Positions 1 through 64,000 of a stretch of 64,000 nt of DNA are shown here, piece after piece. The notes beneath the pieces are model-generated. The model did no database searches and was not told where the DNA came from. It was given only the letters and a program-made list of their open reading frames with translations. Within the stretch, counting starts at the first letter, position 1. Each line of letters begins with the position of its first letter. The position numbers and the translations under genes are program-made. Source of the stretch: Mycobacterium paragordonae (GTDB taxonomy: Bacteria > Actinomycetota > Actinomycetes > Mycobacteriales > Mycobacteriaceae); contig NZ_CP025546.1 in NCBI RefSeq assembly GCF_003614435.1, positions 5,766,001-5,830,000 of the forward strand, given 5' to 3'.

Positions 1-737
<737 letters not shown>

Positions 738-761
738 CCCGTGCACTGAAGTAGTGGTTCA

Positions 762-786
762 GGCCTGAGCCCGCCGGGTTCAGGCC
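762..786. terminator. Hairpin between convergent rpfA and moaE2, overlapping the moaE2 stop
   Basis: Arms 762-773 (GGCCTGAGCCCG) and 775-786 (CGGGTTCAGGCC) pair over 12 positions with one G·T pair and a one-base centre. It lies 25 bp after the rpfA stop and contains the moaE2 stop codon (780-782). It could end transcription from both sides. No T-tract follows, as is common in mycobacteria. Confidence 0.6.
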
Positions 787-1217
787 GAACCCACCCACTC
801 TTCGGACCCGTCGTCGAAGAACTGGTGCTTCCACACCGGCAGTCGCTCCTTGATCGCGTCCACCAGCAGCGCGCAGGTCGCGAACGCCGACTGCCGATGA
901 TCGGCCGCCACCGCGGCCACCAGAGCCGCTTCGCCGATATGTAGGACGCCGATGCGGTGGCTGGCGGCCACGGCCCGCACCCCGCCTGCTTGACCGGCTG
1001 CTTGACCGGCTACCTCGGCCACCACCTCGGCGAACACCTCCGGGGCCGACGGGTGCGCGGAGTACTCGAGCCGCACCACCTGGCGGCCGCCGTCGTGGTC
1101 GCGGATCATGCCCACGAAGCCCACCACCGCCCCGGCGGACTGATGATTCACCAGTGCCTCATGCTCGGCGAGGGAGATCGGCTGGTCGGTCACTGCGGCG
1201 CGCAGGACCACCGTCAT
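780..1217 (-). CDS. moaE2: Molybdopterin synthase catalytic subunit MoaE2
   Basis: The 145-residue product has MoaE features: [14 protein letters not shown] near the N-terminus, a conserved [11 protein letters not shown] segment, [13 protein letters not shown], and a C-terminal [15 protein letters not shown] motif. MoaE uses thiocarboxylated MoaD to turn cyclic pyranopterin monophosphate into molybdopterin. The ATG at 1217 was chosen because it overlaps the mog stop as ATGA, which implies translational coupling; a longer upstream extension would only read through mog. It is the last gene of the Rv0863-moaC2-mog-moaE2 run. A MoaD partner is not in the window and in M. tuberculosis lies beyond rpfA. 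Confidence 0.93.
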
Positions 1218-1705
1218 CGCTGGTGATCCCCGCCGGCAAGCTGCTCGAGAGCGTGAATGAGCACATCGGCGAGCACCCCGAGGCCGTCCCGCACCCCACC
1301 CGGCGATCCCGGCAGGTTGACGATCAGCGTCTTGCCCGCCACCCCGCACACGCCGCGCGACAGCACCGACGTCGGCACCTTCGGCAATCCCGACTGGCGA
1401 ATCGCGTCAGCCAACCCGGGGATCATGTAGTCCAGCACCGCCACCGTCTGCTCCGGGGTGGTGTCGGTCGGCGCGATGCCGGTGCCGCCGGAGGTGATGA
1501 TCACGTCGACTTCGGCCTCGAGCGCGTCGTGCAGCGCGTCGCCTACGTCGTTCCCGTCGGCCACCACGCGGGGCTGGGTCGGCAGGAACCCTCGCTGTTC
1601 CAGCCACTCGGCGATGATGGGTCCGCATTCGTCGTCATACACACCCTTGGCGGCGCGAGTTGACGCGATGATGACGCGCGCGGTACGGCTCATGCTCGGG
1701 TCCAA
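1214..1705 (-). CDS. mog: Molybdopterin adenylyltransferase family protein (MogA/MoaB)
   Basis: A 163-residue MogA/MoaB-fold protein. The signature [11 protein letters not shown] and the C-terminal [13 protein letters not shown] are visible. The family adenylates molybdopterin before molybdenum insertion. The start at 1705 overlaps the end of moaC2; a second in-frame ATG four codons later (1693) is also possible. The stop overlaps the moaE2 ATG by four bases. Synteny matches Rv0865. Confidence 0.92.
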
Positions 1706-2202
1706 CTTCCGCTGCGACCGCCTTCTTTGCTGAGTACCCGGATATCGTCGATGCGGGCGGCCGGGTCGACCGCCTTGATCATGTCGTAAAGGGTCAGGGC
1801 CGCCACACTGACTGCGGTCAACGCTTCCATCTCCACCCCCGTTCGGTCGGTGCTGCGCACCGTCGCTCTGATCTCAACATCTGACTCCCCGGCGGTGAAG
1901 TCAACATCGACCTTCGTGAGCGCGAGCTGATGGCACAGCGGAATCAGGTCGCTGGTGCGCTTGGCGGCGAGGATGCCCGCCACTCGCGCGGTCGCCAACG
2001 CGTCGCCTTTGGGCAGGCCACCGGCCGAAATCAGCGCCACGACATCCGCGGAGGTGCGCAACACGCCGGCGGCGACGGCGGTGCGCCGCGTGGTCCCTTT
2101 TTCGGTGACGTCGACCATGTGCGCGGCCCCGCGCTCATCCAGGTGCGACAGCGCCGACCCGGGGGTTGCAGAGCGTTCTTCAAAGGCCCCAGCCCCCGAC
2201 AT
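1690..2202 (-). CDS. moaC2: Cyclic pyranopterin monophosphate synthase MoaC
   Basis: The 170-residue protein carries the MoaC core: [48 protein letters not shown], and [22 protein letters not shown]. MoaC converts the MoaA product into cyclic pyranopterin monophosphate, the second half of the first step of molybdenum cofactor synthesis. It overlaps mog by 16 bases at its 3' end and follows the Rv0863-like gene by 9 bases, so one transcript is likely. Confidence 0.94.
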
Positions 2203-2211
2203 TCCGCCGAC

Positions 2212-2403
2212 CTACCAGGTGGCGACCGTCACCGGATGGACGTACGGCAATTCCTCGGCGGGCACCGGAAACGCCACTTCGCCGAACGGCGAGAGTGCGC
2301 CCGTGCGGTCGGTCACGAGTTCGCTCACCGCATGGTCGTCCGGGTCCGTGGTCGGCCAGCCGGGGTCCACATACTTCTCTTTGCGCGCCTTCGAGTCAGC
2401 CAC
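2212..2403 (-). CDS. Conserved small protein, Rv0863-like
   Basis: A short acidic protein of unknown function, conserved in position with M. tuberculosis Rv0863. I chose GTG at 2403 ([16 protein letters not shown]...), giving 63 residues. On the minus strand CAGAAT, a plausible -10, precedes this GTG by only 7 bases, which would make a leaderless message. An upstream in-frame GTG at 2457 would give 81 residues but leaves just 18 bp to the divergent gene at 2476. It heads the moaC2-mog-moaE2 operon. Confidence 0.7.
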
Positions 2404-2475
2404 GCGCTCTATTCTGACAGGTCCGGCCACCGTCCGCGGCGGAAGGTTCAAGCTCACGCCTAGGCTTGATCAGCA

Positions 2476-4731
2476 ATGACCGAACACACCCCGGATATCC
2501 CGCTGGGGTCCTGGCTGGCCGACCTGCCCGACGAGCGGCTGATCCTGCTGTTGGAGCTGCGGCCGGACCTCGCCCAGCCGCCTCCCGGCAGCATCGCGGC
2601 GCTCGCCGCGCGCGCGCAGGCGCGTCAGTCGGTCAAGGCTGCCACCGACGACCTCGACTTCCTGCGGCTGGCTGTACTGGACGCCCTGCTGGTGCTGCAG
2701 GCCGACGCCGAACCCGTCCCGGTGGCCAAGTTGGCGGCTCTGATCGCCGAACTCGCTCCGGATGCAGACGTAACGGCCGCACTGGACGATCTCAAGAACC
2801 GTGCCCTGGTGTGGGGCGCTACGGCGGTCCGAGTGGCCGCCGATGCCGGAAGCGCCCTGCCGTGGCATCCCGGACAGGTCACCCTCGAGGACCGCACGCA
2901 CACCGGTGAGCAGATCGCCGCGCTGATCGCCCAGGCCGACGAGGCACAACGCGACGTCCTGGAGAAGTTGCTCGAAGGGTCCCCGATGGGACGCACCCGC
3001 GACGCGGTGCCCGGCGCACCGATGGATCGGCCCGTTCCGCAACTGCTCGCAACGGGCCTGCTGCGACGTGTCGATGCCGACACGGTGATCCTGCCCCGGC
3101 ACGTCGCGCAGGTGCTGCGCGGCGAGTCACCCGGTCCGATGCAACTCACCGAACCCGATCCGGTCGTGTCGACGGTCAGAACCGCCGACGCGGACGCCGC
3201 GGCCGCCGGCGCCGTCATCGACCTGCTGCGCCAGGTCGATGTGCTACTCGAAAACCTCAGTACCGCACCGGTTTCCGAACTGCGCAGCGGCGGCCTGGGG
3301 ATTCGGGAACTCAAACGGCTGGCCAAGGTGACCGGGATCGAGGAGCCCCGGCTGGGCCTGATCCTGGAGATCGCCTCCTCGGCCGGCCTGATAGCCAGCG
3401 GCATGCCTGATCCCGAACCGTCGCACGGTGACGGACCCTACTGGGCGCCCACCGCGACGGCCGACCGGTTCAACACGCTGGCCGCCGCCGACCGTTGGTA
3501 TCTGCTGGCCACCACCTGGCTGGACCTGACCTGCCGGCCGACCCTGATCGGCAGTCGCGGCCCGGACGGCAAACCGTTTGGCGCCCTGTCGAATTCGCTG
3601 TTCTCCACTGCCGCCCCACTGGACCGGCGGCTGCTGCTGACGCTGCTCGCCGGGTTACCCGCCGGCGCCGGCGCCGACGCGAAGTCGGCGTCAGCGGCGT
3701 TGATCTGGCGGCGCCCGCGCTGGGCCCGACGACTGCAGCCCGAGCCGGTCGCCGACCTCTTGGCCGAGGGCCACGCACTGGGGCTGATCGGACGCGGGGC
3801 GATCAGCACGCCGGGTCGCGCCCTGCTCGATGACGAGGGCCCAGACGTCGTCGTCGACGCGATGACCCGCGCACTGCCCAAACCGATCGATCACTTCCTG
3901 GTCCAAGCCGACCTGACGGTGGTGGTGCCGGGTCCGCTGGAGCGCGACCTGGCCGACGACCTGGCCACCGTCGCCACCGTCGAATCAGCCGGTGCGGCAA
4001 TGGTTTACCGAGTAAGCGAACAGTCGATCCGGCACGCACTCGACGTCGGCAAGACCCGCGACTGGATGCAGGCGTTTTTCGCCGACCACTCCAAAACTCC
4101 GGTGCCGCAGGGCCTCACCTATCTCATCGACGACGTGGCCCGCCGGCACGGTCAGCTCCGTATCGGGATGGCCTCCTCGTTCGTGCGCTGTGAAGATCCC
4201 GCGCTGCTGGCGCAGGCGGTCGCGGCACCGGCCACCGAAGGACTTCAGTTGCGGGCGCTGGCCCCCACGGTGGCGGTGTCACCGGCGACCATTGCCGAAG
4301 TGCTCGCCGCACTGCGGACCGCGGGGTTCGCCCCGGCCGCTGAGGACTCCACCGGCGCGATCGTCGACGTGCGTACCCGCGGCGCCCGGGTGGCTGCGCC
4401 GCCGCAACGCCGGGCGTACCGGCCCGTCCCCCGTCCCAGCAATGAGACGCTGAACGCCGTCGTCGGGGTGCTGCGCAAGGTCACCGCGGCCCCGTTCGGC
4501 AACATCCGCGTCGATCCGGCGGTGTCGATGTCGCTGCTGCAGCGCGCCGCCAAGGACCAGGACACGGTGCTGATCGGTTACCTCGACGCCGCGGGTGTGG
4601 CAACCCAGCGGGTGGTGTCCCCGATCGTCGTCCGGGGCGGCCAGTTGGTGGCCTTCGACTCGGGGTCCGGGCGGATGCGGGACTTCGCCATCCACCGCAT
4701 CACGTCGGTGATGTCGGCCGACGACGGATAA
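2476..4731 (+). CDS. Helicase-associated protein, Rv0862c-like (XPB N-terminal-like domain)
   Basis: A 751-residue protein with no Walker motifs that I can see. It matches Rv0862c in position and size (about 750 residues). Family knowledge places it with proteins carrying an XPB/Ssl2-like helicase-associated domain, and it sits directly before the XPB helicase gene (82 bp gap), so it probably acts with XPB in DNA repair or remodelling. TAGGCT at 2461-2466 could be a -10 for a nearly leaderless ATG at 2476. Exact biochemical role unknown. Confidence 0.8.
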   Translation: MTEHTPDIPLGSWLADLPDERLILLLELRPDLAQPPPGSIAALAARAQARQSVKAATDDLDFLRLAVLDALLVLQADAEPVPVAKLAALIAELAPDADVTAALDDLKNRALVWGATAVRVAADAGSALPWHPGQVTLEDRTHTGEQIAALIAQADEAQRDVLEKLLEGSPMGRTRDAVPGAPMDRPVPQLLATGLLRRVDADTVILPRHVAQVLRGESPGPMQLTEPDPVVSTVRTADADAAAAGAVIDLLRQVDVLLENLSTAPVSELRSGGLGIRELKRLAKVTGIEEPRLGLILEIASSAGLIASGMPDPEPSHGDGPYWAPTATADRFNTLAAADRWYLLATTWLDLTCRPTLIGSRGPDGKPFGALSNSLFSTAAPLDRRLLLTLLAGLPAGAGADAKSASAALIWRRPRWARRLQPEPVADLLAEGHALGLIGRGAISTPGRALLDDEGPDVVVDAMTRALPKPIDHFLVQADLTVVVPGPLERDLADDLATVATVESAGAAMVYRVSEQSIRHALDVGKTRDWMQAFFADHSKTPVPQGLTYLIDDVARRHGQLRIGMASSFVRCEDPALLAQAVAAPATEGLQLRALAPTVAVSPATIAEVLAALRTAGFAPAAEDSTGAIVDVRTRGARVAAPPQRRAYRPVPRPSNETLNAVVGVLRKVTAAPFGNIRVDPAVSMSLLQRAAKDQDTVLIGYLDAAGVATQRVVSPIVVRGGQLVAFDSGSGRMRDFAIHRITSVMSADDG

Positions 4732-4813
4732 TGGATGTTGCTCCCCGCTCACCGCTTGCCGGGGATGCAGCGATTGGAGTACCGCCCGCTTGCGGGGGAG
4801 AGGAGCAGCGCCC

Positions 4814-6463
4814 ATGACAGACGGGCCGTTGATCGTGCAGTCCGACAAGACCGTGCTGCTCGAAGTCGATCACGAGTTGGCCGGGGCGGCGCGCGCCGCC
4901 ATCGCGCCGTTCGCCGAGCTGGAGCGCGCGCCCGAACACATCCACACCTACCGCATCACGCCGTTGGCCCTGTGGAACGCGCGCGCCGCCGGGCACGACG
5001 CCGAGCAGGTGGTCGACGCGCTGGTCAGCTTCTCCCGCTACGCGGTGCCGCAACCCCTGCTGGTCGACATCGTCGACACCATGGCCCGCTACGGCCGCCT
5101 GCAACTGGTCAAGCACCCCGCGCACGGCCTGACACTGGTGAGCTTCGATCGCGCCGTTCTCGAAGAAGTGCTGCGCAACAAGAAGATTGCGCCGATGCTC
5201 GGCACCCGAATCGACGACGACACCGTCGCCGTCCATCCCAGCGAGCGCGGCCGGGTCAAGCAGCTGCTGCTCAAGATAGGCTGGCCGGCCGAGGATCTCG
5301 CCGGCTACGTGGACGGCGAAGCCCACGCGATCAGCCTCGAGCCTGACGGGTGGGAACTGCGCGACTACCAACAGCTTGCAGCCGACTCGTTCTGGGCCGG
5401 CGGCTCGGGCGTGGTGGTGCTGCCCTGCGGCGCCGGCAAGACGCTGGTCGGTGCGGCCGCGATGGCCAAAGCCCAAGCCACGACACTTATTCTGGTCACC
5501 AACATCGTGGCGGCCCGGCAGTGGAAGCGCGAGCTGGTGGCCCGGACTTCGCTCACCGAGGACGAGATCGGCGAATACTCCGGCGAGCGCAAGGAGATTC
5601 GGCCCGTCACCATCTCGACCTACCAGATGATCACGAGACGCACCAAGGGCGAGTACCGACACCTGGAGCTGTTCGACAGCCGCGACTGGGGTCTGATCAT
5701 CTACGACGAGGTGCACCTGCTGCCGGCACCGGTGTTCCGGATGACCGCCGACCTGCAATCCAAGCGACGCCTGGGCCTCACCGCCACGCTGATCCGCGAG
5801 GACGGCCGCGAAGGTGACGTGTTCTCGCTCATCGGGCCGAAGCGGTACGACGCACCCTGGAAGGACATCGAGGCCCAGGGCTGGATCGCGCCGGCCGAGT
5901 GTGTCGAAGTCCGGGTCACCATGACCGACAACGAACGGATGATCTACGCCACGGCCGAACCCGAGGAGCGCTACAAGCTGTGCTCGACGGTGCACACCAA
6001 AATCGCTGTGGTGAAGTCGATTTTGAAGAATCACCCCGGCGAGCAGACCCTGGTGATCGGCGCCTACCTCGATCAACTCGACGAGCTGGGTGCCGAGCTG
6101 GGGGCCCCGGTGATCCAGGGGTCGACCAAGACCCGGGAACGCGAGGACCTGTTCGACCAGTTCCGGCGTGGCGAGATCGCGACCCTGGTGGTGTCCAAGG
6201 TGGCCAACTTTTCCATTGACCTGCCGGAAGCCTCTGTCGCAGTTCAGGTTTCGGGCACCTTCGGGTCGCGCCAGGAGGAAGCTCAACGCCTGGGCCGGTT
6301 GCTGCGACCCAAGGCAGACGGAGGCGGCGCCATCTTCTACTCGGTGGTGGCGCGCGACAGCCTCGACGCCGAATATGCCGCGCACCGGCAGCGCTTTCTG
6401 GCCGAGCAGGGCTACGGGTACATCATCCGTGACGCGGACGACCTGCTCGGCCCGGCCATTTAA
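4814..6463 (+). CDS. DNA repair helicase XPB (ERCC3 family)
   Basis: A 549-residue SF2 3'-5' DNA helicase, nearly identical in pattern to mycobacterial XPB (Rv0861c, ercc3). Walker A is CGAGKT around residues 205-210, the DEAH-type box is DEVH at 298-301, the SAT-like motif is GLTAT, and motif VI is QRLGRLLRP. An N-terminal damage-recognition-like domain occupies about the first 170 residues. Start ATG 4814 has a good GAGAGGAG ribosome site; an earlier GTG at 4790 would add 8 residues. A 561-residue open frame on the opposite strand is a shadow. Confidence 0.95.
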   Translation: MTDGPLIVQSDKTVLLEVDHELAGAARAAIAPFAELERAPEHIHTYRITPLALWNARAAGHDAEQVVDALVSFSRYAVPQPLLVDIVDTMARYGRLQLVKHPAHGLTLVSFDRAVLEEVLRNKKIAPMLGTRIDDDTVAVHPSERGRVKQLLLKIGWPAEDLAGYVDGEAHAISLEPDGWELRDYQQLAADSFWAGGSGVVVLPCGAGKTLVGAAAMAKAQATTLILVTNIVAARQWKRELVARTSLTEDEIGEYSGERKEIRPVTISTYQMITRRTKGEYRHLELFDSRDWGLIIYDEVHLLPAPVFRMTADLQSKRRLGLTATLIREDGREGDVFSLIGPKRYDAPWKDIEAQGWIAPAECVEVRVTMTDNERMIYATAEPEERYKLCSTVHTKIAVVKSILKNHPGEQTLVIGAYLDQLDELGAELGAPVIQGSTKTREREDLFDQFRRGEIATLVVSKVANFSIDLPEASVAVQVSGTFGSRQEEAQRLGRLLRPKADGGGAIFYSVVARDSLDAEYAAHRQRFLAEQGYGYIIRDADDLLGPAI

Positions 6464-6477
6464 AGGGTCGCGAGCAG

Positions 6478-7623
6478 CTAGAGCGACAGGATGGTCGCCG
6501 AGGCGGTGCCCGGTGCGCCGTAGACCTGCGCCAGACCCACCCGCGGGTTGCCCGGCACCTGGCGTTCGCCGGCCTCACCGCGCAACTGCCGCACCAATTC
6601 GTGCATCTGCCGCAAGCCGGACGCGCCGATCGGCTCGCCGTTGGCGATCAGACCGCCGTCGGTGTTGACCGGAATCGAACCGTGAATCTCGGTGGCACCG
6701 TCGGCCACCAGCTTCTCCTGTTCGCCGTCGGCGCACAGACCCGTCTCGGCCATGTGGATCACCTCGTTGCCGGCGTCGGTGTCCTGCAACTGGGCCACGT
6801 CGACGTCCTCGGGCCCGATACCCGCGGCCTCGTAGGCGGCCTTGGCCGCGTACACCGTCGGCGACGCGTCGCCGTCCAGCGGGGCGAACGTCGCGTGCAC
6901 CTCGTAGGCACCGTAGCGGCGAGTGCGAATCTCGCAGGCGCGCACATACACCGGCTTGTCGGTGTACTTGTGCGCCATGTCGGCCCGGCACATGATCACC
7001 GCCGCCGCCCCCTCGTCGGGTGCACAGAACATGTACTGCGTCAGCGGGTAGTTGAGCACCGCCGAGTTGAGGATCTCTTCTTCCGAAATTGCCTTGCGGC
7101 GGAACGCGTTCGGGTTCATCGCGCCGTTGCGGAAGTTCTTGGCAGCCACCTTGGCGAGTGTCGCCTGAGAGATGTTGTGGTCGTGCAGATACTTATTGGC
7201 CTTCATGCCGAAGAACTTGGTGGTGACGAACTGCCCGTTCTGCGCATACCACTGCGGCAGCGCCAATTTGGCCGGGTCGTCGGTGAACGCGCCACGCGGG
7301 TGCTTGTCCAGACCGATCGCGATCCCGAGGTCGTACTTGCCCAGCCGAATAGTGTCAGCGGTCTGCTGGATGGCGCTGGCCGCCGTCGCGCAGGCGTTGA
7401 ACACATTGGTGAACGTGATGCCGGTCAGGCCGACCAGCCGGGTCACCGCGTCGGGATTCGACACCTCGTGGCTGCCGCCGAAGCCGAACTGGATGTCCTT
7501 CCACGCGACCCCGGCATCGGCCAGGGCAGATTGGATCGCTTCGGCACCCATCTCCATCGCGGTCTTGTCGAATCTTCCGAACGGGTGCAGGCCGACACCG
7601 ATGATGGCGACATCGTTGGTCAT
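6478..7623 (-). CDS. SCP-x-type thiolase-fold protein with altered catalytic motifs
   Basis: A 381-residue thiolase-superfamily protein of the lipid-transfer (SCP-2/Ltp) branch. The nucleophile-type Cys78 is present in NACAT. The usual HDCF motif reads QDTD at 280-283, and the usual GHP motif reads GEP with Glu330 in place of the catalytic His. This argues against ordinary thiolysis. The partner DUF35 gene ends one base upstream. Steroid side-chain retro-aldolases (Ltp2 with a DUF35 partner) have the same arrangement, so carbon-carbon cleavage of a CoA ester is plausible. Substrate not identifiable. Confidence 0.85.
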   Translation of the reverse strand: MTNDVAIIGVGLHPFGRFDKTAMEMGAEAIQSALADAGVAWKDIQFGFGGSHEVSNPDAVTRLVGLTGITFTNVFNACATAASAIQQTADTIRLGKYDLGIAIGLDKHPRGAFTDDPAKLALPQWYAQNGQFVTTKFFGMKANKYLHDHNISQATLAKVAAKNFRNGAMNPNAFRRKAISEEEILNSAVLNYPLTQYMFCAPDEGAAAVIMCRADMAHKYTDKPVYVRACEIRTRRYGAYEVHATFAPLDGDASPTVYAAKAAYEAAGIGPEDVDVAQLQDTDAGNEVIHMAETGLCADGEQEKLVADGATEIHGSIPVNTDGGLIANGEPIGASGLRQMHELVRQLRGEAGERQVPGNPRVGLAQVYGAPGTASATILSL

Positions 7624-7624
7624 C

Positions 7625-8053
7625 TCATGCTCCTGTTGTTGCGACCGGCTGGAACGCGAAGGTCATGATCTCGGTGCCGTCGTCCTCCCGGTTCAGCGGC
7701 ACCATGGTGAGCTCGACCTCCTGGCCGAACTGCAGCTTGGCCGGATCGTTCTCGGTGAGGCGGCCTTCCACCCGGATCACGTCACCGAGTTGGACCAGGC
7801 CAACCCCGAACGGCACGAAGTCCTTTCCGGCCGGCCCGGCGTAAGGGGCGCCGGGCGGAAATCCCTGGGTGGTCCACGCGAACAGCGTGCCGCGGCGCGG
7901 CAGCAACACCTCGGTCATCTCGCTGCCGCTGCAGCGCGGACAGTACCGCTGCACCGGGAAGGTCGTGGCTTCGCAACTGCCGCAGTGACTGCCGATCAGC
8001 TGCGGGTTCTCGTCGGGCCAAGTAGAGATTTCAGGGGCCAACGCCTTCTGCAT
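7625..8053 (-). CDS. DUF35 Zn-ribbon/OB-fold partner of the thiolase
   Basis: A 142-residue protein with a rubredoxin-like zinc ribbon (C24xxC27 and C38xxC41) followed by an OB-fold-like stretch (GTLFAWTTQGFPPGAPY, PFGVGLVQL). DUF35 proteins bind acyl-CoA and pair with SCP-x thiolases or aldolases. The stop and the thiolase ATG are separated by one base (TGAGATG), implying coupled translation and a complex. ATG 8053 follows a CGGAGGACC ribosome site. A much longer frame on this strand through 9598 is an antisense shadow of the kinase gene. Confidence 0.9.
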   Translation of the reverse strand: MQKALAPEISTWPDENPQLIGSHCGSCEATTFPVQRYCPRCSGSEMTEVLLPRRGTLFAWTTQGFPPGAPYAGPAGKDFVPFGVGLVQLGDVIRVEGRLTENDPAKLQFGQEVELTMVPLNREDDGTEIMTFAFQPVATTGA

Positions 8054-8109
8054 CGAGGGTCCTCCGTGAAGCAAGAGAAAAGTCCGACTCACTGAACGGT
8101 ACAACAGCG

Positions 8110-8125
8110 TTCCGCAAAAGCGGAA
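8110..8125. promoter_or_regulatory. TTCCGC-AAAA-GCGGAA dyad upstream of the DUF35/thiolase operon
   Basis: A perfect 6-4-6 inverted repeat 57 bp upstream of the DUF35 start. A second inverted pair, GAACG (8094-8098) and CGTTC (8108-8112), lies beside it. Candidate operator or 5' hairpin; the regulator is unknown. Confidence 0.4.
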
Positions 8126-8136
8126 ATTGCATTCTC
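8122..8136 (-). promoter_or_regulatory. GAGAAT-type operator candidate (site 1)
   Basis: On the minus strand it reads GAGAATGCAATTTCC. It matches the GAGAATNNNATTNTC pattern found at six other promoters in this window and lies 69 bp upstream of the DUF35/thiolase operon. Confidence 0.4.
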
Positions 8137-8200
8137 GCCCGAACCAACACGGGCGTCGCGTTCGGTGCCGTCGGAAATTGACAGCCACTACGATTTGGCC

Positions 8201-10084
8201 ATGTCTCTTGAGGTTGGGCAGGTATTCGCCGGATACACCATCCTGCGGGTGCTGGGCGCCGGCGGAATGGGCAGGGTGTATCTGGCCACACATCCGCGGC
8301 TGCCGCGCGAGGACGCGCTCAAGGTCCTGCCCGCGGAGTACACCGACGATCCCGAATACCGGAAGCGGTTCGCTCGCGAAGCCGACGTGGCTGCGGGCCT
8401 GTCGCATCCGCACATCGTCCGGATCTACGACCGCGGCGAGAATGACGGCCAGTTGTGGATCTCGATGGATTATGTCCCCGGCACCGACGCCTCTCACCTG
8501 CTCTACGAGCGCTATCAGAGCGGTTTGCCGATCGACGAAGTCGTCACCATCATCTCCGACGTCGCATCCGCGCTGGACTACGCCCACCACCGCGGACTGC
8601 TGCACCGCGACGTCAAGCCGGCCAACATCCTGCTCACCGAACCCGACAACGTCCAGGGCCGCCGGATCTACCTCGCCGACTTCGGCATCGCGCGGCTCAT
8701 CGATGACGCCTCCGGCCTGACGGCCACCAACGTGGCGGTCGGCACTGTCGCCTATGCCGCACCTGAGCAACTCAAGGGCGATCCGGTGGACGGACGCGCC
8801 GACCAATATGCATTGGCGTGCACAGCCTTTCATCTGTTGACCGGGTCTCCGCCGTTCGCCGACACCAACCCCACGGTGGTGATCACGCAGCACGTCAGTG
8901 CACCCCCGCCGTCCATCGGCGCACGTCGCCCCGAATTGTCCGGTCTCGATCCCGTGTTCGCCACGGCCATGGCCAAGAACCCGTCGAGCCGTTACAACAG
9001 CTGCAGCGACTTCGCCCTGGAACTGAGCAAGCACCTGTCGCCGTACAACTACGACACGCCAATCGGGTTGCACGCCCAGCACACTCAGCCCGCGATCATC
9101 CTGCCCACCGCACAGGCCGGCCCGCGAAGCTGGACACGGCGGCCCGCCGTACTGTTCAGCGCCCTGGTGGCCGTCGCGCTGCTCATCCTCGGCGCTGTCT
9201 TTGTCGGCACGAAGTTCACCCACTCGCGCAAGCACACCGCCGCACCTGTCGGGTCGTCCACCGCGGGGCCGCCCCCCGCCGCGCAAGGCCCATTCACCGG
9301 CACTTACCGCGCCGACTTCGGCCCGGTTACGTTGATCAACGGCAAGCAAGTTCCAAATGCGCAACCTAGCACGGGCACCTACGGTGTGCGCTCGATGTGC
9401 GGCGGCACCGGCTGCGTGGCAACGGGTTCGCGCCTCAAAGGCGAAAGAGTATTCGCCACGAGCATGGTGTTCGACCAGCTGGGCAGTAGCTGGGTGGCGG
9501 TGGCCCTGTCCACCCAACCATGTAATGACACGACCAGTGAGATCTGGGAGGTCTTCACCCTGGAGGCACGTCCAGACGGAACTCTGGTCGGCGAACAAAC
9601 GCGCACCGCTCGCAATAATTGCGAAGAACGGCGGACCGTGACCTTCACCCGCACCGGCGATGCCCCGGCCGGCCTTCCCGACCCGGCGACCCTGCCGCCG
9701 CGGGTGCCGTCAGTGGCCGAGGCGTTTCACGGCCGCTACGCGCGGACCCTCGCGGTGGCGGGCCGAGGCACCCAGCCGGAGGGCGATTGCCCGGGCGTCA
9801 CCAATTGCTTGCGTACCGGTGATCGGTGCATGAGCTTCTTTCACTTTGATTCAGGCGATGCTCCCCTGATATTCGCCGGCAGCAGCTGGACGTGGGATGA
9901 AGTGAGCAGCGGCAAGTGTCCGGACGGGAGCCCGACGACGGTGCGGATCAGCGCCACTTACCCGCTGCCACAACCGACAGCGGATCCGCTGCCATCGCTG
10001 ACCGGCCACGGGCATTGGGCTCAAACGGGAACATGCTCGGTCAACGTGGATCTTGACGACACCTTCACTCGGACAGGCGATTAA
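8201..10084 (+). CDS. Receptor Ser/Thr protein kinase with doubled four-Cys extracellular domain (copy 1)
   Basis: A 627-residue membrane kinase. The cytoplasmic kinase domain (about 1-280) has the Gly loop GAGGMG, Lys41, HRD with Asp137, and DFG with Asp160; all key catalytic residues are present. A transmembrane helix spans about 315-336. The outside part (about 360-627) holds two related lobes, each with four cysteines and each ending TFTRTGD. Start ATG 8201 gives the usual MSLxxGxxFAGY beginning of PknF-like kinases; GTG 8165 would add 12 residues. A second kinase gene of the same length follows after 4 bases. Confidence 0.92.
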
Positions 10085-10088
10085 CACC

Positions 10089-11972
10089 GTGTCGCTCAAT
10101 GCTGGGCAAGCATTCGCCGGATACACCATCCTGCGCGTGCTGGGTGCGGGCGGCATGGGCACCGTGTATCTGGCGACGCATCCGCGTCTGCCTCGCGAGG
10201 ATGCGCTCAAAGTGCTGCCCGCAGAGTTCACCAACGATGCCGAGTATCGGGCGCGGTTCAACCGCGAGGCAGAACTCGCCGCGGGTTTGTCCCATCCGCA
10301 CATCGTCGGAGTTCAGGACCGCGGGGAATTCGACGGCCAATTCTGGATCTCGATGGATTACGTGGCCGGGACCGACGCCTCCCGGTTGCTCAAAGACCAG
10401 TACCCGTCGGGCATGCCCGCCGAGGAGGTGCTGCCCCTCGTCGCCGCGGTCGCAGCCGCGCTGGATTACGCGCACGACCGCGGACTGCTGCACCGCGACG
10501 TCAAACCGGCCAACATCCTGCTGGCCGATCCCGACGGTCAGGACCGCCGCGTGTATCTGGCCGACTTCGGCATCGCACGACGCATCGACGACTCCGCGGG
10601 ATTGACCGAGACCAACGTGGCGGTCGGCACCGTTGCCTACGCCGCGCCCGAACAACTCCGGGGTGATCCGATCGACGGACGTGCCGACCAATATGCGTTG
10701 GCGTGCACGGCCTTTCATCTGCTGACCGGCGCGCCGCCGTATCCCGACGACAACGCGGCCGTCGTCATCACCCACCATCTGTACGCTCCGCCCCCGTCGG
10801 TGGGAGACCAGCATGACGAGCTGCGGAGCCTTGACCCGGTGTTCACGCGGGCCATGGCCAAGGAACCCTCCGACCGGTTCGCCACCTGCAGTGAGTTTGC
10901 CTCTCAACTGCGCAGGCACCTCGACGGCCGGGCCCCGATCACCGCGCCGGACCACCTCGTCACCGCGCCCGTCGCCCGGCCACCGCGAAAGCGGTCGGGT
11001 GCTCTGATCGCCGCACTGGTTGGCGTCGCGCTCCTAGTCGGTGGCGGGGTCTTCGCCGGGTTCAAGCTCACGCACAAGCCGGTAGCCGCGCCCGCGACAA
11101 CCACCAGCACCACCACATCGGCGACGCCGGTCAGCGTTCCGACCACCACCTCCGATGCGCCGCTGACCCCTGGCCCATTGAATGGCCGCTACAAAGCGGA
11201 TTTCGGCGCCGCCACCGATCTCGACGGTAACAACCATGGCGCGCCGCCGGCCACCGCCAGCTACGGGCTCCGTTCGGCGTGCCGAGGCGCCGCATGTGTG
11301 GCGACGGTCGAATCTCTGGGTAGGCCAAATGATCTGGCTAAGACGATGGTGTTCGACGAAGTCGACGGCCGGTGGCTGGCGGTGGCGGTGATCAATGATG
11401 AGTGCCTTTCGACGAAATCCGAATTCTGGCTGGCGTTCTCCATGCAGCTGGGCGCCGATGGCACCCTCACCGGGGAGATGACCCGGACCAGTGCCACCAA
11501 CTGCCGGGACAAGAGACCGGTAACCTTTACTCGCACAGGCGATCTCGATGTCGACACAGTCGCTGACCCGGCTACCGTCCCGCCGCGGGTGGTGTCGCCG
11601 GCGGAGGCTTTGTACGGCCACTACCAAGTGCTGCGGACTTACCCCTCATCAGCCATTCCGACGGAGCCCGTAGATACCACCGTCGTCACGACCTGCCTGC
11701 GCACCGGTGATCGCTGTATGAGCTATTTCCACGGGAAAGGGGGCGACAACCCCCTGGTTTTCCAGCACGGCATCTGGGCGTTGACCGCGGACGCCGATTA
11801 TCCGTGTCCGGCCGGGGGCACTTTGCATTTCAATGTCGTCGCCGAGTTTCCCCTGCCGCAGCCGACGGAGAATCCCATTCAGCGGCTCAGTGGGCACGGG
11901 CACCAGACGCAGACCCGCGCGTGCACGGTCGACACACCCTTCGATCAAACCTTCACCCGCACCGGCGATTAA
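10089..11972 (+). CDS. Receptor Ser/Thr protein kinase with doubled four-Cys extracellular domain (copy 2)
   Basis: A tandem paralogue of the preceding kinase, also 627 residues. Lys41, HRDVKPAN (Asp137) and DFG (Asp159) are intact. A transmembrane helix (about 310-333) is followed by a Thr/Ser-rich stalk and two extracellular lobes ending TFTRTGD, with CLRTGDRC in the second. GTG 10089, four bases after the previous stop, matches the N-terminus of copy 1; a TTG at 10053 is less likely. The two genes probably arose by local duplication and are co-translated. The stop shares TTAA with the convergent LLM gene. Confidence 0.92.
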
Positions 11973-12952
11973 CTCAGCGCGGGGATCACTTCGCGCTCAA
12001 ACAATTCGATACCGGAGCGGTCATATGCCGCCTCGGGGAAGTAGCAGATCGCGTATTCGCAGCCGAGATCGCGGACCTTGGATAGCCGCTCGATCACCTG
12101 CTCCGTCGTGCCCATCGTCGAATCCGGCATGCCACCCACCATCGAATCCGCCACCGCGTCAGGCACATAGCCGTCCAGGCGGTCACGCACCCGCTGTTTG
12201 CGGTCGTTGACGTCGGCTTCCGATGTGCCGACTACGGCAGTGAAGTTGGCCGACCGCACGATCGCATCGAAATCGGTGCCCAGCCTGCCGCAGTGCTCGG
12301 CCAGCACCTGCGACTTGTGGGCGAACGCTTCGAGTTCGGGGGTGAAGTTGGTGTACTGCGCGTACTGGGCCGCGATGCGCAACGTCACCTTCTCACCCCC
12401 GCCGGCGATCCACAGCGGAATGCCGTTGGATTGCAACGGCTTCGGTGCCACGATCGCGCCGTCGACCTGATAATGCTTTCCCTCGAAGCTAACCTTCCCG
12501 TCGCGCCAGGCGTCGCGCATGATCTGCACGCCCTCGTCGAGTCGCCCCAATCGCACGCCGGCTGACGGGAATCCGTAACCGTAGGCACGCCACTCGTGTT
12601 CGTACCAGCCGCCGCCGATGCCCATCTGGACGCGTCCGCCGGAGATGATGTCGGCGGTGGCCGCGACCTTCGCGAGATAGACCGGGTTGCGGTAGCTCAT
12701 CGCGGTGCACATCTGGCCCAGCTTGATGCGGGACGTGACCGCGGCGTAGGCCGACATCAACGACCACGCCTCGTGGGTGGCCTGGTCGCTGGGCAGCGGG
12801 ACGGTGTGGAAGTGGTCGTAGACCCACAGCGAATCCCAGGCGCCGCCGTCGGCGTAGGTGGCCAGATCGCGCATCACCGCCCAGTGCTGTTCGGGTTCGA
12901 TGCCGACGAGATCCATTCGCCAGCCTTGCGGGATGAAGAGACCGAAGCGCAT
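11969..12952 (-). CDS. F420-dependent LLM-class oxidoreductase
   Basis: A 327-residue luciferase-like monooxygenase-fold protein starting [11 protein letters not shown]. Family marks include [10 protein letters not shown], the IKLGQM strand, [21 protein letters not shown], and [10 protein letters not shown]. Mycobacterial members usually use coenzyme F420 rather than FMN; the substrate cannot be told from sequence. The 3' end overlaps the stop of the convergent kinase by four bases. Its 5' side carries a three-copy 56 bp repeat that separates it from the tetR gene on the same strand. Confidence 0.85.
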
Positions 12953-12964
12953 AGCCGTGACTTT

Positions 12965-13132
12965 AGCGCTCCGACGATGCGGGCCGGAACGGCCCGAGGA
13001 GGAGGAACGCCATCAAACCCAGCGCTCCGACGATGCGGGCCGGAACGACCCGAGGAGGAGGAACGCCATCAAACCCAGCGCTCCGACGATGCGGGCCGGA
13101 ACGACCCGAGGAGGAGGAACGCCGTCAGACCT
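12965..13132. repeat. 56 bp tandem repeat, three copies
   Basis: Units begin at 12965, 13021 and 13077 with AGCGCTCCGACGATGCGGGC and are nearly identical. Each contains a short hairpin (GGGCCG-GAA-CGGCCC in unit 1). Units 2 and 3 carry CGACCC, which still pairs as G·U in the minus-strand RNA. The last unit ends at the stop codon of the tetR gene. It fills the gap between tetR and the LLM gene and contains no gene. Confidence 0.85.
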
Positions 13133-13688
13133 AGCTTTTCCGGCCTCTACCCGATACGCCCAGTGCATCGAGCGCGGCTTGCACCGAGCACTCCCGCAAC
13201 TCGTCATGCGGCGCCTCGGCGAACTGAATGCAACAGTCCTGCAAGCCGCCGAACGCGAGCACGCCGCGGGCCGCCTGCGCCAGTGTCGGCTCGGGACCGA
13301 ACACCAGCCGGCCAAGCCGTTCCCGCCACGCCAGCACGGTGTCGATCAGGCCCAGTTCGGCAAGCATCGTCGAATCCGCCAACACCAGCATCAGGTCTCG
13401 GCGGTGCCGGTAGTGGAAGTCGAAGTAGCCATAGACCAGCTCTCGGACGTCGACGGCGGCGCGGCCCTCGTGTTCGGCGACGAATCGCTCGCCCTCTTCG
13501 ATCAGCGGCACCAGGATGCTGCGCACCAGGTCTTCACGAGACGCGAAGTGGTAGTACAGCGCGGGTTTGGTGATACCCAGCTCGTCGGCGATGTCCTGCA
13601 GGCTGGTGCGCTGCACGCCCTGCCGGCCGAACAGTCCACGTGCCGCTTCCTGGATGCGCTGTCTGGTGTCTGACCTGGGCTTGGTCAC
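13131..13688 (-). CDS. TetR-family transcriptional regulator
   Basis: A 185-residue TetR protein. The N-terminal helix-turn-helix is clear (RIQEAARGLFGRQGVQRTSLQDIA, then ITKPALYYHF), followed by an all-helical ligand domain. It is divergent from a FAD monooxygenase with a 76 bp gap that holds two 6-4-6 dyads, so it most likely represses both genes. Its stop codon lies at the edge of the 56 bp tandem repeat. Confidence 0.92.
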   Translation of the reverse strand: MTKPRSDTRQRIQEAARGLFGRQGVQRTSLQDIADELGITKPALYYHFASREDLVRSILVPLIEEGERFVAEHEGRAAVDVRELVYGYFDFHYRHRRDLMLVLADSTMLAELGLIDTVLAWRERLGRLVFGPEPTLAQAARGVLAFGGLQDCCIQFAEAPHDELRECSVQAALDALGVSGRGRKS

Positions 13689-13704
13689 TAGTACAGCCTA
13701 GCTG

Positions 13705-13750
13705 ACCTACCGATAGGTAAGTGACGATGCTATGCTTACCGAACGTTAAG
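13705..13750. promoter_or_regulatory. Twin TetR-type operators between tetR and the FAD monooxygenase
   Basis: Dyad 1 is CCTACC-GATA-GGTAAG (13706-13721) and dyad 2 is CTTACC-GAAC-GTTAAG (13735-13750). Each is 6-4-6 with five of six positions matching, their centres are 29 bp apart, and both share the CTTACC half-site. Likely binding sites of the adjacent TetR. Confidence 0.65.
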
Positions 13751-13764
13751 TAAGGAGGCAGCTG

Positions 13765-14991
13765 ATGCGAGTCCTGGTCTCTGGCGCCAGCATCGCCGGC
13801 CCCGTTCTGGCCTACTGGTTAACGAAATACGGCTTCGACGTCACCGTCGTCGAACGAGCACCGCAGCTGCGTAAGACCGGTGGCCACGCCATCGATCTGT
13901 TTCGGCCCGCGATGGAAATCTCGGAGAAAATGGGCGTATTGCCACAGATCGAGGAACTGGCCACCGGCACAACGCAATTGACGCTGCACCGAGAGGGCGC
14001 CCGCGCGCCGGCAGGAGTAGACCTGACCAAAGTCCTTGGTGCGGTGTCGGACCGGCACGTGGAGATCATGCGCGACGATCTCAGCGAGGTCTACTACAAC
14101 GCGGGCCGCGACGGCGTCGAGTACCTGTTCGGTGACTCGATAAGCGCGATATCACCGGACGGCGATGTGACTTTCGATCAGGCTGGAACCCGTCACTACG
14201 ACGTCATCGTCGGCGCAGACGGTCTGCACTCTCACGTACGTCAGTTGGTGTTCGGACCCGACGCCGGACACACCCGGTTTCTGGGCGGGCACCTCGCGAT
14301 GTTGTCGGTGCCCAAATCGTTCGCCCGCGAGGGAGAATCAGAAGGCCACTTGGGTACCGGACGCATCGCGATGATCTACACCGCAGCACCTCTGCAGGAT
14401 GCACGCGCAGTGTTCGTGTTTCGCACCCAGGATGAGCTGCGCTACCACCATCGAGATGTGACGCGGCAGAAGGAATTACTGCGTGATGCATTCAGCGGCA
14501 TGCATCCGCAGGTGGATCGCTGGCTCGACCGGCTCGGCGGCGAAGCCCCCTTCTACTTCGACTCGATCACCCAGTTGCAGCTGGACACCTGGTCGCGCGG
14601 CCGGGTCACCCTGGTCGGGGATGCCGGTTATTGTCCCGGCCCCGGCGTCGGCGGCAGCACCAGCCTCGCGGTCCTCGGCGCCTACATACTTGCCGGCGAA
14701 CTGGCGCAAGCCGCCGGCGACTACCCGCGGGCCTTTGCGTCCTACCAGCGGCTGATGGCCGACCCCGTCCGCCACAGCCGTGCCTTCGCCCGCACCGCGG
14801 CCAAGAGCATCGTCCCGGGTTCCGCAGCCGGCGTGTGGGCGCTGACGCTTGGCGCACAACTGATCTCGGCCCTGCCGGCCGGGCTGAGCCGGGCCGTCGC
14901 CAAGCTCAATAGCAAGGGCGTGCGGCTCTACGACACCATGCAGTACCCGGCTTACCAGTTCGAGCAGACACAAAATCGCCCATTTCGCTAG
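13765..14991 (+). CDS. FAD-dependent monooxygenase (PHBH/UbiH class)
   Basis: A 408-residue flavoprotein hydroxylase. The N-terminal dinucleotide fold is VSGASIAGPVLAYWL, the DG motif is GADGLHSHVRQL, and the GD motif is VGDAGYCPGPGVGG. The class hydroxylates aromatic or polyketide-like compounds using NAD(P)H. ATG 13765 has a strong AAGGAGG ribosome site at 13752-13758. Control by the divergent TetR is likely. The last codons are part of a palindromic terminator that contains the TAG stop, so the C-terminal residues EQTQNRPFR may be terminator-derived. Confidence 0.88.
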   Translation: MRVLVSGASIAGPVLAYWLTKYGFDVTVVERAPQLRKTGGHAIDLFRPAMEISEKMGVLPQIEELATGTTQLTLHREGARAPAGVDLTKVLGAVSDRHVEIMRDDLSEVYYNAGRDGVEYLFGDSISAISPDGDVTFDQAGTRHYDVIVGADGLHSHVRQLVFGPDAGHTRFLGGHLAMLSVPKSFAREGESEGHLGTGRIAMIYTAAPLQDARAVFVFRTQDELRYHHRDVTRQKELLRDAFSGMHPQVDRWLDRLGGEAPFYFDSITQLQLDTWSRGRVTLVGDAGYCPGPGVGGSTSLAVLGAYILAGELAQAAGDYPRAFASYQRLMADPVRHSRAFARTAAKSIVPGSAAGVWALTLGAQLISALPAGLSRAVAKLNSKGVRLYDTMQYPAYQFEQTQNRPFR

Positions 14992-15012
14992 GCGAAAGGG
15001 CGATTTCGTGTC
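14961..15012. terminator. Bidirectional hairpin terminator overlapping the monooxygenase stop
   Basis: The arms GACACAAAATCGCCC (from 14967) and GGGCGATTTCGTGTC (14998-15012) pair with one mismatch. An inner stem TTTCGC/GCGAAA has a one-base bulge, and the loop contains the TAG stop. The left 19 bases, CGAGCAGACACAAAATCGC, are identical to the left arm of the terminator at 57195. It separates the convergent monooxygenase and fadB genes. Confidence 0.75.
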
Positions 15013-15022
15013 GTGTCAGACC

Positions 15023-17167
15023 TTACGTGAGTGAGTCCGGCGGCAGGAACCGGTCGCCGTACTTCTCGGCCAGCTCGCGGGCGCGGGCCACGAAGGCTTC
15101 CTTGCCCCGGCCGAGCGGACCCTCGTAACCGACGATGTACTGCGCGCTACCACCGGTCCACGGCGGAAACCCGATGCCCATGATCGATCCGATGTTCGCG
15201 TCGGCAGTGGTCATCAGCACGTTCTCGTCGAGGCACTTCTGAGTTTCCAGCGCCTCGGCGAACAGCATCCGGTCGATCATGTCCTGCAGCGGCAGCTCAA
15301 CCGAACCTGACTTGAACGTCTCCCGCAGGCCCGGCCACAAACCGGAACGCTTGCCGTCGGGGTACTCGTAGAAGCCGGCGCCCTTGAGACGGCCCGACCG
15401 TCCGACCTCAATCATCTTCTCCACCACGGCTTCTGCCGGGTGCGGCTCATACTTGCCGCCGGCGTCCTCGACACCCTTGCGGGTAGCGACCGCGATCTTG
15501 TGCATCAGCTCCAGGTTGAGCTCGTCGGAGAGCTGCAACGGCGGCGCCGGGTAACCGGCCTGCGAACCCGCCTGCTCGATGCTGGCCGGCTCGACACCCT
15601 CGCCCAGCATCGCCAGCGCCTCGTTGACGAAGGTGCCGATCACGCGTGAGGTGAAGAAACCGCGGCTGTCGTTGACCACGATCGGGGTCTTGCCGATGGC
15701 CAGCGTGTAGTCGAACACCCGGGCCAGCGCCTCGTCAGAAGTCTTCTCGCCCTTGATGATCTCCACCAGGGGCATCTTGTCGACCGGCGAGAAGAAGTGG
15801 ATCCCGATGAAGTCCTCCTGCCGCTTGACGCCAGTCGCCAGACCGGTGATGGGCAGCGTCGAGGTGTTGGAGCCGAGCAGTGCGTTGGGCTCGACGATGT
15901 CCTCGATCTCCTGGAAGACCTTGTGCTTGAGGTCCTGGCTCTCGAAAACGGCCTCGATCACGAAGTCGACGCCCTTGAAGTCGGCGGGGTCGGCGGTCGG
16001 AGTGATGCGCGCCAGCAGAGCGTCGCTCTTCTCCTGCGTGGTGCGGCCCCGCTCCAGCGCCTTGGCCTCCAGCTTCTCGGAGTAACCCTTACCCTTCTGC
16101 GCGGCCTCGATGCTCACATCTTTGAGGACCACGTCGTAGCCGGCTTTGGCCGAGACGTAGGCGATGCCCGCGCCCATCATGCCGGCGCCGAGCACACCGA
16201 TCTTGTTGATCTTGACCGGCTCGATGCCGTCCGGGCGTGACTTGCCGGCGTTGATGGCCTGCAGGTCGAAGAAGAACGCCTGGATCATGTTCTTCGACAC
16301 CTGGCCGGTGACCAGCGTGGTGAAGTAACGGCTCTCGATGCGGCTGGCCGTGTCGAAGTCCACCTGCGCGCCCTCGACCGCGGCCGACAGGATCGCCTTC
16401 GGCGCCGGCATCGGCGCACCCTTGATCTGCTTACGCAGCAAGGCGGGGAACGACGGCAGGATCGACGCCAGCCCTGGCGACGACGGTGTGCCGCCGGGCA
16501 TCTTGTAGCCCTTCTTGTCCCACGGCTGCTCGTGGCTGTCGGGGTTGGCCTTGATCCACGCCTTGGCGGCAGGCACCAACTCCTCGACCGTCGGCAGCAG
16601 CTCGTCGATCAGACCGAGCTCCTTGGCCTTGGCCGGCTTGAACCGGGTGCCCTGCGACAGGATGTTGACGAAGGCATTCTGGATGCCGAACATCCGGACG
16701 CTGCGGGTCACACCGCCGGCACCCGGCAACAGACCCAGCGTCGCCTCGGGGAAGCCGAACTGAGCTCCCTTGACGTCGGCCGCGATCCGGTGGTGGCAGG
16801 CCAGCGCGATCTCTAGGCCGCCGCCGAGCGCGGCGCCGTTGAGGGCCGCCACGACCGGCTTGCCCAGGGTCTCGAGCGTGCGCAACTGCTTCTTGACGTT
16901 CTCGACCAGATCAAATGCTTCACCGGCGTTCTCCGGACCGATCTGGATCATGCTCTTGACGTCACCGCCGGCGAAGAAGGTCTTCTTGGCGCTGGTGATC
17001 ACCACGCCGGTGATCGAATCCTTCTCCGCGACAAGGCGATCGACCGCCTTGCCCATCGACTCGATGTAAGCCTCGTTCATCACGTTGGCCGACCCCGACG
17101 GGTCGTCCAGGGTCAGCGTGACGATGCCGTCGGCATCCTTGTCCCACTGAATTGTGTTGTCGGCCAT
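15023..17167 (-). CDS. fadB: Trifunctional-type enoyl-CoA hydratase/3-hydroxyacyl-CoA dehydrogenase FadB
   Basis: A 714-residue fusion. The N-terminal crotonase domain (about 1-200) has ITSAKKTFFAGGDVKSM and AALNGAALGGGLEIALACHH. The NAD-binding Rossmann motif is GVLGAGMMGAGIAYV near residue 325. The dehydrogenase C-terminal domains follow, with GFFTSRV and GIGFPPWTGG. It performs the middle two steps of fatty acid beta-oxidation. ATG 17167 lies 4 bases after the fadA stop; a longer frame to 17215 overlaps fadA and is not supported. Synteny and length match Rv0860. Confidence 0.95.
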   Translation of the reverse strand: MADNTIQWDKDADGIVTLTLDDPSGSANVMNEAYIESMGKAVDRLVAEKDSITGVVITSAKKTFFAGGDVKSMIQIGPENAGEAFDLVENVKKQLRTLETLGKPVVAALNGAALGGGLEIALACHHRIAADVKGAQFGFPEATLGLLPGAGGVTRSVRMFGIQNAFVNILSQGTRFKPAKAKELGLIDELLPTVEELVPAAKAWIKANPDSHEQPWDKKGYKMPGGTPSSPGLASILPSFPALLRKQIKGAPMPAPKAILSAAVEGAQVDFDTASRIESRYFTTLVTGQVSKNMIQAFFFDLQAINAGKSRPDGIEPVKINKIGVLGAGMMGAGIAYVSAKAGYDVVLKDVSIEAAQKGKGYSEKLEAKALERGRTTQEKSDALLARITPTADPADFKGVDFVIEAVFESQDLKHKVFQEIEDIVEPNALLGSNTSTLPITGLATGVKRQEDFIGIHFFSPVDKMPLVEIIKGEKTSDEALARVFDYTLAIGKTPIVVNDSRGFFTSRVIGTFVNEALAMLGEGVEPASIEQAGSQAGYPAPPLQLSDELNLELMHKIAVATRKGVEDAGGKYEPHPAEAVVEKMIEVGRSGRLKGAGFYEYPDGKRSGLWPGLRETFKSGSVELPLQDMIDRMLFAEALETQKCLDENVLMTTADANIGSIMGIGFPPWTGGSAQYIVGYEGPLGRGKEAFVARARELAEKYGDRFLPPDSLT

Positions 17168-17171
17168 GTAC

Positions 17172-18383
17172 TTACACCCTCTCGATGATCGTCGCGACAC
17201 CCATGCCGCCGCCAATACAAAGCGTCACCAGCGCGCGCTGGGCGTTGCGGCGCTCCAGCTCGTCGACCATGGTGCCCATGATCATGGCGCCGGTGGCACC
17301 CAGCGGGTGGCCCATGGCGATCGCACCGCCGTTGACGTTGAGCTTCTCGTCCGGGATGTTCAGGTCCTTCTGGAACTTCAGCACCACCGAGGCGAAGGCC
17401 TCGTTCAGCTCGAACAGGTCGATGTCGTCGACGGTCAGGCCGGCGCGGTCGAGCACCTTGAGGGTGGCCGGGGTCGGGCCGGTGAGCATGATCACCGGGT
17501 CGGCGCCGCTGGTCGCGGTGGCGACGATGCGGGCACGCGGGGTCAGGCCCTGCGACTTGCCGGCGGCCTCGCTACCGATCAGCACGAGCGCGGCGCCGTC
17601 GACGATGCCGGAGCTGTTGCCACCGGTGTGGACGTGGTTGATCTTCTCGACGTAGTGGTACTTCTGCAGCGCCACGTCGTCGAAGCCACCCATGGCCGCG
17701 AGGGCCTCGAAGGCCGGCTTCAGTTTGCCCAGACCTTCCTTGGTGGTGTCGGGCCGCATGTGCTCGTCGTGGTCGAGGATCAGCAGACCGTTCTGGTCGC
17801 GGACCGGGACGACGGACTTGGCGAAGTAGCCGCCAGACCACGCCTCGGCGGCCTTCTCCTGGCTGCGCAGGGCGTAGTTGTCCACGTCGTCGCGGGTGAA
17901 GCCCTCGATGGTGGCGATCAGGTCGGCGCCGATGCCCTGCGGGACGAACATGACGTCGTAGTTGGTGGCCGGGTCCAGGCCCATGGCGCCGCCGTCGGAT
18001 CCCATCGGCACGCGGCTCATCGACTCCACACCACCGGCCAGCACCATGTCGTCCCAGCCCGAGCGCACCTTCTGCGCGGCGGTGTTGACGGCCTCGAGGC
18101 CCGATGCGCAGAACCGGTTGAGCTGGACGCCGCCGGAGGTGACGGGCATGCCGGAGGCCAGCACCGCGGCGCGGGCGATGTCACCGCCCTGGTCGCCCAC
18201 GGGCGAGACGCAGCCCAGGATGACGTCGCTGATCAGGTTCTCGTCGAGGTCAGGGTTGCGCTTGCGCAGCTCCTCGATGAGGCCCACGACCAGGTTCAGT
18301 GGCTTGACTTCGTTCAGCGCGCCGTTGCGTTGCTTGCCGCGCGGCGTGCGGATGGCCTCGTAGATGAAGGCTTCTTCGGACAT
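17172..18383 (-). CDS. fadA: Acetyl-CoA acyltransferase FadA (thiolase)
   Basis: A 403-residue classical thiolase. The nucleophile is in [11 protein letters not shown], the second site is NEAFASV, and the catalytic His and Cys are in [14 protein letters not shown] and [10 protein letters not shown]. It thiolyses 3-ketoacyl-CoA and forms the beta-oxidation complex with FadB, which starts 4 bases downstream. ATG 18383 ([17 protein letters not shown]) is the conserved start; the longer frame to 18470 runs into the operator region. Unlike the thiolase at 6478, all catalytic residues are present. Confidence 0.95.
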
Positions 18384-18466
18384 GTCGGTTTCCTGTTCCA
18401 AAAAGGGAGGGTTTGGATCCGTCTTAAAGAGTAGGTCCAGGAAAGAAACACTAACAGGGGCTTCGG

Positions 18467-18482
18467 CCAACCTGTTGGTTGG
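18467..18482. promoter_or_regulatory. Perfect dyad CCAACCTGTTGGTTGG upstream of fadA
   Basis: A 6-4-6 inverted repeat with perfect arms, 84 bp upstream of the fadA start. It looks like an operator for a fatty-acid-responsive repressor, but no regulator gene is adjacent. Confidence 0.5.
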
Positions 18483-18538
18483 GAGGGAGTTCGCAGGTCA
18501 GGGCGCTGGGCGGTCCGATGCACCCGGCCCACCCGGCG

Positions 18539-18598
18539 CGAGCGTGAAGCTGGCCGCACGCTCGGCGTCGAGCGTGAAGCTGGCCGCACACTCGGCCA
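18539..18598. repeat. 30 bp tandem palindromic repeat, two copies
   Basis: Units 18539-18568 and 18569-18598 differ at a few bases. Unit 1 contains the perfect inverted pair CGAGCGTG/CACGCTCG around a 10 bp loop. Unit 2 has CACACTCG, which pairs as G·U only in minus-strand RNA. It sits 27 bp before the aminotransferase start, in the fadA/dapC divergent gap (18384-18625), and has no coding potential. Confidence 0.75.
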
Positions 18599-18625
18599 CC
18601 GCGAAGCCCAATAAGCTCGACCACC

Positions 18626-19711
18626 ATGACGGTCACGCGGCTGCAGCCCTACGCGACCACGGTGTTCGCCGAGATGTCGGCGCTGGCCGCGCGGATCGGC
18701 GCGGTGAACCTCGGCCAGGGCTTTCCCGATGAGGACGGGCCCCCGCAGATGCTCAAAGCCGCGCAGGACGCCATCGCCGCGGGCGTCAACCAGTACCCGC
18801 CCGGGTTGGGCATCGCACCGCTGAGACAGGCCATCGCCGCACAGCGCCACCGCCATTTCGGCGTCGTCTACGACCCCGACACCGAGGTGCTGGTCACGGT
18901 CGGCGCCACGGAGGCCATCGCCAGCGCCGTGCTGGGCCTGGTGGAGCCCGGCTCGGAGGTGCTCTTGATCGAGCCCTTCTACGACTCCTACTCCCCCGTG
19001 GTGGCGATGGCCGGCGCACACCGGGTCGCGGTGCCCCTGGTGGCCGACGGCCGCGGTTTCGCTCTGGACGTCGACGCACTGCGCCGCGCGATCACCCCGC
19101 GAACGCGCGCCCTGATCGTCAATTCCCCGCACAATCCCACCGGAGCGGTGCTCAGCCACAGCGAACTTCAGGCCATCGCCGAGCTCGCGGTGGCCGCCGA
19201 CCTGCTCGTGATCACTGACGAGGTGTACGAGCACCTGGTCTATGACGACCTCACCCACCTACCACTCGCCGGGTTCGACGGCATGGCCGAGCGCACCGTC
19301 ACCATCTCGAGCGCGGCCAAGATGTTCAACTGCACCGGCTGGAAGATCGGCTGGGCATGTGGGCCCGCAGACCTGATCGCCGGCGTGCGCGCAGCCAAGC
19401 AGTACCTCAGCTATGTCGGCGGGGCGCCGTTTCAGCCTGCGGTGGCGCTGGCGCTGGACACCGAAGACGACTGGGTGAGGGCCCTGCGCGATTCGCTGCA
19501 GGCTCGACGGGACCGGCTGGCCTCGGGACTGAGAAAGGTCGGCTTCGAGGTGCACGACAGCTTCGGCACCTACTTTCTGTGTGCCGACCCGCGTCCGCTG
19601 GGCTACGACGACAGCTCGGCCTTCTGCGCGGCGCTACCGGAGAAGGTCGGCGTGGCGGCCATCCCGATGTCGGCCTTCTGCGATCCGGCGGCCGAGCACG
19701 CCGATGTATAG
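18626..19711 (+). CDS. dapC: DapC-type aminotransferase, cut short by an in-frame amber codon
   Basis: A class I/II PLP aminotransferase matching Rv0858c, annotated as N-succinyldiaminopimelate aminotransferase of lysine and peptidoglycan synthesis. Visible motifs are NLGQGFPDEDGP, NSPHNPTGAV, TDEVYEHLVYD and the PLP lysine in SSAAKMFNCTGWKIGW. Translation stops at TAG 19709-19711 after 361 residues. The same frame continues for 28 more codons (NHLVRFTFCKRED...) that match the family C-terminus, where Trp is expected at the amber position. The product would lack its last strand and helix unless the stop is read through or is a sequencing error. Confidence 0.85.
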   Translation: MTVTRLQPYATTVFAEMSALAARIGAVNLGQGFPDEDGPPQMLKAAQDAIAAGVNQYPPGLGIAPLRQAIAAQRHRHFGVVYDPDTEVLVTVGATEAIASAVLGLVEPGSEVLLIEPFYDSYSPVVAMAGAHRVAVPLVADGRGFALDVDALRRAITPRTRALIVNSPHNPTGAVLSHSELQAIAELAVAADLLVITDEVYEHLVYDDLTHLPLAGFDGMAERTVTISSAAKMFNCTGWKIGWACGPADLIAGVRAAKQYLSYVGGAPFQPAVALALDTEDDWVRALRDSLQARRDRLASGLRKVGFEVHDSFGTYFLCADPRPLGYDDSSAFCAALPEKVGVAAIPMSAFCDPAAEHADV

Positions 19712-19798
19712 AATCACCTGGTGCGCTTCACATTCTGCAAACGTGAGGACACCCTCGACGAGGCGGTCAGCAGACTCGAAGCGCTGCGCGAGGACTAG
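19712..19798 (+). pseudogene. Detached in-frame C-terminus of the dapC-type gene
   Basis: Twenty-eight codons in the same frame as the aminotransferase, starting immediately after TAG 19709-19711 and ending at TAG 19796-19798. The encoded NHLVRFTFCKRED and following helix resemble the conserved end of the family. The ancestral stop shares CTAG with the convergent SRPBCC gene, as expected for the original gene boundary. Confidence 0.75.
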
Positions 19799-20235
19799 CC
19801 GAGGCTTCCCATCACGCGGCGTCGCAGTCCCTCGGTCGCCGCGTCGAGGATCTTCTTGCGGGCGCGGTTGACCAGGAATTCGGGCAGCGGCGCCGAGGGT
19901 TCGACGGTGATGGTGAACCGCACCCTCGTCTTCTCGTCGCCCTCGCGGCTCAGGTTGTACTCGCCGTGCTGACCGTGTTGCTGTTTGGTCTTCTTGGCAT
20001 CCCACACCACCCAGTCCGGGCCCCAGTGATACTCGAGCAGCTCCCGGTCGATGATGCCCACCACCTTGATGGCGACCTTCACATAGCGGGGCCGGCCATC
20101 GGGCCAGGTTTCGACGACTTCGGCCCGCTTGTGCACCGACGACCACGACGGCACCGCCTGCATGTCGGCAAGCGCGTCGATGATGACGTCCGGTGGTGCG
20201 TCGATAACGACTTCACTCGATGCTTGAATGGCCAC
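19795..20235 (-). CDS. SRPBCC (START/Bet v1-like) family protein, Rv0857-like
   Basis: A 146-residue protein with the SRPBCC pattern: a first strand with VVIDAPPDVI, a central WPDGRP, YHWGPDWVVWD, and a C-terminal long helix ending RRRVMGSLG. The fold binds hydrophobic ligands in a deep pocket. It starts with GTG 20235 (MAIQASSE), matching its two paralogues here. It is last in an operon with two paralogues and the CoA racemase. Ligand unknown. Confidence 0.85.
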   Translation of the reverse strand: MAIQASSEVVIDAPPDVIIDALADMQAVPSWSSVHKRAEVVETWPDGRPRYVKVAIKVVGIIDRELLEYHWGPDWVVWDAKKTKQQHGQHGEYNLSREGDEKTRVRFTITVEPSAPLPEFLVNRARKKILDAATEGLRRRVMGSLG

Positions 20236-20273
20236 TGTCGTTCAAACTAGCAATCGATGACCGGTCGAAAAGG

Positions 20274-20729
20274 TCACTTTTCGTCCTGATCCGAAATGTC
20301 GCCCATAACGCGTTTCTGCAAGCCCTTGGCCGCGGCATCCAGAATCTGCTCACTCGCCCGCCGGACGATGAAGCCGGGAATCGGGCCGGACGGTTCCACG
20401 GTGACGTCGAACCGCACCCGGGTCTTGTCGAGACCTTCGGGGGTGAGCTTGTATTCGACGTGCTGACCGTGTTGCTGGAAGGTCTTATCGGCATCCCAGC
20501 ACACCCAGTCCGGACCCCAGTGGTATTCGAGAATCTCCTTGTCCACCAGGCCCAGAATCTTGACCGTCGCCCGCACGTGGTGTGGCCGTCCGTCGGGGTA
20601 ATAGTCGATCACTTCAACGCTTTTGTGCAGCGATGACCAAGACGTCAGATTGCTGACGTCTGCCAGCGCCTCCATGATCACTTCCTGGGGCGCATCAATG
20701 ACGAATTCTCGCGACGCTTTTACAGCCAC
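20274..20729 (-). CDS. SRPBCC family protein, Rv0856-like
   Basis: A close paralogue of the downstream gene. Shared marks are FVIDAPQEVI, YYPDGRP, YHWGPDWVCWDADKT and a C-terminal KGLQKRVMGDI helix. I chose GTG 20729 (MAVKASREF), aligned with the starts of the two neighbouring copies, over a TTG at 20738. It lies 38 bp before the next SRPBCC gene and 57 bp after the racemase stop. Probably a hydrophobic-ligand-binding protein. Confidence 0.83.
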   Translation of the reverse strand: MAVKASREFVIDAPQEVIMEALADVSNLTSWSSLHKSVEVIDYYPDGRPHHVRATVKILGLVDKEILEYHWGPDWVCWDADKTFQQHGQHVEYKLTPEGLDKTRVRFDVTVEPSGPIPGFIVRRASEQILDAAAKGLQKRVMGDISDQDEK

Positions 20730-20786
20730 CGAGTTCAAGCTAGCAACGCCACGGCGAGCCCGGACCCGGTTCAGGCAAATACCTTG

Positions 20787-21866
20787 TTACCAGCCTATTT
20801 CGGCGAGCGCCGTAGTCTGCGCCGGCGGCCGCCCCACCGGCGGGGCCGGAGTCCGGGAGAACCGCGGCGCCGGCGCGGCCTGCTCGACGCCGTGGGCGGT
20901 GATCACCGTCGACCGACCGGTCAGATGAGCGTCGCGGGCGGCTTCGGCCCACGTCAGCACCGGGGTCACACAGGCATCGGTGCCGGCGAACACCTCGGTC
21001 CACTCATCGCGGGTGCGACCGGCGAACTTCTCGGTGAACAACTCACGCATCCGCGGGAAGGCGCCGGCGTCGAGTTGCGCGGGCACCTCGTCCACCGACA
21101 GCCCCAGGCCGGCGAGCAGCGCCGCGAAGAACTGTGGCTCGATGGCGCCGACGGCCATGTACTTGCCATCGGCGGTCTCGTAACAGCGGTAGAACGGGGC
21201 GCCGCCGTCGAGCAGGAACGATTCGCGCTCGTCGCGCAGCGCGCCGGTCGACTTCATCGTCCACATCATCTGGGCGAGCACGCTGACCCCGTCGACCATG
21301 GCGGCGTCGATCACCTGCCCGAGGCCCGAGCGCTCGCGCTCGTACAGCGCCGTCACGATGCCCAGCAGCACCAGCATCGAGCCCCCGCCGAAATCGGCCA
21401 CCAGATTCAGCGGCGGCATCGGCGGCCGGTCGCGATAACCCAAGGCCGACATCGCGCCGGTCTGCGACAAGTAGTTGATGTCGTGACCCGCTGTCGATGC
21501 CAGCGGCCCATCCTGTCCCCAGCCGGTGATGCGGGCGTAGATCAGCCGGGGGTTGACGGCCGCGCACTCCTCGGGCCCGATGCCGAGGCGCTCGCAGGTG
21601 CCGGGCCGGAAGCAGTCGAGCAGCACGTCGGCCTTGGCTGCCAGTTCGAGCAGCGCACCGGGCTGCGTCTTGACATCGAGGTCGACGATCCGCTTCCCGC
21701 GGTGCAGCAGGTCACGGTCTTCGGCGGGCATCTGCAGGCCGCCGGGCCGGCGCACTCGCACCACATCCGCCCCCAGATCGGCCAACACCATGCCCGCGTG
21801 CGGACCCGGACCGATGCCGCCGAGTTCGATGACCCTGACCCCGGCCAGTGGCCCCCCGCCAACCAC
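20787..21866 (-). CDS. far: Class III CoA-transferase family, alpha-methylacyl-CoA racemase type (Far)
   Basis: A 359-residue CaiB/BaiF fold protein. The N-terminus GVRVIELGGIGPGPHAGMVLADLGADVVRV is typical of AMACR enzymes, and the catalytic Asp lies in GHDINYLSQTG. The racemase inverts the 2-methyl centre of branched acyl-CoAs so beta-oxidation can proceed. Placed between SRPBCC genes exactly as Rv0855. GTG 21866 is 6 bases after the upstream SRPBCC stop. Confidence 0.9.
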   Translation of the reverse strand: MVGGGPLAGVRVIELGGIGPGPHAGMVLADLGADVVRVRRPGGLQMPAEDRDLLHRGKRIVDLDVKTQPGALLELAAKADVLLDCFRPGTCERLGIGPEECAAVNPRLIYARITGWGQDGPLASTAGHDINYLSQTGAMSALGYRDRPPMPPLNLVADFGGGSMLVLLGIVTALYERERSGLGQVIDAAMVDGVSVLAQMMWTMKSTGALRDERESFLLDGGAPFYRCYETADGKYMAVGAIEPQFFAALLAGLGLSVDEVPAQLDAGAFPRMRELFTEKFAGRTRDEWTEVFAGTDACVTPVLTWAEAARDAHLTGRSTVITAHGVEQAAPAPRFSRTPAPPVGRPPAQTTALAEIGW

Positions 21867-21872
21867 TGTCGG

Positions 21873-22316
21873 CTACTTACCCTTCTTCACCTTCAGCACG
21901 CGCTCGCGCAGATCCTTGGTGGCCGAATCGATCGTCCCCTTGACGGCCCGCTTGAGGACGAAGCCGGGGAGCGGCACGTTCGGGTCCGCCAGGAGGTCGA
22001 ACTTGACCAGAGTGGAGTCGCCCTTGGGAACGAGGACGTATTTCCCGTCCTGCGCCTTCTGCTGGGCAGAGCTGACCAACTCCCAGCTCACCTCATTGTC
22101 TTTCCACGTGTAGGCGACCACTTGTTCGTCCGTGATCCCCGCGACCTTGACCTTCATCTTGACCTTGCTGGGCCGCCCGTCGGCTCCCGTCTCGAGGATC
22201 TCCGCGCTCTGATGCGGTTCGGACCACTCGGGCATCGCCTCAAAATCAGCGATGACATCCAGGATCTCCTCGGGACTGGCTTCGATGACGATCTCGCGGG
22301 ATTCTTTGATTGCCAT
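21873..22316 (-). CDS. SRPBCC family protein, Rv0854-like
   Basis: The most divergent of the three SRPBCC copies (147 residues): IVIEASPEEILDVIADFEAMPEWSEPH at the start, then DGRPSKVKMKVKVAG and a Lys-rich end KVKKGK. ATG 22316 (MAIKESREI) agrees with the paralogues; the 64-residue extension to 22508 would run into the divergent decarboxylase. First gene of the four-gene operon; the promoter lies in the 66 bp gap to the decarboxylase. Confidence 0.85.
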   Translation of the reverse strand: MAIKESREIVIEASPEEILDVIADFEAMPEWSEPHQSAEILETGADGRPSKVKMKVKVAGITDEQVVAYTWKDNEVSWELVSSAQQKAQDGKYVLVPKGDSTLVKFDLLADPNVPLPGFVLKRAVKGTIDSATKDLRERVLKVKKGK

Positions 22317-22382
22317 GGCCCGCACGATATCGCGGGCAGCGCCCGGCGGGAATAGGCTCTTTCCAGGCGTACCGTCGTCTGC

Positions 22383-24050
22383 GTGACTGATCCCGCTTAC
22401 ACCGTCGGTGATTATCTTCTCGACCGCCTTGCCGAACTCGGGATCTCGGAGATCTTCGGCGTTCCGGGCGACTACAACCTGGCGTTCCTCGATCACATCG
22501 TGACCCACCCGAAGCTGCGCTGGGTGGGCAACGCCAACGAACTCAACGCCGGCTATGCCGCCGACGGTTACGGGCGCCTTCGCGGATTGTCAGCTGTGGT
22601 AACGACTTTCGGCGTCGGTGAGCTATCGCTGGCCAACGCCATCGCGGGCAGTTACGCCGAACACGTGCCCGTTGTCCACATCGTCGGCGGGCCGTCGAAA
22701 GACGCGCAGGCCACCCGCCGTGCCCTACACCACTCGCTCGGCGACGGCGACTTCGAGCACTTCCTCCGGATAAGCCGCGAAATCACCTGCGCTCAAACCA
22801 ATCTCATGCCGGCGACAGCATGCCGGGAGATCGACCGGGTGTTGTGCGAAATCCGGGAGCAGAAGCGTCCCGGCTACATCCTGATGTCCACCGACGTGGC
22901 GCGCTTCCCCACCGAACCCCCCGCGAACCCATTGCCCGGCACCAGCGGGGGTACCAGCCCCCGCGCCTTGGCCATGTTCACCGAGGCCGCCACCAAGTTG
23001 ATCGGTGACCACCAATTGACCGTGCTCGCTGACCTGTTGGTGCACCGTCTGCAAGCGGTCGACGAACTCCAATCCCTCTTGGACGCAGACGTTGTGCCGC
23101 ATGCCACGTTGATGTGGGGCAAGAGCCTGCTCGACGAAAGCTCGCCCAACTTCATGGGTATCTATGCGGGCACGGCCAGTACCGAGCGGGTCCGCACGGC
23201 CGTCGAAGAGGCGCCCGTGCTGGTGACGGCGGGGGTGGTGTTCACCGACATGGTCAGCGGCTTCTTCAGCCAGCGGATCGACCCGGCTCGCACCATCGAT
23301 ATAGGCCAGTACCAGAGCAGCGTGGCCGACGAGGTGTTCGCGCCCCTGGAGATGAGTGCCGCACTCACCGCGTTGACGGCGATCCTCACCGAACGCGGAA
23401 TCACGTCGCCGGCCGTCCCGGCACCGGCGGACCCGCCACCGGCGCTCACGCCCGCACATGACGAGCCGCTCACCCAACGAATGCTGTGGGACAGGCTCTG
23501 CGCGGCACTGACGCCCGGGAACGTGGTGCTGGCCGATCAGGGCACGTCGTTCTACGGGATGGCCGACCACGTGCTGCCTCAGGGCGTCACCTTCATCGGC
23601 CAACCCCTTTGGGGCTCAATCGGTTACACGTTGCCTGCAGCCTTCGGCGCGGCGGTGGCGCATCCGGAGCGCAGGACGGTGCTGCTGATCGGCGACGGCG
23701 CGGCGCAGTTGACCGTGCAGGAACTCGGCTCCTTTTCCCGCGAAGGACTCTCGCCCGTCATCGTGGTGGTCAACAACGACGGTTACACCGTCGAACGCGC
23801 GATCCACGGAGAGACCGCCCCCTACAACGACATCGTCGGCTGGAACTGGACCCAGGTCCCCGCAACGCTGGGGGTGGCCAACCACCTCGCGTTCCGGGCG
23901 CAGACCTATGGCGAACTCGACGAGGCACTCACCGCGGCCGCCGAGAACCAGGACCGCATGGTCTTCGTCGAGGTGGTGTTGCCGCGACTCGAAATCCCGC
24001 CACTGCTTGGGCAACTCGTGGGCAACATGCACCCGGCGCCGCGCTTATAA
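22383..24050 (+). CDS. Thiamine-diphosphate 2-keto-acid (indolepyruvate/pyruvate-type) decarboxylase
   Basis: A 555-residue ThDP enzyme. The cofactor-activating Glu is in [14 protein letters not shown], and the ThDP/Mg motif runs from [13 protein letters not shown] to NN. Matches Rv0853c, annotated pdc and described as a broad alpha-keto-acid decarboxylase in the Ehrlich pathway. GTG 22383 is the start. Its stop overlaps the end of the convergent PE-chitinase gene by six bases (TTATAA). Confidence 0.92.
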
Positions 24051-26720
24051 CCGGGGCGCGCCCTCGATCTGCTCGAAGATCTTCGAGAACTGGAACGGTG
24101 TCTGCACGATCCCGCTGCCGTCGACGGCGTCGACAGCGCCCAGGGTGCCCGAGACGTCGCGGGGCAACTCCCACATGGACAGTTCGCCGATGTGGTTCTG
24201 CACGGCAAAGTTCGTCAGCTTCTGCGCGTCGGCCAGCGTGAAGATCTCGAGCGGGTCGTCGTTGATTCCCACCAGCGGCGTCACCCCGAGCATCGACCAG
24301 GCCTGCTGGCTCGACATCGAGGGGTACAGCGACATCAGTTGGCCGTGGGTGGCTGTTGCGGCATCGATCGCGTACTGGCCCATGCCCGGGTTTCCGGCCT
24401 GGTCGAAGCCCGGGCCGTAGTCCATGGCCATGATGTTCACGTGTGAGATGTTCACGCCGTTGGCCGTAGCGGTCTGCAGAACGCTCAAGCCGCCGCCCTG
24501 CCCCGGGACCAAGCCGCTCGGCAGCACCGGAAGGGTGTAGGAGACGGACACGGGCGTGCCGTTGGCCGCCATCTGCTGCTGCAGCAGGGCGATGGCCTTC
24601 GACTGGGTGGACATGGCTTGGGTGTTGCCCTGCAAGGCGCCTTCGACATCGAAGTCGAGGTTGTAGACGTGGTAGGCGTTCACCACCGACGCATACTGCT
24701 GCGCCAGCGCAGCCGGAGTCTGACCGCTGACCGCGGACAGATCGGTACCGAATGCACCACCGAACGAGATCGTTCCGGTGATGGCAGCGTTGTGCATGCT
24801 GGCGATCTGGTTGTTGATGAAGGCGCTCTCCGAACCGCCCGTGACGTCGTAGGCCGGGTAGCCGCCCCAGGCCGCGTGGCCGGAGGGGTCCGCGTTGATG
24901 AAGGCGAGGGTCGCGTGGGTGACTCCGTTTTGCGCAGCGGTCGCGAAGTCGTATCCGTTGGGGCCGGGCCACAGCGTGATGTCGACGTAGGGCGAGTACA
25001 CCCCGGTCCCGCCGGTGCCCCCGGTTCCCGTGCCGGTGCCTCCGGTGGAAGTACCGCCCGTCGAGGTGCCGCCGGTCGAGGTGCCGCCCGTCGTGGTGCC
25101 GCCCGTCGTGGTGCCACCGGTCGTTGTGCCGCCGGTCGACGTGCCGCCCGTCGCAGTGCCGCCGGCGCCGGTCGCCGGCTGCCCGTTGAGCAGGAGATTG
25201 GTGGGCGCGGAGTAGGAGCCCGTTTGCGTCGCCTGGAAGCCGACGGTGACCGAGTCACCGGGAGCGATCGTCTGCGTCCAGGACTCGGGTGTCACGGTGT
25301 AGTGCGTACCTGAGTGGGCAAGCTGACCGCTCCAGGCGCTGGTGATGGATTCATTTGCCGGCAAATCGAATTGAAGGTTCCAGTTGGTCACGGGTGTGGT
25401 GCCCGTGTTGGTGATCTTGTAGTCGGCGACGAAGCCGTTGTCCCAGTGCGACGTCGCCGTGTACGTCGCGGTCAGGCCGCCAGTGCCGGTAGCGGTTCCG
25501 GTCCCCCCGGTGGTGCCGGTCCCGGTCCCGGTCCCCGTGCCACCGCTGGTGCCCGTCCCCGTGCCGCCGGTAGTACCCGTCCCTGCCCCGGTGCCCGTCC
25601 CCGTTCCGCCGGCGGTCCCGGTCCCGGTCCCCGTCCCTGCTCCGGTGCCCGTCCCCGTGCCCCCGCTGGTACCCGTGCCCCCGGTCGTGCCCGTGCCACC
25701 CGTGGTGTCCGTGCCCGTGGCCCCCGTTCCCGTGCTCCCCGTTCCGGTACCGGCGCCCGTGTCGCCGACGGGATGTCCGTTCACCAGAAGATTCGTGGGA
25801 GCCGCGTAGGCCCCGGAGTGCGACGCCTGAAAACCGACGGTGACCGAGCTACCCGGCGCAATGGTGCTGTTATAACTTTCGGGCGTCACCGTGTACTGGG
25901 TGCCCGACTGCGCAACCTGACCGTTCCACAGATTAGTGATGGATTCATTTCCCGGCATGCTGAATTGCAGCTGCCAGTTGGTCATGGGCGTGGCACCGGT
26001 ATTGGTGAGCGTGTAATGGGCGACAAAACCGTTACTCCACTGAGAAGACGTCGCATAAGTGGCCGTCAGGCCGGTGCCGGCACCACTGGCCGCGGTGGTC
26101 GCTGCGGCCGCGGTCGTCGCAGCGCCGGCCTGGGTGGTCGCAGGGCCGGCCACGGACGTCGCAGCGCCGGCCGGGGCCGTCGTCACCGACGTCGTAGTCG
26201 TCGATCCCGACGCGCCAGCAGTGCCGGCGGTCGCCGCCGTCGCGCCCGACGTTGACCCCGCCCCCGACTGGGGCGTCACCGTCGCCGAGGTCGTAGTCTG
26301 AGAAGAAGCGGTGCTCACCTGCGCTTTCGCCGCGTCACTCGGCGTGGCCGCCGCCGCGGCGGCTCTGCCGCCGGCCCGTCCGGTGGCAGCGTTCGCCAGG
26401 CCGGTCGCTTGCTGACCGAGATTCCGCAGCAGGGACGCACCGCTCGCCTCAGCGCCGGCATAGGCCCCGGCGGCGGCCGTCAGTCCCCTGACCACCCGCG
26501 CCTGAAACGCCGATGCTTCGGCGCTGAGCACCTGATACTCATGTGCGTGGGAGTTGAACAGCACCGCAATGGCCCCGGACACCTCGTCGGCGGCGGCCGC
26601 CAGTATCTTCGCCGTGGGAATCGCCGCGGCATTATTCACAGCACTTAAATTAGAACCGATTTCTGAAATAGAATTTGCAGCCGTGGCCAGAACGTCCGGC
26701 GTTGTTGTCAGATATGACAT
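24045..26720 (-). CDS. PE-domain protein fused to two CBM2 domains and a GH18 (chitinase-like) domain
   Basis: An 891-residue modular protein. Residues 1-93 form a PE domain ([24 protein letters not shown]) ending with a YxxxE type VII secretion signal at Y87-E91. An Ala/Thr-rich linker leads to CBM2 modules at about 217-318 and 416-515, separated by a Gly-Thr repeat linker; a TGG-repeat linker follows. Residues 574-891 are GH18-like, with the active-site strand LDFDVE (acid Glu693) and an MAMDYGPG strand. Expected to be exported by an ESX system and to bind and cut chitin or a related glycan. ATG 26720 has an AAGGA site 8 bp upstream, better than ATG 26726. Confidence 0.88.
25015..25180. repeat. 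Gly-Gly-Thr-x-Thr linker repeats in the GH18 gene
   Basis: Tandem 15 bp units encode GGTxT repeats between the second CBM2 module and the catalytic domain. A second, GTG/GGT-type tract (about 25490-25760) separates the two CBM2 modules. The regular units are prone to copy-number change. Confidence 0.75.
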
Positions 26721-26857
26721 GCCCATCTTCCTTGATCACGCGTCAATAACTTGCTTATAACGAGAACATCACAAGGAGAATTGCCGACACATCACAGCGT
26801 GTCAACTATCCGGCGTAAGCAGAATTCCTAAATTTTTTGTAAGCGCCGGTCAGGGGA

Positions 26858-27076
26858 TCAGGAACCCAGCCCGCGGGGACAGGGCGGTGCTACGCCTTCG
26901 GCGCCGGGACGTTCCGCGCTCCCCGAGGCGATGATGGCGCGGACGGTGCGCCGGCAACGCCCGCAATCGGTACCCGCCCCGCAGGCGGCGGCGACCTGAT
27001 TCGTTGTCGCCGCTCCGGCCGCGACGGCATCGGCCACCATCTGGCTGGTGATGCCGTTACACAGGCACACGAACAT
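26858..27076 (-). CDS. Bacterioferritin-associated ferredoxin-like [2Fe-2S] protein
   Basis: A 72-residue protein with the Bfd pattern C4xC6 and C38xxC41 (MFVCLCNGIT, TDCGRC), enough to bind one [2Fe-2S] cluster. Bfd proteins reduce bacterioferritin to release iron. It starts 12 bp after the upstream stop, so it is the last gene of a run that begins with two Mam-type membrane proteins. No bacterioferritin gene is in the window. The tail after residue 50 is Pro/Gly-rich and not conserved in the fold. Confidence 0.85.
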   Translation of the reverse strand: MFVCLCNGITSQMVADAVAAGAATTNQVAAACGAGTDCGRCRRTVRAIIASGSAERPGAEGVAPPCPRGLGS

Positions 27077-27088
27077 CGAGTGACCCGA

Positions 27089-27718
27089 TCACTCCGCTTC
27101 GATGCGCATCATGTCGAAATAGCGACCGACGAACAGCGGCGGGTAGGCGCCCACTCCCGCACCGCCGCCCATCCATTGGGCGGTGGAGTCTGGGTGGTCG
27201 ATCCACTGCCGAGCGCTTTCCTCGTCGGGAAACTCCTGCAGGATCAACACTTCGTGGGAGTCGTCAAAAGCCTGAAACACCCAGGTCTTTCGGACTCCGG
27301 CGGCGGTGAATCGGTCCATCGCATGCCCGACCCGCGCGGTCAGGGTGGACACATCGTCGACCGATGCGAATGCGGCCAGCACCACGCCCGGAGCTTTAGG
27401 GGCGGCTGGCGGGGTGGTGATGAATCGTTCGACGATCTCGCCGGCGAACACCGCCGGTATGTCCTCCACCCCGGCCTCGTCGAACCAGTCGAAGAACACC
27501 CGGGACCGCAACAGCTCCACGATCGGTTCGCGACTGTGCACGCCGATCATGACCAGGACGCGGCCGTAGTCGTGCGTCGAGACATAGACCAGGACGTGGT
27601 GTGCGCCGATGTCCGCGAGGGCGGCTTTGTTTCGCTCGAGCAGGGGCCACACCCGGGTCGGATCCGGGATGCGGTAGTCCGACGCGATCACCATGGAGTG
27701 AATATCGCCGTCGGTCAT
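27089..27718 (-). CDS. Conserved protein with two ferredoxin-like (dimeric alpha/beta barrel) halves
   Basis: A 209-residue protein. Two halves, each with a strand-helix-strand pattern (HHVLVYVSTHDYGRVLVMIG and KTWVFQAFDDSHEVLILQEF), suggest an antibiotic-biosynthesis-monooxygenase-like or stress-barrel fold. No catalytic residues are identifiable. ATG 27718 has AAGGAG 7 bp upstream; the longer frame to 27757 overlaps the upstream gene. It lies 8 bp after the Mam gene and 12 bp before bfd, so all are probably one operon. Confidence 0.7.
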   Translation of the reverse strand: MTDGDIHSMVIASDYRIPDPTRVWPLLERNKAALADIGAHHVLVYVSTHDYGRVLVMIGVHSREPIVELLRSRVFFDWFDEAGVEDIPAVFAGEIVERFITTPPAAPKAPGVVLAAFASVDDVSTLTARVGHAMDRFTAAGVRKTWVFQAFDDSHEVLILQEFPDEESARQWIDHPDSTAQWMGGGAGVGAYPPLFVGRYFDMMRIEAE

Positions 27719-27726
27719 CGCACTCC

Positions 27727-28347
27727 TTATGCCGGATTGAACTGCGAAATGAGCCACTTCCCATCGGCTTTCGTCAGCGTCACCAGCACGCTGCTCGACG
27801 TCGTCGACGGCTCCGGTCGGTCACGGCTCTGCGTGCTCTGATTGATGAACAGCAGCACGGTGGCCGAGTCAGGATGGAATTCCGTGAGCGCGCCGCGCAA
27901 CACCACGGCGGTCGTTTTAACCGCCTTCTGCTTGGCAGCAGGAGCGACGATCTGCTGGGTGAATTGGTCGTAGTACGACAGGAAGTCACCCGTGAGATGA
28001 GAGCGCGCGGTGGAGAAGTCGCGGTCGAGAGTGTCTGGTGAATACGAGAGGATGGCGATCGTTCCGTCGCTGGCGGCGGCGATGGCCGACTTGGCAGCCG
28101 CGGCATCCACCGCGCGGTCCGGCCGGTAGGAAAACCAGTACAGCCCGCCCAGAACCGAAAGCGAGGTCACGACAACCAAGGTCAACACGGCGGCACCGAG
28201 CTTGCCCGACCACTTGCGCTTCCCAGACGACCGCTTCCTGACCCGTTCGGTCAAGCCCCTGAATCGCCCGGCCCGCGGCTCGTCGGACTTCTCAATGACA
28301 TCGGGCTCTTCGGTCGCCTCAACCGTCGTCGACTTCTTGGGGCTCAC
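27727..28347 (-). CDS. Orphan Mce-associated membrane (Mam) protein, short partner
   Basis: A 206-residue protein with a basic cytoplasmic tail, one transmembrane helix (LGAAVLTLVVVTSLSVLGGLYWF) and an extracytoplasmic domain of the Mce-associated type (DGTIAILSYSPDTLDRDFSTARSHLTGDFLSYY; end ADGKWLISQFNPA). Mam proteins stabilise or aid Mce transporters. It begins with GTG in a GTGA overlap with the upstream Mam gene. The same pair and overlap recur at 40291-41579. Confidence 0.85.
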   Translation of the reverse strand: MSPKKSTTVEATEEPDVIEKSDEPRAGRFRGLTERVRKRSSGKRKWSGKLGAAVLTLVVVTSLSVLGGLYWFSYRPDRAVDAAAAKSAIAAASDGTIAILSYSPDTLDRDFSTARSHLTGDFLSYYDQFTQQIVAPAAKQKAVKTTAVVLRGALTEFHPDSATVLLFINQSTQSRDRPEPSTTSSSVLVTLTKADGKWLISQFNPA

Positions 28348-29270
28348 GGGACGAACTCGACTTTCGACATCTTGAGCTGTCCACCCTCTCGGGTCATTGT
28401 CACGATCAGCCGGTACTTGCGTGGATCCTGTTTGGCACCAGCCGCATTGGTGACTTCCGACGTGCTGGCGACCAGCACCACCGCTGAGTTGTCGGTCATC
28501 GAATCCAGGTCCACGGCGGCGGCCTGAACGGAGCCCTGCGACACCACCTTCGACTGCTCGACAACGTTGGTGAAATCGTCGGCCATCTTCAGGAAGTCGT
28601 CCTTGAACGTTCCGGTAGAGACTTCGACGATTCGCTGCACTCCTTCTTTCGCGTGCTCGAAGTCCAGTGACGTCAAGGTCACGACACCTTGCCGGGCTGC
28701 TGCTGCGTACTCCGCGGCCTGCTGACGCTCCCGCACCGCGTGCTTGTGCAGCACGGCCATCTCCACGGCGGCACCCACGGCGACAAGCGATATGAGGACA
28801 GCCAGCACCGCGGCGACCGCCGAGAGTTTCGGCCGGCCGGGCCACCGTCGGCCCGACTCAGAAGCCGACTCGGAAGCCGACTCGGAAGCTTTGTCGGATA
28901 CCAGGGTCTCCGACGAATCGTCCTCGGCCGACTCGTCGTCGGCGTCCTCTGACTCATCGTCGGCGTCCTCTGAATCGTCCGCGGATTCGGTAGGCTCCGG
29001 CTCCGGCTCCGCCTCCGAAGCCTGCTCTACGACGACGGAATCCGCCGACTCGTCTTCGTCCTCGTCATCCTGAGCGTCATCGGCATCGCTGATGTCTTCT
29101 TCGACAGGCTTTTTGGTCTCGGCGAGTTCAGCCTCGCGACGCAACTTTATGGCCCGGGCGCGGGCGCGGGCGGCGGCGGCAAGAGCTTCGGCTTCGGCGG
29201 CCTCAGCCTCGGCCTCGTCGGCGAGTGACAAGATCTCCGCGGCAGTGGGGGGTGGGTCGCCCTTTTTCAC
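28344..29270 (-). CDS. Orphan Mce-associated membrane (Mam) protein, long partner with acidic N-terminus
   Basis: A 308-residue protein. It starts with an Ala/Glu/Arg coiled-coil-like stretch (EAEAEAAEAEALAAAARARARA), then a long Glu/Asp/Ser-rich disordered tract, a transmembrane helix (AVAAVLAVLISLVAVGAAVEM) and a Mam domain ending GGQLKMSKVEFVP. GTG 29270 (MKKGDPPPTAAEIL) was chosen because the upstream frame has no conserved content. The acidic tract is encoded by short direct DNA repeats (12 and 24 bp). First gene of a likely four-gene operon ending in bfd. Confidence 0.82.
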   Translation of the reverse strand: MKKGDPPPTAAEILSLADEAEAEAAEAEALAAAARARARAIKLRREAELAETKKPVEEDISDADDAQDDEDEDESADSVVVEQASEAEPEPEPTESADDSEDADDESEDADDESAEDDSSETLVSDKASESASESASESGRRWPGRPKLSAVAAVLAVLISLVAVGAAVEMAVLHKHAVRERQQAAEYAAAARQGVVTLTSLDFEHAKEGVQRIVEVSTGTFKDDFLKMADDFTNVVEQSKVVSQGSVQAAAVDLDSMTDNSAVVLVASTSEVTNAAGAKQDPRKYRLIVTMTREGGQLKMSKVEFVP

Positions 29271-29574
29271 CAGACCTGCTCGTCGCTCAATCTGAACTCC
29301 TCTACCGCTTGCCCCTTGGTGACAAATCAGCTCGTGGCCGCTGGAACGCGACCGGCGCCGCCGTTGGCCAAACCCTACTCGGCACCCGCGAAGGCGGCGA
29401 GCAATCGGGCGGCCTACGACCACCTCCGTCGGTAGCCCGCGGAGAGGCAGATTATCACCCTCCACCGCACAGGCTACCGGTTGTGCACCAATATCGGCCG
29501 CTGAAAGCCCCACAAGCAGTGGAAATAGCGTTCTCAAACTTAACATACGCGAGCATTCGGATTGGCTCCGCGTC
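29271..29574. other. Non-coding gap between the Mam operon and fadD
   Basis: 304 bases without a credible gene. It should hold the promoter of the Mam-bfd operon. The only structured signal I see is the GAGAAT-type site at 29521-29535. No repeat, RNA gene or insertion element is visible. Confidence 0.6.
29521..29535 (-). promoter_or_regulatory. GAGAAT-type operator candidate (site 2)
   Basis: Minus strand GAGAACGCTATTTCC, close to GAGAATNNNATTNTC. It is 251 bp upstream of the Mam operon start and just beyond the 3' end of fadD. The weakest of the seven sites. Confidence 0.3.
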
Positions 29575-31023
29575 CTACCGCAGCAGGTCCTTGACCACTT
29601 TTCCGGTCGCGTTGAGCGGTAGCGCCTCGAGGAACTCCACCGTCCGTGGCACCTTGAATCCCGCCATGCGTTCCCGGCACCAGTCGATCAGTTCCGTTGC
29701 CTCGACCGGACTTTTCCGCACCACGAACGCCTTGCCGACCTGGCCGAGCCGCTCGTCGGGAACACCGATCACGGCGGCCTGAGCTACCGCAGGGTGGCCG
29801 ATCAGAAACCCTTCGATCTCGGCCGGGTAGGCGTTGAATCCGCCGACGATGAACATGTCCTTCTTGCGGCCGACGATGCGCAACCGCCCCGTGTCGTCGA
29901 AATTCCCCAGGTCTCCGGTGTGTAGCCAGCCATCGGCATCGATCGCGTCCGCGGTGGCAACGGGGTCGTCCAGGTAGCCCTGCATGACGCCGTAACCGCG
30001 CACGAGCACTTCACCGTCAGCACCGACCCGCACCTCGACGCCCGCGCAGGGCAGCCCTGCCGTCGTAGCCACAGCCTCAAAGGAATCACCAGGCCGTGAC
30101 AGCGTCACGTTCCCGGCCTCGGTGAGCCCGTAACCGGTCATCAACGTCTGGAACGGCAGCTCACCATGGATGCGACGGACCAGTTCGACGGGAATGTCCG
30201 CGGCTCCGGTGACCCCTGCGCGCAACGTCGACAGCCGTGTCTTGTCGGCCACCGTCAGCAACGAGTGATACAGCGTCGGCGGGCCAGGCAGCATCGTGAC
30301 CCGCTCGCGCTCAATGAGATCCACCACCGAGTCGACGTCGAACACCGCGACCGGCAACATGGTCGCGCCCCGCAGGAAAGACGTGACGAGTCCGGCCTTC
30401 AGTCCGAAGGTGTGAAAGTAGGGATTGATCTGCAGATAGCGGTCGCCCTCACGCAGGTCCGCCAGCGTTGCCCATTCTTCGTACATCCGCAGCGTTTGGC
30501 GATGATTCATCATCGCGCCCTTCGGACGGCCGGTCGTACCCGAGGTGAAAATGATGTCCGAGATGTCACTGCCGCTGATCGAACGCTCGAAAGGCGCACC
30601 ACTGGAAAGGAAGTCAGATTTCAGGTCGATTACGGGGATGTCCGCCGGAGCGCCGTATTCCTGCCCCAGGAACCCCTGCTGAACCAGCACGGCCCGGGCC
30701 CCGCTGCGGATGATGATGTCGCCGGCCTCATCGGCTTTGAACCGGGTGTTGACCGGCACCAGCACGCCGCCGGCGGTGAGTAAGCCGAACGCCGCGACGA
30801 TCCACTCCGCGGAGTTGGGCGCCCAGATCGCCACTCGGTCGCCCTTGTCGACCCCGAGATCGGCGAAAGCACCTGCGGCGCAGCGAATTCGCTCAACCAG
30901 CTCAGCGAAGGAGTAGCGCAGCGGACCGTCCACGACCGCTTCGGCGTCGCCGAATCGGTCCGCCGCGCTCAAGACCATCTCGGGGATGGTCTGCCACCTC
31001 TGATCGGTCAGGTGGCTGGTCAC
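29575..31023 (-). CDS. Acyl-CoA synthetase (FadD3-like AMP-forming ligase)
   Basis: A 482-residue adenylate-forming enzyme. The P-loop-like motif is IIFTSGTTGRPKG, the core has YGLTEAGNV and GWLHTGDLG, and the C-terminal catalytic Lys is in NATGKVVKDLL. It resembles FadD3, which activates the steroid C/D-ring propanoate in cholesterol catabolism, but the identity is moderate by eye and the substrate is unproven. GTG 31023 overlaps the amidohydrolase stop (GTGA), so the two are coupled. Confidence 0.87.
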   Translation of the reverse strand: MTSHLTDQRWQTIPEMVLSAADRFGDAEAVVDGPLRYSFAELVERIRCAAGAFADLGVDKGDRVAIWAPNSAEWIVAAFGLLTAGGVLVPVNTRFKADEAGDIIIRSGARAVLVQQGFLGQEYGAPADIPVIDLKSDFLSSGAPFERSISGSDISDIIFTSGTTGRPKGAMMNHRQTLRMYEEWATLADLREGDRYLQINPYFHTFGLKAGLVTSFLRGATMLPVAVFDVDSVVDLIERERVTMLPGPPTLYHSLLTVADKTRLSTLRAGVTGAADIPVELVRRIHGELPFQTLMTGYGLTEAGNVTLSRPGDSFEAVATTAGLPCAGVEVRVGADGEVLVRGYGVMQGYLDDPVATADAIDADGWLHTGDLGNFDDTGRLRIVGRKKDMFIVGGFNAYPAEIEGFLIGHPAVAQAAVIGVPDERLGQVGKAFVVRKSPVEATELIDWCRERMAGFKVPRTVEFLEALPLNATGKVVKDLLR

Positions 31024-32210
31024 ACCGTGACGAGCCGACCGAGGTTTCCGCCCATGATCTTCGCCTGCGACTCAACGGGCAGGTGGGACAGCGCGTTGAT
31101 GTAGTAGGTCGGCTCTGCCAGTCCCTCCGGGTGCGGCCAGTCCGATCCGTACAGCACCTGGTCCACACCGACGAGCTTGATCAGATCGTCGATGCCCTCC
31201 TCGAAGAAGGGGCTGACGTAGATCCGGTTCTTGACCGTCTCGACGGGGTCGCTTGGGAAGGCTTCCGGGGCCTTCCGGAACACCTCGGCCAGGCCGTCCA
31301 GCAGTGGGGTCATCCACTTCGACCCGGCCTCGACGATCGCGACCTTCAGCTTGGGATGGCGGTACAGCGCGCCGTGAATCACCCACGAGCCCACCGCGTC
31401 CTGGATCGGCCGCCACTCGTTGAGAATGCCCATCGCATTGGTCTGGAATGGCAGCATCTCCTGGTCGGCGCCGTCCCACTCGGAGGTGTAGCGGGAGTAG
31501 CCGCTGTCGCTGGAGTGCATGCCGACCAGCAGGTCGTGCTCGACGACCCGCTCCCAGAACGGGTCGAACTCGGGCAGCGCGAACGACCGCGGGCCGCGGA
31601 AGCCGGGGACCGGGGCCGGCCGGATCAGGATGCAGCGGGCACCGCGCTTGACCACCCACTCCAGCTCCTCGATCGCCTTCTCCACGATCGGCAGGGTGAT
31701 GACCGGGGTGGTGAAGATGCGGTTCTGGTAGTTGAAGCCCCAGACCTCGTCGAGCCACTCATTCAGCGCATGGATCAGCACGTGGATGGCGACCGGGTCG
31801 TCGCGCAGGCGCTCCTCGATCAGGCTGGCCAGCGTCGGGAACATCAGCGTACGGTCCAGGCCCAGCTCGTCCATCTTCTCCAAGCGCGGTCCGGGCTCGA
31901 AGAACGCCGGGATCGCGCGCATGGGTTCTCCGAACAGCTCGCGCTTGGTCTTGCCGTCCGGGTTGCCGTACTTGAAGTACTCCTCCCAGGCACCCGGCCG
32001 CGCGACGACCTCGAACGTCGGGTTGGGAATGTAGTTGCTGATCACGCCGCGCAGCGCGATCTTGGTGCGCCCGTTGATCTGCACGTACTGGACGTAGTCC
32101 TTGTACTGCTTGGGCAGAAACTTCGTCAGCGCTTCCGGCGGCTCGTACAGGTGGTTATCCGCGTCAAAAAGCGGGAACGGGACGTCTTCCCGATGCGACA
32201 GCTGCCCCAT
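31020..32210 (-). CDS. Amidohydrolase family 2 (metal-dependent hydrolase/decarboxylase fold)
   Basis: A 396-residue TIM-barrel protein: metal-site strand FDADNHLYEP near the N-terminus, a conserved central MHSSDSGYSRY, and the C-terminal YGSDWPHPEG with the metal-binding Asp. Such mycobacterial proteins often sit in lipid or aromatic catabolic clusters as hydrolases or decarboxylases. ATG 32210 has an AAGGAGG site 5 bp upstream; the frame to 32360 adds an unlikely 50 residues through the operator and terminator. It heads an operon with the FadD3-like ligase. Confidence 0.85.
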   Translation of the reverse strand: MGQLSHREDVPFPLFDADNHLYEPPEALTKFLPKQYKDYVQYVQINGRTKIALRGVISNYIPNPTFEVVARPGAWEEYFKYGNPDGKTKRELFGEPMRAIPAFFEPGPRLEKMDELGLDRTLMFPTLASLIEERLRDDPVAIHVLIHALNEWLDEVWGFNYQNRIFTTPVITLPIVEKAIEELEWVVKRGARCILIRPAPVPGFRGPRSFALPEFDPFWERVVEHDLLVGMHSSDSGYSRYTSEWDGADQEMLPFQTNAMGILNEWRPIQDAVGSWVIHGALYRHPKLKVAIVEAGSKWMTPLLDGLAEVFRKAPEAFPSDPVETVKNRIYVSPFFEEGIDDLIKLVGVDQVLYGSDWPHPEGLAEPTYYINALSHLPVESQAKIMGGNLGRLVTV

Positions 32211-32232
32211 GAAATCCTCCTTCGCGATTTCT

Positions 32233-32247
32233 GAGAATACTATTCTC
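32233..32247 (-). promoter_or_regulatory. GAGAAT-type operator (site 3), perfect palindrome
   Basis: Minus strand GAGAATAGTATTCTC with perfect 6-3-6 arms, 23 bp upstream of the amidohydrolase ATG. Its centre TAGTAT fits a mycobacterial -10 (TANNNT), so a bound repressor would cover the promoter. Confidence 0.65.
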
Positions 32248-32308
32248 TCAGCCGGATGCGCGCAACGACGGTGCGGCCGAGCTGGGGGCACGCCCCGGCA
32301 AGTGGGCG

Positions 32309-32374
32309 GTACCCCCACCCGCTTGCGGGGGTACGCAAAAGCCCCTGTTTCGCCCCGCAATCAGGGGCTTTGCG
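32309..32374. terminator. Two consecutive hairpins downstream of the lipoprotein gene
   Basis: Hairpin 1 has arms GTACCCCC (32309-32316) and GGGGGTAC (32327-32334). Hairpin 2 has arms CGCAAAAGCCCCTG (32334-32347) and CAGGGGCTTTGCG (32362-32374). The second has a TTT-rich flank on both strands and probably ends the lipoprotein transcript ahead of the amidohydrolase promoter. Confidence 0.65.
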
Positions 32375-32414
32375 TTTGCTCGCGAAGGGGCGTGCCGCCA
32401 GGTCGCGGGGAACG

Positions 32415-32843
32415 TCAGCACTTCGCGCTGATCTTGAAATCCACTGTCGCGGCTTCGGTGGGCTTCGCGGTGACGGCGCCGTTCGCGGTGCCGCTGATGA
32501 CGAAGTTACTGCCGTCGAAACGGGTGGTGGCCGCCCCGCCGCCGCCCGGTGCCGCCGTGGTGGTGCCCGTGAAGCCGCCCAAATTGTGAAACCGCACGGA
32601 GATGGTGGTCGCCGGATGTTGGCGCTGATCCAGGATCGCCGTCGCGCCCGACTCGTCGTTGCCCAGCGCGATCGTCCGGTACCACTCCTGCTGATAGCAC
32701 CGGACCAGATCGGGCCGCACCTCGGTGCCGTTGATGTTCACCGTCGCCGTACTGGCGAGCTGACCCTGAGACGGCGCGCTGCAGCCGGCGAGGGCGGCCG
32801 CCGCGAATACCGCCGCTGCGACCGCCGCGATTCGGTTCTGCAC
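32415..32843 (-). CDS. LpqH-like (19 kDa antigen family) lipoprotein
   Basis: A 142-residue lipoprotein precursor. The signal peptide ends at the lipobox LAGC (Cys21). The mature part has the LpqH-type pattern: VNINGTEV, RCYQQEWYRTIALG, FHNLGGFTG, and a C-terminal VDFKISAKC. LpqH proteins are acylated surface antigens of unclear function. GTG 32843 is the start. It has its own terminator and is divergent from the enoyl-CoA hydratase. Confidence 0.85.
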   Translation of the reverse strand: MQNRIAAVAAAVFAAAALAGCSAPSQGQLASTATVNINGTEVRPDLVRCYQQEWYRTIALGNDESGATAILDQRQHPATTISVRFHNLGGFTGTTTAAPGGGGAATTRFDGSNFVISGTANGAVTAKPTEAATVDFKISAKC

Positions 32844-32887
32844 CTGGCACCCCCATGGGCAACTTCGTCAACTTCGGGACCTGCGCT

Positions 32888-32902
32888 GATGATGCTATTC
32901 TC
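32888..32902 (-). promoter_or_regulatory. GAGAAT-type operator (site 4) at the hydratase promoter
   Basis: Minus strand GAGAATAGCATCATC. A second half-site pair follows: ATTCTC (32897-32902) and GAGAAT (32910-32915) form a 6-7-6 inverted repeat. It lies 54 bp upstream of the enoyl-CoA hydratase start, in the gap shared with the lipoprotein. Confidence 0.5.
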
Positions 32903-32955
32903 CGGGAACGAGAATGCCAATATCGCCGTTCTCGCGCCCTGAGGAGTGATCACCC

Positions 32956-33720
32956 ATGGTCGAGCTGGAGTTCGACGAGCTCGGCACCGGGGTCGCCGTC
33001 CTCACCATCGATCGGCCCCATGCGCGCAACGCCATCGCGCTGGAAACCATGGGGCAACTCGAGCAGGCACTGCATGCCGCCGCCGGCGCCCGTGCTCTGG
33101 TGATCAGGGGCGCCGGCGACCGGGCGTTCGTATCCGGCGGCGATCTCAAGGAACTCAGCGCGCTGCGCACCGAAGAGGACGCCGCGGCGATGGCGAAGCG
33201 GATGCGGGCGGTGTGCGATCAGATCGCGGCGTTCCCGGCTCCGGTGATCGCCGCGCTCAACGGTCACGCCTTCGGCGGTGGTGCCGAAGTCGCTGTGGCC
33301 GCGGACATCCGGGTTGCCGCCGACGACATCAAAATCGCGTTCAATCAGGTGCAGTTGGAGATCATGCCGGCGTGGGGCGGCGCCGAGCGCCTGGCCGCGT
33401 TGGTCGGCAGGAGTCGAGCACTCTTGCTGGCGGGCAGCGGAACTGCGCTCGACGCCGCTGAAGCCGAACGCATCGGCCTGGTGGACGTGGTGCTGCCGCG
33501 GGCATCCTTCGACACACCCGACAAGGGATGGCGCGCGGTCGCCGCCTCGTTGACCCGCCGTCCCGCCGCCGAGATAAAGCGAGTAATCAGCGGAGTTTCC
33601 GCTGATGAGGCGATAGCATCATTTGCACGGCTATGGGTGGCAGACGCGCACTGGCAAGCCGCAGAGCGGGTCATGAACCGCACAGCCAATCCGCGCCCGG
33701 CAGCCGGAGGAGCGATATGA
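32956..33720 (+). CDS. Enoyl-CoA hydratase/isomerase family protein
   Basis: A 254-residue crotonase. Conserved parts are TIDRPHARNAI, the oxyanion-hole segment FVSGGDLKEL, and ALNGHAFGGGAEVAVAADIRVA. A catalytic Glu is plausible in the QLEIMPAWGGAERL helix. It would hydrate or isomerise an enoyl-CoA in the local catabolic pathway. Its stop overlaps the ATG of the MmpS-like gene (ATGA), so the two are coupled. Confidence 0.9.
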   Translation: MVELEFDELGTGVAVLTIDRPHARNAIALETMGQLEQALHAAAGARALVIRGAGDRAFVSGGDLKELSALRTEEDAAAMAKRMRAVCDQIAAFPAPVIAALNGHAFGGGAEVAVAADIRVAADDIKIAFNQVQLEIMPAWGGAERLAALVGRSRALLLAGSGTALDAAEAERIGLVDVVLPRASFDTPDKGWRAVAASLTRRPAAEIKRVISGVSADEAIASFARLWVADAHWQAAERVMNRTANPRPAAGGAI

Positions 33721-34139
33721 CAACCACCGCAACGAAGTTCGTGGGCCTGGCCGTATCGACGTTGCTTGCCGGGCTGCTGAGCCCCGCTCCGGCGACAGCC
33801 GATGACGACCCGCCCATGCACCAGGTGGTCTACACCATCTCGGCCAAGAACCCGATCTACGCCGACATCTACTACCAGGATCAGGACCCGACGAAGTTCT
33901 CCGACTACAGCCACAACCCATACACGTTCACGCCGAACATCCAGGCCGACATCGCCCCCGGCAGGCCATGGATCCAGCAGGTGATGCTCATCAACCCCGA
34001 CGCGTGGGCGATGGTCAGCGTCAGCACTGGACGGCAACCCGGCACGCCCGGGTTTCACTGCACGGTGTCGGTCGACGGGAATGTGGTCGTGTCTAAGGAC
34101 GGAGACAAGGGCGTGCTCTGTTCGCTGCGGACCTGGTGA
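33717..34139 (+). CDS. Secreted MmpS-like beta-sandwich protein
   Basis: A 140-residue protein with a Sec signal peptide (VGLAVSTLLAGLLSPAPATA) and a mature domain resembling MmpS periplasmic domains (VVYTISAK, IYYQDQ, FHCTVSVDGNVV, GVLCSLRTW) with two cysteines. No MmpL transporter is nearby, so the function is open. ATG 33717 is coupled to the hydratase and has a GGAGGAG site. Its last 85 bp overlap the 3' end of the convergent tetR. Confidence 0.72.
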   Translation: MTTTATKFVGLAVSTLLAGLLSPAPATADDDPPMHQVVYTISAKNPIYADIYYQDQDPTKFSDYSHNPYTFTPNIQADIAPGRPWIQQVMLINPDAWAMVSVSTGRQPGTPGFHCTVSVDGNVVVSKDGDKGVLCSLRTW

Positions 34140-34750
34140 GCCGCCGCGCCGGTGAACATGTCCGTCCTCGGTTCGCCTTCCAGACGGCGCAGGTGACGCT
34201 CCACGAACGCCGTCGTTTCGGCGTGGCCATCCGACATTCCCAGCGCCTGTTCGAGAACCATGAAGCGCGACAGGCTGGTCATGAAAACGGTCCACACCAT
34301 CGGCGGCACGTCGTCGGTGTTGACCGCATATCGCTGCAACGCCGCCGCCACGGCCGTCCTTTGCTCTTCGCGGAAACGTTCGGCGTAGTAGGCGATTTCG
34401 GCCCGCATTTCCTTGCGGTGATTCGCCAGTGCCATGAATTCCATGGAGATTCGGGCGAAACCCGGATCGGAACCGAACTTCCACAGCGCCCACAGAGGCT
34501 GCGGCGACTGCAGCAGCCGACTCTGCGCCTGCAGGCCCTCGTCGGCCCGGCGCCGAAAAACAGCCAGGAACAGCTCCTCCATCGTGCGGAAGTAGTAATG
34601 CACCAGCTGCGGCTTCAGTCCCGCCTCACTGGCCAGCCGCCGCGAAGTCACTGCGGCGTAGCCCTCTTCAAGCATCAGCTGTTCGGCCGCGTCGAGCAGC
34701 AGGCCGCGATTCTTCGCGTCCGGCGCTCCGATCCTGCGGGCCGATGTCAT
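34055..34750 (-). CDS. TetR-family regulator divergent from the P450
   Basis: A 231-residue TetR protein with a clear helix-turn-helix (GLLLDAAEQLMLEEGYAAVTSRRLA, PQLVHYYF). ATG 34750 was preferred to 34774. The last ~30 residues (Ser/Thr-rich) lie over the 3' end of the MmpS-like gene, an unusually long convergent overlap, so this tail may be a recent extension. It probably controls the P450 through the palindrome at 34853. Confidence 0.88.
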   Translation of the reverse strand: MTSARRIGAPDAKNRGLLLDAAEQLMLEEGYAAVTSRRLASEAGLKPQLVHYYFRTMEELFLAVFRRRADEGLQAQSRLLQSPQPLWALWKFGSDPGFARISMEFMALANHRKEMRAEIAYYAERFREEQRTAVAAALQRYAVNTDDVPPMVWTVFMTSLSRFMVLEQALGMSDGHAETTAFVERHLRRLEGEPRTDMFTGAAAHQVRSEQSTPLSPSLDTTTFPSTDTVQ

Positions 34751-34852
34751 CGCTCTACTCCGTACTGTGCGCACTCACTGGCGGTCACGCCGATCGTAGC
34801 CACCGGACCGGGCCGGTCCGGCCGCGCGACCTTGACCCTGACATTACCGCCA

Positions 34853-34872
34853 TGCTAAGCAAGTGCTCAGCA
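34853..34872. promoter_or_regulatory. 20 bp imperfect palindrome between tetR and the P450
   Basis: TGCTAAGCAAGTGCTCAGCA: outer arms TGCT/AGCA and inner arms AGCA/TGCT are symmetric, with mismatches in two symmetric pairs and at the centre. It lies 102 bp from the tetR start and 86 bp from the P450 start. Likely operator of the adjacent TetR. Confidence 0.55.
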
Positions 34873-34957
34873 GAGCATCTCATTCGGGCGGCGCCAGTTC
34901 TCGTCGCCAACTCAGCATTGGCGCCACACAGGCCCGGCTCCAGGAGGCACGTAAGAC

Positions 34958-36229
34958 ATGAGCGACTACGACACCATCGACTTTTTCACCGATCCGTCAC
35001 TGGTTCCCGACCCGTACCCGTACTTCGACTATCTGCGTAGCTGCAACCCGGTGCTGCGGCTTCCCCACCACGGGGTCGTGGCCGTCACCGGCCACGCAGA
35101 GGCCACCGCCGTCTACAAGGACACCGAGTCCTTCTCGAATTGCGTTGCGCTGGGCGGACCTTTCCCCCCACTGCCGTTCACACCCGAGGGCGACGACATC
35201 AACGCCCAGATCGACGCGCACCGCGAGAGCTTCCCGATGTACGAGCACATGGTCACCATGGACCCGCCCGACCACAGTCGCGCCCGGTCGATCCTGAGTC
35301 GGCTGCTGACTCCCAGCCGCTTGAAGCAGAACGAGGAGTTCATGTGGCGCCTCGCCGACCGCCAACTCGACGAGTTCCTGGTCAACGGCGAATGCGAGTT
35401 CATCGGAGAGTATTCAAAGCCGTTCGCCACGTTGGTGATTGCCGACCTGCTCGGTGTTCCTGAGGAGGACCACAAGGAGTTCCGGATCGTCCTCGGCGCT
35501 GACCGTCCGGGCCGGGTGGGAGCTCTCGACCATGAGTCGGTAGGCGTCAACCCGTTGGAGTTCCTCGACGAGAAATTCTCCTCCTACATCGAGGACCGGC
35601 GCGCGCACCCACGCGATGACGTGCTGACCGCGCTGGCCACCGCGAAGTACCCGGACGGGTCGACGCCCGAGGTCATCGACGTAGTGCGTTCGGCCACCTT
35701 CCTTTTCGCTGCCGGCCAGGAGACCACGGCCAAGCTGCTCAGTGCCGCGTTACAGGTGATCGGCGACCGGCCGGACATCCAGCAGCAGCTACGTGACGAC
35801 CGCAGCCTGATTCCCGGGTTCATCGAAGAGTCGCTGCGCATGGAGAGCCCGGTCAAGAGTGACTCTCGGCTGGCCCGCCGCGCCACCCAGGTCGGCGGAG
35901 TGGACATCCCGGCCGGAACCGTGGTGATGGTGTTACCGGGTGCGGCCAACCGCGACCCGCGCCGGTTCGACAATCCGCACGAGTTCCAACTCGACCGCAA
36001 GAACGTCAGGGAGCACATGGCTTTCGCGCGTGGTGTGCACTCCTGCCCGGGTGGTCCGCTGGCCCGGGTGGAGGGCCGGGTATCCATCGAACGCATCCTG
36101 GACCGGATGGCCGACATCGGGATCAACGAGGCCGAGCACGGCCCGGCAGACGCCCGCCGCTACACCTATGAGCCGACGTACATCCTGCGGGGACTGAACA
36201 ACCTGCACCTCACGTTCACACCGCAATAA
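34958..36229 (+). CDS. Cytochrome P450 (first)
   Basis: A 423-residue P450. The I-helix oxygen-binding motif is FAAGQETTAK, the ExxR motif is EESLR, and the heme-binding segment is FARGVHSCPGG with the Cys363 ligand. AGGAGG lies 10 bp before ATG 34958. No ferredoxin gene is adjacent; one lies at 55604. The gene ends 4 bp before the convergent COX IV-like gene. CYP family cannot be assigned by eye. Its I-helix has Glu-Thr-Thr where many P450s have Asp-Thr. Confidence 0.92.
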   Translation: MSDYDTIDFFTDPSLVPDPYPYFDYLRSCNPVLRLPHHGVVAVTGHAEATAVYKDTESFSNCVALGGPFPPLPFTPEGDDINAQIDAHRESFPMYEHMVTMDPPDHSRARSILSRLLTPSRLKQNEEFMWRLADRQLDEFLVNGECEFIGEYSKPFATLVIADLLGVPEEDHKEFRIVLGADRPGRVGALDHESVGVNPLEFLDEKFSSYIEDRRAHPRDDVLTALATAKYPDGSTPEVIDVVRSATFLFAAGQETTAKLLSAALQVIGDRPDIQQQLRDDRSLIPGFIEESLRMESPVKSDSRLARRATQVGGVDIPAGTVVMVLPGAANRDPRRFDNPHEFQLDRKNVREHMAFARGVHSCPGGPLARVEGRVSIERILDRMADIGINEAEHGPADARRYTYEPTYILRGLNNLHLTFTPQ

Positions 36230-36233
36230 GCGC

Positions 36234-36515
36234 TCAGCGCAAGGCCAGTCCGACGAAGTAGCTGCCGAACAATCCTGCGGCGATCAGCAACACCCAGGCG
36301 TCGGTCAGTCGGCAGAGCAGCGCCGGTGCCTGCCTGACCTCCATGAACTCGCGAAAGATGATGCGCACCTTGATGAGTGCGATCACGATAACGCTGGACG
36401 TGACCACCACGTTGGATCGCAGCGATCCGTCGGCCGAATGGTCGATCCACAGATAGCTCACCGTCAGTGCGGCCAGCACCAACCAGACAACCAGCAGCCT
36501 GCTGTTGAATTTCAC
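36234..36515 (-). CDS. Small three-helix membrane protein, cytochrome oxidase subunit IV (NorF)-like
   Basis: A 93-residue protein with three predicted membrane helices (LLVVWLVLAALTVSYLWI, VVVTSSVIVIALIKVRIIF, AWVLLIAAGLFGSYFVGLAL). The KVRIIFREFMEVR loop between helices 2 and 3 is typical of prokaryotic COX IV/NorF-type subunits. It starts 3 bp after the subunit III-like gene. No subunit I or II is in the window, so its partner is unknown. Confidence 0.75.
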   Translation of the reverse strand: MKFNSRLLVVWLVLAALTVSYLWIDHSADGSLRSNVVVTSSVIVIALIKVRIIFREFMEVRQAPALLCRLTDAWVLLIAAGLFGSYFVGLALR

Positions 36516-36518
36516 CGC

Positions 36519-37106
36519 TCACCTCACCACGTACAGCAGCGCGAAGATAAGCACCCACAGGAAATCGACGGTGTGCCAGTACGTCGCAGACGTCTCGATG
36601 AGCACCTGGGATTCGCCGGAGCCGCGCCTGGCACCCCGGAGCCGGTACCCGATGACGCCGAGGGCGACGAAGCCGATCAACAGGTGTACGAAGTGGATGC
36701 CGGTGAGGAAGAAGTAGTAAGTGAAGAAGTCGTTGCTGTCCAAGCCGTTTCCCATCCGCACCAGGCGGGCCCATTCCAAGACCTTGAAGAGCAGGAAGAC
36801 CCCGGCGAATGCGGCCGTGACGACCACATCGCGCAGCGCCGCACGATGGGCGCCGACCCGCGAAGACTGAACACACCGCGCCACCGACCACGAACTCAGC
36901 AGCAGGACAAGGGTGTTGAGCACACCGATGCGCAGATCCAGGTGCGCCTGAGAGTGTAGGAACAGCTCGGGGCTTCGGGCGCGATAGAAGAGGTAGAACC
37001 CGAAATAGGCTGTGAAGACCAGCGTTTCGAACAGGACGAAGGCCCACATGTCCGGCTGCCCCGGTACGAAGCGCGTCCGCCCGGCCTTCTCGGTGACGTC
37101 GGTCAT
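36519..37106 (-). CDS. Cytochrome c oxidase subunit III-like (NorE-like) membrane protein
   Basis: A 195-residue heme-copper oxidase subunit III homologue: PGQPDMWAFVLFETLVF, LNTLVLLLSSWSVA, the paired histidines in FLTGIHFVHLLIG, and TSATYWHTVDFLWV at the end. Five helices make it NorE-sized rather than a full CtaE. ATG 37106 overlaps the preceding stop (ATGA). It is an orphan: catalytic oxidase subunits are absent. Confidence 0.85.
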   Translation of the reverse strand: MTDVTEKAGRTRFVPGQPDMWAFVLFETLVFTAYFGFYLFYRARSPELFLHSQAHLDLRIGVLNTLVLLLSSWSVARCVQSSRVGAHRAALRDVVVTAAFAGVFLLFKVLEWARLVRMGNGLDSNDFFTYYFFLTGIHFVHLLIGFVALGVIGYRLRGARRGSGESQVLIETSATYWHTVDFLWVLIFALLYVVR

Positions 37107-37858
37107 GCGGTGACCGCCCGTTTCGAAGGCAGATCCGGCAGTGGCCCGGTGCCGTAGTCCTCCCGCCGGATCAGCTGAAAGAGCATGACGATGAACGTGA
37201 CTTGGTAGACGCCGAACACGACCATGTCCAGCCACCAGGCGATCTGGCCGTTCCAGGCCAACACGCCGCGTCCGAAGATCCAGCAGGGCGCTACCACCAC
37301 CTCGGTGAGCGCATTGCACAGGTTGAGGTAGCCGAACCACTTCGGAAACACCCGGTTCTTGTCGATGAGGATTGCGACCATCCAGATCAGCGAGCCGATC
37401 AGGAACACCCCCATGGTTCCGTCGAACGAGAGGAAGGCGAAGTCGTAGAGCCAGCCAAGCACCCTGGGGTCCCGGTCAGGCCGCAGTGTCCCGACGATCA
37501 GCGCGATGCAGAGCAACAGCAGGCCGGGAATCGCACTGAGCGAGTAGATGATCAGATACGAGTATCCGAAGATTCGGCTGACCGACATGCGCCGCATCGA
37601 ATACGCGATCAGGGCATTGTTGATCGCGGTCATACCGGCGATGACGAAGATGATCCCGAAGCCGATCGGTATCCCGAGGCGGCGTTCGTCGAACCAGTGG
37701 ACCTGGGTCGCGAGGTCCCAGGTGGGCTGCGGCGGGGGTTGCACCTGCGCCACGATGAAGAACACCGGGAAGAAGATGTTGTAGAACACGACGAGTGTCC
37801 ACCAGGCCAGCCACAGCTCGCCCTTCGGGTTGCGTCGCAGCCCGGACACGGCACTCAT
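37103..37858 (-). CDS. Multi-pass membrane protein of unknown function (paralogue B)
   Basis: A 251-residue protein with about six hydrophobic helices. It shares with the upstream gene a pattern that includes a RP-x-R-D-P / L-x-D-x-A region, a mid-protein Asn, and the motif GVLAWNGQIAWW near the C-terminus. ATG 37858 overlaps the stop of paralogue A by four bases. No known catalytic motif. The operon context suggests a membrane complex with the COX III/IV-like proteins. Confidence 0.75.
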   Translation of the reverse strand: MSAVSGLRRNPKGELWLAWWTLVVFYNIFFPVFFIVAQVQPPPQPTWDLATQVHWFDERRLGIPIGFGIIFVIAGMTAINNALIAYSMRRMSVSRIFGYSYLIIYSLSAIPGLLLLCIALIVGTLRPDRDPRVLGWLYDFAFLSFDGTMGVFLIGSLIWMVAILIDKNRVFPKWFGYLNLCNALTEVVVAPCWIFGRGVLAWNGQIAWWLDMVVFGVYQVTFIVMLFQLIRREDYGTGPLPDLPSKRAVTA

Positions 37859-38634
37859 ACGCTATCCAGTTCTGCTGTGCGCGTGCGGGTCTCAGCCCTT
37901 TCGCGGTTCACTGCCCGAGCCAGAACGATGCCCATCACCACGATCCAGACGCCGATGGCGACGTTCTTCACCCAGAACGACAACACCCCGTTCCACGCCA
38001 GCGGGCCCGACAACGAGATACCGGCGAAGGCGGCCGGTACCAGGCCTGCGGCAACGACCAGATTGAAGACGGCCACCCAGGTGCCGAATATCGGTCGCGG
38101 CTGATCGTCGAAATAGATTGCCAGAGCAAGGATCACGCTCTGGCCGATCAGGAAGGGTACGAGGACGGTGAAGGTGACCCACGCGAGATCGTTGAGCAAC
38201 TGCGTCAGTTCCGGACTTCGCTCCGGCCGGAAAGCGGCCAGCAACCAGCAGACGTTGGCGACGAGAAACAACGTCGGCGCACCGGCCACACAGCCCAGCA
38301 TCGCGTAGGAGAAGATCGGCGTGCGATGCGCCATCCGCCGGATCTGCATCACGATCAGCGTCAGGATCGGGACCAGACACACCCCGAACCAATTGAAGAT
38401 GATCATGCTGTAACGGATTTCGGGCAGGTGCGCCGGATCACGGTAGAACGCGGCAACCTGCTCCGCCGACATGGTGGGCGACATCGGCGGGTTGAAGCCG
38501 GGGAACAAGAAGAAGGCGGCGATCCAGATCACCACCGTGACGGGCAACGTCCACAGCAGAATCAACTCACCATCGGTACGCCGCAACCCAACTCGCGGCG
38601 GTCCGGAATCTTGAGTCGTGCTGATGTCTGTCAT
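37855..38634 (-). CDS. Multi-pass membrane protein of unknown function (paralogue A)
   Basis: A 259-residue protein with about six or seven hydrophobic helices, including VVIWIAAFFLFPGF, FNWFGVCLVPILTLIVM and a C-terminal IGVWIVVMGIVLA. It shares GPLAWNGVLSFW and the general helix layout with paralogue B, so the pair arose by duplication. ATG 38634 has GGAAGGA about 8 bp upstream; GTG 38655 is less likely. First gene of a four-gene operon that is divergent from a TetR gene. Function unknown. Confidence 0.75.
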   Translation of the reverse strand: MTDISTTQDSGPPRVGLRRTDGELILLWTLPVTVVIWIAAFFLFPGFNPPMSPTMSAEQVAAFYRDPAHLPEIRYSMIIFNWFGVCLVPILTLIVMQIRRMAHRTPIFSYAMLGCVAGAPTLFLVANVCWLLAAFRPERSPELTQLLNDLAWVTFTVLVPFLIGQSVILALAIYFDDQPRPIFGTWVAVFNLVVAAGLVPAAFAGISLSGPLAWNGVLSFWVKNVAIGVWIVVMGIVLARAVNRERAETRTRTAELDSV

Positions 38635-38692
38635 CAGTGAATCCTTCCAACGCACATCATCGTGCGACTGAGGCCGGCCCAGACACCGAAGC

Positions 38693-38731
38693 TAGCCGAT
38701 CGGCTATTCCGGGTCAATAGCCGATCGGCTA
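38693..38731. promoter_or_regulatory. Two identical perfect 14 bp palindromes, 25 bp apart
   Basis: TAGCCGATCGGCTA occurs at 38693-38706 and 38718-38731. Both lie in the 108 bp gap between the membrane operon and the divergent tetR. The spacing puts both copies nearly on the same DNA face. They almost certainly bind the adjacent TetR. Confidence 0.8.
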
Positions 38732-38742
38732 CGCTGCGTGGT

Positions 38743-39321
38743 GTGGTCGAAGCGACGCCCCGGAGCCAGTTCCGGTTCATCACGCACAGCGCCGCCCAGA
38801 CACGCGTCCTCGATGCCGCGCTGAAGCTGATCGGTGAGCACGGCGTCGGCGGGACCTCGCTACAGATGATCGCCGATGCGATCGGGGTGACGAAAGCCGC
38901 TGTCTACCATCAATTTCGAACCAAAGAGCAGATCGTCATCGCGCTCACCGAGCGTGAACTGGGCGGACTCGAGGAAGCGTTGGAGGCGGCGGAAGCACAC
39001 GACCACCGGATCGAAGCCCGAGACGTTCTCCTCAGCCGGGTCATCGACGTCGCCGTGCAGCGGCGCGGCGCGGCAAGCACCCTGCAATTCGACCCGGTCG
39101 TCGTACGACTGCTGGCCCAGCACGAGCCTTTCCAGCACTTCATTCAGCGACTCTTCGGGGTACTCGTCGATGACACGGCCGAGGACGCCCGGGTTTCGGC
39201 CGCGATGCTTTCCGGCGCCATCGCTGTCGGGGTCATGCATCCACTGGTGGCCGGCATCGACGACGAGGCGCTGCGCGCCCAGCTACTGCGGATCACCCGT
39301 CGACTCTTCGATGGAGATTGA
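38743..39321 (+). CDS. TetR-family regulator of the membrane operon
   Basis: A 192-residue TetR protein with a well-conserved DNA-binding domain (VLDAALKLIGEHGVGGTSLQMIADAIGVTKAAVYHQF). GTG 38743 was chosen because the longer frame from 38662 would translate through both operators. Self-repression and repression of the divergent membrane operon are likely. Confidence 0.9.
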   Translation: MVEATPRSQFRFITHSAAQTRVLDAALKLIGEHGVGGTSLQMIADAIGVTKAAVYHQFRTKEQIVIALTERELGGLEEALEAAEAHDHRIEARDVLLSRVIDVAVQRRGAASTLQFDPVVVRLLAQHEPFQHFIQRLFGVLVDDTAEDARVSAAMLSGAIAVGVMHPLVAGIDDEALRAQLLRITRRLFDGD

Positions 39322-39379
39322 CAGAACTTATTCCCGCCGTTCCATTTTCACGAGCGTGCCACTCGGATACCGTTCTCAT

Positions 39380-39697
39380 ATGGACAATGCCAGACGCCTC
39401 GCCGTCAGACGCCTCGCCGTCAGACGCCTCGCCGCCGTGGCGATCATGGTCACCAACGGCTTCGGGCTGGCCGGCACGGCCACGGCCCTGGCTGACGACG
39501 ACGTTCCCTGGCCGTGGGTGGGATACCACTGGTGCCCGGGTCAGCCCTTCAACGCGGGAGCCTGGGGACCGCAGTTCGACCCGACCACGTGCCACGACGC
39601 GCACCATCGGGACATGGACGGCACGATCCACAACCGTGATTACTTCGGCCCCAGCCCCTTCCAGGACTGGCCCGAGATCCCGAACAACCGGCCATAG
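39380..39697 (+). CDS. Small secreted protein with RRLAV-repeat signal peptide
   Basis: A 105-residue precursor. The n-region consists of three in-frame RRLAV copies followed by a hydrophobic stretch (AVAIMVTNGFGLAGTATALA). The mature part is short, rich in His, Trp and Pro (WPWVGYHWCPGQPFN, DAHHRDMDGT, two Cys) and resembles small secreted mycobacterial proteins of unknown function. ATG 39380 sits 58 bp after tetR. Confidence 0.65.
   Translation: MDNARRLAVRRLAVRRLAAVAIMVTNGFGLAGTATALADDDVPWPWVGYHWCPGQPFNAGAWGPQFDPTTCHDAHHRDMDGTIHNRDYFGPSPFQDWPEIPNNRP
39391..39435. repeat. 15 bp in-frame tandem repeat, three copies
   Basis: CAGACGCCTCGCCGT is repeated at 39391, 39406 and 39421 (last base differs). 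As 15 is a multiple of three, each copy adds one RRLAV to the signal peptide. Confidence 0.85.
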
Positions 39698-39712
39698 CGT
39701 CCGCCCGCGAAC

Positions 39713-40117
39713 TTAGGTGTCGCCGCGCTCCCAGACCTTCTTACCGTCATGTGAGTTGCAGACGAGGAACAGTCCATCCGGCGCCTGCGCGACGTAATAC
39801 TCCGGGTACTCCTCGCAAGACGCGTTTTCGATCTTGACGCCGACCATTGGTGGCGACCGGAACCACCGCGGCTCGTACCTTCTCGGTGAGCCGCAGAACA
39901 TCAGTCGGCCCGGCTCCGTGGCGAAGGACACGTAGTAGTCGGCGGTGCCGAACACCCAATAGGTGGTGTTGTCGCACGGCGCGCCCAGCACCTGGTGCCC
40001 GGCGATGCCGGGTGTGCAGTCGGGGTAATCGCAGGTCGCCGGATCGGCAGCGGCCTGCGGTGCCGCCACCCCACCCAAGCCGAGCAATGCGGCGATCGCT
40101 GGCACAATGAATCGCAC
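39713..40117 (-). CDS. Small secreted cysteine-containing protein
   Basis: A 134-residue precursor with signal peptide (FIVPAIAALLGLGGVAAPQAAA). The mature part has six cysteines (DPATCDYPDCTPG, GAPCDN, MFCGSP, ASCEEYPEYY, FLVCNSHDG), suggesting disulphide bonds. Family unknown to me. GTG 40117 or TTG 40120 could start it. It is convergent with the small secreted gene at 39380. Confidence 0.7.
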   Translation of the reverse strand: MRFIVPAIAALLGLGGVAAPQAAADPATCDYPDCTPGIAGHQVLGAPCDNTTYWVFGTADYYVSFATEPGRLMFCGSPRRYEPRWFRSPPMVGVKIENASCEEYPEYYVAQAPDGLFLVCNSHDGKKVWERGDT

Positions 40118-40290
40118 CAACTAAATTTGCCACAGTCGGAAAGAAAATTCATTATGTTGGCGACAGATGGTAAGAAAATTCTCTCATTCGGAGAGGGTGC
40201 TGAGAGTCGGGCATCGAGCCGATCGACACGGGCGCCAACGCGCGTCGGTGATAATGTGACTCTCTTAGTCGCGGGGTGAGGAGGTGATTC

Positions 40291-41058
40291 GTGCCGCCAC
40301 GCGAAACCTCAACTGAAGCGTCCGCGTCGGAGACCGGCGTGGATGATCTCGAGTCGGACCACCTCGCCGAGGCGGAAGCCCGGGCCGAGGCCGCCCGTGC
40401 CCGTGCGCGCGAACTGCGCCGGCAAGCGGAGGCGGCTTCGTCCGATGGGACGGGCGGCGCCGACTCGGCCGACGAAGCCGAAACGGCCGATGAAGCGGAA
40501 ACGGCCGACGAAGCCGAAACGGCCGACGAGGCGGAATCGCCGCCGGCGCGCCGCCTCCGGTTCCGACCGCATCGCCCGGGCCGAAAGGCCATTGTCGTCA
40601 CCGCCGCGCTGATGGTGTCCGGTGCCGCGTTGACCGGCAGCGGCTATTTGGTGTGGCACCACCACCAAGTCGTGCAGCAAACCCAGCGTTCCACCGAATT
40701 CGCGACCGCCGCCCGCCAGGCCGTCCTGCTGATGATGTCGATCGACCCGAATAAGGCGAGAGAGGACATGCAGCGTTTCGCCGACGAAACCACCGGCCAA
40801 TTCAAAGCAGGGGTATTGATGGGCGCCGAGGATATGGTCAAGGCGCTGGAACAATCCAAAGTCATCGCCAAAGCCTCGGTGCAAGCCGCCGGTGTGCAAT
40901 CGATGACCGAGGATTCGGCGGTGGTCCTGGTAGCGGCAAAGTCAGAGATCACCAAGGCGGACCAGGCAAAGCCGGAGGTGCGGACGTGGCGACTGGTCGT
41001 TGACGTCGAACGAGAGGGCGGCCAGCTCAAGATCTCCAAGATCGAGTTCGTGCCGTGA
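40291..41058 (+). CDS. Orphan Mam protein, long partner (second pair)
   Basis: A 255-residue protein with the same plan as the gene at 28344: an Ala/Glu/Arg coiled-coil stretch (LAEAEARAEAARARARELRR), an acidic tract with ETADEA repeats, one transmembrane helix (AIVVTAALMVSGAALTGSGY) and a Mam domain ending GGQLKISKIEFVP. GTG 40291 follows a strong GAGGAGGTG site. The GTGA overlap at its end couples it to the next gene. It lies just 5' of a secreted-protein gene and faces the mce operon. Confidence 0.85.
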   Translation: MPPRETSTEASASETGVDDLESDHLAEAEARAEAARARARELRRQAEAASSDGTGGADSADEAETADEAETADEAETADEAESPPARRLRFRPHRPGRKAIVVTAALMVSGAALTGSGYLVWHHHQVVQQTQRSTEFATAARQAVLLMMSIDPNKAREDMQRFADETTGQFKAGVLMGAEDMVKALEQSKVIAKASVQAAGVQSMTEDSAVVLVAAKSEITKADQAKPEVRTWRLVVDVEREGGQLKISKIEFVP

Positions 41059-41579
41059 CGGATCCGCGCACCGAGCAGCGCTGGCTGCATCGTTGCCTGT
41101 CACGGTGGCGGGCGATCGTACTTACGCTTCTGGTCGTCGGCACTACCGGATTCGGCACCGGCTACTTCTACTTCGTCTACCGGGCCGACCTGGACACCGA
41201 CCGAGCGGTCAGCCGCGAGGTGATCAGGGCCGCCAGCGATGGCACCGTGGCGCTGTTGTCCTACTCCCCCGCCACGCTGGGGCGCGATATGGACAACGCC
41301 AAGTCCAGGGTCACCGAGAATTACCTGCGTTATTACCAGCAGTTCGCCGACCAGATCGTCGGCCCTTCGACCCAGCGTGCGCAGGTCACCACCACAGCTA
41401 CGGTGATCAAGGCCGCGGTCGCCGAACTGAATCCGAATTCGGCCGTCGTACTGGTATTCGTAAAACAAAAAACGGCGAGCAAAGAAAAGCCCGAACCAGT
41501 AGTGACATCAAGCAGCCTTCGGGTAACGTTGAAAAAGGTCGACAGTTCATGGCTTATTGAGAAATTTGAGAGCACGTGA
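41055..41579 (+). CDS. Orphan Mam protein, short partner (second pair)
   Basis: A 174-residue protein: one transmembrane helix (LTLLVVGTTGFGTGYFYFVY) and a Mam domain (DGTVALLSYSPATLGRDMDNAKSRVTENYLRYY; end KKVDSSWLIEKFEST). It aligns well with the gene at 27727. It begins with GTG overlapping the long partner's TGA. Confidence 0.85.
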   Translation: MTDPRTEQRWLHRCLSRWRAIVLTLLVVGTTGFGTGYFYFVYRADLDTDRAVSREVIRAASDGTVALLSYSPATLGRDMDNAKSRVTENYLRYYQQFADQIVGPSTQRAQVTTTATVIKAAVAELNPNSAVVLVFVKQKTASKEKPEPVVTSSSLRVTLKKVDSSWLIEKFEST

Positions 41580-41652
41580 GCACAGCTTGCCTTTCGCCGG
41601 GAACTTTCGACTTGGAGTTTCCGGAAAGCGACGCGTCGAGGAGCAGCAGGTG

Positions 41653-42168
41653 ATGCGTTCAGTGAAAGCGGCGATGGGCGCAACGCTGGCGGTAGGCGGA
41701 GTTGCGGTCATGCTCCACGCCGCTCCTACCGCCTCGGCCTACAACCCGGCCGTCAATGGAAGATTCACCGCCACGCTGATCGGCGACTGGGCCCGGACCA
41801 GAACCGTTTATCACGACGAAGCGGTCGTGCAGAGCACCTGGACTATCAGCTCTTCGTGTTCGACCGCACAGGATTGCAGCGGCCAGGTGGTCAGCGATCA
41901 GGGCTGGACCGCGCCGCTGACCATGCACGACGGGCTCACCTGGTACGTCAAACGCGACGTTCCGAACTGGGAAACCTGCGAGGACGGCCGCACGTTCAGC
42001 GGCCACGAGGTTTTCTACTTCTATCCCGCCAACCCGGAAACCGGTGAAAACGTGCTCGGCTCAGCGGTTCTGGCCGGACGAGAGCACATCGCCGGCGCCA
42101 GCGGCGCCTGTAACACCAACGCCCCGCTGTACATCGAACAGCCATTCCGGCTGGACCGGATCGGCTGA
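41653..42168 (+). CDS. Secreted four-cysteine protein related to the kinase extracellular lobes
   Basis: A 171-residue precursor with signal peptide (ATLAVGGVAVMLHAAPTASA). The mature domain begins NGRFTATLIG and has four cysteines in the contexts SSSC, QDCSG, TCEDG and GAC, ending PFRLDRIG. The kinase lobes at 8201-11972 show the same order (e.g. [24 protein letters not shown]). ATG 41653 follows GAGGAG. It ends 11 bp before the convergent mceF stop. Function unknown. Confidence 0.75.
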   Translation: MRSVKAAMGATLAVGGVAVMLHAAPTASAYNPAVNGRFTATLIGDWARTRTVYHDEAVVQSTWTISSSCSTAQDCSGQVVSDQGWTAPLTMHDGLTWYVKRDVPNWETCEDGRTFSGHEVFYFYPANPETGENVLGSAVLAGREHIAGASGACNTNAPLYIEQPFRLDRIG

Positions 42169-42179
42169 TCCGACCGGCC

Positions 42180-43817
42180 TCAGGTGGCGAACATGTCCTT
42201 CCACGTCTTGGGCGCTTTGGAAGCAACCAAATCCGTCTGACGGAACACCTGTCCGTCCGGAGTCATATAGCTGCCGGTCTCCGGGCTGTACTGAGCGAAT
42301 GCCACTGAGGGACCCTTGGGTAATCCGTTGCGGCCGAACGCACTCGAGGCAGCCGACGGTGCCGCGCTCGGCGCCGCTGCCGCCGGTGCCGGAGGCGTCG
42401 CGCCCGCCGTGTCGAGCGGTGCGATGGACGCGACCTGACCCATCGGCGCCTGCGGTGTGATCCCGGGGGCCACTGGGGCTCCCGCCGGCGGGGGAACCAC
42501 TCCGGGTGGCAGCGGTGTTCCGTCCACCGGGCCGAAGATCCGTTCCCGGTTCCAGTTGACCCGGTCGTCGGGCGGGATGCCCTGGGCGAGCAGGTTCGGG
42601 TCCAACGGGTAGGTGCCAAACGCGTGCTGCCTCATCGCCAGCGGCATGAATGGCTTGTCGCTGTCGCAGATTTCGACGGTCGGCGCGCGTTTTCCGGGAT
42701 GTCCCATGCACGGGTAGTTGCGGGCGCCGCGCACTCCGATCGGTGAATCCTGCGGCAGTTTGCAGTACAACCCGTCGGGCGTGTCGATGGTGGTGGTGTC
42801 TGCCGGCGAACGCCATTGACTGGGCGGCAGGAAGCCCACCGTGCACGCGGGCGGGTCACTGAGGATGAGATTGAAAGCGCCGGTGGCCAATCCGGTCGGG
42901 CTCTTGGTGCCGAGGAACGACTGGATGGCGGCGGTGAAGGGCGGCAGAATCACCAATACCTGTTCCAGCGACGCATGGTAAGTCACGCCGATCTGACCGA
43001 TCGTGGTGAGATTGGCCAGCAGCACCGGCAATGTCGGCTTGATCTGGTCGAGCAGGCGCGACGCCTCGTTCAGCGCTTCGGGCCCGTTCTCCAGCAGCGT
43101 GCGCACCTGCGGATCATTCGTGGCCAGTTGGCCGGTGAACCCGGACAGGCTGTGCGCCCACCGCCGAATCGAACCGGCGGTCTGGGCTTGACTGTCCAGC
43201 AACGGCGCGGTGTCCTCGGTCAGTCTGCGGGCCTGGTCGGAGACGCCGTTGAGATCACCCGTGATCTGCGCCGAGGAGTCGAACAGCGAGCCGAAATCGT
43301 AACTGGCGCCGTTGAATGCCTTGAACGACTCGTCGAGCAGTTGGGTGAGCTTGCCCTGCGGGATGCTGTTGAGCAGAGCGCTGGTCTGGTCCAGCACGGG
43401 TCCGATCGGTTGCGGAACCTTGGTGTCTTTGGCGGCGATCACCGAACCGTCGTGCAGATAGGGCGGCGAGTCGGTTCGTGGCCGCAGGTCGACATACTGC
43501 TCGCCCACCGCCGAGATGCTGCGCACCTCCGCATCCAGATCCGCCGGGATCTTCGGCGAAGTATCAAGCCGCATTGTGGCTTTCGCTCCGCGCGCGGTGA
43601 GCTCCACACCGGTGACCTTGCCGATCTGCACGCCGCGATATGTGACATTGCTGAAGCGGTACAGGTTTCCGGTCTCACGCAGTTCCAGCGTGACCGTCAT
43701 CTTGCCGATCCCGAGCAGCGTCGGGGCCTGCACGTAGTAGATGACCATCACGAACAGTCCGATGATTCCCACGATCGCGAAGACCGCCAACTGGATACGG
43801 ATGAAGCGGGTCAGCAT
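42180..43817 (-). CDS. Mce family protein MceF
   Basis: A 545-residue MCE protein: N-terminal transmembrane helix (LAVFAIVGIIGLFVMVIYYV), the MCE core (VTYRGVQIGKVTGVELTARGAKATMRLD), a long helical region, and a Pro/Ala-rich C-terminal tail. MceF forms part of the periplasm-spanning hexameric tunnel for lipid import. Its ATG follows the mceE TAG directly (TAGATG). Last gene of the mce operon. No mam gene follows on this strand, unlike mce1 or mce4. Confidence 0.92.
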   Translation of the reverse strand: MLTRFIRIQLAVFAIVGIIGLFVMVIYYVQAPTLLGIGKMTVTLELRETGNLYRFSNVTYRGVQIGKVTGVELTARGAKATMRLDTSPKIPADLDAEVRSISAVGEQYVDLRPRTDSPPYLHDGSVIAAKDTKVPQPIGPVLDQTSALLNSIPQGKLTQLLDESFKAFNGASYDFGSLFDSSAQITGDLNGVSDQARRLTEDTAPLLDSQAQTAGSIRRWAHSLSGFTGQLATNDPQVRTLLENGPEALNEASRLLDQIKPTLPVLLANLTTIGQIGVTYHASLEQVLVILPPFTAAIQSFLGTKSPTGLATGAFNLILSDPPACTVGFLPPSQWRSPADTTTIDTPDGLYCKLPQDSPIGVRGARNYPCMGHPGKRAPTVEICDSDKPFMPLAMRQHAFGTYPLDPNLLAQGIPPDDRVNWNRERIFGPVDGTPLPPGVVPPPAGAPVAPGITPQAPMGQVASIAPLDTAGATPPAPAAAAPSAAPSAASSAFGRNGLPKGPSVAFAQYSPETGSYMTPDGQVFRQTDLVASKAPKTWKDMFAT

Positions 43818-45101
43818 CTATCCACTCCCCTCCGCCGGCGCGACAGCGGGTGGCAACCCATTGGGCAGTGTCGCGCTCTGATCCGCAGCCGGCGCAGGGG
43901 CCGGTCCGGGCGCCGTCGGTGCCTGTCCGGGCGCCGCCGACGGCGGCGGTCCGGGCGCATTCGCGGGGGGCGGACCGGGCAGGTACGAGCCGGGCGCTCC
44001 TGGCGCGCCGAACCGGAACTGCAGGTACTCCGGATCCCCGGCGGCCGGCGTGCCTTCGGCGCCCAGGCGTTCCCAGTGGGTACCGCGCAGGATGCTCTTG
44101 CGCAGACCAGAATTCGTCAGGTCGATGATGAAGTAGCCGTTGACGTAGTCGCCCCGGACGTAGCGGTCGATGAAGCCCTGGGTGAACGGGAACGTCGGCG
44201 CATAGGCAAGAGCCGCGTCGAGATCCGGACCTATGTCCGCCAGCGCACTGATGGTCGGCTCCAAGTTCTTCAAGTTGTTGACCAGGTCGTTACCTGCGTC
44301 ATTGACCAGCCGGGTCGCCGTATTGCTGAACGTCCCGAGCTTGTTCAGCGCGGTGGTGATGCGGGGCCGTTCCCTGTTCAGCACGTCCAGCGCCGGCGGA
44401 ATCTGGTTCAGCGCCTGCGTGATCACGTCACGCTGCCCCGCCAGCGTGCCGGACAGCCGGTTCAGCGCCTGCACCGACGCGACGATGTTGTCGCGCTGCG
44501 CATCGAAGGTGCCTACGAACCGGTCGAGCCGGTTCAACAGATCGCGAACGTCGCCGGCGCGACCGGACAGGGCCGCGTTGAAGTTGTTGATGATGTCCCC
44601 GATCTGCCCAAGCCCCCCGGCATTGAGGACAACCGACAGCGAGGACAGGGTCTGCTCGGTCGACGGGTAGGTCGACGACCGGTTGAGCGGGATGGTGGCG
44701 CCCGGCTGCAGCCGACCGCTCGGCGCCTGGCCCAGCGGCGTATTCAGTTGCAGATGCATCGATCCCAGCAAGCTGGTCTGCCCCACGCTGGCCACTGCGT
44801 TGGCCGGAATCACCACGTTGGGCTGCACCGACACCTCGACATCGGCATGCCAACCCCGCACCGTCAACTTCCGGATGCTGCCGACGATGACGTCGTTGAT
44901 CATCACCGGCGAATTAGCTTCCAGGGTACCGACATTCGCGATCTCGACGTGGTAAGTGCTGGATCCCGGCCCACGTCCGACGGCACCCGGCAGCGGCAGC
45001 GAGTTCAGGCCACTGAATGCGCAGCCGGTCGAGGTCAGCATCACGCATAGTCCGATGCCGACGATCATCCGAATACGTCGTATCGCCTTGCGCGTCCTCA
45101 T
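43818..45101 (-). CDS. Mce family lipoprotein MceE (LprK-type)
   Basis: A 427-residue MCE protein with a lipobox-like signal peptide (MLTSTGCAFSG, Cys27), as expected for MceE subunits, which are the lipid-anchored members. The MCE domain (YHVEIANVGTLEANSPVMINDVIVGSIRKL) is followed by helical repeats and a Pro-rich tail. ATG 45101 overlaps the mceD stop (ATGA); the longer frame upstream reads antisense-like sequence within mceD. Confidence 0.92.
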   Translation of the reverse strand: MRTRKAIRRIRMIVGIGLCVMLTSTGCAFSGLNSLPLPGAVGRGPGSSTYHVEIANVGTLEANSPVMINDVIVGSIRKLTVRGWHADVEVSVQPNVVIPANAVASVGQTSLLGSMHLQLNTPLGQAPSGRLQPGATIPLNRSSTYPSTEQTLSSLSVVLNAGGLGQIGDIINNFNAALSGRAGDVRDLLNRLDRFVGTFDAQRDNIVASVQALNRLSGTLAGQRDVITQALNQIPPALDVLNRERPRITTALNKLGTFSNTATRLVNDAGNDLVNNLKNLEPTISALADIGPDLDAALAYAPTFPFTQGFIDRYVRGDYVNGYFIIDLTNSGLRKSILRGTHWERLGAEGTPAAGDPEYLQFRFGAPGAPGSYLPGPPPANAPGPPPSAAPGQAPTAPGPAPAPAADQSATLPNGLPPAVAPAEGSG

Positions 45102-46507
45102 GATTGCGGCCTCTCGGCGGGCAGCAACAGTTCCGGCACGCTCTGCGGGGCGGGCCCCGGCTCGGGCGGCACACTCGGCGGCGGGGGCTCTGGCATGGCG
45201 GCCCCCGGTATCCGTGCGGGCGGCCCCGGCGGTGGCGGTGCCTCCGGAACGTCGCCCGGCAAGCCCGTGTAGGCCGACACCGCGGGCGGCAACTCGGGCG
45301 CCGTCGGCTTGGGGCCCTCCCCGCCCGGCGCCAGCCGTTGCTCGGTGTAGACGACGTTCTTCGGGTCGAACGCCGGGGCGAGGATCGGGTTCACCGGAAT
45401 GGGAAAGTAGTTGAAGTTGAAATAGGTCAGCGGGTTGAAGACCTTCAGCGCCGGGCTGAGATACAACCCGCACAACTTGCCTGTCTCGACCGAGGTGACG
45501 TTCTCCAACGCACTGATCTGCGAACAGAAGGCGTTGGTCGGATTGCTGAGGTTCTGCACACCAACGCCACCTCGAACGTTGCCGACGTCGGGGTCATAGT
45601 CGTTGTAGGCGTTGGCAAGTGCGTTCGGCGCGACGTGCAGCACGTTCTGCAGCGCCATCTTGTTGTCGACCAGGATCTGCGTCAGGTCGGCGAGTCGGGT
45701 GATCTGTTCGGCGGTCTGGTCCCGGCTGCCTGCGATGAACCGCTGCACCTCTCCCACCGCACTCGACAGGTCCGTCAGCGCCGCATCCAGATTCGCCTTG
45801 TTGTCGTCGAGCACGCTGGTCAGCGTGGCCAGCCGGTCGTTGAATTGCACGAGCTGGACGTTGCTGTCCCGCAGCGCGCCCACGAAAGTCTGCAAGTTCT
45901 TGATGATGTCGACGAGGTTGCCGCTGCCGTTGGCGAAAATCCGTCCCACCGCCGACAATTGGGCCAGCGTCTGGCGCAGCTTGTCGCCGTTGCCGCCCAG
46001 CGCATTGGCGGCAGCGTCGATGAACCGCGCCACCGACGGTGTCGACACCCTGCTGTTGGGCCCGAAATCGGTTGCCAATCGCATCAATTGGTCTTTGATT
46101 TCGTCCCACTCGACGGGCGTTGCCGTCCGGTTGACCGGGATCACCGCGCCGTCGGCCATCGTGGCGCCGGCGGAGCGGTAGGCGGGCGTGAGTTGGACAT
46201 ACCGCGCCGCCACCAGATTCTGCGCGACGATAACGGCTTTCGCGTCCGCCGGGATCGAGATGCCGTGATCGACGTGCATCACCATCTTGGCTTGGGTGCC
46301 GGCCGGCTTGATCGATTCGATGGTGCCGACTTTCAGGCCCGATACCCGCACATCGTCACCGGGATAGATCGCGGTGGCGGTGTGGAAGTAGGCGATGATC
46401 GTGGTGGGCCGGAAGAACGTATTGCGGATGGCCACTCCCGCCCCGACCACAAGCAGCAATGCCAGCAAGGCGGCGAGTGCGAGCTTGACACCCGTGCGCC
46501 GCATCAT
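45098..46507 (-). CDS. Mce family protein MceD
   Basis: A 469-residue MCE protein: transmembrane helix (LALAALLALLLVVGAGVAI), MCE core (IAYFHTATAIYPGDDVRVSGLKVGTIESIKP), a helical tunnel region and a C-terminal Pro-rich tail. ATG 46507 overlaps the mceC TGA; another ATG follows directly. Part of the same transporter. Confidence 0.92.
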   Translation of the reverse strand: MMRRTGVKLALAALLALLLVVGAGVAIRNTFFRPTTIIAYFHTATAIYPGDDVRVSGLKVGTIESIKPAGTQAKMVMHVDHGISIPADAKAVIVAQNLVAARYVQLTPAYRSAGATMADGAVIPVNRTATPVEWDEIKDQLMRLATDFGPNSRVSTPSVARFIDAAANALGGNGDKLRQTLAQLSAVGRIFANGSGNLVDIIKNLQTFVGALRDSNVQLVQFNDRLATLTSVLDDNKANLDAALTDLSSAVGEVQRFIAGSRDQTAEQITRLADLTQILVDNKMALQNVLHVAPNALANAYNDYDPDVGNVRGGVGVQNLSNPTNAFCSQISALENVTSVETGKLCGLYLSPALKVFNPLTYFNFNYFPIPVNPILAPAFDPKNVVYTEQRLAPGGEGPKPTAPELPPAVSAYTGLPGDVPEAPPPPGPPARIPGAAMPEPPPPSVPPEPGPAPQSVPELLLPAERPQS

Positions 46508-47586
46508 CGCGACCCTCCCGGGTTCTGGTTGAACGGGAAGGGCAGCAGTGCCCGCGGACCGGCGTTGTCCGGTGGTTGGCCCGGAGCGCCGTAAGCACGG
46601 AAACCGAAGGCGTAGTCGAACAACCACTGGAAGAACTGCAGCGTGAAGATGTTCGGGATGAACGGGTTGTAGTAGAAGCCACTCGACACCGTCTCACCCT
46701 GAGTCAGTTCGAATTTGGCCAGTCCCGGGATCGCTTTGGCGAGGTTGTCGCGGTTGTCTTCCAGCATCGCGGTCACCGAGTTCAGCTTGGTCAGCGTCGG
46801 CGCCAGCTTTGCCTCGTTGTCGTGCACCAGACCGGTGAGTTGTTTGGCCACCGCAGAGGTACTGGCGAGCAGTCGCACGATCGCCTGACGCCGCTCCACC
46901 AGCATGGACAGCAGATCGTCGGCATTGAGAATCAGCGTGTTCAACTGGTTACTGCGCTCGGACAGGATGTGCGTGACGTCGGCCGCGCCCTTGAGCAACT
47001 GACCCAGGGTCTGGTTGCGGTTGTTCAGCGTGGATGACAGCCTGGTCACCCCGTCGAACGTTGGACCAAGTTGGGGCGCAATCTGATTCAGCGTGTTCGA
47101 CAACGTGTCCAGAGACTGGTTGAGGGTGTCGGTGTTGGTCCCGGCGATGTCTGTGGCCAGGTCCCCGACCGCTTCGGACAGGGAGTAGGGAGAGGAGGTG
47201 CGCGAGAGCGGGATGACGGCCATCGGGCGCATGTCCCCGCTGCCGGTGGACTCGACGGTCAGCACGCGCTGGCCGAGTAGCGAACCGGTACGAATGTGCG
47301 CGGTGCTGGCCGATCCGAGTTGAACCGCTCCTTTGACGGTGAATGTCACCAGCACATCGCCGTTCTGCAGCGACATTCCCGACACGCTGCCGACCTTGAT
47401 ACCCGACACCGTCACGTCGTTGCCGGTCACCAGGCCGCCGGCGTCGGCGAACACCGCTTGGTAGCGGACCGTAGTGGCCCGCTGCAACAACTGGTCTGGC
47501 GACAGCCCGACCGCAATGACCAGCACTATCAACACAACGCCGATGAATCCGGCTCGAATGAGGCGCGCTCCGCGGTACTTAAGCAT
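46504..47586 (-). CDS. Mce family protein MceC
   Basis: A 360-residue MCE protein with a transmembrane helix (IRAGFIGVVLIVLVIAVGL) and MCE core (AVFADAGGLVTGNDVTVSGIKVGSVSGM). ATG 47586 overlaps the end of mceB by 8 bases; a GTG at 47598 would add four residues. Coupled to mceD by ATGA. Confidence 0.91.
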   Translation of the reverse strand: MLKYRGARLIRAGFIGVVLIVLVIAVGLSPDQLLQRATTVRYQAVFADAGGLVTGNDVTVSGIKVGSVSGMSLQNGDVLVTFTVKGAVQLGSASTAHIRTGSLLGQRVLTVESTGSGDMRPMAVIPLSRTSSPYSLSEAVGDLATDIAGTNTDTLNQSLDTLSNTLNQIAPQLGPTFDGVTRLSSTLNNRNQTLGQLLKGAADVTHILSERSNQLNTLILNADDLLSMLVERRQAIVRLLASTSAVAKQLTGLVHDNEAKLAPTLTKLNSVTAMLEDNRDNLAKAIPGLAKFELTQGETVSSGFYYNPFIPNIFTLQFFQWLFDYAFGFRAYGAPGQPPDNAGPRALLPFPFNQNPGGSR

Positions 47587-48610
47587 CGGGTTCCGCACAC
47601 CTTCCGGTGACCTGGTGGGTGACGCCCACCTCTACCGTTCGGTACTGCAGATCGGAGACCCGCAGCGCAAGCCCGCACAGGTAGTACGGGAACCACGCGC
47701 CGTATGCGCCCAACCTGGTCAGCTTGCGGTAGTTGTTCGGCAACTTCTTCAGCGAGATGTCGATGAGGTTCTTGTCTTTGTCCAGCAATGGAGCGAGCCG
47801 GTTGAGTTGATCGATGGTGCCGGACAGCGGCGGGCGGGCGCGGGTCAGCAGATCCGCGATCGAGGCGGTTCCGTTGTCCAGAGCGGTGATTGCGGTGCCG
47901 ATGGTGTCGCGATCGGAGGACAGTCCGCTGATGAGGCGCTCCAGTCGGTCGATCGCACCGGAGAACTTGGTGCCCTCCGCATTGACGGTGCCTACCACGG
48001 TGTTGAGGTTGTCGATCAGGGCCTGCACCGTTTCGCTGTTGTCGGCCAACGTGTTCGAGAAGGACGACGTCTTGGACAGCAGCGACTGCAGGGTGCCGCC
48101 CTCACCCTGGAACACCTCGATCAGCGACGCGCTCAGCGCATTGACGTCTTCGGCCTTGAGGCCCTTGGTCACCGGCTTCAGCCCGCCCAACAGCAGATCC
48201 AGGTCCAGAGCCGGTGCGGTGCGGTCGATCGGTATCTCCGAACCGCCCGCCAGTGGCTTGGTGTTGCCCGGGCCGTCCAGTAATTCGAGGTAACGGTCAC
48301 CGACCAGGTTCAGGTAACGAATGACCGCGCGGGTGCCGCCGGTGAGTACCACGTCGCGGTTGGCGTCGAATTTCACCAGAACCTTTTTGTCCGCCCGCAA
48401 TTCGACACTGTTCACGGTGCCCACCCGAACACCGGCGACCCGCACGGTCTGCCCCTCCTTGAGGCGCGAGACGTCGGTGAAGAGCGCGGAATACTCTGTG
48501 GTGGAACCGGTCTGGTACTGGCCGAAGATGAAAAACAGGGAAATTGTCAGCAGGACCATGACCAGCGCGAAGGCGCCGAACTTGATGATCATCCCGCGTG
48601 AGTTGCTCAT
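47579..48610 (-). CDS. Mce family protein MceB
   Basis: A 343-residue MCE protein: transmembrane helix (IIKFGAFALVMVLLTISLFFIF), MCE core (YSALFTDVSRLKEGQTVRVAGVRVGTVNSVEL) and a long helical C-terminal region. ATG 48610 overlaps the mceA stop by four bases. Confidence 0.93.
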   Translation of the reverse strand: MSNSRGMIIKFGAFALVMVLLTISLFFIFGQYQTGSTTEYSALFTDVSRLKEGQTVRVAGVRVGTVNSVELRADKKVLVKFDANRDVVLTGGTRAVIRYLNLVGDRYLELLDGPGNTKPLAGGSEIPIDRTAPALDLDLLLGGLKPVTKGLKAEDVNALSASLIEVFQGEGGTLQSLLSKTSSFSNTLADNSETVQALIDNLNTVVGTVNAEGTKFSGAIDRLERLISGLSSDRDTIGTAITALDNGTASIADLLTRARPPLSGTIDQLNRLAPLLDKDKNLIDISLKKLPNNYRKLTRLGAYGAWFPYYLCGLALRVSDLQYRTVEVGVTHQVTGRCAEPDA

Positions 48611-49866
48611 CCGGGTTGTCCAAACTGCATCGTGTTGCGTGGCGGCCCGTCGATCGGCCCGTACAGCAGTTGCTTGAGTGCGTCGGAGTTCAACAGCAAC
48701 TGCGGGTTTCCATACTCCATCGGGTTGGCCCCCACATCGGCCACCACGAAGGGCGGCGCGACGTCATACGGCACGACGGGCAGTGTCTGACACTGGGGCC
48801 CGCCGGTCGCGGCCACCTTGGGCAGGTTGCTCGGATACCGGTAGCGTTCGGCGCCGAATCCGATGTAGACCAACACCTTGATCATCGGCTCGGGCAGGTT
48901 CGGCGCGTGGAGATTCACCAATGAGCCGGCCAGACCGCAATACAGCGCCTGGTGATACTCGTTGGTGAGGTTGGTCGTCGGCAACAGCAGGTGCAACACA
49001 TCGGTCAGCGCCTGCCGGTTGCCTCCGATCACCTCGTTGCCGATGTCGGCCAAACCGATTGAGCTGATCAGGAACGCGTCCAGGTTCTGTTGCTCTTCGA
49101 CGATCGACTTGCTGATCCTGATCGCGTTCTCGGCCGAACCGATCAGATCCGGCGCAGCGTCGGCGTAGGCGTTGCTTACGACGGGCAGGACCGAAAGGTC
49201 ATGGTTCAGCGCGGGGAGTGCCGGATCCTGCTTGGCCAGAAAGGCATCGAGGTCCGACAGCGCCTGCCCGATCTTGTGGCCGCGGCCGTTCATCGCCGCC
49301 GCGATCGCGCCCAGCGTTTCGTTGAGTTTGGCGGGATCGATGTTCGACAACAGGTTGGTGAGCTGTTGGAAGACCGTGTTGACTTCAACGGTGACACCCT
49401 TGCCCTCGAGTACCTGATGCGGTTGCAGGCTCTGCTGCGAGGGCTGGTCGGGCGGTATCAACTCGATGAACTTGGCGCCGAACACCGTCGTGGAGGCGAT
49501 GTCGACGAGAACATTGCGCGGAATGAGATGCATCGCCGACGGCTGCATCGCCAGGTGCAGAACCGCCTGACCGTTGGGGCGTTCCTCGATGGACTCGACC
49601 TTGCCCACCATGACCCCGCGCATCTTCACTTTGGCTTCGGGGTTCATCACCAGGCCGGCCCGCGGCGACACCACGGTCACCGGCACGCTCTCGGTGAATT
49701 CGCTGTTGAACAAGCCGATTGCGACGGCGACGATCGCCAGGATGACGACGACCGTGGCCAGGCCCATCAGCGGGCGCACATAGCTGCGCGGCTTGGGCCG
49801 ACCGGAGTGGTGCGACCGCCCCTTCGTACTCGGGCCGTGGCGGCCCGCCGGCACATTAGCTGTCAC
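48607..49866 (-). CDS. Mce family protein MceA
   Basis: A 419-residue MCE protein: basic N-terminus, transmembrane helix (GLATVVVILAIVAVAIGLF), and the MCE core with SPRAGLVMNPEAKVKMRGVMVGKVESIEE. The later DVYADAAPDL-like segment reads NAYADAAPDL. GTG 49866 starts 19 bp after the yrbEB stop. The sequence does not clearly match one of Mce1-4 by eye, so I leave the family number open. Confidence 0.93.
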   Translation of the reverse strand: MTANVPAGRHGPSTKGRSHHSGRPKPRSYVRPLMGLATVVVILAIVAVAIGLFNSEFTESVPVTVVSPRAGLVMNPEAKVKMRGVMVGKVESIEERPNGQAVLHLAMQPSAMHLIPRNVLVDIASTTVFGAKFIELIPPDQPSQQSLQPHQVLEGKGVTVEVNTVFQQLTNLLSNIDPAKLNETLGAIAAAMNGRGHKIGQALSDLDAFLAKQDPALPALNHDLSVLPVVSNAYADAAPDLIGSAENAIRISKSIVEEQQNLDAFLISSIGLADIGNEVIGGNRQALTDVLHLLLPTTNLTNEYHQALYCGLAGSLVNLHAPNLPEPMIKVLVYIGFGAERYRYPSNLPKVAATGGPQCQTLPVVPYDVAPPFVVADVGANPMEYGNPQLLLNSDALKQLLYGPIDGPPRNTMQFGQPG

Positions 49867-49885
49867 TGAACTCTCCGCACCTCCC

Positions 49886-50731
49886 CTAGCCCGACAGGTT
49901 GAAGTTGCCGTTGGAACCGTAGATGGACAGTGAGATCAGCAGGGTCACCGAGACCACCACGATCAGCGAGGTGCGCACGGCGTTGCCGGTGGCCACGCCG
50001 ACACCGGCCGGGCCGCCCGAGGCGAAAAAGCCGTAGTACGTGTGGATCAGCAAAATGGTGATCGCCATCAGGACGGCCTGCAGAAAGGACCACAACAGGT
50101 CGATCGGATTGAGGAAAGTCGTGAAGTAGTGCTGATACAGCCCGCCAGACTGCCCGAACAGGATGACCGTGGTGAACTGACTGGCCAGGAACGACAGGCT
50201 GACGGCAATGCTGTACAGCGGGGTGATGGCCAGCATCCCGGCGACGATGCGGGTACTGACCAGATACGAAACCGGCCGGATCGCCATGGATTCCAGCGCG
50301 TCGATCTCTTCGTTGATCCGCATGGCACCAAGTTGGGCCGTCACGCCGGCGCCGAAGGTGGCCGCCAAGCCGATGCCGGCCACGATCGGAGCCGCGATGC
50401 GGACATTGATGAACGCCGCCAGGAAGCCGGTCAGCGCCTCGATCCCGATGTTGCCCAGCGAGCTGTACCCCTGGACCGCTAGCGTGCCGCCCGCCGCCAG
50501 GGTGAGGAAGCCGACGATCACCAGCGTGCCGCCGATCATCGCCAAAGTCCCCGCGCCCATGCTGATTTCAGCGATCAGGCGGATGATCTCGCGTCCGTAG
50601 CGGGTCACCGCGAAAGGAATACCGGCAAGCGCCTTACCGTAAAACAGCGTGTGATCGCCGATTCGGCCCAGACTGCCGACCGGTCTCTGGAGTTGCCGCG
50701 TGACACGCGGATATACGGCTCTCAGCGCCAC
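49886..50731 (-). CDS. MlaE/YrbE-type permease YrbEB
   Basis: A 281-residue permease of the Mce ABC-type importer. It contains the MlaE family core (GLAATFGAGVTAQLGAMRINEEIDALESMAI) with the EEIDAL motif that contacts the ATPase. It starts with GTG 50731, 43 bp after yrbEA. The MceG-type ATPase is not in the window; mycobacteria usually encode a single shared one elsewhere. Confidence 0.94.
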   Translation of the reverse strand: MALRAVYPRVTRQLQRPVGSLGRIGDHTLFYGKALAGIPFAVTRYGREIIRLIAEISMGAGTLAMIGGTLVIVGFLTLAAGGTLAVQGYSSLGNIGIEALTGFLAAFINVRIAAPIVAGIGLAATFGAGVTAQLGAMRINEEIDALESMAIRPVSYLVSTRIVAGMLAITPLYSIAVSLSFLASQFTTVILFGQSGGLYQHYFTTFLNPIDLLWSFLQAVLMAITILLIHTYYGFFASGGPAGVGVATGNAVRTSLIVVVSVTLLISLSIYGSNGNFNLSG

Positions 50732-50732
50732 G

Positions 50733-50744
50733 GTAAGTGCTTAC
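50733..50744. promoter_or_regulatory. GTAAG-TG-CTTAC dyad before the yrbEB start
   Basis: A small inverted repeat between the GGGAGG ribosome-site-like sequence and the GTG start of yrbEB. As RNA it could form a weak hairpin that brings the two together or limits yrbEB translation. Confidence 0.25.
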
Positions 50745-50774
50745 ACCTCCCTTCCCATGCTCATGCCCCGGTAC

Positions 50775-51581
50775 CTACTTCGCCGACATTCGGATGCCGA
50801 TAGCGGTGACAACCACATTGACCACGAACAGCGACATGAACGCGTACACCACCGTCTCGTTGACGGCATTGCCTACGGCCTTGGCGCCGCCGCCGGTTAT
50901 CGTCAGGCCGCGGTAGCACGCCACCAGCCCGGCGATCAGACCGAAAAGCGCTGCCTTGACACAGGAAATGATCACCTCGGGCACCCCGGTCAGCAGCGTG
51001 ATTCCCGCGGCGAACGCCCCCGGGTTCACGTCCTGCACGAACACCGAAAAGATGTAGCCGCCAAGAATTCCGATGATGACCACCAGGCTGTTCAGCAGCA
51101 GCGCCACCAGGCCGGAAGCCAGCATGCGGGGCGTCACCAGCCGCTGAATCGGGTTGATCCCCAACACCTCCATCGCGTCGATCTCTTCGCGTATCGTTCG
51201 CGAACCCAGATCGGCGCACATCGCCGTGGCCCCGGCACCGGCCACGATCAACACCGTCACCAGAGGCCCAACCTGCGTCACAGCACCGAAAGCGGCACCC
51301 GCGCCCGAGAGGTCGGCAGCACCGAGTTCGCGCAGCAGGATGTTGAGGGTAAAGCTGACCAGGACGGTGAACGGGATGGCCACCAACAACGTTGGTGCCA
51401 GCGCGACCCGGGCAACGAACCAGGACTGCTCCAGAAACTCACGCCACTGAACGGGCCGCCGGAACGCGAACTTGATGGCATCGGCCGACATCGCGAACAG
51501 CGCGCCGACGGCTTCCATGGGTTTGGAACCACGACCCAGCACGATCCCCGGAGTCCAGCGTTCCGCTCCCTTACTCGCCAT
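50775..51581 (-). CDS. MlaE/YrbE-type permease YrbEA
   Basis: A 268-residue permease, first gene of the mce operon. Family core: GAGATAMCADLGSRTIREEIDAMEVLGINPIQRLVTPR, with other helices matching mycobacterial YrbE4A closely (PVQWREFLEQSWFVARVALAPT). ATG 51581 has AGAGGA upstream. The mce promoter should lie in the 278 bp gap to the CoA transferase. Confidence 0.94.
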   Translation of the reverse strand: MASKGAERWTPGIVLGRGSKPMEAVGALFAMSADAIKFAFRRPVQWREFLEQSWFVARVALAPTLLVAIPFTVLVSFTLNILLRELGAADLSGAGAAFGAVTQVGPLVTVLIVAGAGATAMCADLGSRTIREEIDAMEVLGINPIQRLVTPRMLASGLVALLLNSLVVIIGILGGYIFSVFVQDVNPGAFAAGITLLTGVPEVIISCVKAALFGLIAGLVACYRGLTITGGGAKAVGNAVNETVVYAFMSLFVVNVVVTAIGIRMSAK

Positions 51582-51859
51582 AAGTCTGAGATCCTCTCCG
51601 GATCGTGTTGTGCGCGAGCAGGATTCGGGCGGCGAGCGCCATCATCGGCTGTGACTGCGGCGTTCCCACGCCCTCAACACGCGCTACCAACCTCACGCCG
51701 GCTTTCTCCATTCGGTTGCGTGAGCTGCCGTTTCCAGACGTTGTCAGCTGCCCGCGCGCCAACCCTGGAAGCGTTCGGCGATTATGACTCATGCCGCGTC
51801 CCGTGGGAACCGAAATCGCACAACCGTTATCTGCGCGGACATCGTTGCCACCCCAAGTC
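51582..51859. other. Gap upstream of the mce operon
   Basis: 278 bases between the CoA-transferase stop and yrbEA. A 73-codon minus-strand frame (51571-51792) has poor codon bias and no recognisable content, so I do not call it. No GAGAAT-type site is visible here. Presumed promoter region of the mce operon. Confidence 0.5.
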
Positions 51860-53065
51860 CTAGGTGACCGCGCCGGCGGTCTTGAGTTCGATGATGCGGT
51901 CCCAATCGAGGCCCAGTTCCTGCAGGATCTCGTCGGTCTGTTCGGCAAAGCCGGGCGCGGGACCGGTCTGCGGCGCGGTGACGTCGAACTGAACCGGGTT
52001 GGCGACCAGTTCGAGTTCGCCTGCGCGCACCATGTATTCGTTCGCCCGGATCTGCGCATCGTCGGCCGCTTGCAGAGTGTCCTGCACCGGCGCCCAAGGT
52101 CCCGCGAGCGTCGCAAAGCGTTCGCTCCACTCGGAAAGAGTGCGGGTTGCGAAGACTTTGGTCAAGATCTCCACCGCATCTGCCGTATTGGCGGCAATGG
52201 TCTCGCCGTTGGCGAAACGGGGATCGTCGATCAGTTCCGGGCGGTCGATGTGCCGGCACACGTCGGCCCAGAACTTGCCGGGCTGCATCATCACCAGAGA
52301 GATGTAGCGTCCGTCGGCTGTGGGGTACACCCCGACCAGGGGATTGACCGGCGAACCGTGGATACCCGGCGGCGGAGCCTGCATCAGCTGACCGAGGTGC
52401 CTGGTCAGCGCCACGGTATGGCCCAGCGCCCAGAGCCCGCTGCCGAGCAACGACACGTCCACCACCGACGGCTCGCCGGTGCGTTCACGTTTGAGCAGGG
52501 CCGCGGCGATGCCGCCGGCCAGGTTGGTGCCGGAGATGGTGTCGCCGTACGCCGGCCCGGGCGGATTGATCATGCCCTCGTAGCCCATCGGGGTGATGGT
52601 GGCCGCGGTTCCGGCTCGACACCAGAAGGCGGTCATGTCGTAGCCACCCTTGGTGGCTTCATTGCCGCGTGGCCCGAGCGCGCTCCCGCGAGCGTAGACG
52701 ATCTTCGGATTGACCGCCCGGATGTCGTCGACGTCGATACCGAACTTCTGCCGATGGTCGGGCAGGAAGCTGGTGAGGAAAACGTCGGCACGGCGGGCGA
52801 GTTCGTAGAGCACCTCCTTGCCCTCCGGTACCGACATGTCCAGGCCGATGCTGCGCTTGCCGCGGTTGGCGTGCTCGATGTTGGGGTTGGGGTCGCCCTC
52901 GACGCGCAGCATGCCGGTCTGGCGGAGGCCGCGCTGCGGGTCGCCGGTCACCGCGTGCTCGACCTTGATGACATCGGCTCCCCATTCGCGCAACACCGCA
53001 CCCGCTGAGGGGACGAATCCGTACATCGCGACTTCCAGGACACGGATGCCCTCGAGTGGTTTCAC
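51860..53065 (-). CDS. CaiB/BaiF class III CoA-transferase
   Basis: A 401-residue family III CoA-transferase (EGIRVLEVAMYGFVPSAGAVLREWGADVIKVEH). The catalytic Asp is in GGYDMTAFWCRAG, and GGIAAALLKRERTG and GVYPTADGRYISLVMMQ are typical. It would move CoA onto an acid substrate, possibly the product of the upstream aldehyde dehydrogenase, to which it is coupled by an ATGA overlap. Confidence 0.9.
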   Translation of the reverse strand: MKPLEGIRVLEVAMYGFVPSAGAVLREWGADVIKVEHAVTGDPQRGLRQTGMLRVEGDPNPNIEHANRGKRSIGLDMSVPEGKEVLYELARRADVFLTSFLPDHRQKFGIDVDDIRAVNPKIVYARGSALGPRGNEATKGGYDMTAFWCRAGTAATITPMGYEGMINPPGPAYGDTISGTNLAGGIAAALLKRERTGEPSVVDVSLLGSGLWALGHTVALTRHLGQLMQAPPPGIHGSPVNPLVGVYPTADGRYISLVMMQPGKFWADVCRHIDRPELIDDPRFANGETIAANTADAVEILTKVFATRTLSEWSERFATLAGPWAPVQDTLQAADDAQIRANEYMVRAGELELVANPVQFDVTAPQTGPAPGFAEQTDEILQELGLDWDRIIELKTAGAVT

Positions 53066-54600
53066 GCGTTTGCTCCTCGGGCCGCAGGGACGGCAAACGT
53101 CTTGCCCTCCAAGAACTCTTCCAGGCCGGCCACGCCCATCTCCCGGCCGACACCGGACTGTTTGAAGCCACCGAACGGGCTGTCCGCGCCGAAATAGTTG
53201 CCGCCGTTGACCGAAAACGATCCGGCCCGAATCCGGCGCGCCACCGACAGGGCGCGGTCCTGGTCGCGACTGAACACCGCGCCGGCCAAACCGTAGATCG
53301 AGTTGTTGGCGATGCGCACCGCGTCGTCGTCGTCGTCGAACGGGATCACCACCAGCACCGGCCCGAACACCTCGTCCTGGGCGATCTCGCTGTCCGGGTC
53401 GACGTTGGTGAGCAGGGTCGGCGCGTAAAAGTAGCCGGGATCCAGCCGCTTGCCGCCGGTGACCAGCGTGGCGCCCGCGGCGACGGCCCGCTGGACCATG
53501 CCGTCGACCTTGTCCCGCTGGCGCTCGTTGATCAGCGGTCCCATATAGGTTTTCGGATCGCCCGGGTCGCCATGGCGAACCTTGGCGAAGTTCTGCGCGA
53601 TCAACTCGACGACCTCGTCGTGGTGCTTCCGCGGCACCAGCAGGCGCGAGGTGAGCGCGCAGCCCTGCCCGGCGTGGGTGACCATGCTGAACGCGGCGAA
53701 CATGGCAGCGCCGGCGAAGTCGGCGTCGTCGAGCATGATCACCGCGGACTTCCCACCGAGCTCCAGGAAGACGCGTTTGACGGTGTCGCTGGCCGCAGCC
53801 ATGATCTTGCGCCCGACCGCCGTGGATCCGGTGAACGTCACCACGTCGACGTCGGGGCTGGTGGTCAACGCTTCCCCTACCGCCGGATCAGACGAGCTGA
53901 GCACGTTGACGACACCGGGCGGGATGTCGGTGTGGTTGGCGATCAGCTCACCCAGGGCCAGGGTGACCAGCGGCGTGTCGGGCGCCCCCTTGAGCACCAC
54001 CGTGCAGCCGGCGGCGAGCGCGGGCGGCAGCTTGGCCAGTGCCAGCTGGTTCGGGTAGTTGTAGGCGATGATCGCCGCGACCACTCCCGCGGCTTCTTTC
54101 TCCACCCAGCGGTGGTGGCGCATGCCGCGCGACTCTTTCTCACCGAGGTCTTCGGAGAACTCGTACGTGCGCAACAGGTCGGCGTAGAACCGGACGATGC
54201 CGATCGGCTCGTCGAGTTGCGCTCCGTGGGTCAGCGCGCGGGTGGCACCGACTTCGGCGATGGTCAGCTCGCGCAACTCCTCCGCATGGTCGAGCAGCGC
54301 CTGGTGCAGCTGGTCGAGACAGCGGATCCGGAACTCGACGTCGGTGGACCAGTCGGTGGTGTCGAAGGCACGCCGCGCCGCGGCAATGGCCTGCCGAGCC
54401 TCCTGGACACCCGCGTCGGGCGCATACCCGAGCACTTCCCCGGTAGCGGGATTGACGGTCGCGAACGTCTTCGGCGTTGCCACGAGTCGACCGTCGATGA
54501 GCAATCTGCGGCTCGGCCCGGCGCCGGACTCAGCGCCGTCCCGGGTCGGTTGATCGCCCACTTGAGCGTCCTGGGTCGCCGCCGTGTCCTGGACTGACAT
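53062..54600 (-). CDS. Aldehyde dehydrogenase family protein
   Basis: A 512-residue NAD(P)-dependent aldehyde dehydrogenase. The catalytic Glu is in LELGGKSAVIML, the nucleophile Cys is in HAGQGCALTSRL, and NYPNQLALAKLPPALAAGC forms the cofactor segment. ATG 54600 has GAGAGGG upstream; the frame to 54687 would cover the operator. It likely oxidises an aldehyde formed by the P450/SDR steps, giving the acid for the CoA transferase. Confidence 0.92.
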   Translation of the reverse strand: MSVQDTAATQDAQVGDQPTRDGAESGAGPSRRLLIDGRLVATPKTFATVNPATGEVLGYAPDAGVQEARQAIAAARRAFDTTDWSTDVEFRIRCLDQLHQALLDHAEELRELTIAEVGATRALTHGAQLDEPIGIVRFYADLLRTYEFSEDLGEKESRGMRHHRWVEKEAAGVVAAIIAYNYPNQLALAKLPPALAAGCTVVLKGAPDTPLVTLALGELIANHTDIPPGVVNVLSSSDPAVGEALTTSPDVDVVTFTGSTAVGRKIMAAASDTVKRVFLELGGKSAVIMLDDADFAGAAMFAAFSMVTHAGQGCALTSRLLVPRKHHDEVVELIAQNFAKVRHGDPGDPKTYMGPLINERQRDKVDGMVQRAVAAGATLVTGGKRLDPGYFYAPTLLTNVDPDSEIAQDEVFGPVLVVIPFDDDDDAVRIANNSIYGLAGAVFSRDQDRALSVARRIRAGSFSVNGGNYFGADSPFGGFKQSGVGREMGVAGLEEFLEGKTFAVPAARGANA

Positions 54601-54633
54601 AGGCCCTCTCGCGCTTGGTGTGGTGGCCGTCAC

Positions 54634-54648
54634 GATAATTTCATTCTC
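54634..54648 (-). promoter_or_regulatory. GAGAAT-type operator (site 5), aldehyde dehydrogenase promoter
   Basis: Minus strand GAGAATGAAATTATC, 11 of 12 arm positions symmetric, 34 bp upstream of the aldehyde dehydrogenase ATG. Confidence 0.55.
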
Positions 54649-54809
54649 ATCTCCGGCGAATCTTACATTCGGGATGTGAGAAGACAAGCGAGTTCCTATC
54701 CCCGATTACCCAGGTCACGGGCTGAGCGACCGCTCAGCGACCTCCCGTTCTGACAGCTTGGCGCAGGCCCGGGGGGGTTTCCCGCCTCTCTTGCGGGCCG
54801 CTTCTGGCT

Positions 54810-54824
54810 GAGAGTACGATTCTC
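54810..54824 (+). promoter_or_regulatory. GAGAAT-type operator (site 6), SDR/P450 promoter
   Basis: Plus strand GAGAGTACGATTCTC, one mismatch from a perfect 6-3-6 dyad. CATAAT at 54824-54829, a likely -10, starts at the last base of the site. It lies in the divergent gap between the aldehyde dehydrogenase and SDR operons. Confidence 0.6.
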
Positions 54825-54846
54825 ATAATTGCAAGGGAGATTCTTT

Positions 54847-54891
54847 GTGGATGAGATTGACGACCTGACCGCTCGGAGTCGGCGACCGTGA
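54847..54891 (+). CDS. Possible 14-codon leader peptide ahead of the SDR
   Basis: GTG 54847 follows AAGGGAGA (54833-54840) at a 6-base spacing. The frame reads MDEIDDLTARSRRP and stops at TGA 54889-54891, overlapping the SDR GTG as GTGA. It could be a translational-coupling leader, or the displaced true N-terminus of the SDR, since many SDRs begin with a similar D-L-T-x-R segment. Confidence 0.4.
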   Translation: MDEIDDLTARSRRP

Positions 54892-55589
54892 GAACTGCGG
54901 TAGTCACCGGCGGCGGATCCGGCATCGGTCTGGCGGTGGCGCAACGCCTGCGGGCGGACGGCCGCAACGTCGCGACCATAGACCTCAAGCCATCCGACGA
55001 CGACCTCTGCTACACCGCGGATGTCACCGACCGCTCGCAGATCGACGCGGCGCTGTCGGCGATCCGGGAGCGGCTGGGACCGGTCACGATTCTTGTCAAC
55101 GCGGCGGGCCTGGACGGCTTCAAGCGCTTCACCAACATCTCTTTCGAGGATTGGCAGCGGGTGATCGACGTCAACCTGCACGGGGTGTTCCACATGATCC
55201 AGGCGGTGTTGCCCGACATGTTGGAGGCGGGTTGGGGACGCATCGTCAACATCTCGTCCTCCAGCACGCACTCCGGGGTCCCGTTGATGTCGCACTATGT
55301 CGCCGCCAAATCGGCGGTCAACGGGCTGACCAAGTCCCTGGCGCTCGAGTACGGACCAAGTGGCATCACGGTCAACGCCGTGCCCCCCGGCTTCATCGAC
55401 ACCCCGATGTTGCGCAATGCCGAGAACCAGGGATTCCTGGGCGACGTCGAACAGAACATCGCCCGCACACCGGTGCGCCGCATCGGCAAGCCCGAGGACA
55501 TCGCCGCGGCATGTGCCTTCCTGTCTTCCGATGAAGCCAGTTACATCACCGGTCAGATATTGGGTGTCAACGGCGGTCGAAACACCTAA
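54888..55589 (+). CDS. Short-chain dehydrogenase/reductase
   Basis: A 233-residue classical SDR: NAD(P)-binding TGGGSGIG at residues 7-14, NAG-like NAAG, catalytic Ser in NISSSS, YxxxK as YVAAK, and PPGFIDTPM. It would oxidise a hydroxyl group or reduce a ketone of the pathway substrate. GTG 54888 overlaps a mini-ORF stop. It is followed within 14 bp by ferredoxin and P450 genes, so it belongs to one operon with them. Confidence 0.9.
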   Translation: MRTAVVTGGGSGIGLAVAQRLRADGRNVATIDLKPSDDDLCYTADVTDRSQIDAALSAIRERLGPVTILVNAAGLDGFKRFTNISFEDWQRVIDVNLHGVFHMIQAVLPDMLEAGWGRIVNISSSSTHSGVPLMSHYVAAKSAVNGLTKSLALEYGPSGITVNAVPPGFIDTPMLRNAENQGFLGDVEQNIARTPVRRIGKPEDIAAACAFLSSDEASYITGQILGVNGGRNT

Positions 55590-55603
55590 GCGATGGAGGT
55601 GCC

Positions 55604-55798
55604 GTGAAGGTCTGGGTTGATCCGGAACGCTGCCAGGGGCATACCTTGTGCGCGATGATCGCACCGGACTCGTTCCAGCTCAGCGATATTGACGGTAGTT
55701 CGTCGGCGGTGAACGAGGTGGTGCCGGACGATCAGGTCGATCAGGTCCGCGAGGCTGCGCAATCCTGCCCCGAGCAGGCCATCATCCTCAGCGATTGA
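55604..55798 (+). CDS. P450-type [3Fe-4S] ferredoxin with His in the cluster motif
   Basis: A 64-residue ferredoxin with the motif C10-QG-H13-TL-C16 and C55-P. In mycobacterial P450 ferredoxins the second cysteine position is variable, and His is one known variant, which usually points to a 3Fe-4S or unusual 4Fe-4S cluster. It starts with GTG after GGAGGTGCC and overlaps the region before the P450, its expected electron acceptor. Confidence 0.92.
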   Translation: MKVWVDPERCQGHTLCAMIAPDSFQLSDIDGSSSAVNEVVPDDQVDQVREAAQSCPEQAIILSD

Positions 55799-55818
55799 AC
55801 ACCAAGGGGGACAACGCT

Positions 55819-57180
55819 TTGAGCGTCGATGACGTCGTGGCCGACGACCGGAAGAAGCACACCTACCACTTCGACCGCCACTCCGCGGAGTACCGCTCGC
55901 AGTTCAAGACGATCACCGAGGAGATGCACGCCCAGTGCCCGATGGCGTGGACCGACACCTACGGCGGGCACTGGGTCGCGGCGGGCAGCCACGAGGTGTT
56001 CGAGTTGGCCCGTTGCCCCGCGGTCTCCAACGACCACGACATCCGTAACGAACGCCGCGGCTACAAAGGCATCTCGATCCCGACCGCCCGCCGGGTCAGC
56101 GTGGTGCGCGGCGGCATCCTGGAAATGGACGACCCCGAGCATCGCATCTACCGCACCGTGCTCAACCCATACCTTTCACCCGCGGCGGTCAAGCGCTGGG
56201 AGCCGTTCATCGACGACGTGACCCGCGCCTGCCTCGACGAGAAGATCGAAAGCGGGAACATCGATTTCGTCGACGACCTGGCCAATGTCGTTCCGGCCGT
56301 GCTGACGTTGGCGATGCTCGGCATCCCGCTGAAGAAGTGGAACCTGTACAGCGAACCGGTCCATGCCGCGGTCTACACACCCGAGCACTCTCCGGACATC
56401 GAACGGGTCACCGAGATGCACCGCCAGATGGGCCTGGACATGGTCAACAACATGATCGAGATCCGGGAGAATCCGCGGCCAGGCCTGGTGAATGCGCTGC
56501 TGCAGATGCGGATCGACGGTGAGCCGGCTCCTGATCTGGAGATCCTGGGCAATCTCGGTCTAATCATCGGCGGCGGCTTCGACACCACCACGGCGCTGAC
56601 GGCACATTCGCTGGAGTGGCTGTCGGACAATCCCGATCAGCGGAAACGCCTGCTGCGCGAGCGTGACACCCTACTGGATCCTGCGACCGAGGAATTCCTG
56701 CGTTACTTCACGCCGGCGCCCGGGGACGGCCGCACCTTCGCCGACGACACCGAACTCGACGGCACCCAGTTCAAGGAGGGCGAACGGCTGTGGATCTCGT
56801 GGGCCATGGCCAACCGTGACCCAGCGGTGTTCCATGACCCCGACCAGGTGGTGATGGACCGTAAAGGCAATCGGCACTTCAGCTTTGGTATCGGTGTGCA
56901 CCGCTGCATCGGGTCGAATGTGGCGCGTACGGTGTTCAAGTCGATGCTGAACGCGGTGCTCGACCGAATGCCCGACTACCGCTGTGATCCTGCGGGGACC
57001 GTGCATTACGAGACGATTGGCGTGATCCAGGGTATGCGCAAACTCCCGGCGACATTCACGCCGGGCCGTCGCGTCGGCGCCAGTTTGGACGAGACTCTCG
57101 AGAAGCTGCAACGCATCTGCGACGAGCAGGAACTCGCCCGTCCGATCACCGAGCGCAAGGACTCCGCGGTCATTTCCTAG
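55819..57180 (+). CDS. Cytochrome P450 (second)
   Basis: A 453-residue P450. I-helix GGGFDTTTALT, ExxR as EEFLRYF, heme segment FSFGIGVHRCIGS with ligand Cys363. I chose TTG 55819 because AAGGGGG lies 8 bp upstream; TTG 55795, overlapping the ferredoxin stop as TTGA, would add eight residues. With the ferredoxin 5' of it, this is probably the main hydroxylase of the cluster. CYP family not assignable by eye. Confidence 0.92.
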   Translation: MSVDDVVADDRKKHTYHFDRHSAEYRSQFKTITEEMHAQCPMAWTDTYGGHWVAAGSHEVFELARCPAVSNDHDIRNERRGYKGISIPTARRVSVVRGGILEMDDPEHRIYRTVLNPYLSPAAVKRWEPFIDDVTRACLDEKIESGNIDFVDDLANVVPAVLTLAMLGIPLKKWNLYSEPVHAAVYTPEHSPDIERVTEMHRQMGLDMVNNMIEIRENPRPGLVNALLQMRIDGEPAPDLEILGNLGLIIGGGFDTTTALTAHSLEWLSDNPDQRKRLLRERDTLLDPATEEFLRYFTPAPGDGRTFADDTELDGTQFKEGERLWISWAMANRDPAVFHDPDQVVMDRKGNRHFSFGIGVHRCIGSNVARTVFKSMLNAVLDRMPDYRCDPAGTVHYETIGVIQGMRKLPATFTPGRRVGASLDETLEKLQRICDEQELARPITERKDSAVIS

Positions 57181-57194
57181 CCGCCGCCCCTACC

Positions 57195-57254
57195 GCGAGC
57201 AGACACAAAATCGCACTGAATCACTTGCGCTTGTGCGATTTTGCGTCTGCTCGC
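57195..57254. terminator. Bidirectional hairpin terminator with 22 bp arms
   Basis: Arms 57195-57216 and 57233-57254 pair at 21 of 22 positions around a 16-base loop, and AAAA/TTTT lies within the stem. The left arm shares 19 identical bases with the terminator at 14961. It separates the convergent P450 and FadE genes. The family resembles the repeated mycobacterial intrinsic terminators described as TRIT. Confidence 0.85.
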
Positions 57255-57262
57255 CGGGAGTC

Positions 57263-58438
57263 TCAGGCCCGCGGCAGGCCGAGGATGCGCTGGGCGATGA
57301 TGTTGCGCTGGATTTCCGACGTGCCCCCGGCGATGGTGCCGGAGAAGCTTCGCGCGTAGCGCTCGAACCAGCTTGCGAAATAGTGGTCGAGGTTCATCGG
57401 CGCGTACGGCCCGGTGAGCCCAGGGTGCACCAGCCCGTCATCACCGGCGGCCTCCAGCGCGTATTCGCTGATCCGCAATTCCGCCTCGGAGCCAAGCAGT
57501 TTCAGCACCGAGGTCGCGGAGGTGTCGTCCTCGCCGCGGGATGCCCGGGCCAGTGCCACCGAACCCAGCAGGCGCAGGGCCTGCTTGTCCATGATGGTCG
57601 TCGCGTACCGATCGCGATCGAGTTCACCGGCGGGCCGGAAGTCGGCGAGCATGTTGTCCATCCGGTCGGCGAACCCGAGCCACATCATGGTGCGCTCGTG
57701 GCCGAGCGAGCCGTTGGCCACCCGCCAGCCCTGGTTGAGTTCGCCCACCAGATTCTCCGCCGGCACCCGCGCGTCGGTGAAGAACACCTCGTTGAAGTCC
57801 AGGTCGTCGTCAGCGCAGATGGACGGGAACGGCCGGCGCGCCACGCCTTCGGTGTCGGTGGGGATCAGCAACACGCTGATGCCTTTGTGTTTCGGCGCGT
57901 CGGGGTCGGTCCGCACGAACGTCAGCAGCACGTCGGCATCATGGGCGCCGGACGTCCACACCTTCTGTCCGTTGACGACGAAATGATCACCGTCCCGCAC
58001 CGCCCGGGTCCGCAACGACGCCAGGTCCGACCCGGCGCTCGGTTCACTCATCCCCAGTGACGCGGTGATCTCGGCACGCAGAATCGGCACCGCCCAACGA
58101 TGCTTCTGCTCCTCGCTGCCGAATGAGATCAGCGATGCCGCAACGATGTTCACGCCTTGCGGATTGAAGCTGTGGTAGATCCGGCGGCGGCACAGCTCCT
58201 CGAGGTAGACGTACTGCTGCAACACCGTCGCATTGCGCCCACCGAACTCGGGAGGCTGGGTGGGCAGCAGCCAGCCGTTGTCGAACAACAGCCGCTGCCA
58301 GCGCCGCGCCCAGCCCGGCATATGCGAAACCGAGCGGGGCCGCTCGACGGTTTCGCTTGCGGCAGGCAGGTTTTCGTCCAGGAACGCCGCGAATTCGGCG
58401 CGGAATTCCTCGACGTCGCTGTCAAAAGTCAGTTGCAC
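57263..58438 (-). CDS. Acyl-CoA dehydrogenase, larger subunit of a FadE pair
   Basis: A 391-residue FadE: GMSEPSAGSDLASLRTRA (FAD/substrate loop), DGDHFVVNGQKVWTSGAHDAD, and the C-terminal FAD-binding SGTIAGGTSEIQRNIIAQRILG. Paired FadE genes in mycobacterial steroid catabolism form alpha2beta2 enzymes, and the arrangement here suggests the same. It starts with GTG 58438, overlapping the partner's end by 17 bases. Confidence 0.9.
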   Translation of the reverse strand: MQLTFDSDVEEFRAEFAAFLDENLPAASETVERPRSVSHMPGWARRWQRLLFDNGWLLPTQPPEFGGRNATVLQQYVYLEELCRRRIYHSFNPQGVNIVAASLISFGSEEQKHRWAVPILRAEITASLGMSEPSAGSDLASLRTRAVRDGDHFVVNGQKVWTSGAHDADVLLTFVRTDPDAPKHKGISVLLIPTDTEGVARRPFPSICADDDLDFNEVFFTDARVPAENLVGELNQGWRVANGSLGHERTMMWLGFADRMDNMLADFRPAGELDRDRYATTIMDKQALRLLGSVALARASRGEDDTSATSVLKLLGSEAELRISEYALEAAGDDGLVHPGLTGPYAPMNLDHYFASWFERYARSFSGTIAGGTSEIQRNIIAQRILGLPRA

Positions 58439-59420
58439 GGTACTCCTCGGCGATCCGCGCCCGGTGCTCAGCCGCGCCCCCGAGCATCAGCTCGCCCGCC
58501 TTCGCGCGCTTGAGCGCGAACTGCAGGTCGTTCTCCCAGGTGAATCCCATTGCCCCGTGCAGCTGTAGCCCATGGCGGAACACCAGCGACTGGCACTCCC
58601 CTGCCGATGCCTTTGCCATCGCCGCGGCCAGCCGGCGACGGGGATCGTCGGCGGAGATGGTCAGTGCGGCGAAGTAGGCCAATGCCCTGGCTCGTTGCAC
58701 CGCGACATGCATGTCGGCCGCTTTGTGCTGGACGGCCTGGAAAGAGCCGATGGGGACGCCGAATTGGTGCCGGCTGCGGACGTGCTCGAGCACCAGGTCA
58801 AGGATGCGCTGGCAGGCGCCGACCATGGTGATGGCCATGCCGGTCAGGGCGATGTGGTGCGCGCGTTCCGGGTCTACGTTCACGCGGTCGCTGTCGGGCA
58901 CCCGGACATCGTGGAACGACAGATCGGCCACGTGCAGCACCGGGTCGAACACCGATTCGCGCCGGGCGGACAACTGCCCGGCGTCGGTGAGGAATACTCC
59001 GGCTTCGGTGACCACCGCGACGCGCTCGGCCCGGTCGCCATCGAGAACATGGCGGGCGGTGCCGTCCAGCACCCAGCCGCCGGCGTTGCGGCGCGCGGAC
59101 ACCCCGCCGTAGACGGCGGTGCCGGACTGGTTGGGGTCGAAGCTCTCGCCGGCCAGCGGAGCGTACTGGCTCATGGTCGACAGAAACGGGGTGGGATCGG
59201 TGGCGTGGCCGAGTTCTTCGAGGACGATCGCCAATTCGACCGCGCTGGCGGTTTCGTTGAGTTCTGTCCAGCCGAGCTGGCGATACAGCTTCCACAGCGG
59301 TTCGACGTCGGCGTCGTCCTCGGCCACGCTGCGGACCAGGCTGGGCGGACATTGCTTGGTGACGACGTCGCGCACCGTGTCCTGCCACAGCCGCTGATCA
59401 GCATCAAACTCCAACAGCAT
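58422..59420 (-). CDS. Acyl-CoA dehydrogenase, smaller subunit of a FadE pair
   Basis: A 332-residue acyl-CoA dehydrogenase-like protein, shorter and more divergent than its partner. It keeps the C-terminal helix bundle (SRHQFGVPIGSFQAVQHKAADMHV, LHGAMGFTWENDLQ) but lacks the canonical EPxAGSD loop. This fits a heteromeric FadE pair with one weak subunit. ATG 59420 is 31 bp from the GAGAAT operator. Confidence 0.88.
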   Translation of the reverse strand: MLLEFDADQRLWQDTVRDVVTKQCPPSLVRSVAEDDADVEPLWKLYRQLGWTELNETASAVELAIVLEELGHATDPTPFLSTMSQYAPLAGESFDPNQSGTAVYGGVSARRNAGGWVLDGTARHVLDGDRAERVAVVTEAGVFLTDAGQLSARRESVFDPVLHVADLSFHDVRVPDSDRVNVDPERAHHIALTGMAITMVGACQRILDLVLEHVRSRHQFGVPIGSFQAVQHKAADMHVAVQRARALAYFAALTISADDPRRRLAAAMAKASAGECQSLVFRHGLQLHGAMGFTWENDLQFALKRAKAGELMLGGAAEHRARIAEEYRATDF

Positions 59421-59450
59421 CCGGGCCGCCTCCCGTCACGATTACCTAGC

Positions 59451-59465
59451 GAGAATAACATTCTC
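59451..59465. promoter_or_regulatory. GAGAAT-type operator (site 7), perfect palindrome
   Basis: GAGAATAACATTCTC on the plus strand with perfect 6-3-6 arms. It lies in the 111 bp gap between the divergent FadE and SnoaL-like operons, and its TAACAT centre could be the plus-strand -10. Confidence 0.65.
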
Positions 59466-59531
59466 TTTGATGGAAGTAGTAATCTCGAAATCTGCCTACG
59501 ACTTACATACGAGTTACAAAGGGGCCCGCAA

Positions 59532-60032
59532 ATGCCGGACACCGCAGCCGAGCTCTGGGAGATCGAGGCGATCAAGCAGCTCAAGGCCCGCTACTGCCGC
59601 TACCTGGACACCAAGCGATGGGACGACTGGCGGCGACTCTTCACCGACGACTTCGTCAGCGACACGACGGCCTCCGGCGGAAAGTTGATCAATGGCGCCG
59701 ACGAGTTCGTGGCCTTCGTCCGCGGCACGCTCGGCAAGCCTTCCCAGCCCACCGCCCATCAGGTGCACGCGCCGGAGATCGAGCTGACCTCGGAGACGAC
59801 CGCGACCGGAGTGTGGGCACTCGAGGACGTGGTTCGACTGGGCCCCGGGCTCAATCTGCTGGGGCGCGGGCACTACCACGAAACCTACGAGAAGGTGGAC
59901 GGACGCTGGCTGATCAAGTCCTCGACCCTGACCCGGTTGCGGGAGGATGTCTTCAATCCGCTTTTGTCCGTGCGTGTTTCGCCTCGGCTTCGTGATGCCG
60001 GGGCCGCGCTGGCGCGCAGGTTCGGCAAATGA
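59532..60032 (+). CDS. SnoaL-like (NTF2-fold) protein
   Basis: A 166-residue protein of the SnoaL/NTF2-like fold: EIEAIKQLKARYCRYLDTKRWDDWRRLFTDDF at the start, then GRGHYHETYEKVDGRWLIKSSTLTRL. The family includes isomerases, dehydratases and non-catalytic lipid-binding members. ATG 59532 was chosen; the long upstream frame is antisense to FadE. The stop overlaps the next ATG (ATGA). Confidence 0.85.
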   Translation: MPDTAAELWEIEAIKQLKARYCRYLDTKRWDDWRRLFTDDFVSDTTASGGKLINGADEFVAFVRGTLGKPSQPTAHQVHAPEIELTSETTATGVWALEDVVRLGPGLNLLGRGHYHETYEKVDGRWLIKSSTLTRLREDVFNPLLSVRVSPRLRDAGAALARRFGK

Positions 60033-61129
60033 GCCCCACCACGCTGGTCACCGGCGCCCTCGGGCAGGTCGGCAAGCGCTGCACCGAGATCCTGCTGAGC
60101 CGGGGTCACACCGTCATAGCGGTGGACCTCGACAACGACACCTCGCAGGCGGCCGCCGGCGCCCTGGCCGACACGGCTGCTCCGGGCGCGCTCATCCCGG
60201 AATTCATCGATCTCACCGATGGCGACAGCGTCAAGGCCGTCGTGGCCCGCCACCGGCCCGGCGCGATCGTGCACCTGGCCGCGATCGTCTCGCCGCCCTC
60301 GTACCGCAACCCCCGGTTGGCACGCAAGGTCAATGTCGACGGAACCCGGCACCTGGTGACTGCCGCACAGGCCTTGAGCGACCCTCCGCTGTTCGTCTTC
60401 GCTTCCAGCGCAGCCGTTTACGGATCTCGCAACCCGCACCGCCAGCCCGAGCTGATCACCGGCGCCACACCGGTGAATCCGATCGATCACTACGGCGAAG
60501 ACAAAGTTCTCGCCGAGCAGGTGATCATCGAAAGCGGGTTGCCTTTCGCCGTGCTGCGGTTGGCGGCGATCGTCTCACCGGACGCGTCCGCCACTTTCGA
60601 CGGCGATTACCTGGTGCTGGTGCGCGCCACCCCGGTCGACAACCGCATGCACGCAACGGATGCTCGCGATGTGGCCCTGGCCTTCGCCAATGCGGTGGAC
60701 CGCCGGAACGCCGTCGCAGGCAAAGTGCTCGTGATCGCCGGCAACGACACCAACCGCTCCACGATGAGTGAACTGCAGGACGACGTGATGACTGCCGTCG
60801 GCATCGGCCGACTCGGCCCGTCGGTCGGCCTGCCCGGTGATCCCGACGATGACCGCGGCTGGGCGTTCACCGGTTGGTTCGATACCACGGAATCCCAAGC
60901 ACTGCTTGACTATCAGCAACACGATTGGCCGGAGACCGTCGCCTGGGTGGGGGCGGCGATGGGTCATCGGCGGCTGCTGTTGCGGGCGCTCGGACCGGTG
61001 GCCCGCCCCGTCATGCGTGCGGCACTCGCAGTGCAGCGGCGGCTGGAACATCGTGGCCGGTATGCCGACCCGTGGACCTTCATGAGCCGTAAGTACGGAT
61101 CCGCCATGCTCGCCCGCTCTGAGGCATGA
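60029..61129 (+). CDS. NAD-dependent epimerase/dehydratase (extended SDR), first
   Basis: A 366-residue extended SDR: TGALGQVGKRC nucleotide motif, VHLAAIVSPPSY, and catalytic YxxxK in DHYGEDKVLAEQ. It might act as a 3-beta-hydroxysteroid-dehydrogenase-like enzyme or epimerase. Coupled to the SnoaL-like gene upstream and, through ATGA, to the next SDR. Confidence 0.85.
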   Translation: MSPTTLVTGALGQVGKRCTEILLSRGHTVIAVDLDNDTSQAAAGALADTAAPGALIPEFIDLTDGDSVKAVVARHRPGAIVHLAAIVSPPSYRNPRLARKVNVDGTRHLVTAAQALSDPPLFVFASSAAVYGSRNPHRQPELITGATPVNPIDHYGEDKVLAEQVIIESGLPFAVLRLAAIVSPDASATFDGDYLVLVRATPVDNRMHATDARDVALAFANAVDRRNAVAGKVLVIAGNDTNRSTMSELQDDVMTAVGIGRLGPSVGLPGDPDDDRGWAFTGWFDTTESQALLDYQQHDWPETVAWVGAAMGHRRLLLRALGPVARPVMRAALAVQRRLEHRGRYADPWTFMSRKYGSAMLARSEA

Positions 61130-62109
61130 TGAAGAAACTGGTCATCGGCGCCAGCGGCTTCCTGGGCTCGCATGTCACCCGGCAACTCGTGCAGGCGGGC
61201 GAAGACGTGCGGGTCATGATACGGAAAACGAGCTCTACCAAGGGATTCGACGACCTGTCGGTAGAACGTTGTTACGGCGACGTCTTCGACGACACCGCCC
61301 TGCGGGACGCCATGGCGGGTTGTGACGTCGTCTACTACTGCGTGGTCGACGCCCGGATGTGGCTGCGCGACCCGGCTCCGCTGTTCCGCACCAATGTGGG
61401 GGGTCTGCGCCATGTGCTCGACGCGGCCGTCCGGGCCGACCTGCGAAAGTTCGTCTTCACCAGCAGCACCGGCACATTGGCGATCAGCAACCAGCGGCCG
61501 GTCACCGAAGAGGATCCGCACAATTGGGACGACGGCGGGCCCTACATCGCATCCCGGGTGGCGGCCGAGGATCTGGTGCTGCGCTACGCGCGTGAGCAAG
61601 GACTACCGGCCGTCGCGCTGTGCATCTCGACGACCTACGGGCCACGCGACTGGGCGCCGACGCCGCACGGCGCCCTCATCGCGCAGGTGGCGGCCGGCCG
61701 GTTCCCTTTCTACATGGGATTCTCCTCCGAGGTTGTCGGTATCGAAGACGCCGCCCGGGCAATGCTTCTCGCGGCCGACAAGGGACGCGACGGGCAGCGC
61801 TACATCATCTCCGACCGGTGTCTGAGTACCCGCGAGGTGCACGCGATCGCGGCTCGCGCCGTCGGCCGGCGTCCGCCGCGCATCCCGATCCCGATGAGCG
61901 TCATGTATGCGGCTTCCCGGGTCAACGACCTAGCCGCGCGGTTGCTGAACCGCGACCTGCCCATGGCGTACGTCGGCGCGCGGATGGCGGACCTGATGTC
62001 GCCGCTCGACCACAGCAAGGCCGAGCGCGAACTTGGTTGGAAGCCAGAGCCTGTCGAAGAATCCATCGCCAAGGCCGCGCGGTGGTTCGCCGCGCGGCCG
62101 ACCTCCTAG
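61126..62109 (+). CDS. NAD-dependent epimerase/dehydratase (extended SDR), second
   Basis: A 327-residue extended SDR: IGASGFLGSHVTRQL, VVYYCVVDARMW, TSSTGTLAI, and YIASRVAAEDLV with a Tyr-x3-Arg in place of the usual YxxxK, an odd substitution of the catalytic lysine. Two start ATGs lie in tandem (61126 and 61129). Last gene of the SnoaL operon. Likely a hydroxysteroid or dihydroflavonol-reductase-like enzyme. Confidence 0.83.
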   Translation: MMKKLVIGASGFLGSHVTRQLVQAGEDVRVMIRKTSSTKGFDDLSVERCYGDVFDDTALRDAMAGCDVVYYCVVDARMWLRDPAPLFRTNVGGLRHVLDAAVRADLRKFVFTSSTGTLAISNQRPVTEEDPHNWDDGGPYIASRVAAEDLVLRYAREQGLPAVALCISTTYGPRDWAPTPHGALIAQVAAGRFPFYMGFSSEVVGIEDAARAMLLAADKGRDGQRYIISDRCLSTREVHAIAARAVGRRPPRIPIPMSVMYAASRVNDLAARLLNRDLPMAYVGARMADLMSPLDHSKAERELGWKPEPVEESIAKAARWFAARPTS

Positions 62110-62135
62110 AGCACGCCGAGTCGCCCGCGAGCGCT

Positions 62136-62771
62136 TCAGACCGGGAAGGGCTCGTCCCAGTGGTCGAGGTTCACCGCGTGCGCCAGTGGGCGCCGCCGCA
62201 CCGGCCCGTGCCTGCCCTGCGGCCACCCGACGACGATGTGGCCGGCCAGCATCCAATCATCCGGCACGCCAACGGCTTCCCGCAGCAGGCGCTCACCACC
62301 GTAGGAGGCCCAACTGGTCATGCAGGCACCAAGCCCCTGCGCCCGTGCGGCCAGCAGAAAATTCTGCATGGCGGGAAAGATCGACCCACCCAGCAACAGC
62401 TCGGACGCCGTCGGATAGTGAATTTGCGTGAACAGGACGGAGGTGAATTCTGCTGCACGGTCGTGCAATTCATAGGTGGCCCGGTTATTGCGAGCCTGGT
62501 GGCTGCAGTCGCCGGGAGCGGGGCGGCTCATGCCGTACACCGGCTCGATCACCGATAGTGCCTGCGCCGCTGCCTTGGCCACTACCGCCCGCATCTCGGG
62601 TGAGCGCAGCACGATGAAACGCCAGCCCTGAGCGTTTGCCCCGGAGGGCGCCCACCGCGCCGCGTCCAGGCAGCGGGTCAAGGTCGCATCGTCCACCGGC
62701 TGATCGGTGAAGCGCCTGATCGTGCGCGCGGTCGACATCACCTCCCAGACGTCACCACAGGCTCCTGCCAT
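62136..62771 (-). CDS. Nitroreductase-family flavoprotein
   Basis: A 211-residue FMN-binding nitroreductase: TARTIRRFTDQPV at the start, APSGANAQGWRFIVL, and a C-terminal GLGACMTSWASYGGE plus GHIVVGWPQGRHGPVRRRPL. Some members reduce enones, quinones or iodotyrosine-type substrates. ATG 62771 follows GGGAGGG; ATG 62738 would be a shorter alternative. Convergent with the second extended SDR. Confidence 0.87.
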   Translation of the reverse strand: MAGACGDVWEVMSTARTIRRFTDQPVDDATLTRCLDAARWAPSGANAQGWRFIVLRSPEMRAVVAKAAAQALSVIEPVYGMSRPAPGDCSHQARNNRATYELHDRAAEFTSVLFTQIHYPTASELLLGGSIFPAMQNFLLAARAQGLGACMTSWASYGGERLLREAVGVPDDWMLAGHIVVGWPQGRHGPVRRRPLAHAVNLDHWDEPFPV

Positions 62772-62873
62772 CAACTCATCCCTCCCACCACAGCGTGACA
62801 ATATTGGCTGCATGTGTAAAGTGTGCGCAGTCTACCGTATCGCCGAGAAGGTGCGGACAAGGACGGGTTCGTG

Positions 62874-64000
62874 ATGAAAAGCTCAGTCGCACAAGCGCGC
62901 TCGGCCATCGGCCTGGCCGCCCATCTGGGTCGCGGCGTCGGCCGGGTGACCATCGACGCGCTGGTCGGAAACCGTGCCGGGCTGCCGCGCACGGCGGGTG
63001 AACTCAGCGCTGGCGTGCTGTCCGATGTCATGGGCGCCGAGGTCGCCTCGGCGAGCGTCCTCGACGCCGACGCGGGGACGTCGTCGCGGGCGCGGCTGGC
63101 GCTGACCGGCGGCGGCGTCCCGGAGAAGGTCTTCGTCAAGCTGACGGCCCAGACCACCGCGACCCGCCTGATGGGCGAACTCGGCCGGCTCGGGCACACC
63201 GAGGTCCGGTTCTACCGTCAGCTCGCCCCGCAGCTCACCGGCGTGCCGACGGCGTACGGCGCCGCGTTCGACGCCTGGACCGGCCGCTACCTGCTGGTCC
63301 TGGAAGACCTGCCCGCCGCGTCCTGCCAATTCCCTGACACGCTGCACCCGTTGTCGGTCGGCCAGGCCGGTCTGATCGTCGAACTGCTGGCCACGTTGCA
63401 CGCCACTTTCTGGGGCCGCCTGCCCGAGGACGGCCACGGACCGTTGGGCTGGCTCTACTCGCCATCCGGTGATGTCACCTCGATGCTGACCGGCGCGCTG
63501 ATGAACACCTCGATCAAACGCCTCTCCGGACGCACCGACATCCCGGTCGAGCAGGGGCGGTTCATCGCCGACAACTACCGCGCCGCCGCGGCGTTGATCG
63601 ACACTCCCCCGCACACCGTCATGCACGGCGACGCGCATCCGGGCAACGTCTACTTCCGCGACGGCAACCCCGGCCTGCTGGATTGGCAGGCGGTGCGCCG
63701 CGGACATCCCTCCCGCGAGCTGGCCTACACGCTCATCACCAGCCTGACACCGGAAGACCGCCGCGCGGCTCAACGTGACCTGCTCGGCGAGTACCGCCGC
63801 GCTCTGGCCGCCGCCGGCGGGCCCGTCATGGACGGCGACGAACTGTGGCTGCGGTACCGGCAGGGCGCGCTCTATGCGTACGTGGCAGCGCTGATCACCG
63901 CGGGAATGGGTGGAATGCAGGTCGAAGACATCGCCCTGGAGGGTCTCAGGCGCGCTGTCGCCGCCCTGGATGATCTGGAAACCGTTGCCTTGCTTAAGAA
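62874..64000 (+). CDS. Aminoglycoside phosphotransferase-family protein (3' end outside window)
   Basis: The frame is open from ATG 62874 to the window end (375 complete codons). The APH/choline-kinase fold shows a Brenner motif VMHGDAHPGNVYF and the metal-binding Asp in LLDWQAV. In mycobacteria such proteins are often near lipid-catabolic genes and rarely confer drug resistance; the phosphate acceptor is unknown. A GTG one codon upstream (62871) is an alternative start. Divergent from the nitroreductase. Confidence 0.85.
   Translation, partial: MKSSVAQARSAIGLAAHLGRGVGRVTIDALVGNRAGLPRTAGELSAGVLSDVMGAEVASASVLDADAGTSSRARLALTGGGVPEKVFVKLTAQTTATRLMGELGRLGHTEVRFYRQLAPQLTGVPTAYGAAFDAWTGRYLLVLEDLPAASCQFPDTLHPLSVGQAGLIVELLATLHATFWGRLPEDGHGPLGWLYSPSGDVTSMLTGALMNTSIKRLSGRTDIPVEQGRFIADNYRAAAALIDTPPHTVMHGDAHPGNVYFRDGNPGLLDWQAVRRGHPSRELAYTLITSLTPEDRRAAQRDLLGEYRRALAAAGGPVMDGDELWLRYRQGALYAYVAALITAGMGGMQVEDIALEGLRRAVAALDDLETVALLK

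Follow-up and report, generated by a model that had tools for sequence, protein, structure and literature searches.

The window analysed here, a stretch of 64,000 nt of Mycobacterium paragordonae DNA, carries recurring 6-3-6 palindromes in front of catabolic-looking genes, which raises the question of whether these are operators of one regulon and, if so, which protein reads them. The repeated words are very likely switch sites for a large catabolic gene set in non-tuberculous mycobacteria. They are probably read, and presumably bound, by a single TetR-type protein whose gene lies nearby; the most likely candidate is g139, encoded outside the window.

Distribution of the sites

A sequence-only reading had listed seven sites, all of which were found in place; those at 32233 and 59451 match GAGAATNNNATTCTC exactly (Table 1). 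The sites at 32910 and 40250 had been overlooked, as had the degenerate partners at 54656 and 59472. The statement that all seven are intergenic agrees with an uncurated gene calling (7/7 between genes), but each also lies within some mechanical open reading frame, so that this status hinges on the gene calls. With up to three mismatches the window holds 77 matches. Shuffles average 55.4 (s.d. 8.6) and two in 100 come to 77 or more; because this enrichment is only mild, the loose motif by itself proves little.

Stricter searches of the 7.2 Mb genome give seven exact places against none for a reversed control pattern, and 85 against 10 with up to two mismatches. The reversed pattern is exact in just 3 of 198 genus genomes. 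Placement in the genome is not random: 11 of the 13 places with up to one mismatch fall within 206 kb (5.798-6.004 Mb), in and to the right of the window, beside catabolic-looking units. Between 5.70 and 6.02 Mb there are 20 places with no more than two mismatches; 18 of them are intergenic, though 88.8% of the stretch is called coding. The two outlying places differ, with 636434 lying within a coding frame and looking like chance, and 6529365 directly upstream of another catabolic-looking unit (genes read by eye).

Table 1 Predicted sites, neighbouring genes and candidate regulator, in window coordinates except for g139
Feature	Position	Strand	Description
g053	6478..7623	-	Thiolase-like; Pfam Thiolase_C_1, Thiolase_N
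g054	7625..8053	-	DUF35/ChsH2-type OB-fold and zinc-ribbon protein; Pfam
Predicted operator	8122..8136		Upstream of DUF35 gene g054 and thiolase g053
Candidate site	29521..29535		Unsupported; among relatives examined, present only in close relative G006
g072	29575..31023	-	Acyl-CoA ligase; NCBIfam 'FadD3 family', above cut-off
g073	31020..32210	-	Amidohydrolase (Amidohydro_2)
Predicted operator, exact	32233..32247		Amidohydrolase/FadD3-like unit; exact upstream of orthologue in 4/4 genomes (synteny)
g074	32415..32843	-	19-kDa-lipoprotein-antigen-like; divergently oriented to g075, with the 32888/32910 pair between them
Predicted operator	32888..32902		First of 22-bp tandem pair; upstream of enoyl-CoA hydratase gene
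Predicted operator	32910..32924		Second of 22-bp tandem pair
g075	32956..33720	+	Enoyl-CoA hydratase/isomerase
Probable operator	40250..40264		Between g084 (-) and g085 (+), beside mce region; two mismatches
g085	40291..41058	+	Without Pfam match; mce-associated by location only
g088-g095	42180..51581	-	mce-type operon; Pfam MlaE at 50775-51581, single gene scanned
g096	51860..53065	-	CoA-transferase family III
g097	53062..54600	-	Aldehyde dehydrogenase; best NCBIfam aldehy_Rv0768, below cut-off
Predicted operator	54634..54648		Upstream of aldehyde dehydrogenase/CoA-transferase unit; one mismatch
Degenerate partner	54656..54670		22 bp from 54634; equally spaced partner in G029, G020
Predicted operator	54810..54824		Upstream of SDR/ferredoxin/P450 unit; one mismatch
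g098	54888..55589	+	Short-chain dehydrogenase
g100	55795..57180	+	Cytochrome P450
g101	57263..58438	-	Acyl-CoA dehydrogenase
g102	58422..59420	-	Acyl-CoA dehydrogenase; best NCBIfam IpdE2, below cut-off
Predicted operator, exact	59451..59465		Acyl-CoA dehydrogenase pair; exact upstream of orthologue in 4/4 genomes (synteny)
Degenerate partner	59472..59486		21 bp from 59451; similar partner in G006, G029
g139	G000:C1:5859862-5860515		TetR protein, 217 aa; ~30 kb past the window's right end

Conservation of arms, spacing and paired sites

The proposal that the sites define a regulon, for which conservation of the core alone had been named as the contrary outcome, survives: it is supported both by the genome scan and by orthologous promoters, in which the arms are preserved whereas the centre changes. 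Across 80 loci, fetched via the g139 protein as the best 80 of 387 relatives and hence close relatives, conservation is 0.997 in the arms and 0.74 and 0.84 in the flanks. These best 80 of 387 hold 195 exact matches with a spacer of 3 and none with spacers of 0-2 or 4-7, and each of 30 scrambled half-sites gives no exact match.

Within the window, site conservation supports six of the seven listed sites as predicted operators. The two weakest had been suspected of arising by chance. This suspicion holds for 29521, which is unsupported, whereas 8122 (reading GAGAATGCAATTTCC) is probably real; it has counterparts with 2, 3 and 2 mismatches in three of five examined genomes, all those in which the DUF35 gene was found (G006, G029 and G020, upstream of the orthologue and with changed centres). 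The 32888/32910 pair is kept at equal spacing, with 2-3 mismatches in each copy, in G006, G029, G020 and G034, where 54634 has counterparts with 1, 1, 3 and 2 mismatches, respectively, and 54810 has counterparts with 1-2. The site at 40250 is the same in G006, and related ones occur in G034, with one mismatch, and in G020, as a 22-bp pair, with orthology in the latter two uncertain because the matched genes are just 39-55% identical. Upstream of the mce operon the window has no place of two or fewer mismatches; read-through from 54634 is possible.

A second copy, imperfect but conserved, lies 21-22 bp from many of the sites, a distance of two helical turns. In the genome of the window (G000), 6 of 13 sites with up to one mismatch have a partner with up to four mismatches at this distance, and the other 59 distances between 15 and 75 bp total three partners (Poisson 1.4e-9 for the 21-22 bp excess). 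In the best 80 of 387 loci, 78 of 79 sites upstream of g139 are accompanied at +22 by a partner carrying 3-4 mismatches. Of the 15 columns of this partner, 14 show conservation of at least 0.97, compared with 0.53-0.93 for the seven intervening bases. Since the partner block contains TACAAT, its conservation could partly be that of a -10 element.

The candidate regulator

The likely regulator is the TetR gene g139, which in G000 is flanked by an exact site on either side. The protein has a TetR_N domain (PF00440, 31.6 bits, cut-off 24). Among the best 80 of 387 loci, the exact palindrome stands upstream of g139 in 79, L143 having lost it, and sites with up to one mismatch lie on both sides in 71. 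Gene and exact sites also occur together: in 37 genus genomes both are present in 29 and both absent in eight, with no discordant case of either kind. Among 198 genus genomes, 192 are concordant (160 with both, 32 with neither), three carry g139 without an exact site (G080, G113, G202) and three carry a site without g139 (G068, one site; G094, one site, 73% complete; G172, eight sites, 93% complete). In G026, g139 is present but the one exact site lies elsewhere, and the 20 kb around the gene contain no place of up to two mismatches; outside the genus, G053 carries a single exact site but lacks g139.

Clade P comprises paralogues that are 32-36% identical to g139 over the protein. Their upstream regions carry GGTAAYNNNRTTCTC in 16 of 17 cases, ~30-105 bp before the matched start; the pattern, written after viewing the sequences, occurs in 1 of 34000 shuffled upstream sequences. 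This putative operator shares with GAGAATNNNATTCTC the 6-3-6 layout and one nearly identical half-site (RTTCTC), whereas its other half-site, GGTAAY, is unlike that of g139. In G009, which carries such a paralogue but not g139, GAGAATNNNATTCTC has no exact match. The clade P proteins (e.g. L227:8051-9082), among the closest paralogues of g139, have an extra C-terminal part, which looks thioesterase-like by eye.

Alternative readers and modes of action

That the sites are operators read by g150 (TetR), g171 (IclR-like) or a regulator encoded elsewhere, with g139 a mere target, is unlikely. Co-occurrence cannot single out g139, because g150, the cluster's second TetR gene, agrees almost as well with the site distribution (28/1/0/8 in the 37 genus genomes, from both present to neither). 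However, g150 has no place with up to three mismatches within 600 bp and is present outside the genus in G040, G047, G049 and G060, none of which has an exact site. Adjacent to g171 is a two-mismatch site that is exact in G020 and G013, and the TetR gene near 6529365 also belongs to a unit that has an exact site, but is absent from 13 of 29 site-bearing genomes. It is the adjacency of the sites (79/80 upstream and 71/80 on both sides, in the best 80 of 387 loci) and the 6-3-6 operator matching at the paralogues (16/17) that favour g139 over g150. The window's own TetR gene, g058, tracks the sites poorly; it is present in 13 of 29 genomes with sites, hence absent from 16, and in one of eight without.

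The sequence-only reading had proposed that a repressor would cover the -10. This fits the promoters of g073, g185 and g139, where TANNAT in gene orientation was found in 10/10, 8/8 and 10/11 of those collected, but not g102 (0/11) and mostly not g131 (3/8). The low counts at the last two would suit g139 acting as an activator, or as both activator and repressor, which we regard as quite unlikely, and the -10/-35 reading itself comes from consensus matching. Against activation, the sites end about 20-75 bp before the start codon at the g073, g102, g125, g131 and g185 promoters; at those of g073 and g185, TANNAT lies inside the operator in 18/18 and TTG 16-19 bp upstream in 16/18, and in all ten g073 promoters (the 32233-type site) a TTG stands at -35 distance. 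TetR proteins studied in catabolic clusters mostly repress. The frequent TANNAT centre might also suggest a promoter element (an extended -10 or alternative sigma site) rather than a repressor operator, but this is very improbable, given that the invariant portion is the 12 symmetric arm bases and the centre is variable, that the word is also found downstream of g139, and that g139 is present in 160 of 163 genomes carrying the word. Chance matches picked by a pattern-seeking reader would account for the modest three-mismatch count in the window (77 against 55 expected) and for 29521 and 636434, both of which resemble chance, yet strict counts, position, conservation and co-occurrence all make this scarcely credible; a chance origin is refuted for the regulon as a whole and stands for 29521.

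Proposed mechanism

We hold it highly probable that the sites serve as operators for a single catabolic regulon under the TetR repressor g139, acting as paired, effector-released dimers, with binding, repression, effector and substrate as we infer them here. A g139 dimer would bind GAGAATNNNATTCTC, each subunit taking one half-site, and at many promoters a second dimer, presumably cooperative, would occupy the weaker conserved copy 21-22 bp away, the pair excluding RNA polymerase. Binding of an intermediate of the pathway, most probably an acyl-CoA thioester, in the C-terminal pocket may release g139 from the DNA, which would jointly switch on the P450, Rieske oxygenase, amidohydrolase and acyl-CoA ligase/dehydrogenase/hydratase units, as well as the DUF35-thiolase, meta-cleavage and mce-region units. 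Autorepression of g139 would be less direct, since its start is about 120-137 bp from its site. The substrate class is perhaps polycyclic isoprenoid, steroid- or terpenoid-like.

A wider reading, possible but doubtful, is that of an undescribed genus-wide regulon apart from KstR/KstR2, with a complete polycyclic-isoprenoid pathway, a clade-wide 6-3-6 code and paired dimers. As sketched, environmental mycobacteria would use a plant triterpenoid, resin acid, hopanoid or bile-acid-like compound; the pathway would comprise meta-cleavage as well as aromatisation of a ring, and a B12-dependent acyl-CoA mutase might deal with a quaternary carbon; and a strong site with a deliberately weakened, conserved second site would set promoter-specific thresholds.

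One such switch would unite a large number of unassigned genes of non-tuberculous mycobacteria, from the P450, acyl-CoA and mce-region groups, under a named gene, g139, and its inducer would reveal what environmental mycobacteria feed on besides cholesterol. With sites and g139 present in 160 of 198 genomes and both absent in 32, the regulon marks a metabolic division in the genus. The conserved weak partner makes a clean model in which to study how TetR proteins bind cooperatively.

Comparison with known systems

No description of this regulon was found in the open-access library searched. One report describes an Rv0767c, or 'motif X', regulon in Mycobacterium sp. VKM Ac-1817D, which likewise combines a TetR regulator and a palindromic motif with P450, aldehyde dehydrogenase and SDR units, 12 of its 14 operons being more than 3-fold up on phytosterol (PMC6593523). 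The Rv0767c-type TetR of the present genome was named by its neighbours, the sole aldehyde dehydrogenase over the Rv0768 cut-off and two P450-like genes (by eye). Its best local BLASTP match to g139 is 22.7 bits over 17 residues, no meaningful similarity, and g139 thus appears not to be the orthologue of Rv0767c. The divergent promoter of the Rv0767c-type gene carries GGACAACTGTCC, a different palindrome; a second report (PMC10312376) describes ChIP sites of this regulator in which GAC and GTC are abundant.

YvdT and acyl-CoA-responsive FadR proteins top the lists of solved relatives of g139. The FadR-type TetRs that bind long-chain acyl-CoA (3ang, 5gp9, 6el2) stand near the top by both sequence and fold, ranking after YvdT in the fold list, at 14-21% identity and rmsd 7-9. 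These fold matches are weak because the g139 model averages a pLDDT of 72.6 and drops below 50 at residues 57-70, around the recognition helix.

KstR2 (4w97) holds rank 22 among the fold matches. The operator words of KstR and KstR2 look different from GAGAATNNNATTCTC by eye. In organization, however, the KstR/KstR2 regulons of cholesterol catabolism in mycobacteria and rhodococci are similar to the system proposed here: each has a TetR protein encoded within the large catabolic cluster to which it belongs, many promoters bearing short palindromic operators, and a gene content that includes P450, FadD/FadE, ChsH2-like and mce genes.

The sites form a regulon with a candidate repressor outside the window

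The palindromic sites form a real regulon, and its well-supported candidate repressor is encoded outside the window. The seven GAGAATNNNATTNTC-like sites listed by the sequence-only reading (starting at 8122, 29521, 32233, 32888, 54634, 54810 and 59451) were all recovered at their positions, and four further sites or partners (32910, 40250, 54656 and 59472) were found in the window. Six of the seven are supported as operators of one regulon, as had been proposed; the site at 29521, found among the relatives examined only in genome G006, is not. At three mismatches the window holds 77 matches versus 55.4 (s.d. 8.6) in shuffles, which is near chance and unconvincing alone as proof of a motif. 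The 7.22 Mb source genome (G000), of which the window is C1:5766001-5830000, has 7 exact copies of the palindrome GAGAATNNNATTCTC and 0 of its reversed pattern; with up to two mismatches, the genome holds 85 places versus 10 for the reversed pattern. Places with at most one mismatch number 13, and 11 of them fall within 5.798-6.004 Mb (the region being picked afterwards, binomial 7.5e-16). One of the 13, at 636434, lies within a coding frame and was rejected as an operator; another, at 6529365, is directly upstream of another catabolic-looking unit (genes read by eye). Of 20 places with two or fewer mismatches between 5.70 and 6.02 Mb, 18 fall between genes, in a stretch called 88.8% coding, both figures resting on our own codon-based gene calling.

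The candidate repressor g139 is a 217-aa protein with a TetR_N domain whose gene is flanked by two exact sites. Its best named relatives, among the best 80 of 387, are from M. gordonae at 98% identity, which suggests a host close to that species, among the non-tuberculous mycobacteria. Among 37 genomes of the genus, g139 is present at at least 80% identity in 29/29 with exact sites and in 0/8 without; G009, one of the latter, has only a 36% paralogue. Across 198 genus genomes, 160 have g139 and sites, 3 the gene only, 3 sites only and 32 neither, with 15 genomes lacking the gene assigned by elimination (Fisher 4.9e-30, relatedness of genomes ignored). Exact copies of the reversed pattern turned up in 3 of these genomes. 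Ten genomes (G016, G022, G093, G097, G110, G125, G154, G174, G198 and G205) have two g139 matches each at 1e-60 and may have a duplicated regulon. The second copy stands 17-18 kb from an exact site in G016 and G022.

Three other TetR genes were weighed as the regulator, with tallies over the 37 genomes given as both, sites only, gene only and neither. The in-window gene g058 (13/16/1/7) and the TetR gene beside 6529365 (16/13/0/8) fail to track the sites. By co-occurrence g150, a second TetR gene of the g139 cluster, is nearly as good as g139 (28/1/0/8). We set it aside on two grounds: even at three mismatches the sequence within 600 bp of it offers no match, and the gene is present in G040, G047, G049 and G060, all of which lack an exact site. 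The exact site of the unit at 6529365 is kept in G006 with similar flanks (L185), where the TetR gene of that unit was not found at 1e-30.

Conservation of the operators

With a three-base spacer, the 80 named loci fetched with the g139 protein, the closest of 387 relatives, contain 195 exact matches; spacers of 0-2 and 4-7 give 0, as does every one of 30 scrambled half-sites. In the interval 90-220 bp upstream of g139, 79/80 loci have an exact site; for the best site in this interval, mean column identities are 0.997 in the arms, 0.93 in the centre and 0.74 and 0.84 in the flanks. The only decayed site (3 mismatches) is in the 14-kb M. tilburgii locus (L143), where no match with one mismatch or fewer is left.

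Whole-genome searches of six named relatives gave 3 to 7 exact sites in each. Eleven relatives, of which G017 was covered in part, yielded 79 sites with one mismatch or none: 63 adjoin a gene whose G000 homologue is at least 62% identical, 10 adjoin only a 28-39% homologue and 6 adjoin no homologue of the gene set. The distance from site to gene start is often near-constant, at about 23 bp for the amidohydrolase gene g073 in 8/9 relatives (11 bp in G029) and 28-36 bp for the acyl-CoA dehydrogenase gene g102 in 10. Promoters were also located by synteny in G006, G029, G020 and G034, all already known to have the regulon; in G026 none of the sought window genes was found. The exact site is kept at g073 and g102 in 4/4 of these genomes. 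Counterparts exist in all four for 54810, the 32888/32910 pair and, with up to three mismatches, 54634; in the three with the gene concerned for 8122; and in related form for 40250. Arm conservation is partly built into the eleven-relative, promoter-geometry and partner promoter sets, which were fetched for holding exact sites; the protein-fetched loci and synteny-found promoters are freer of this bias.

Promoter geometry and paired operators

Read in gene orientation, a TANNAT hexamer lies within the operator in 10/10 promoters of g073, 8/8 of g185, 10/11 of g139, 3/8 of g131 (a set omitting the G034 site between g130 and g132, where no g131 orthologue was found) and 0/11 of g102. The numbers of these with a TTG 16-19 bp upstream are 10, 6, 1, 0 and 1, respectively. 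At g073 and g185 the site thus covers a normal-looking -10, which fits repression; at g139, g131 and g102 this reading gave no recognisable promoter.

Many sites have a degenerate second copy, or partner, 21 or 22 bp away. Of the 13 primary sites in G000, 6 are accompanied at this distance by a partner with four mismatches or fewer, and the 59 other distances (15 to 75 bp) yield 3 altogether. Counts in six other genomes vary (21-22 bp versus all other distances: G013 4 vs 6, 9 sites; G028 4 vs 5, 8; G034 3 vs 4, 9; G020 2 vs 2, 8; G029 1 vs 1, 8; G022 0 vs 3, 8), so the partner is common without being general, and G022 lacks it. At g139, 78/79 exact upstream sites are accompanied at +22 by a partner showing 3-4 mismatches, in which 14/15 columns are conserved at 0.97 or above and one at 0.72, versus 0.53-0.93 for the seven bases between the copies. 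Since this partner in G000, GGAAGTTACAATCTC, includes the hexamer TACAAT, part of its conservation could be due to a -10 element; other promoters share the spacing but have different hexamers, which favours a putative second dimer. At g073 the partner falls on the ribosome-binding region and is likely chance. In the mechanism we propose, g139 would act as paired dimers, an acyl-CoA would release it and the substrate would be an isoprenoid.

Operators of g139 paralogues

We compared 22 regions upstream of g139 paralogues: 17 of clade P, whose members carry an extra C-terminal part, 4 of a second group and one other (L275). GGTAAYNNNRTTCTC is present in 16/17 clade P regions, the seventeenth reads GGTAACGTCATTACC by eye, and GAGAATNNNCRTTT, possibly another operator of 6-3-6 layout, is common by eye to all four of the second group (L272, L273, L274 and L276); upstream of L275 nothing is closer than 5 mismatches. 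Proteins that are related thus mostly have half-sites that are related too, with the 6-3-6 layout unchanged, and we take these putative operators as independent support for g139 as the regulator. The clade P paralogue of G000 has 343 aa, its extra part is thioesterase-like by eye and the next gene amidohydrolase-like by eye; perhaps it controls a small regulon of its own, the second for this TetR clade.

Target units and pathway

Targets are the units met on reading away from each site with two or fewer mismatches; their families come from protein family scans. The set looks like a toolkit for steroid or terpenoid degradation; 20 proteins scanned with NCBIfam, few above cut-off, gave no substrate name. 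CYP150A6 (6dcd) is a close match to the P450 g125. CYP150A5 of M. marinum converts beta-ionone to 4-hydroxy-beta-ionone in a whole-cell system, according to the accessible text of PMC6237146, and by analogy may offer a hint, though only a hint, to the substrate of g125. The P450 g140 matches CYP130 moderately, g100 has weak matches only, and g115 and g123 have no match at 1e-60. The mutase-type genes near the MeaB-like gene perhaps serve a branched or quaternary carbon, and the gene-free stretch could be oddly composed coding sequence or RNA genes.

Target units and other features (window numbering where marked w)
Feature	Position	Content
Target, in window		DUF35-thiolase
Target, in window	site 32233 w	amidohydrolase (g073), FadD3-family ligase
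Target, in window		enoyl-CoA hydratase
Target, in window		unit adjoining mce region
Target, in window		aldehyde dehydrogenase, CoA-transferase; perhaps read-through into mce operon
Target, in window		SDR/ferredoxin/P450 (ferredoxin putative)
Target, in window	site 59451 w	acyl-CoA dehydrogenase pair (g102)
Target, beyond		two amidohydrolases, then Rieske protein
Target, beyond		fused DUF35-thiolase
Target, beyond		CYP150A6-like P450
Target, beyond		amidohydrolase, divergent to CMD/Rieske-oxygenase unit
Target, beyond	g139 at G000:C1:5859862-5860515	TetR gene g139 with acyl-CoA dehydrogenase and P450/SDR unit
Target, beyond		meta-cleavage operon (LigB dioxygenase, ketosteroid-dehydrogenase-like flavoprotein)
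Target, beyond	G000:C1:5905887-5920113 (139887-154113 w)	MeaB-like GTPase, one-mismatch site upstream; nearby methylmalonyl-CoA-mutase-type large subunit and likely B12-binding subunit (latter by eye)
Target, beyond		ligase unit, divergent to [2Fe-2S] ferredoxin
Unit at 6529365	L024:9771-13623 (G000:C1:6529271-6533123)	exact site, then SDR, acyl-CoA dehydrogenase-like gene, own TetR gene (by eye)
Clade P loci	L227:8051-9082 (G000:C1:4892050-4893081), L228, L257-L271	g139 paralogues
Rv0767c-type promoter	L239:10616-10835 (G000:C1:6034616-6034835)	GGACAACTGTCC palindrome between Rv0768-type aldehyde dehydrogenase and Rv0767c-type TetR gene
Two long genes	8165-11972 w	in succession; first a Ser/Thr protein kinase, second begins alike by eye
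Gene-free stretch	G000:C1:5940863-5950108 (174863-184108 w)	about 9 kb without a gene in codon-based calling

Comparison with known regulons

No account of the regulon motif was found in the accessible text of the open-licence literature, including PMC4757040, PMC4482099, PMC6593523, PMC10312376 and PMC6237146, in which logos are unreadable figures; one TetR motif of PMC4482099 could in principle be related to the regulon word. The closest printed regulon, as far as the accessible text goes, is that of G155_05115/Rv0767c with its 'motif X' (PMC6593523). The Rv0767c-type TetR gene of G000 was identified by its place beside an aldehyde dehydrogenase over the Rv0768 family cut-off. Its product is not similar to g139, and its divergent promoter contains a palindrome other than the regulon word, GGACAACTGTCC, which is a candidate Rv0767c operator. 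Within the open-licence literature, the g139 regulon is a new example of an already known type.
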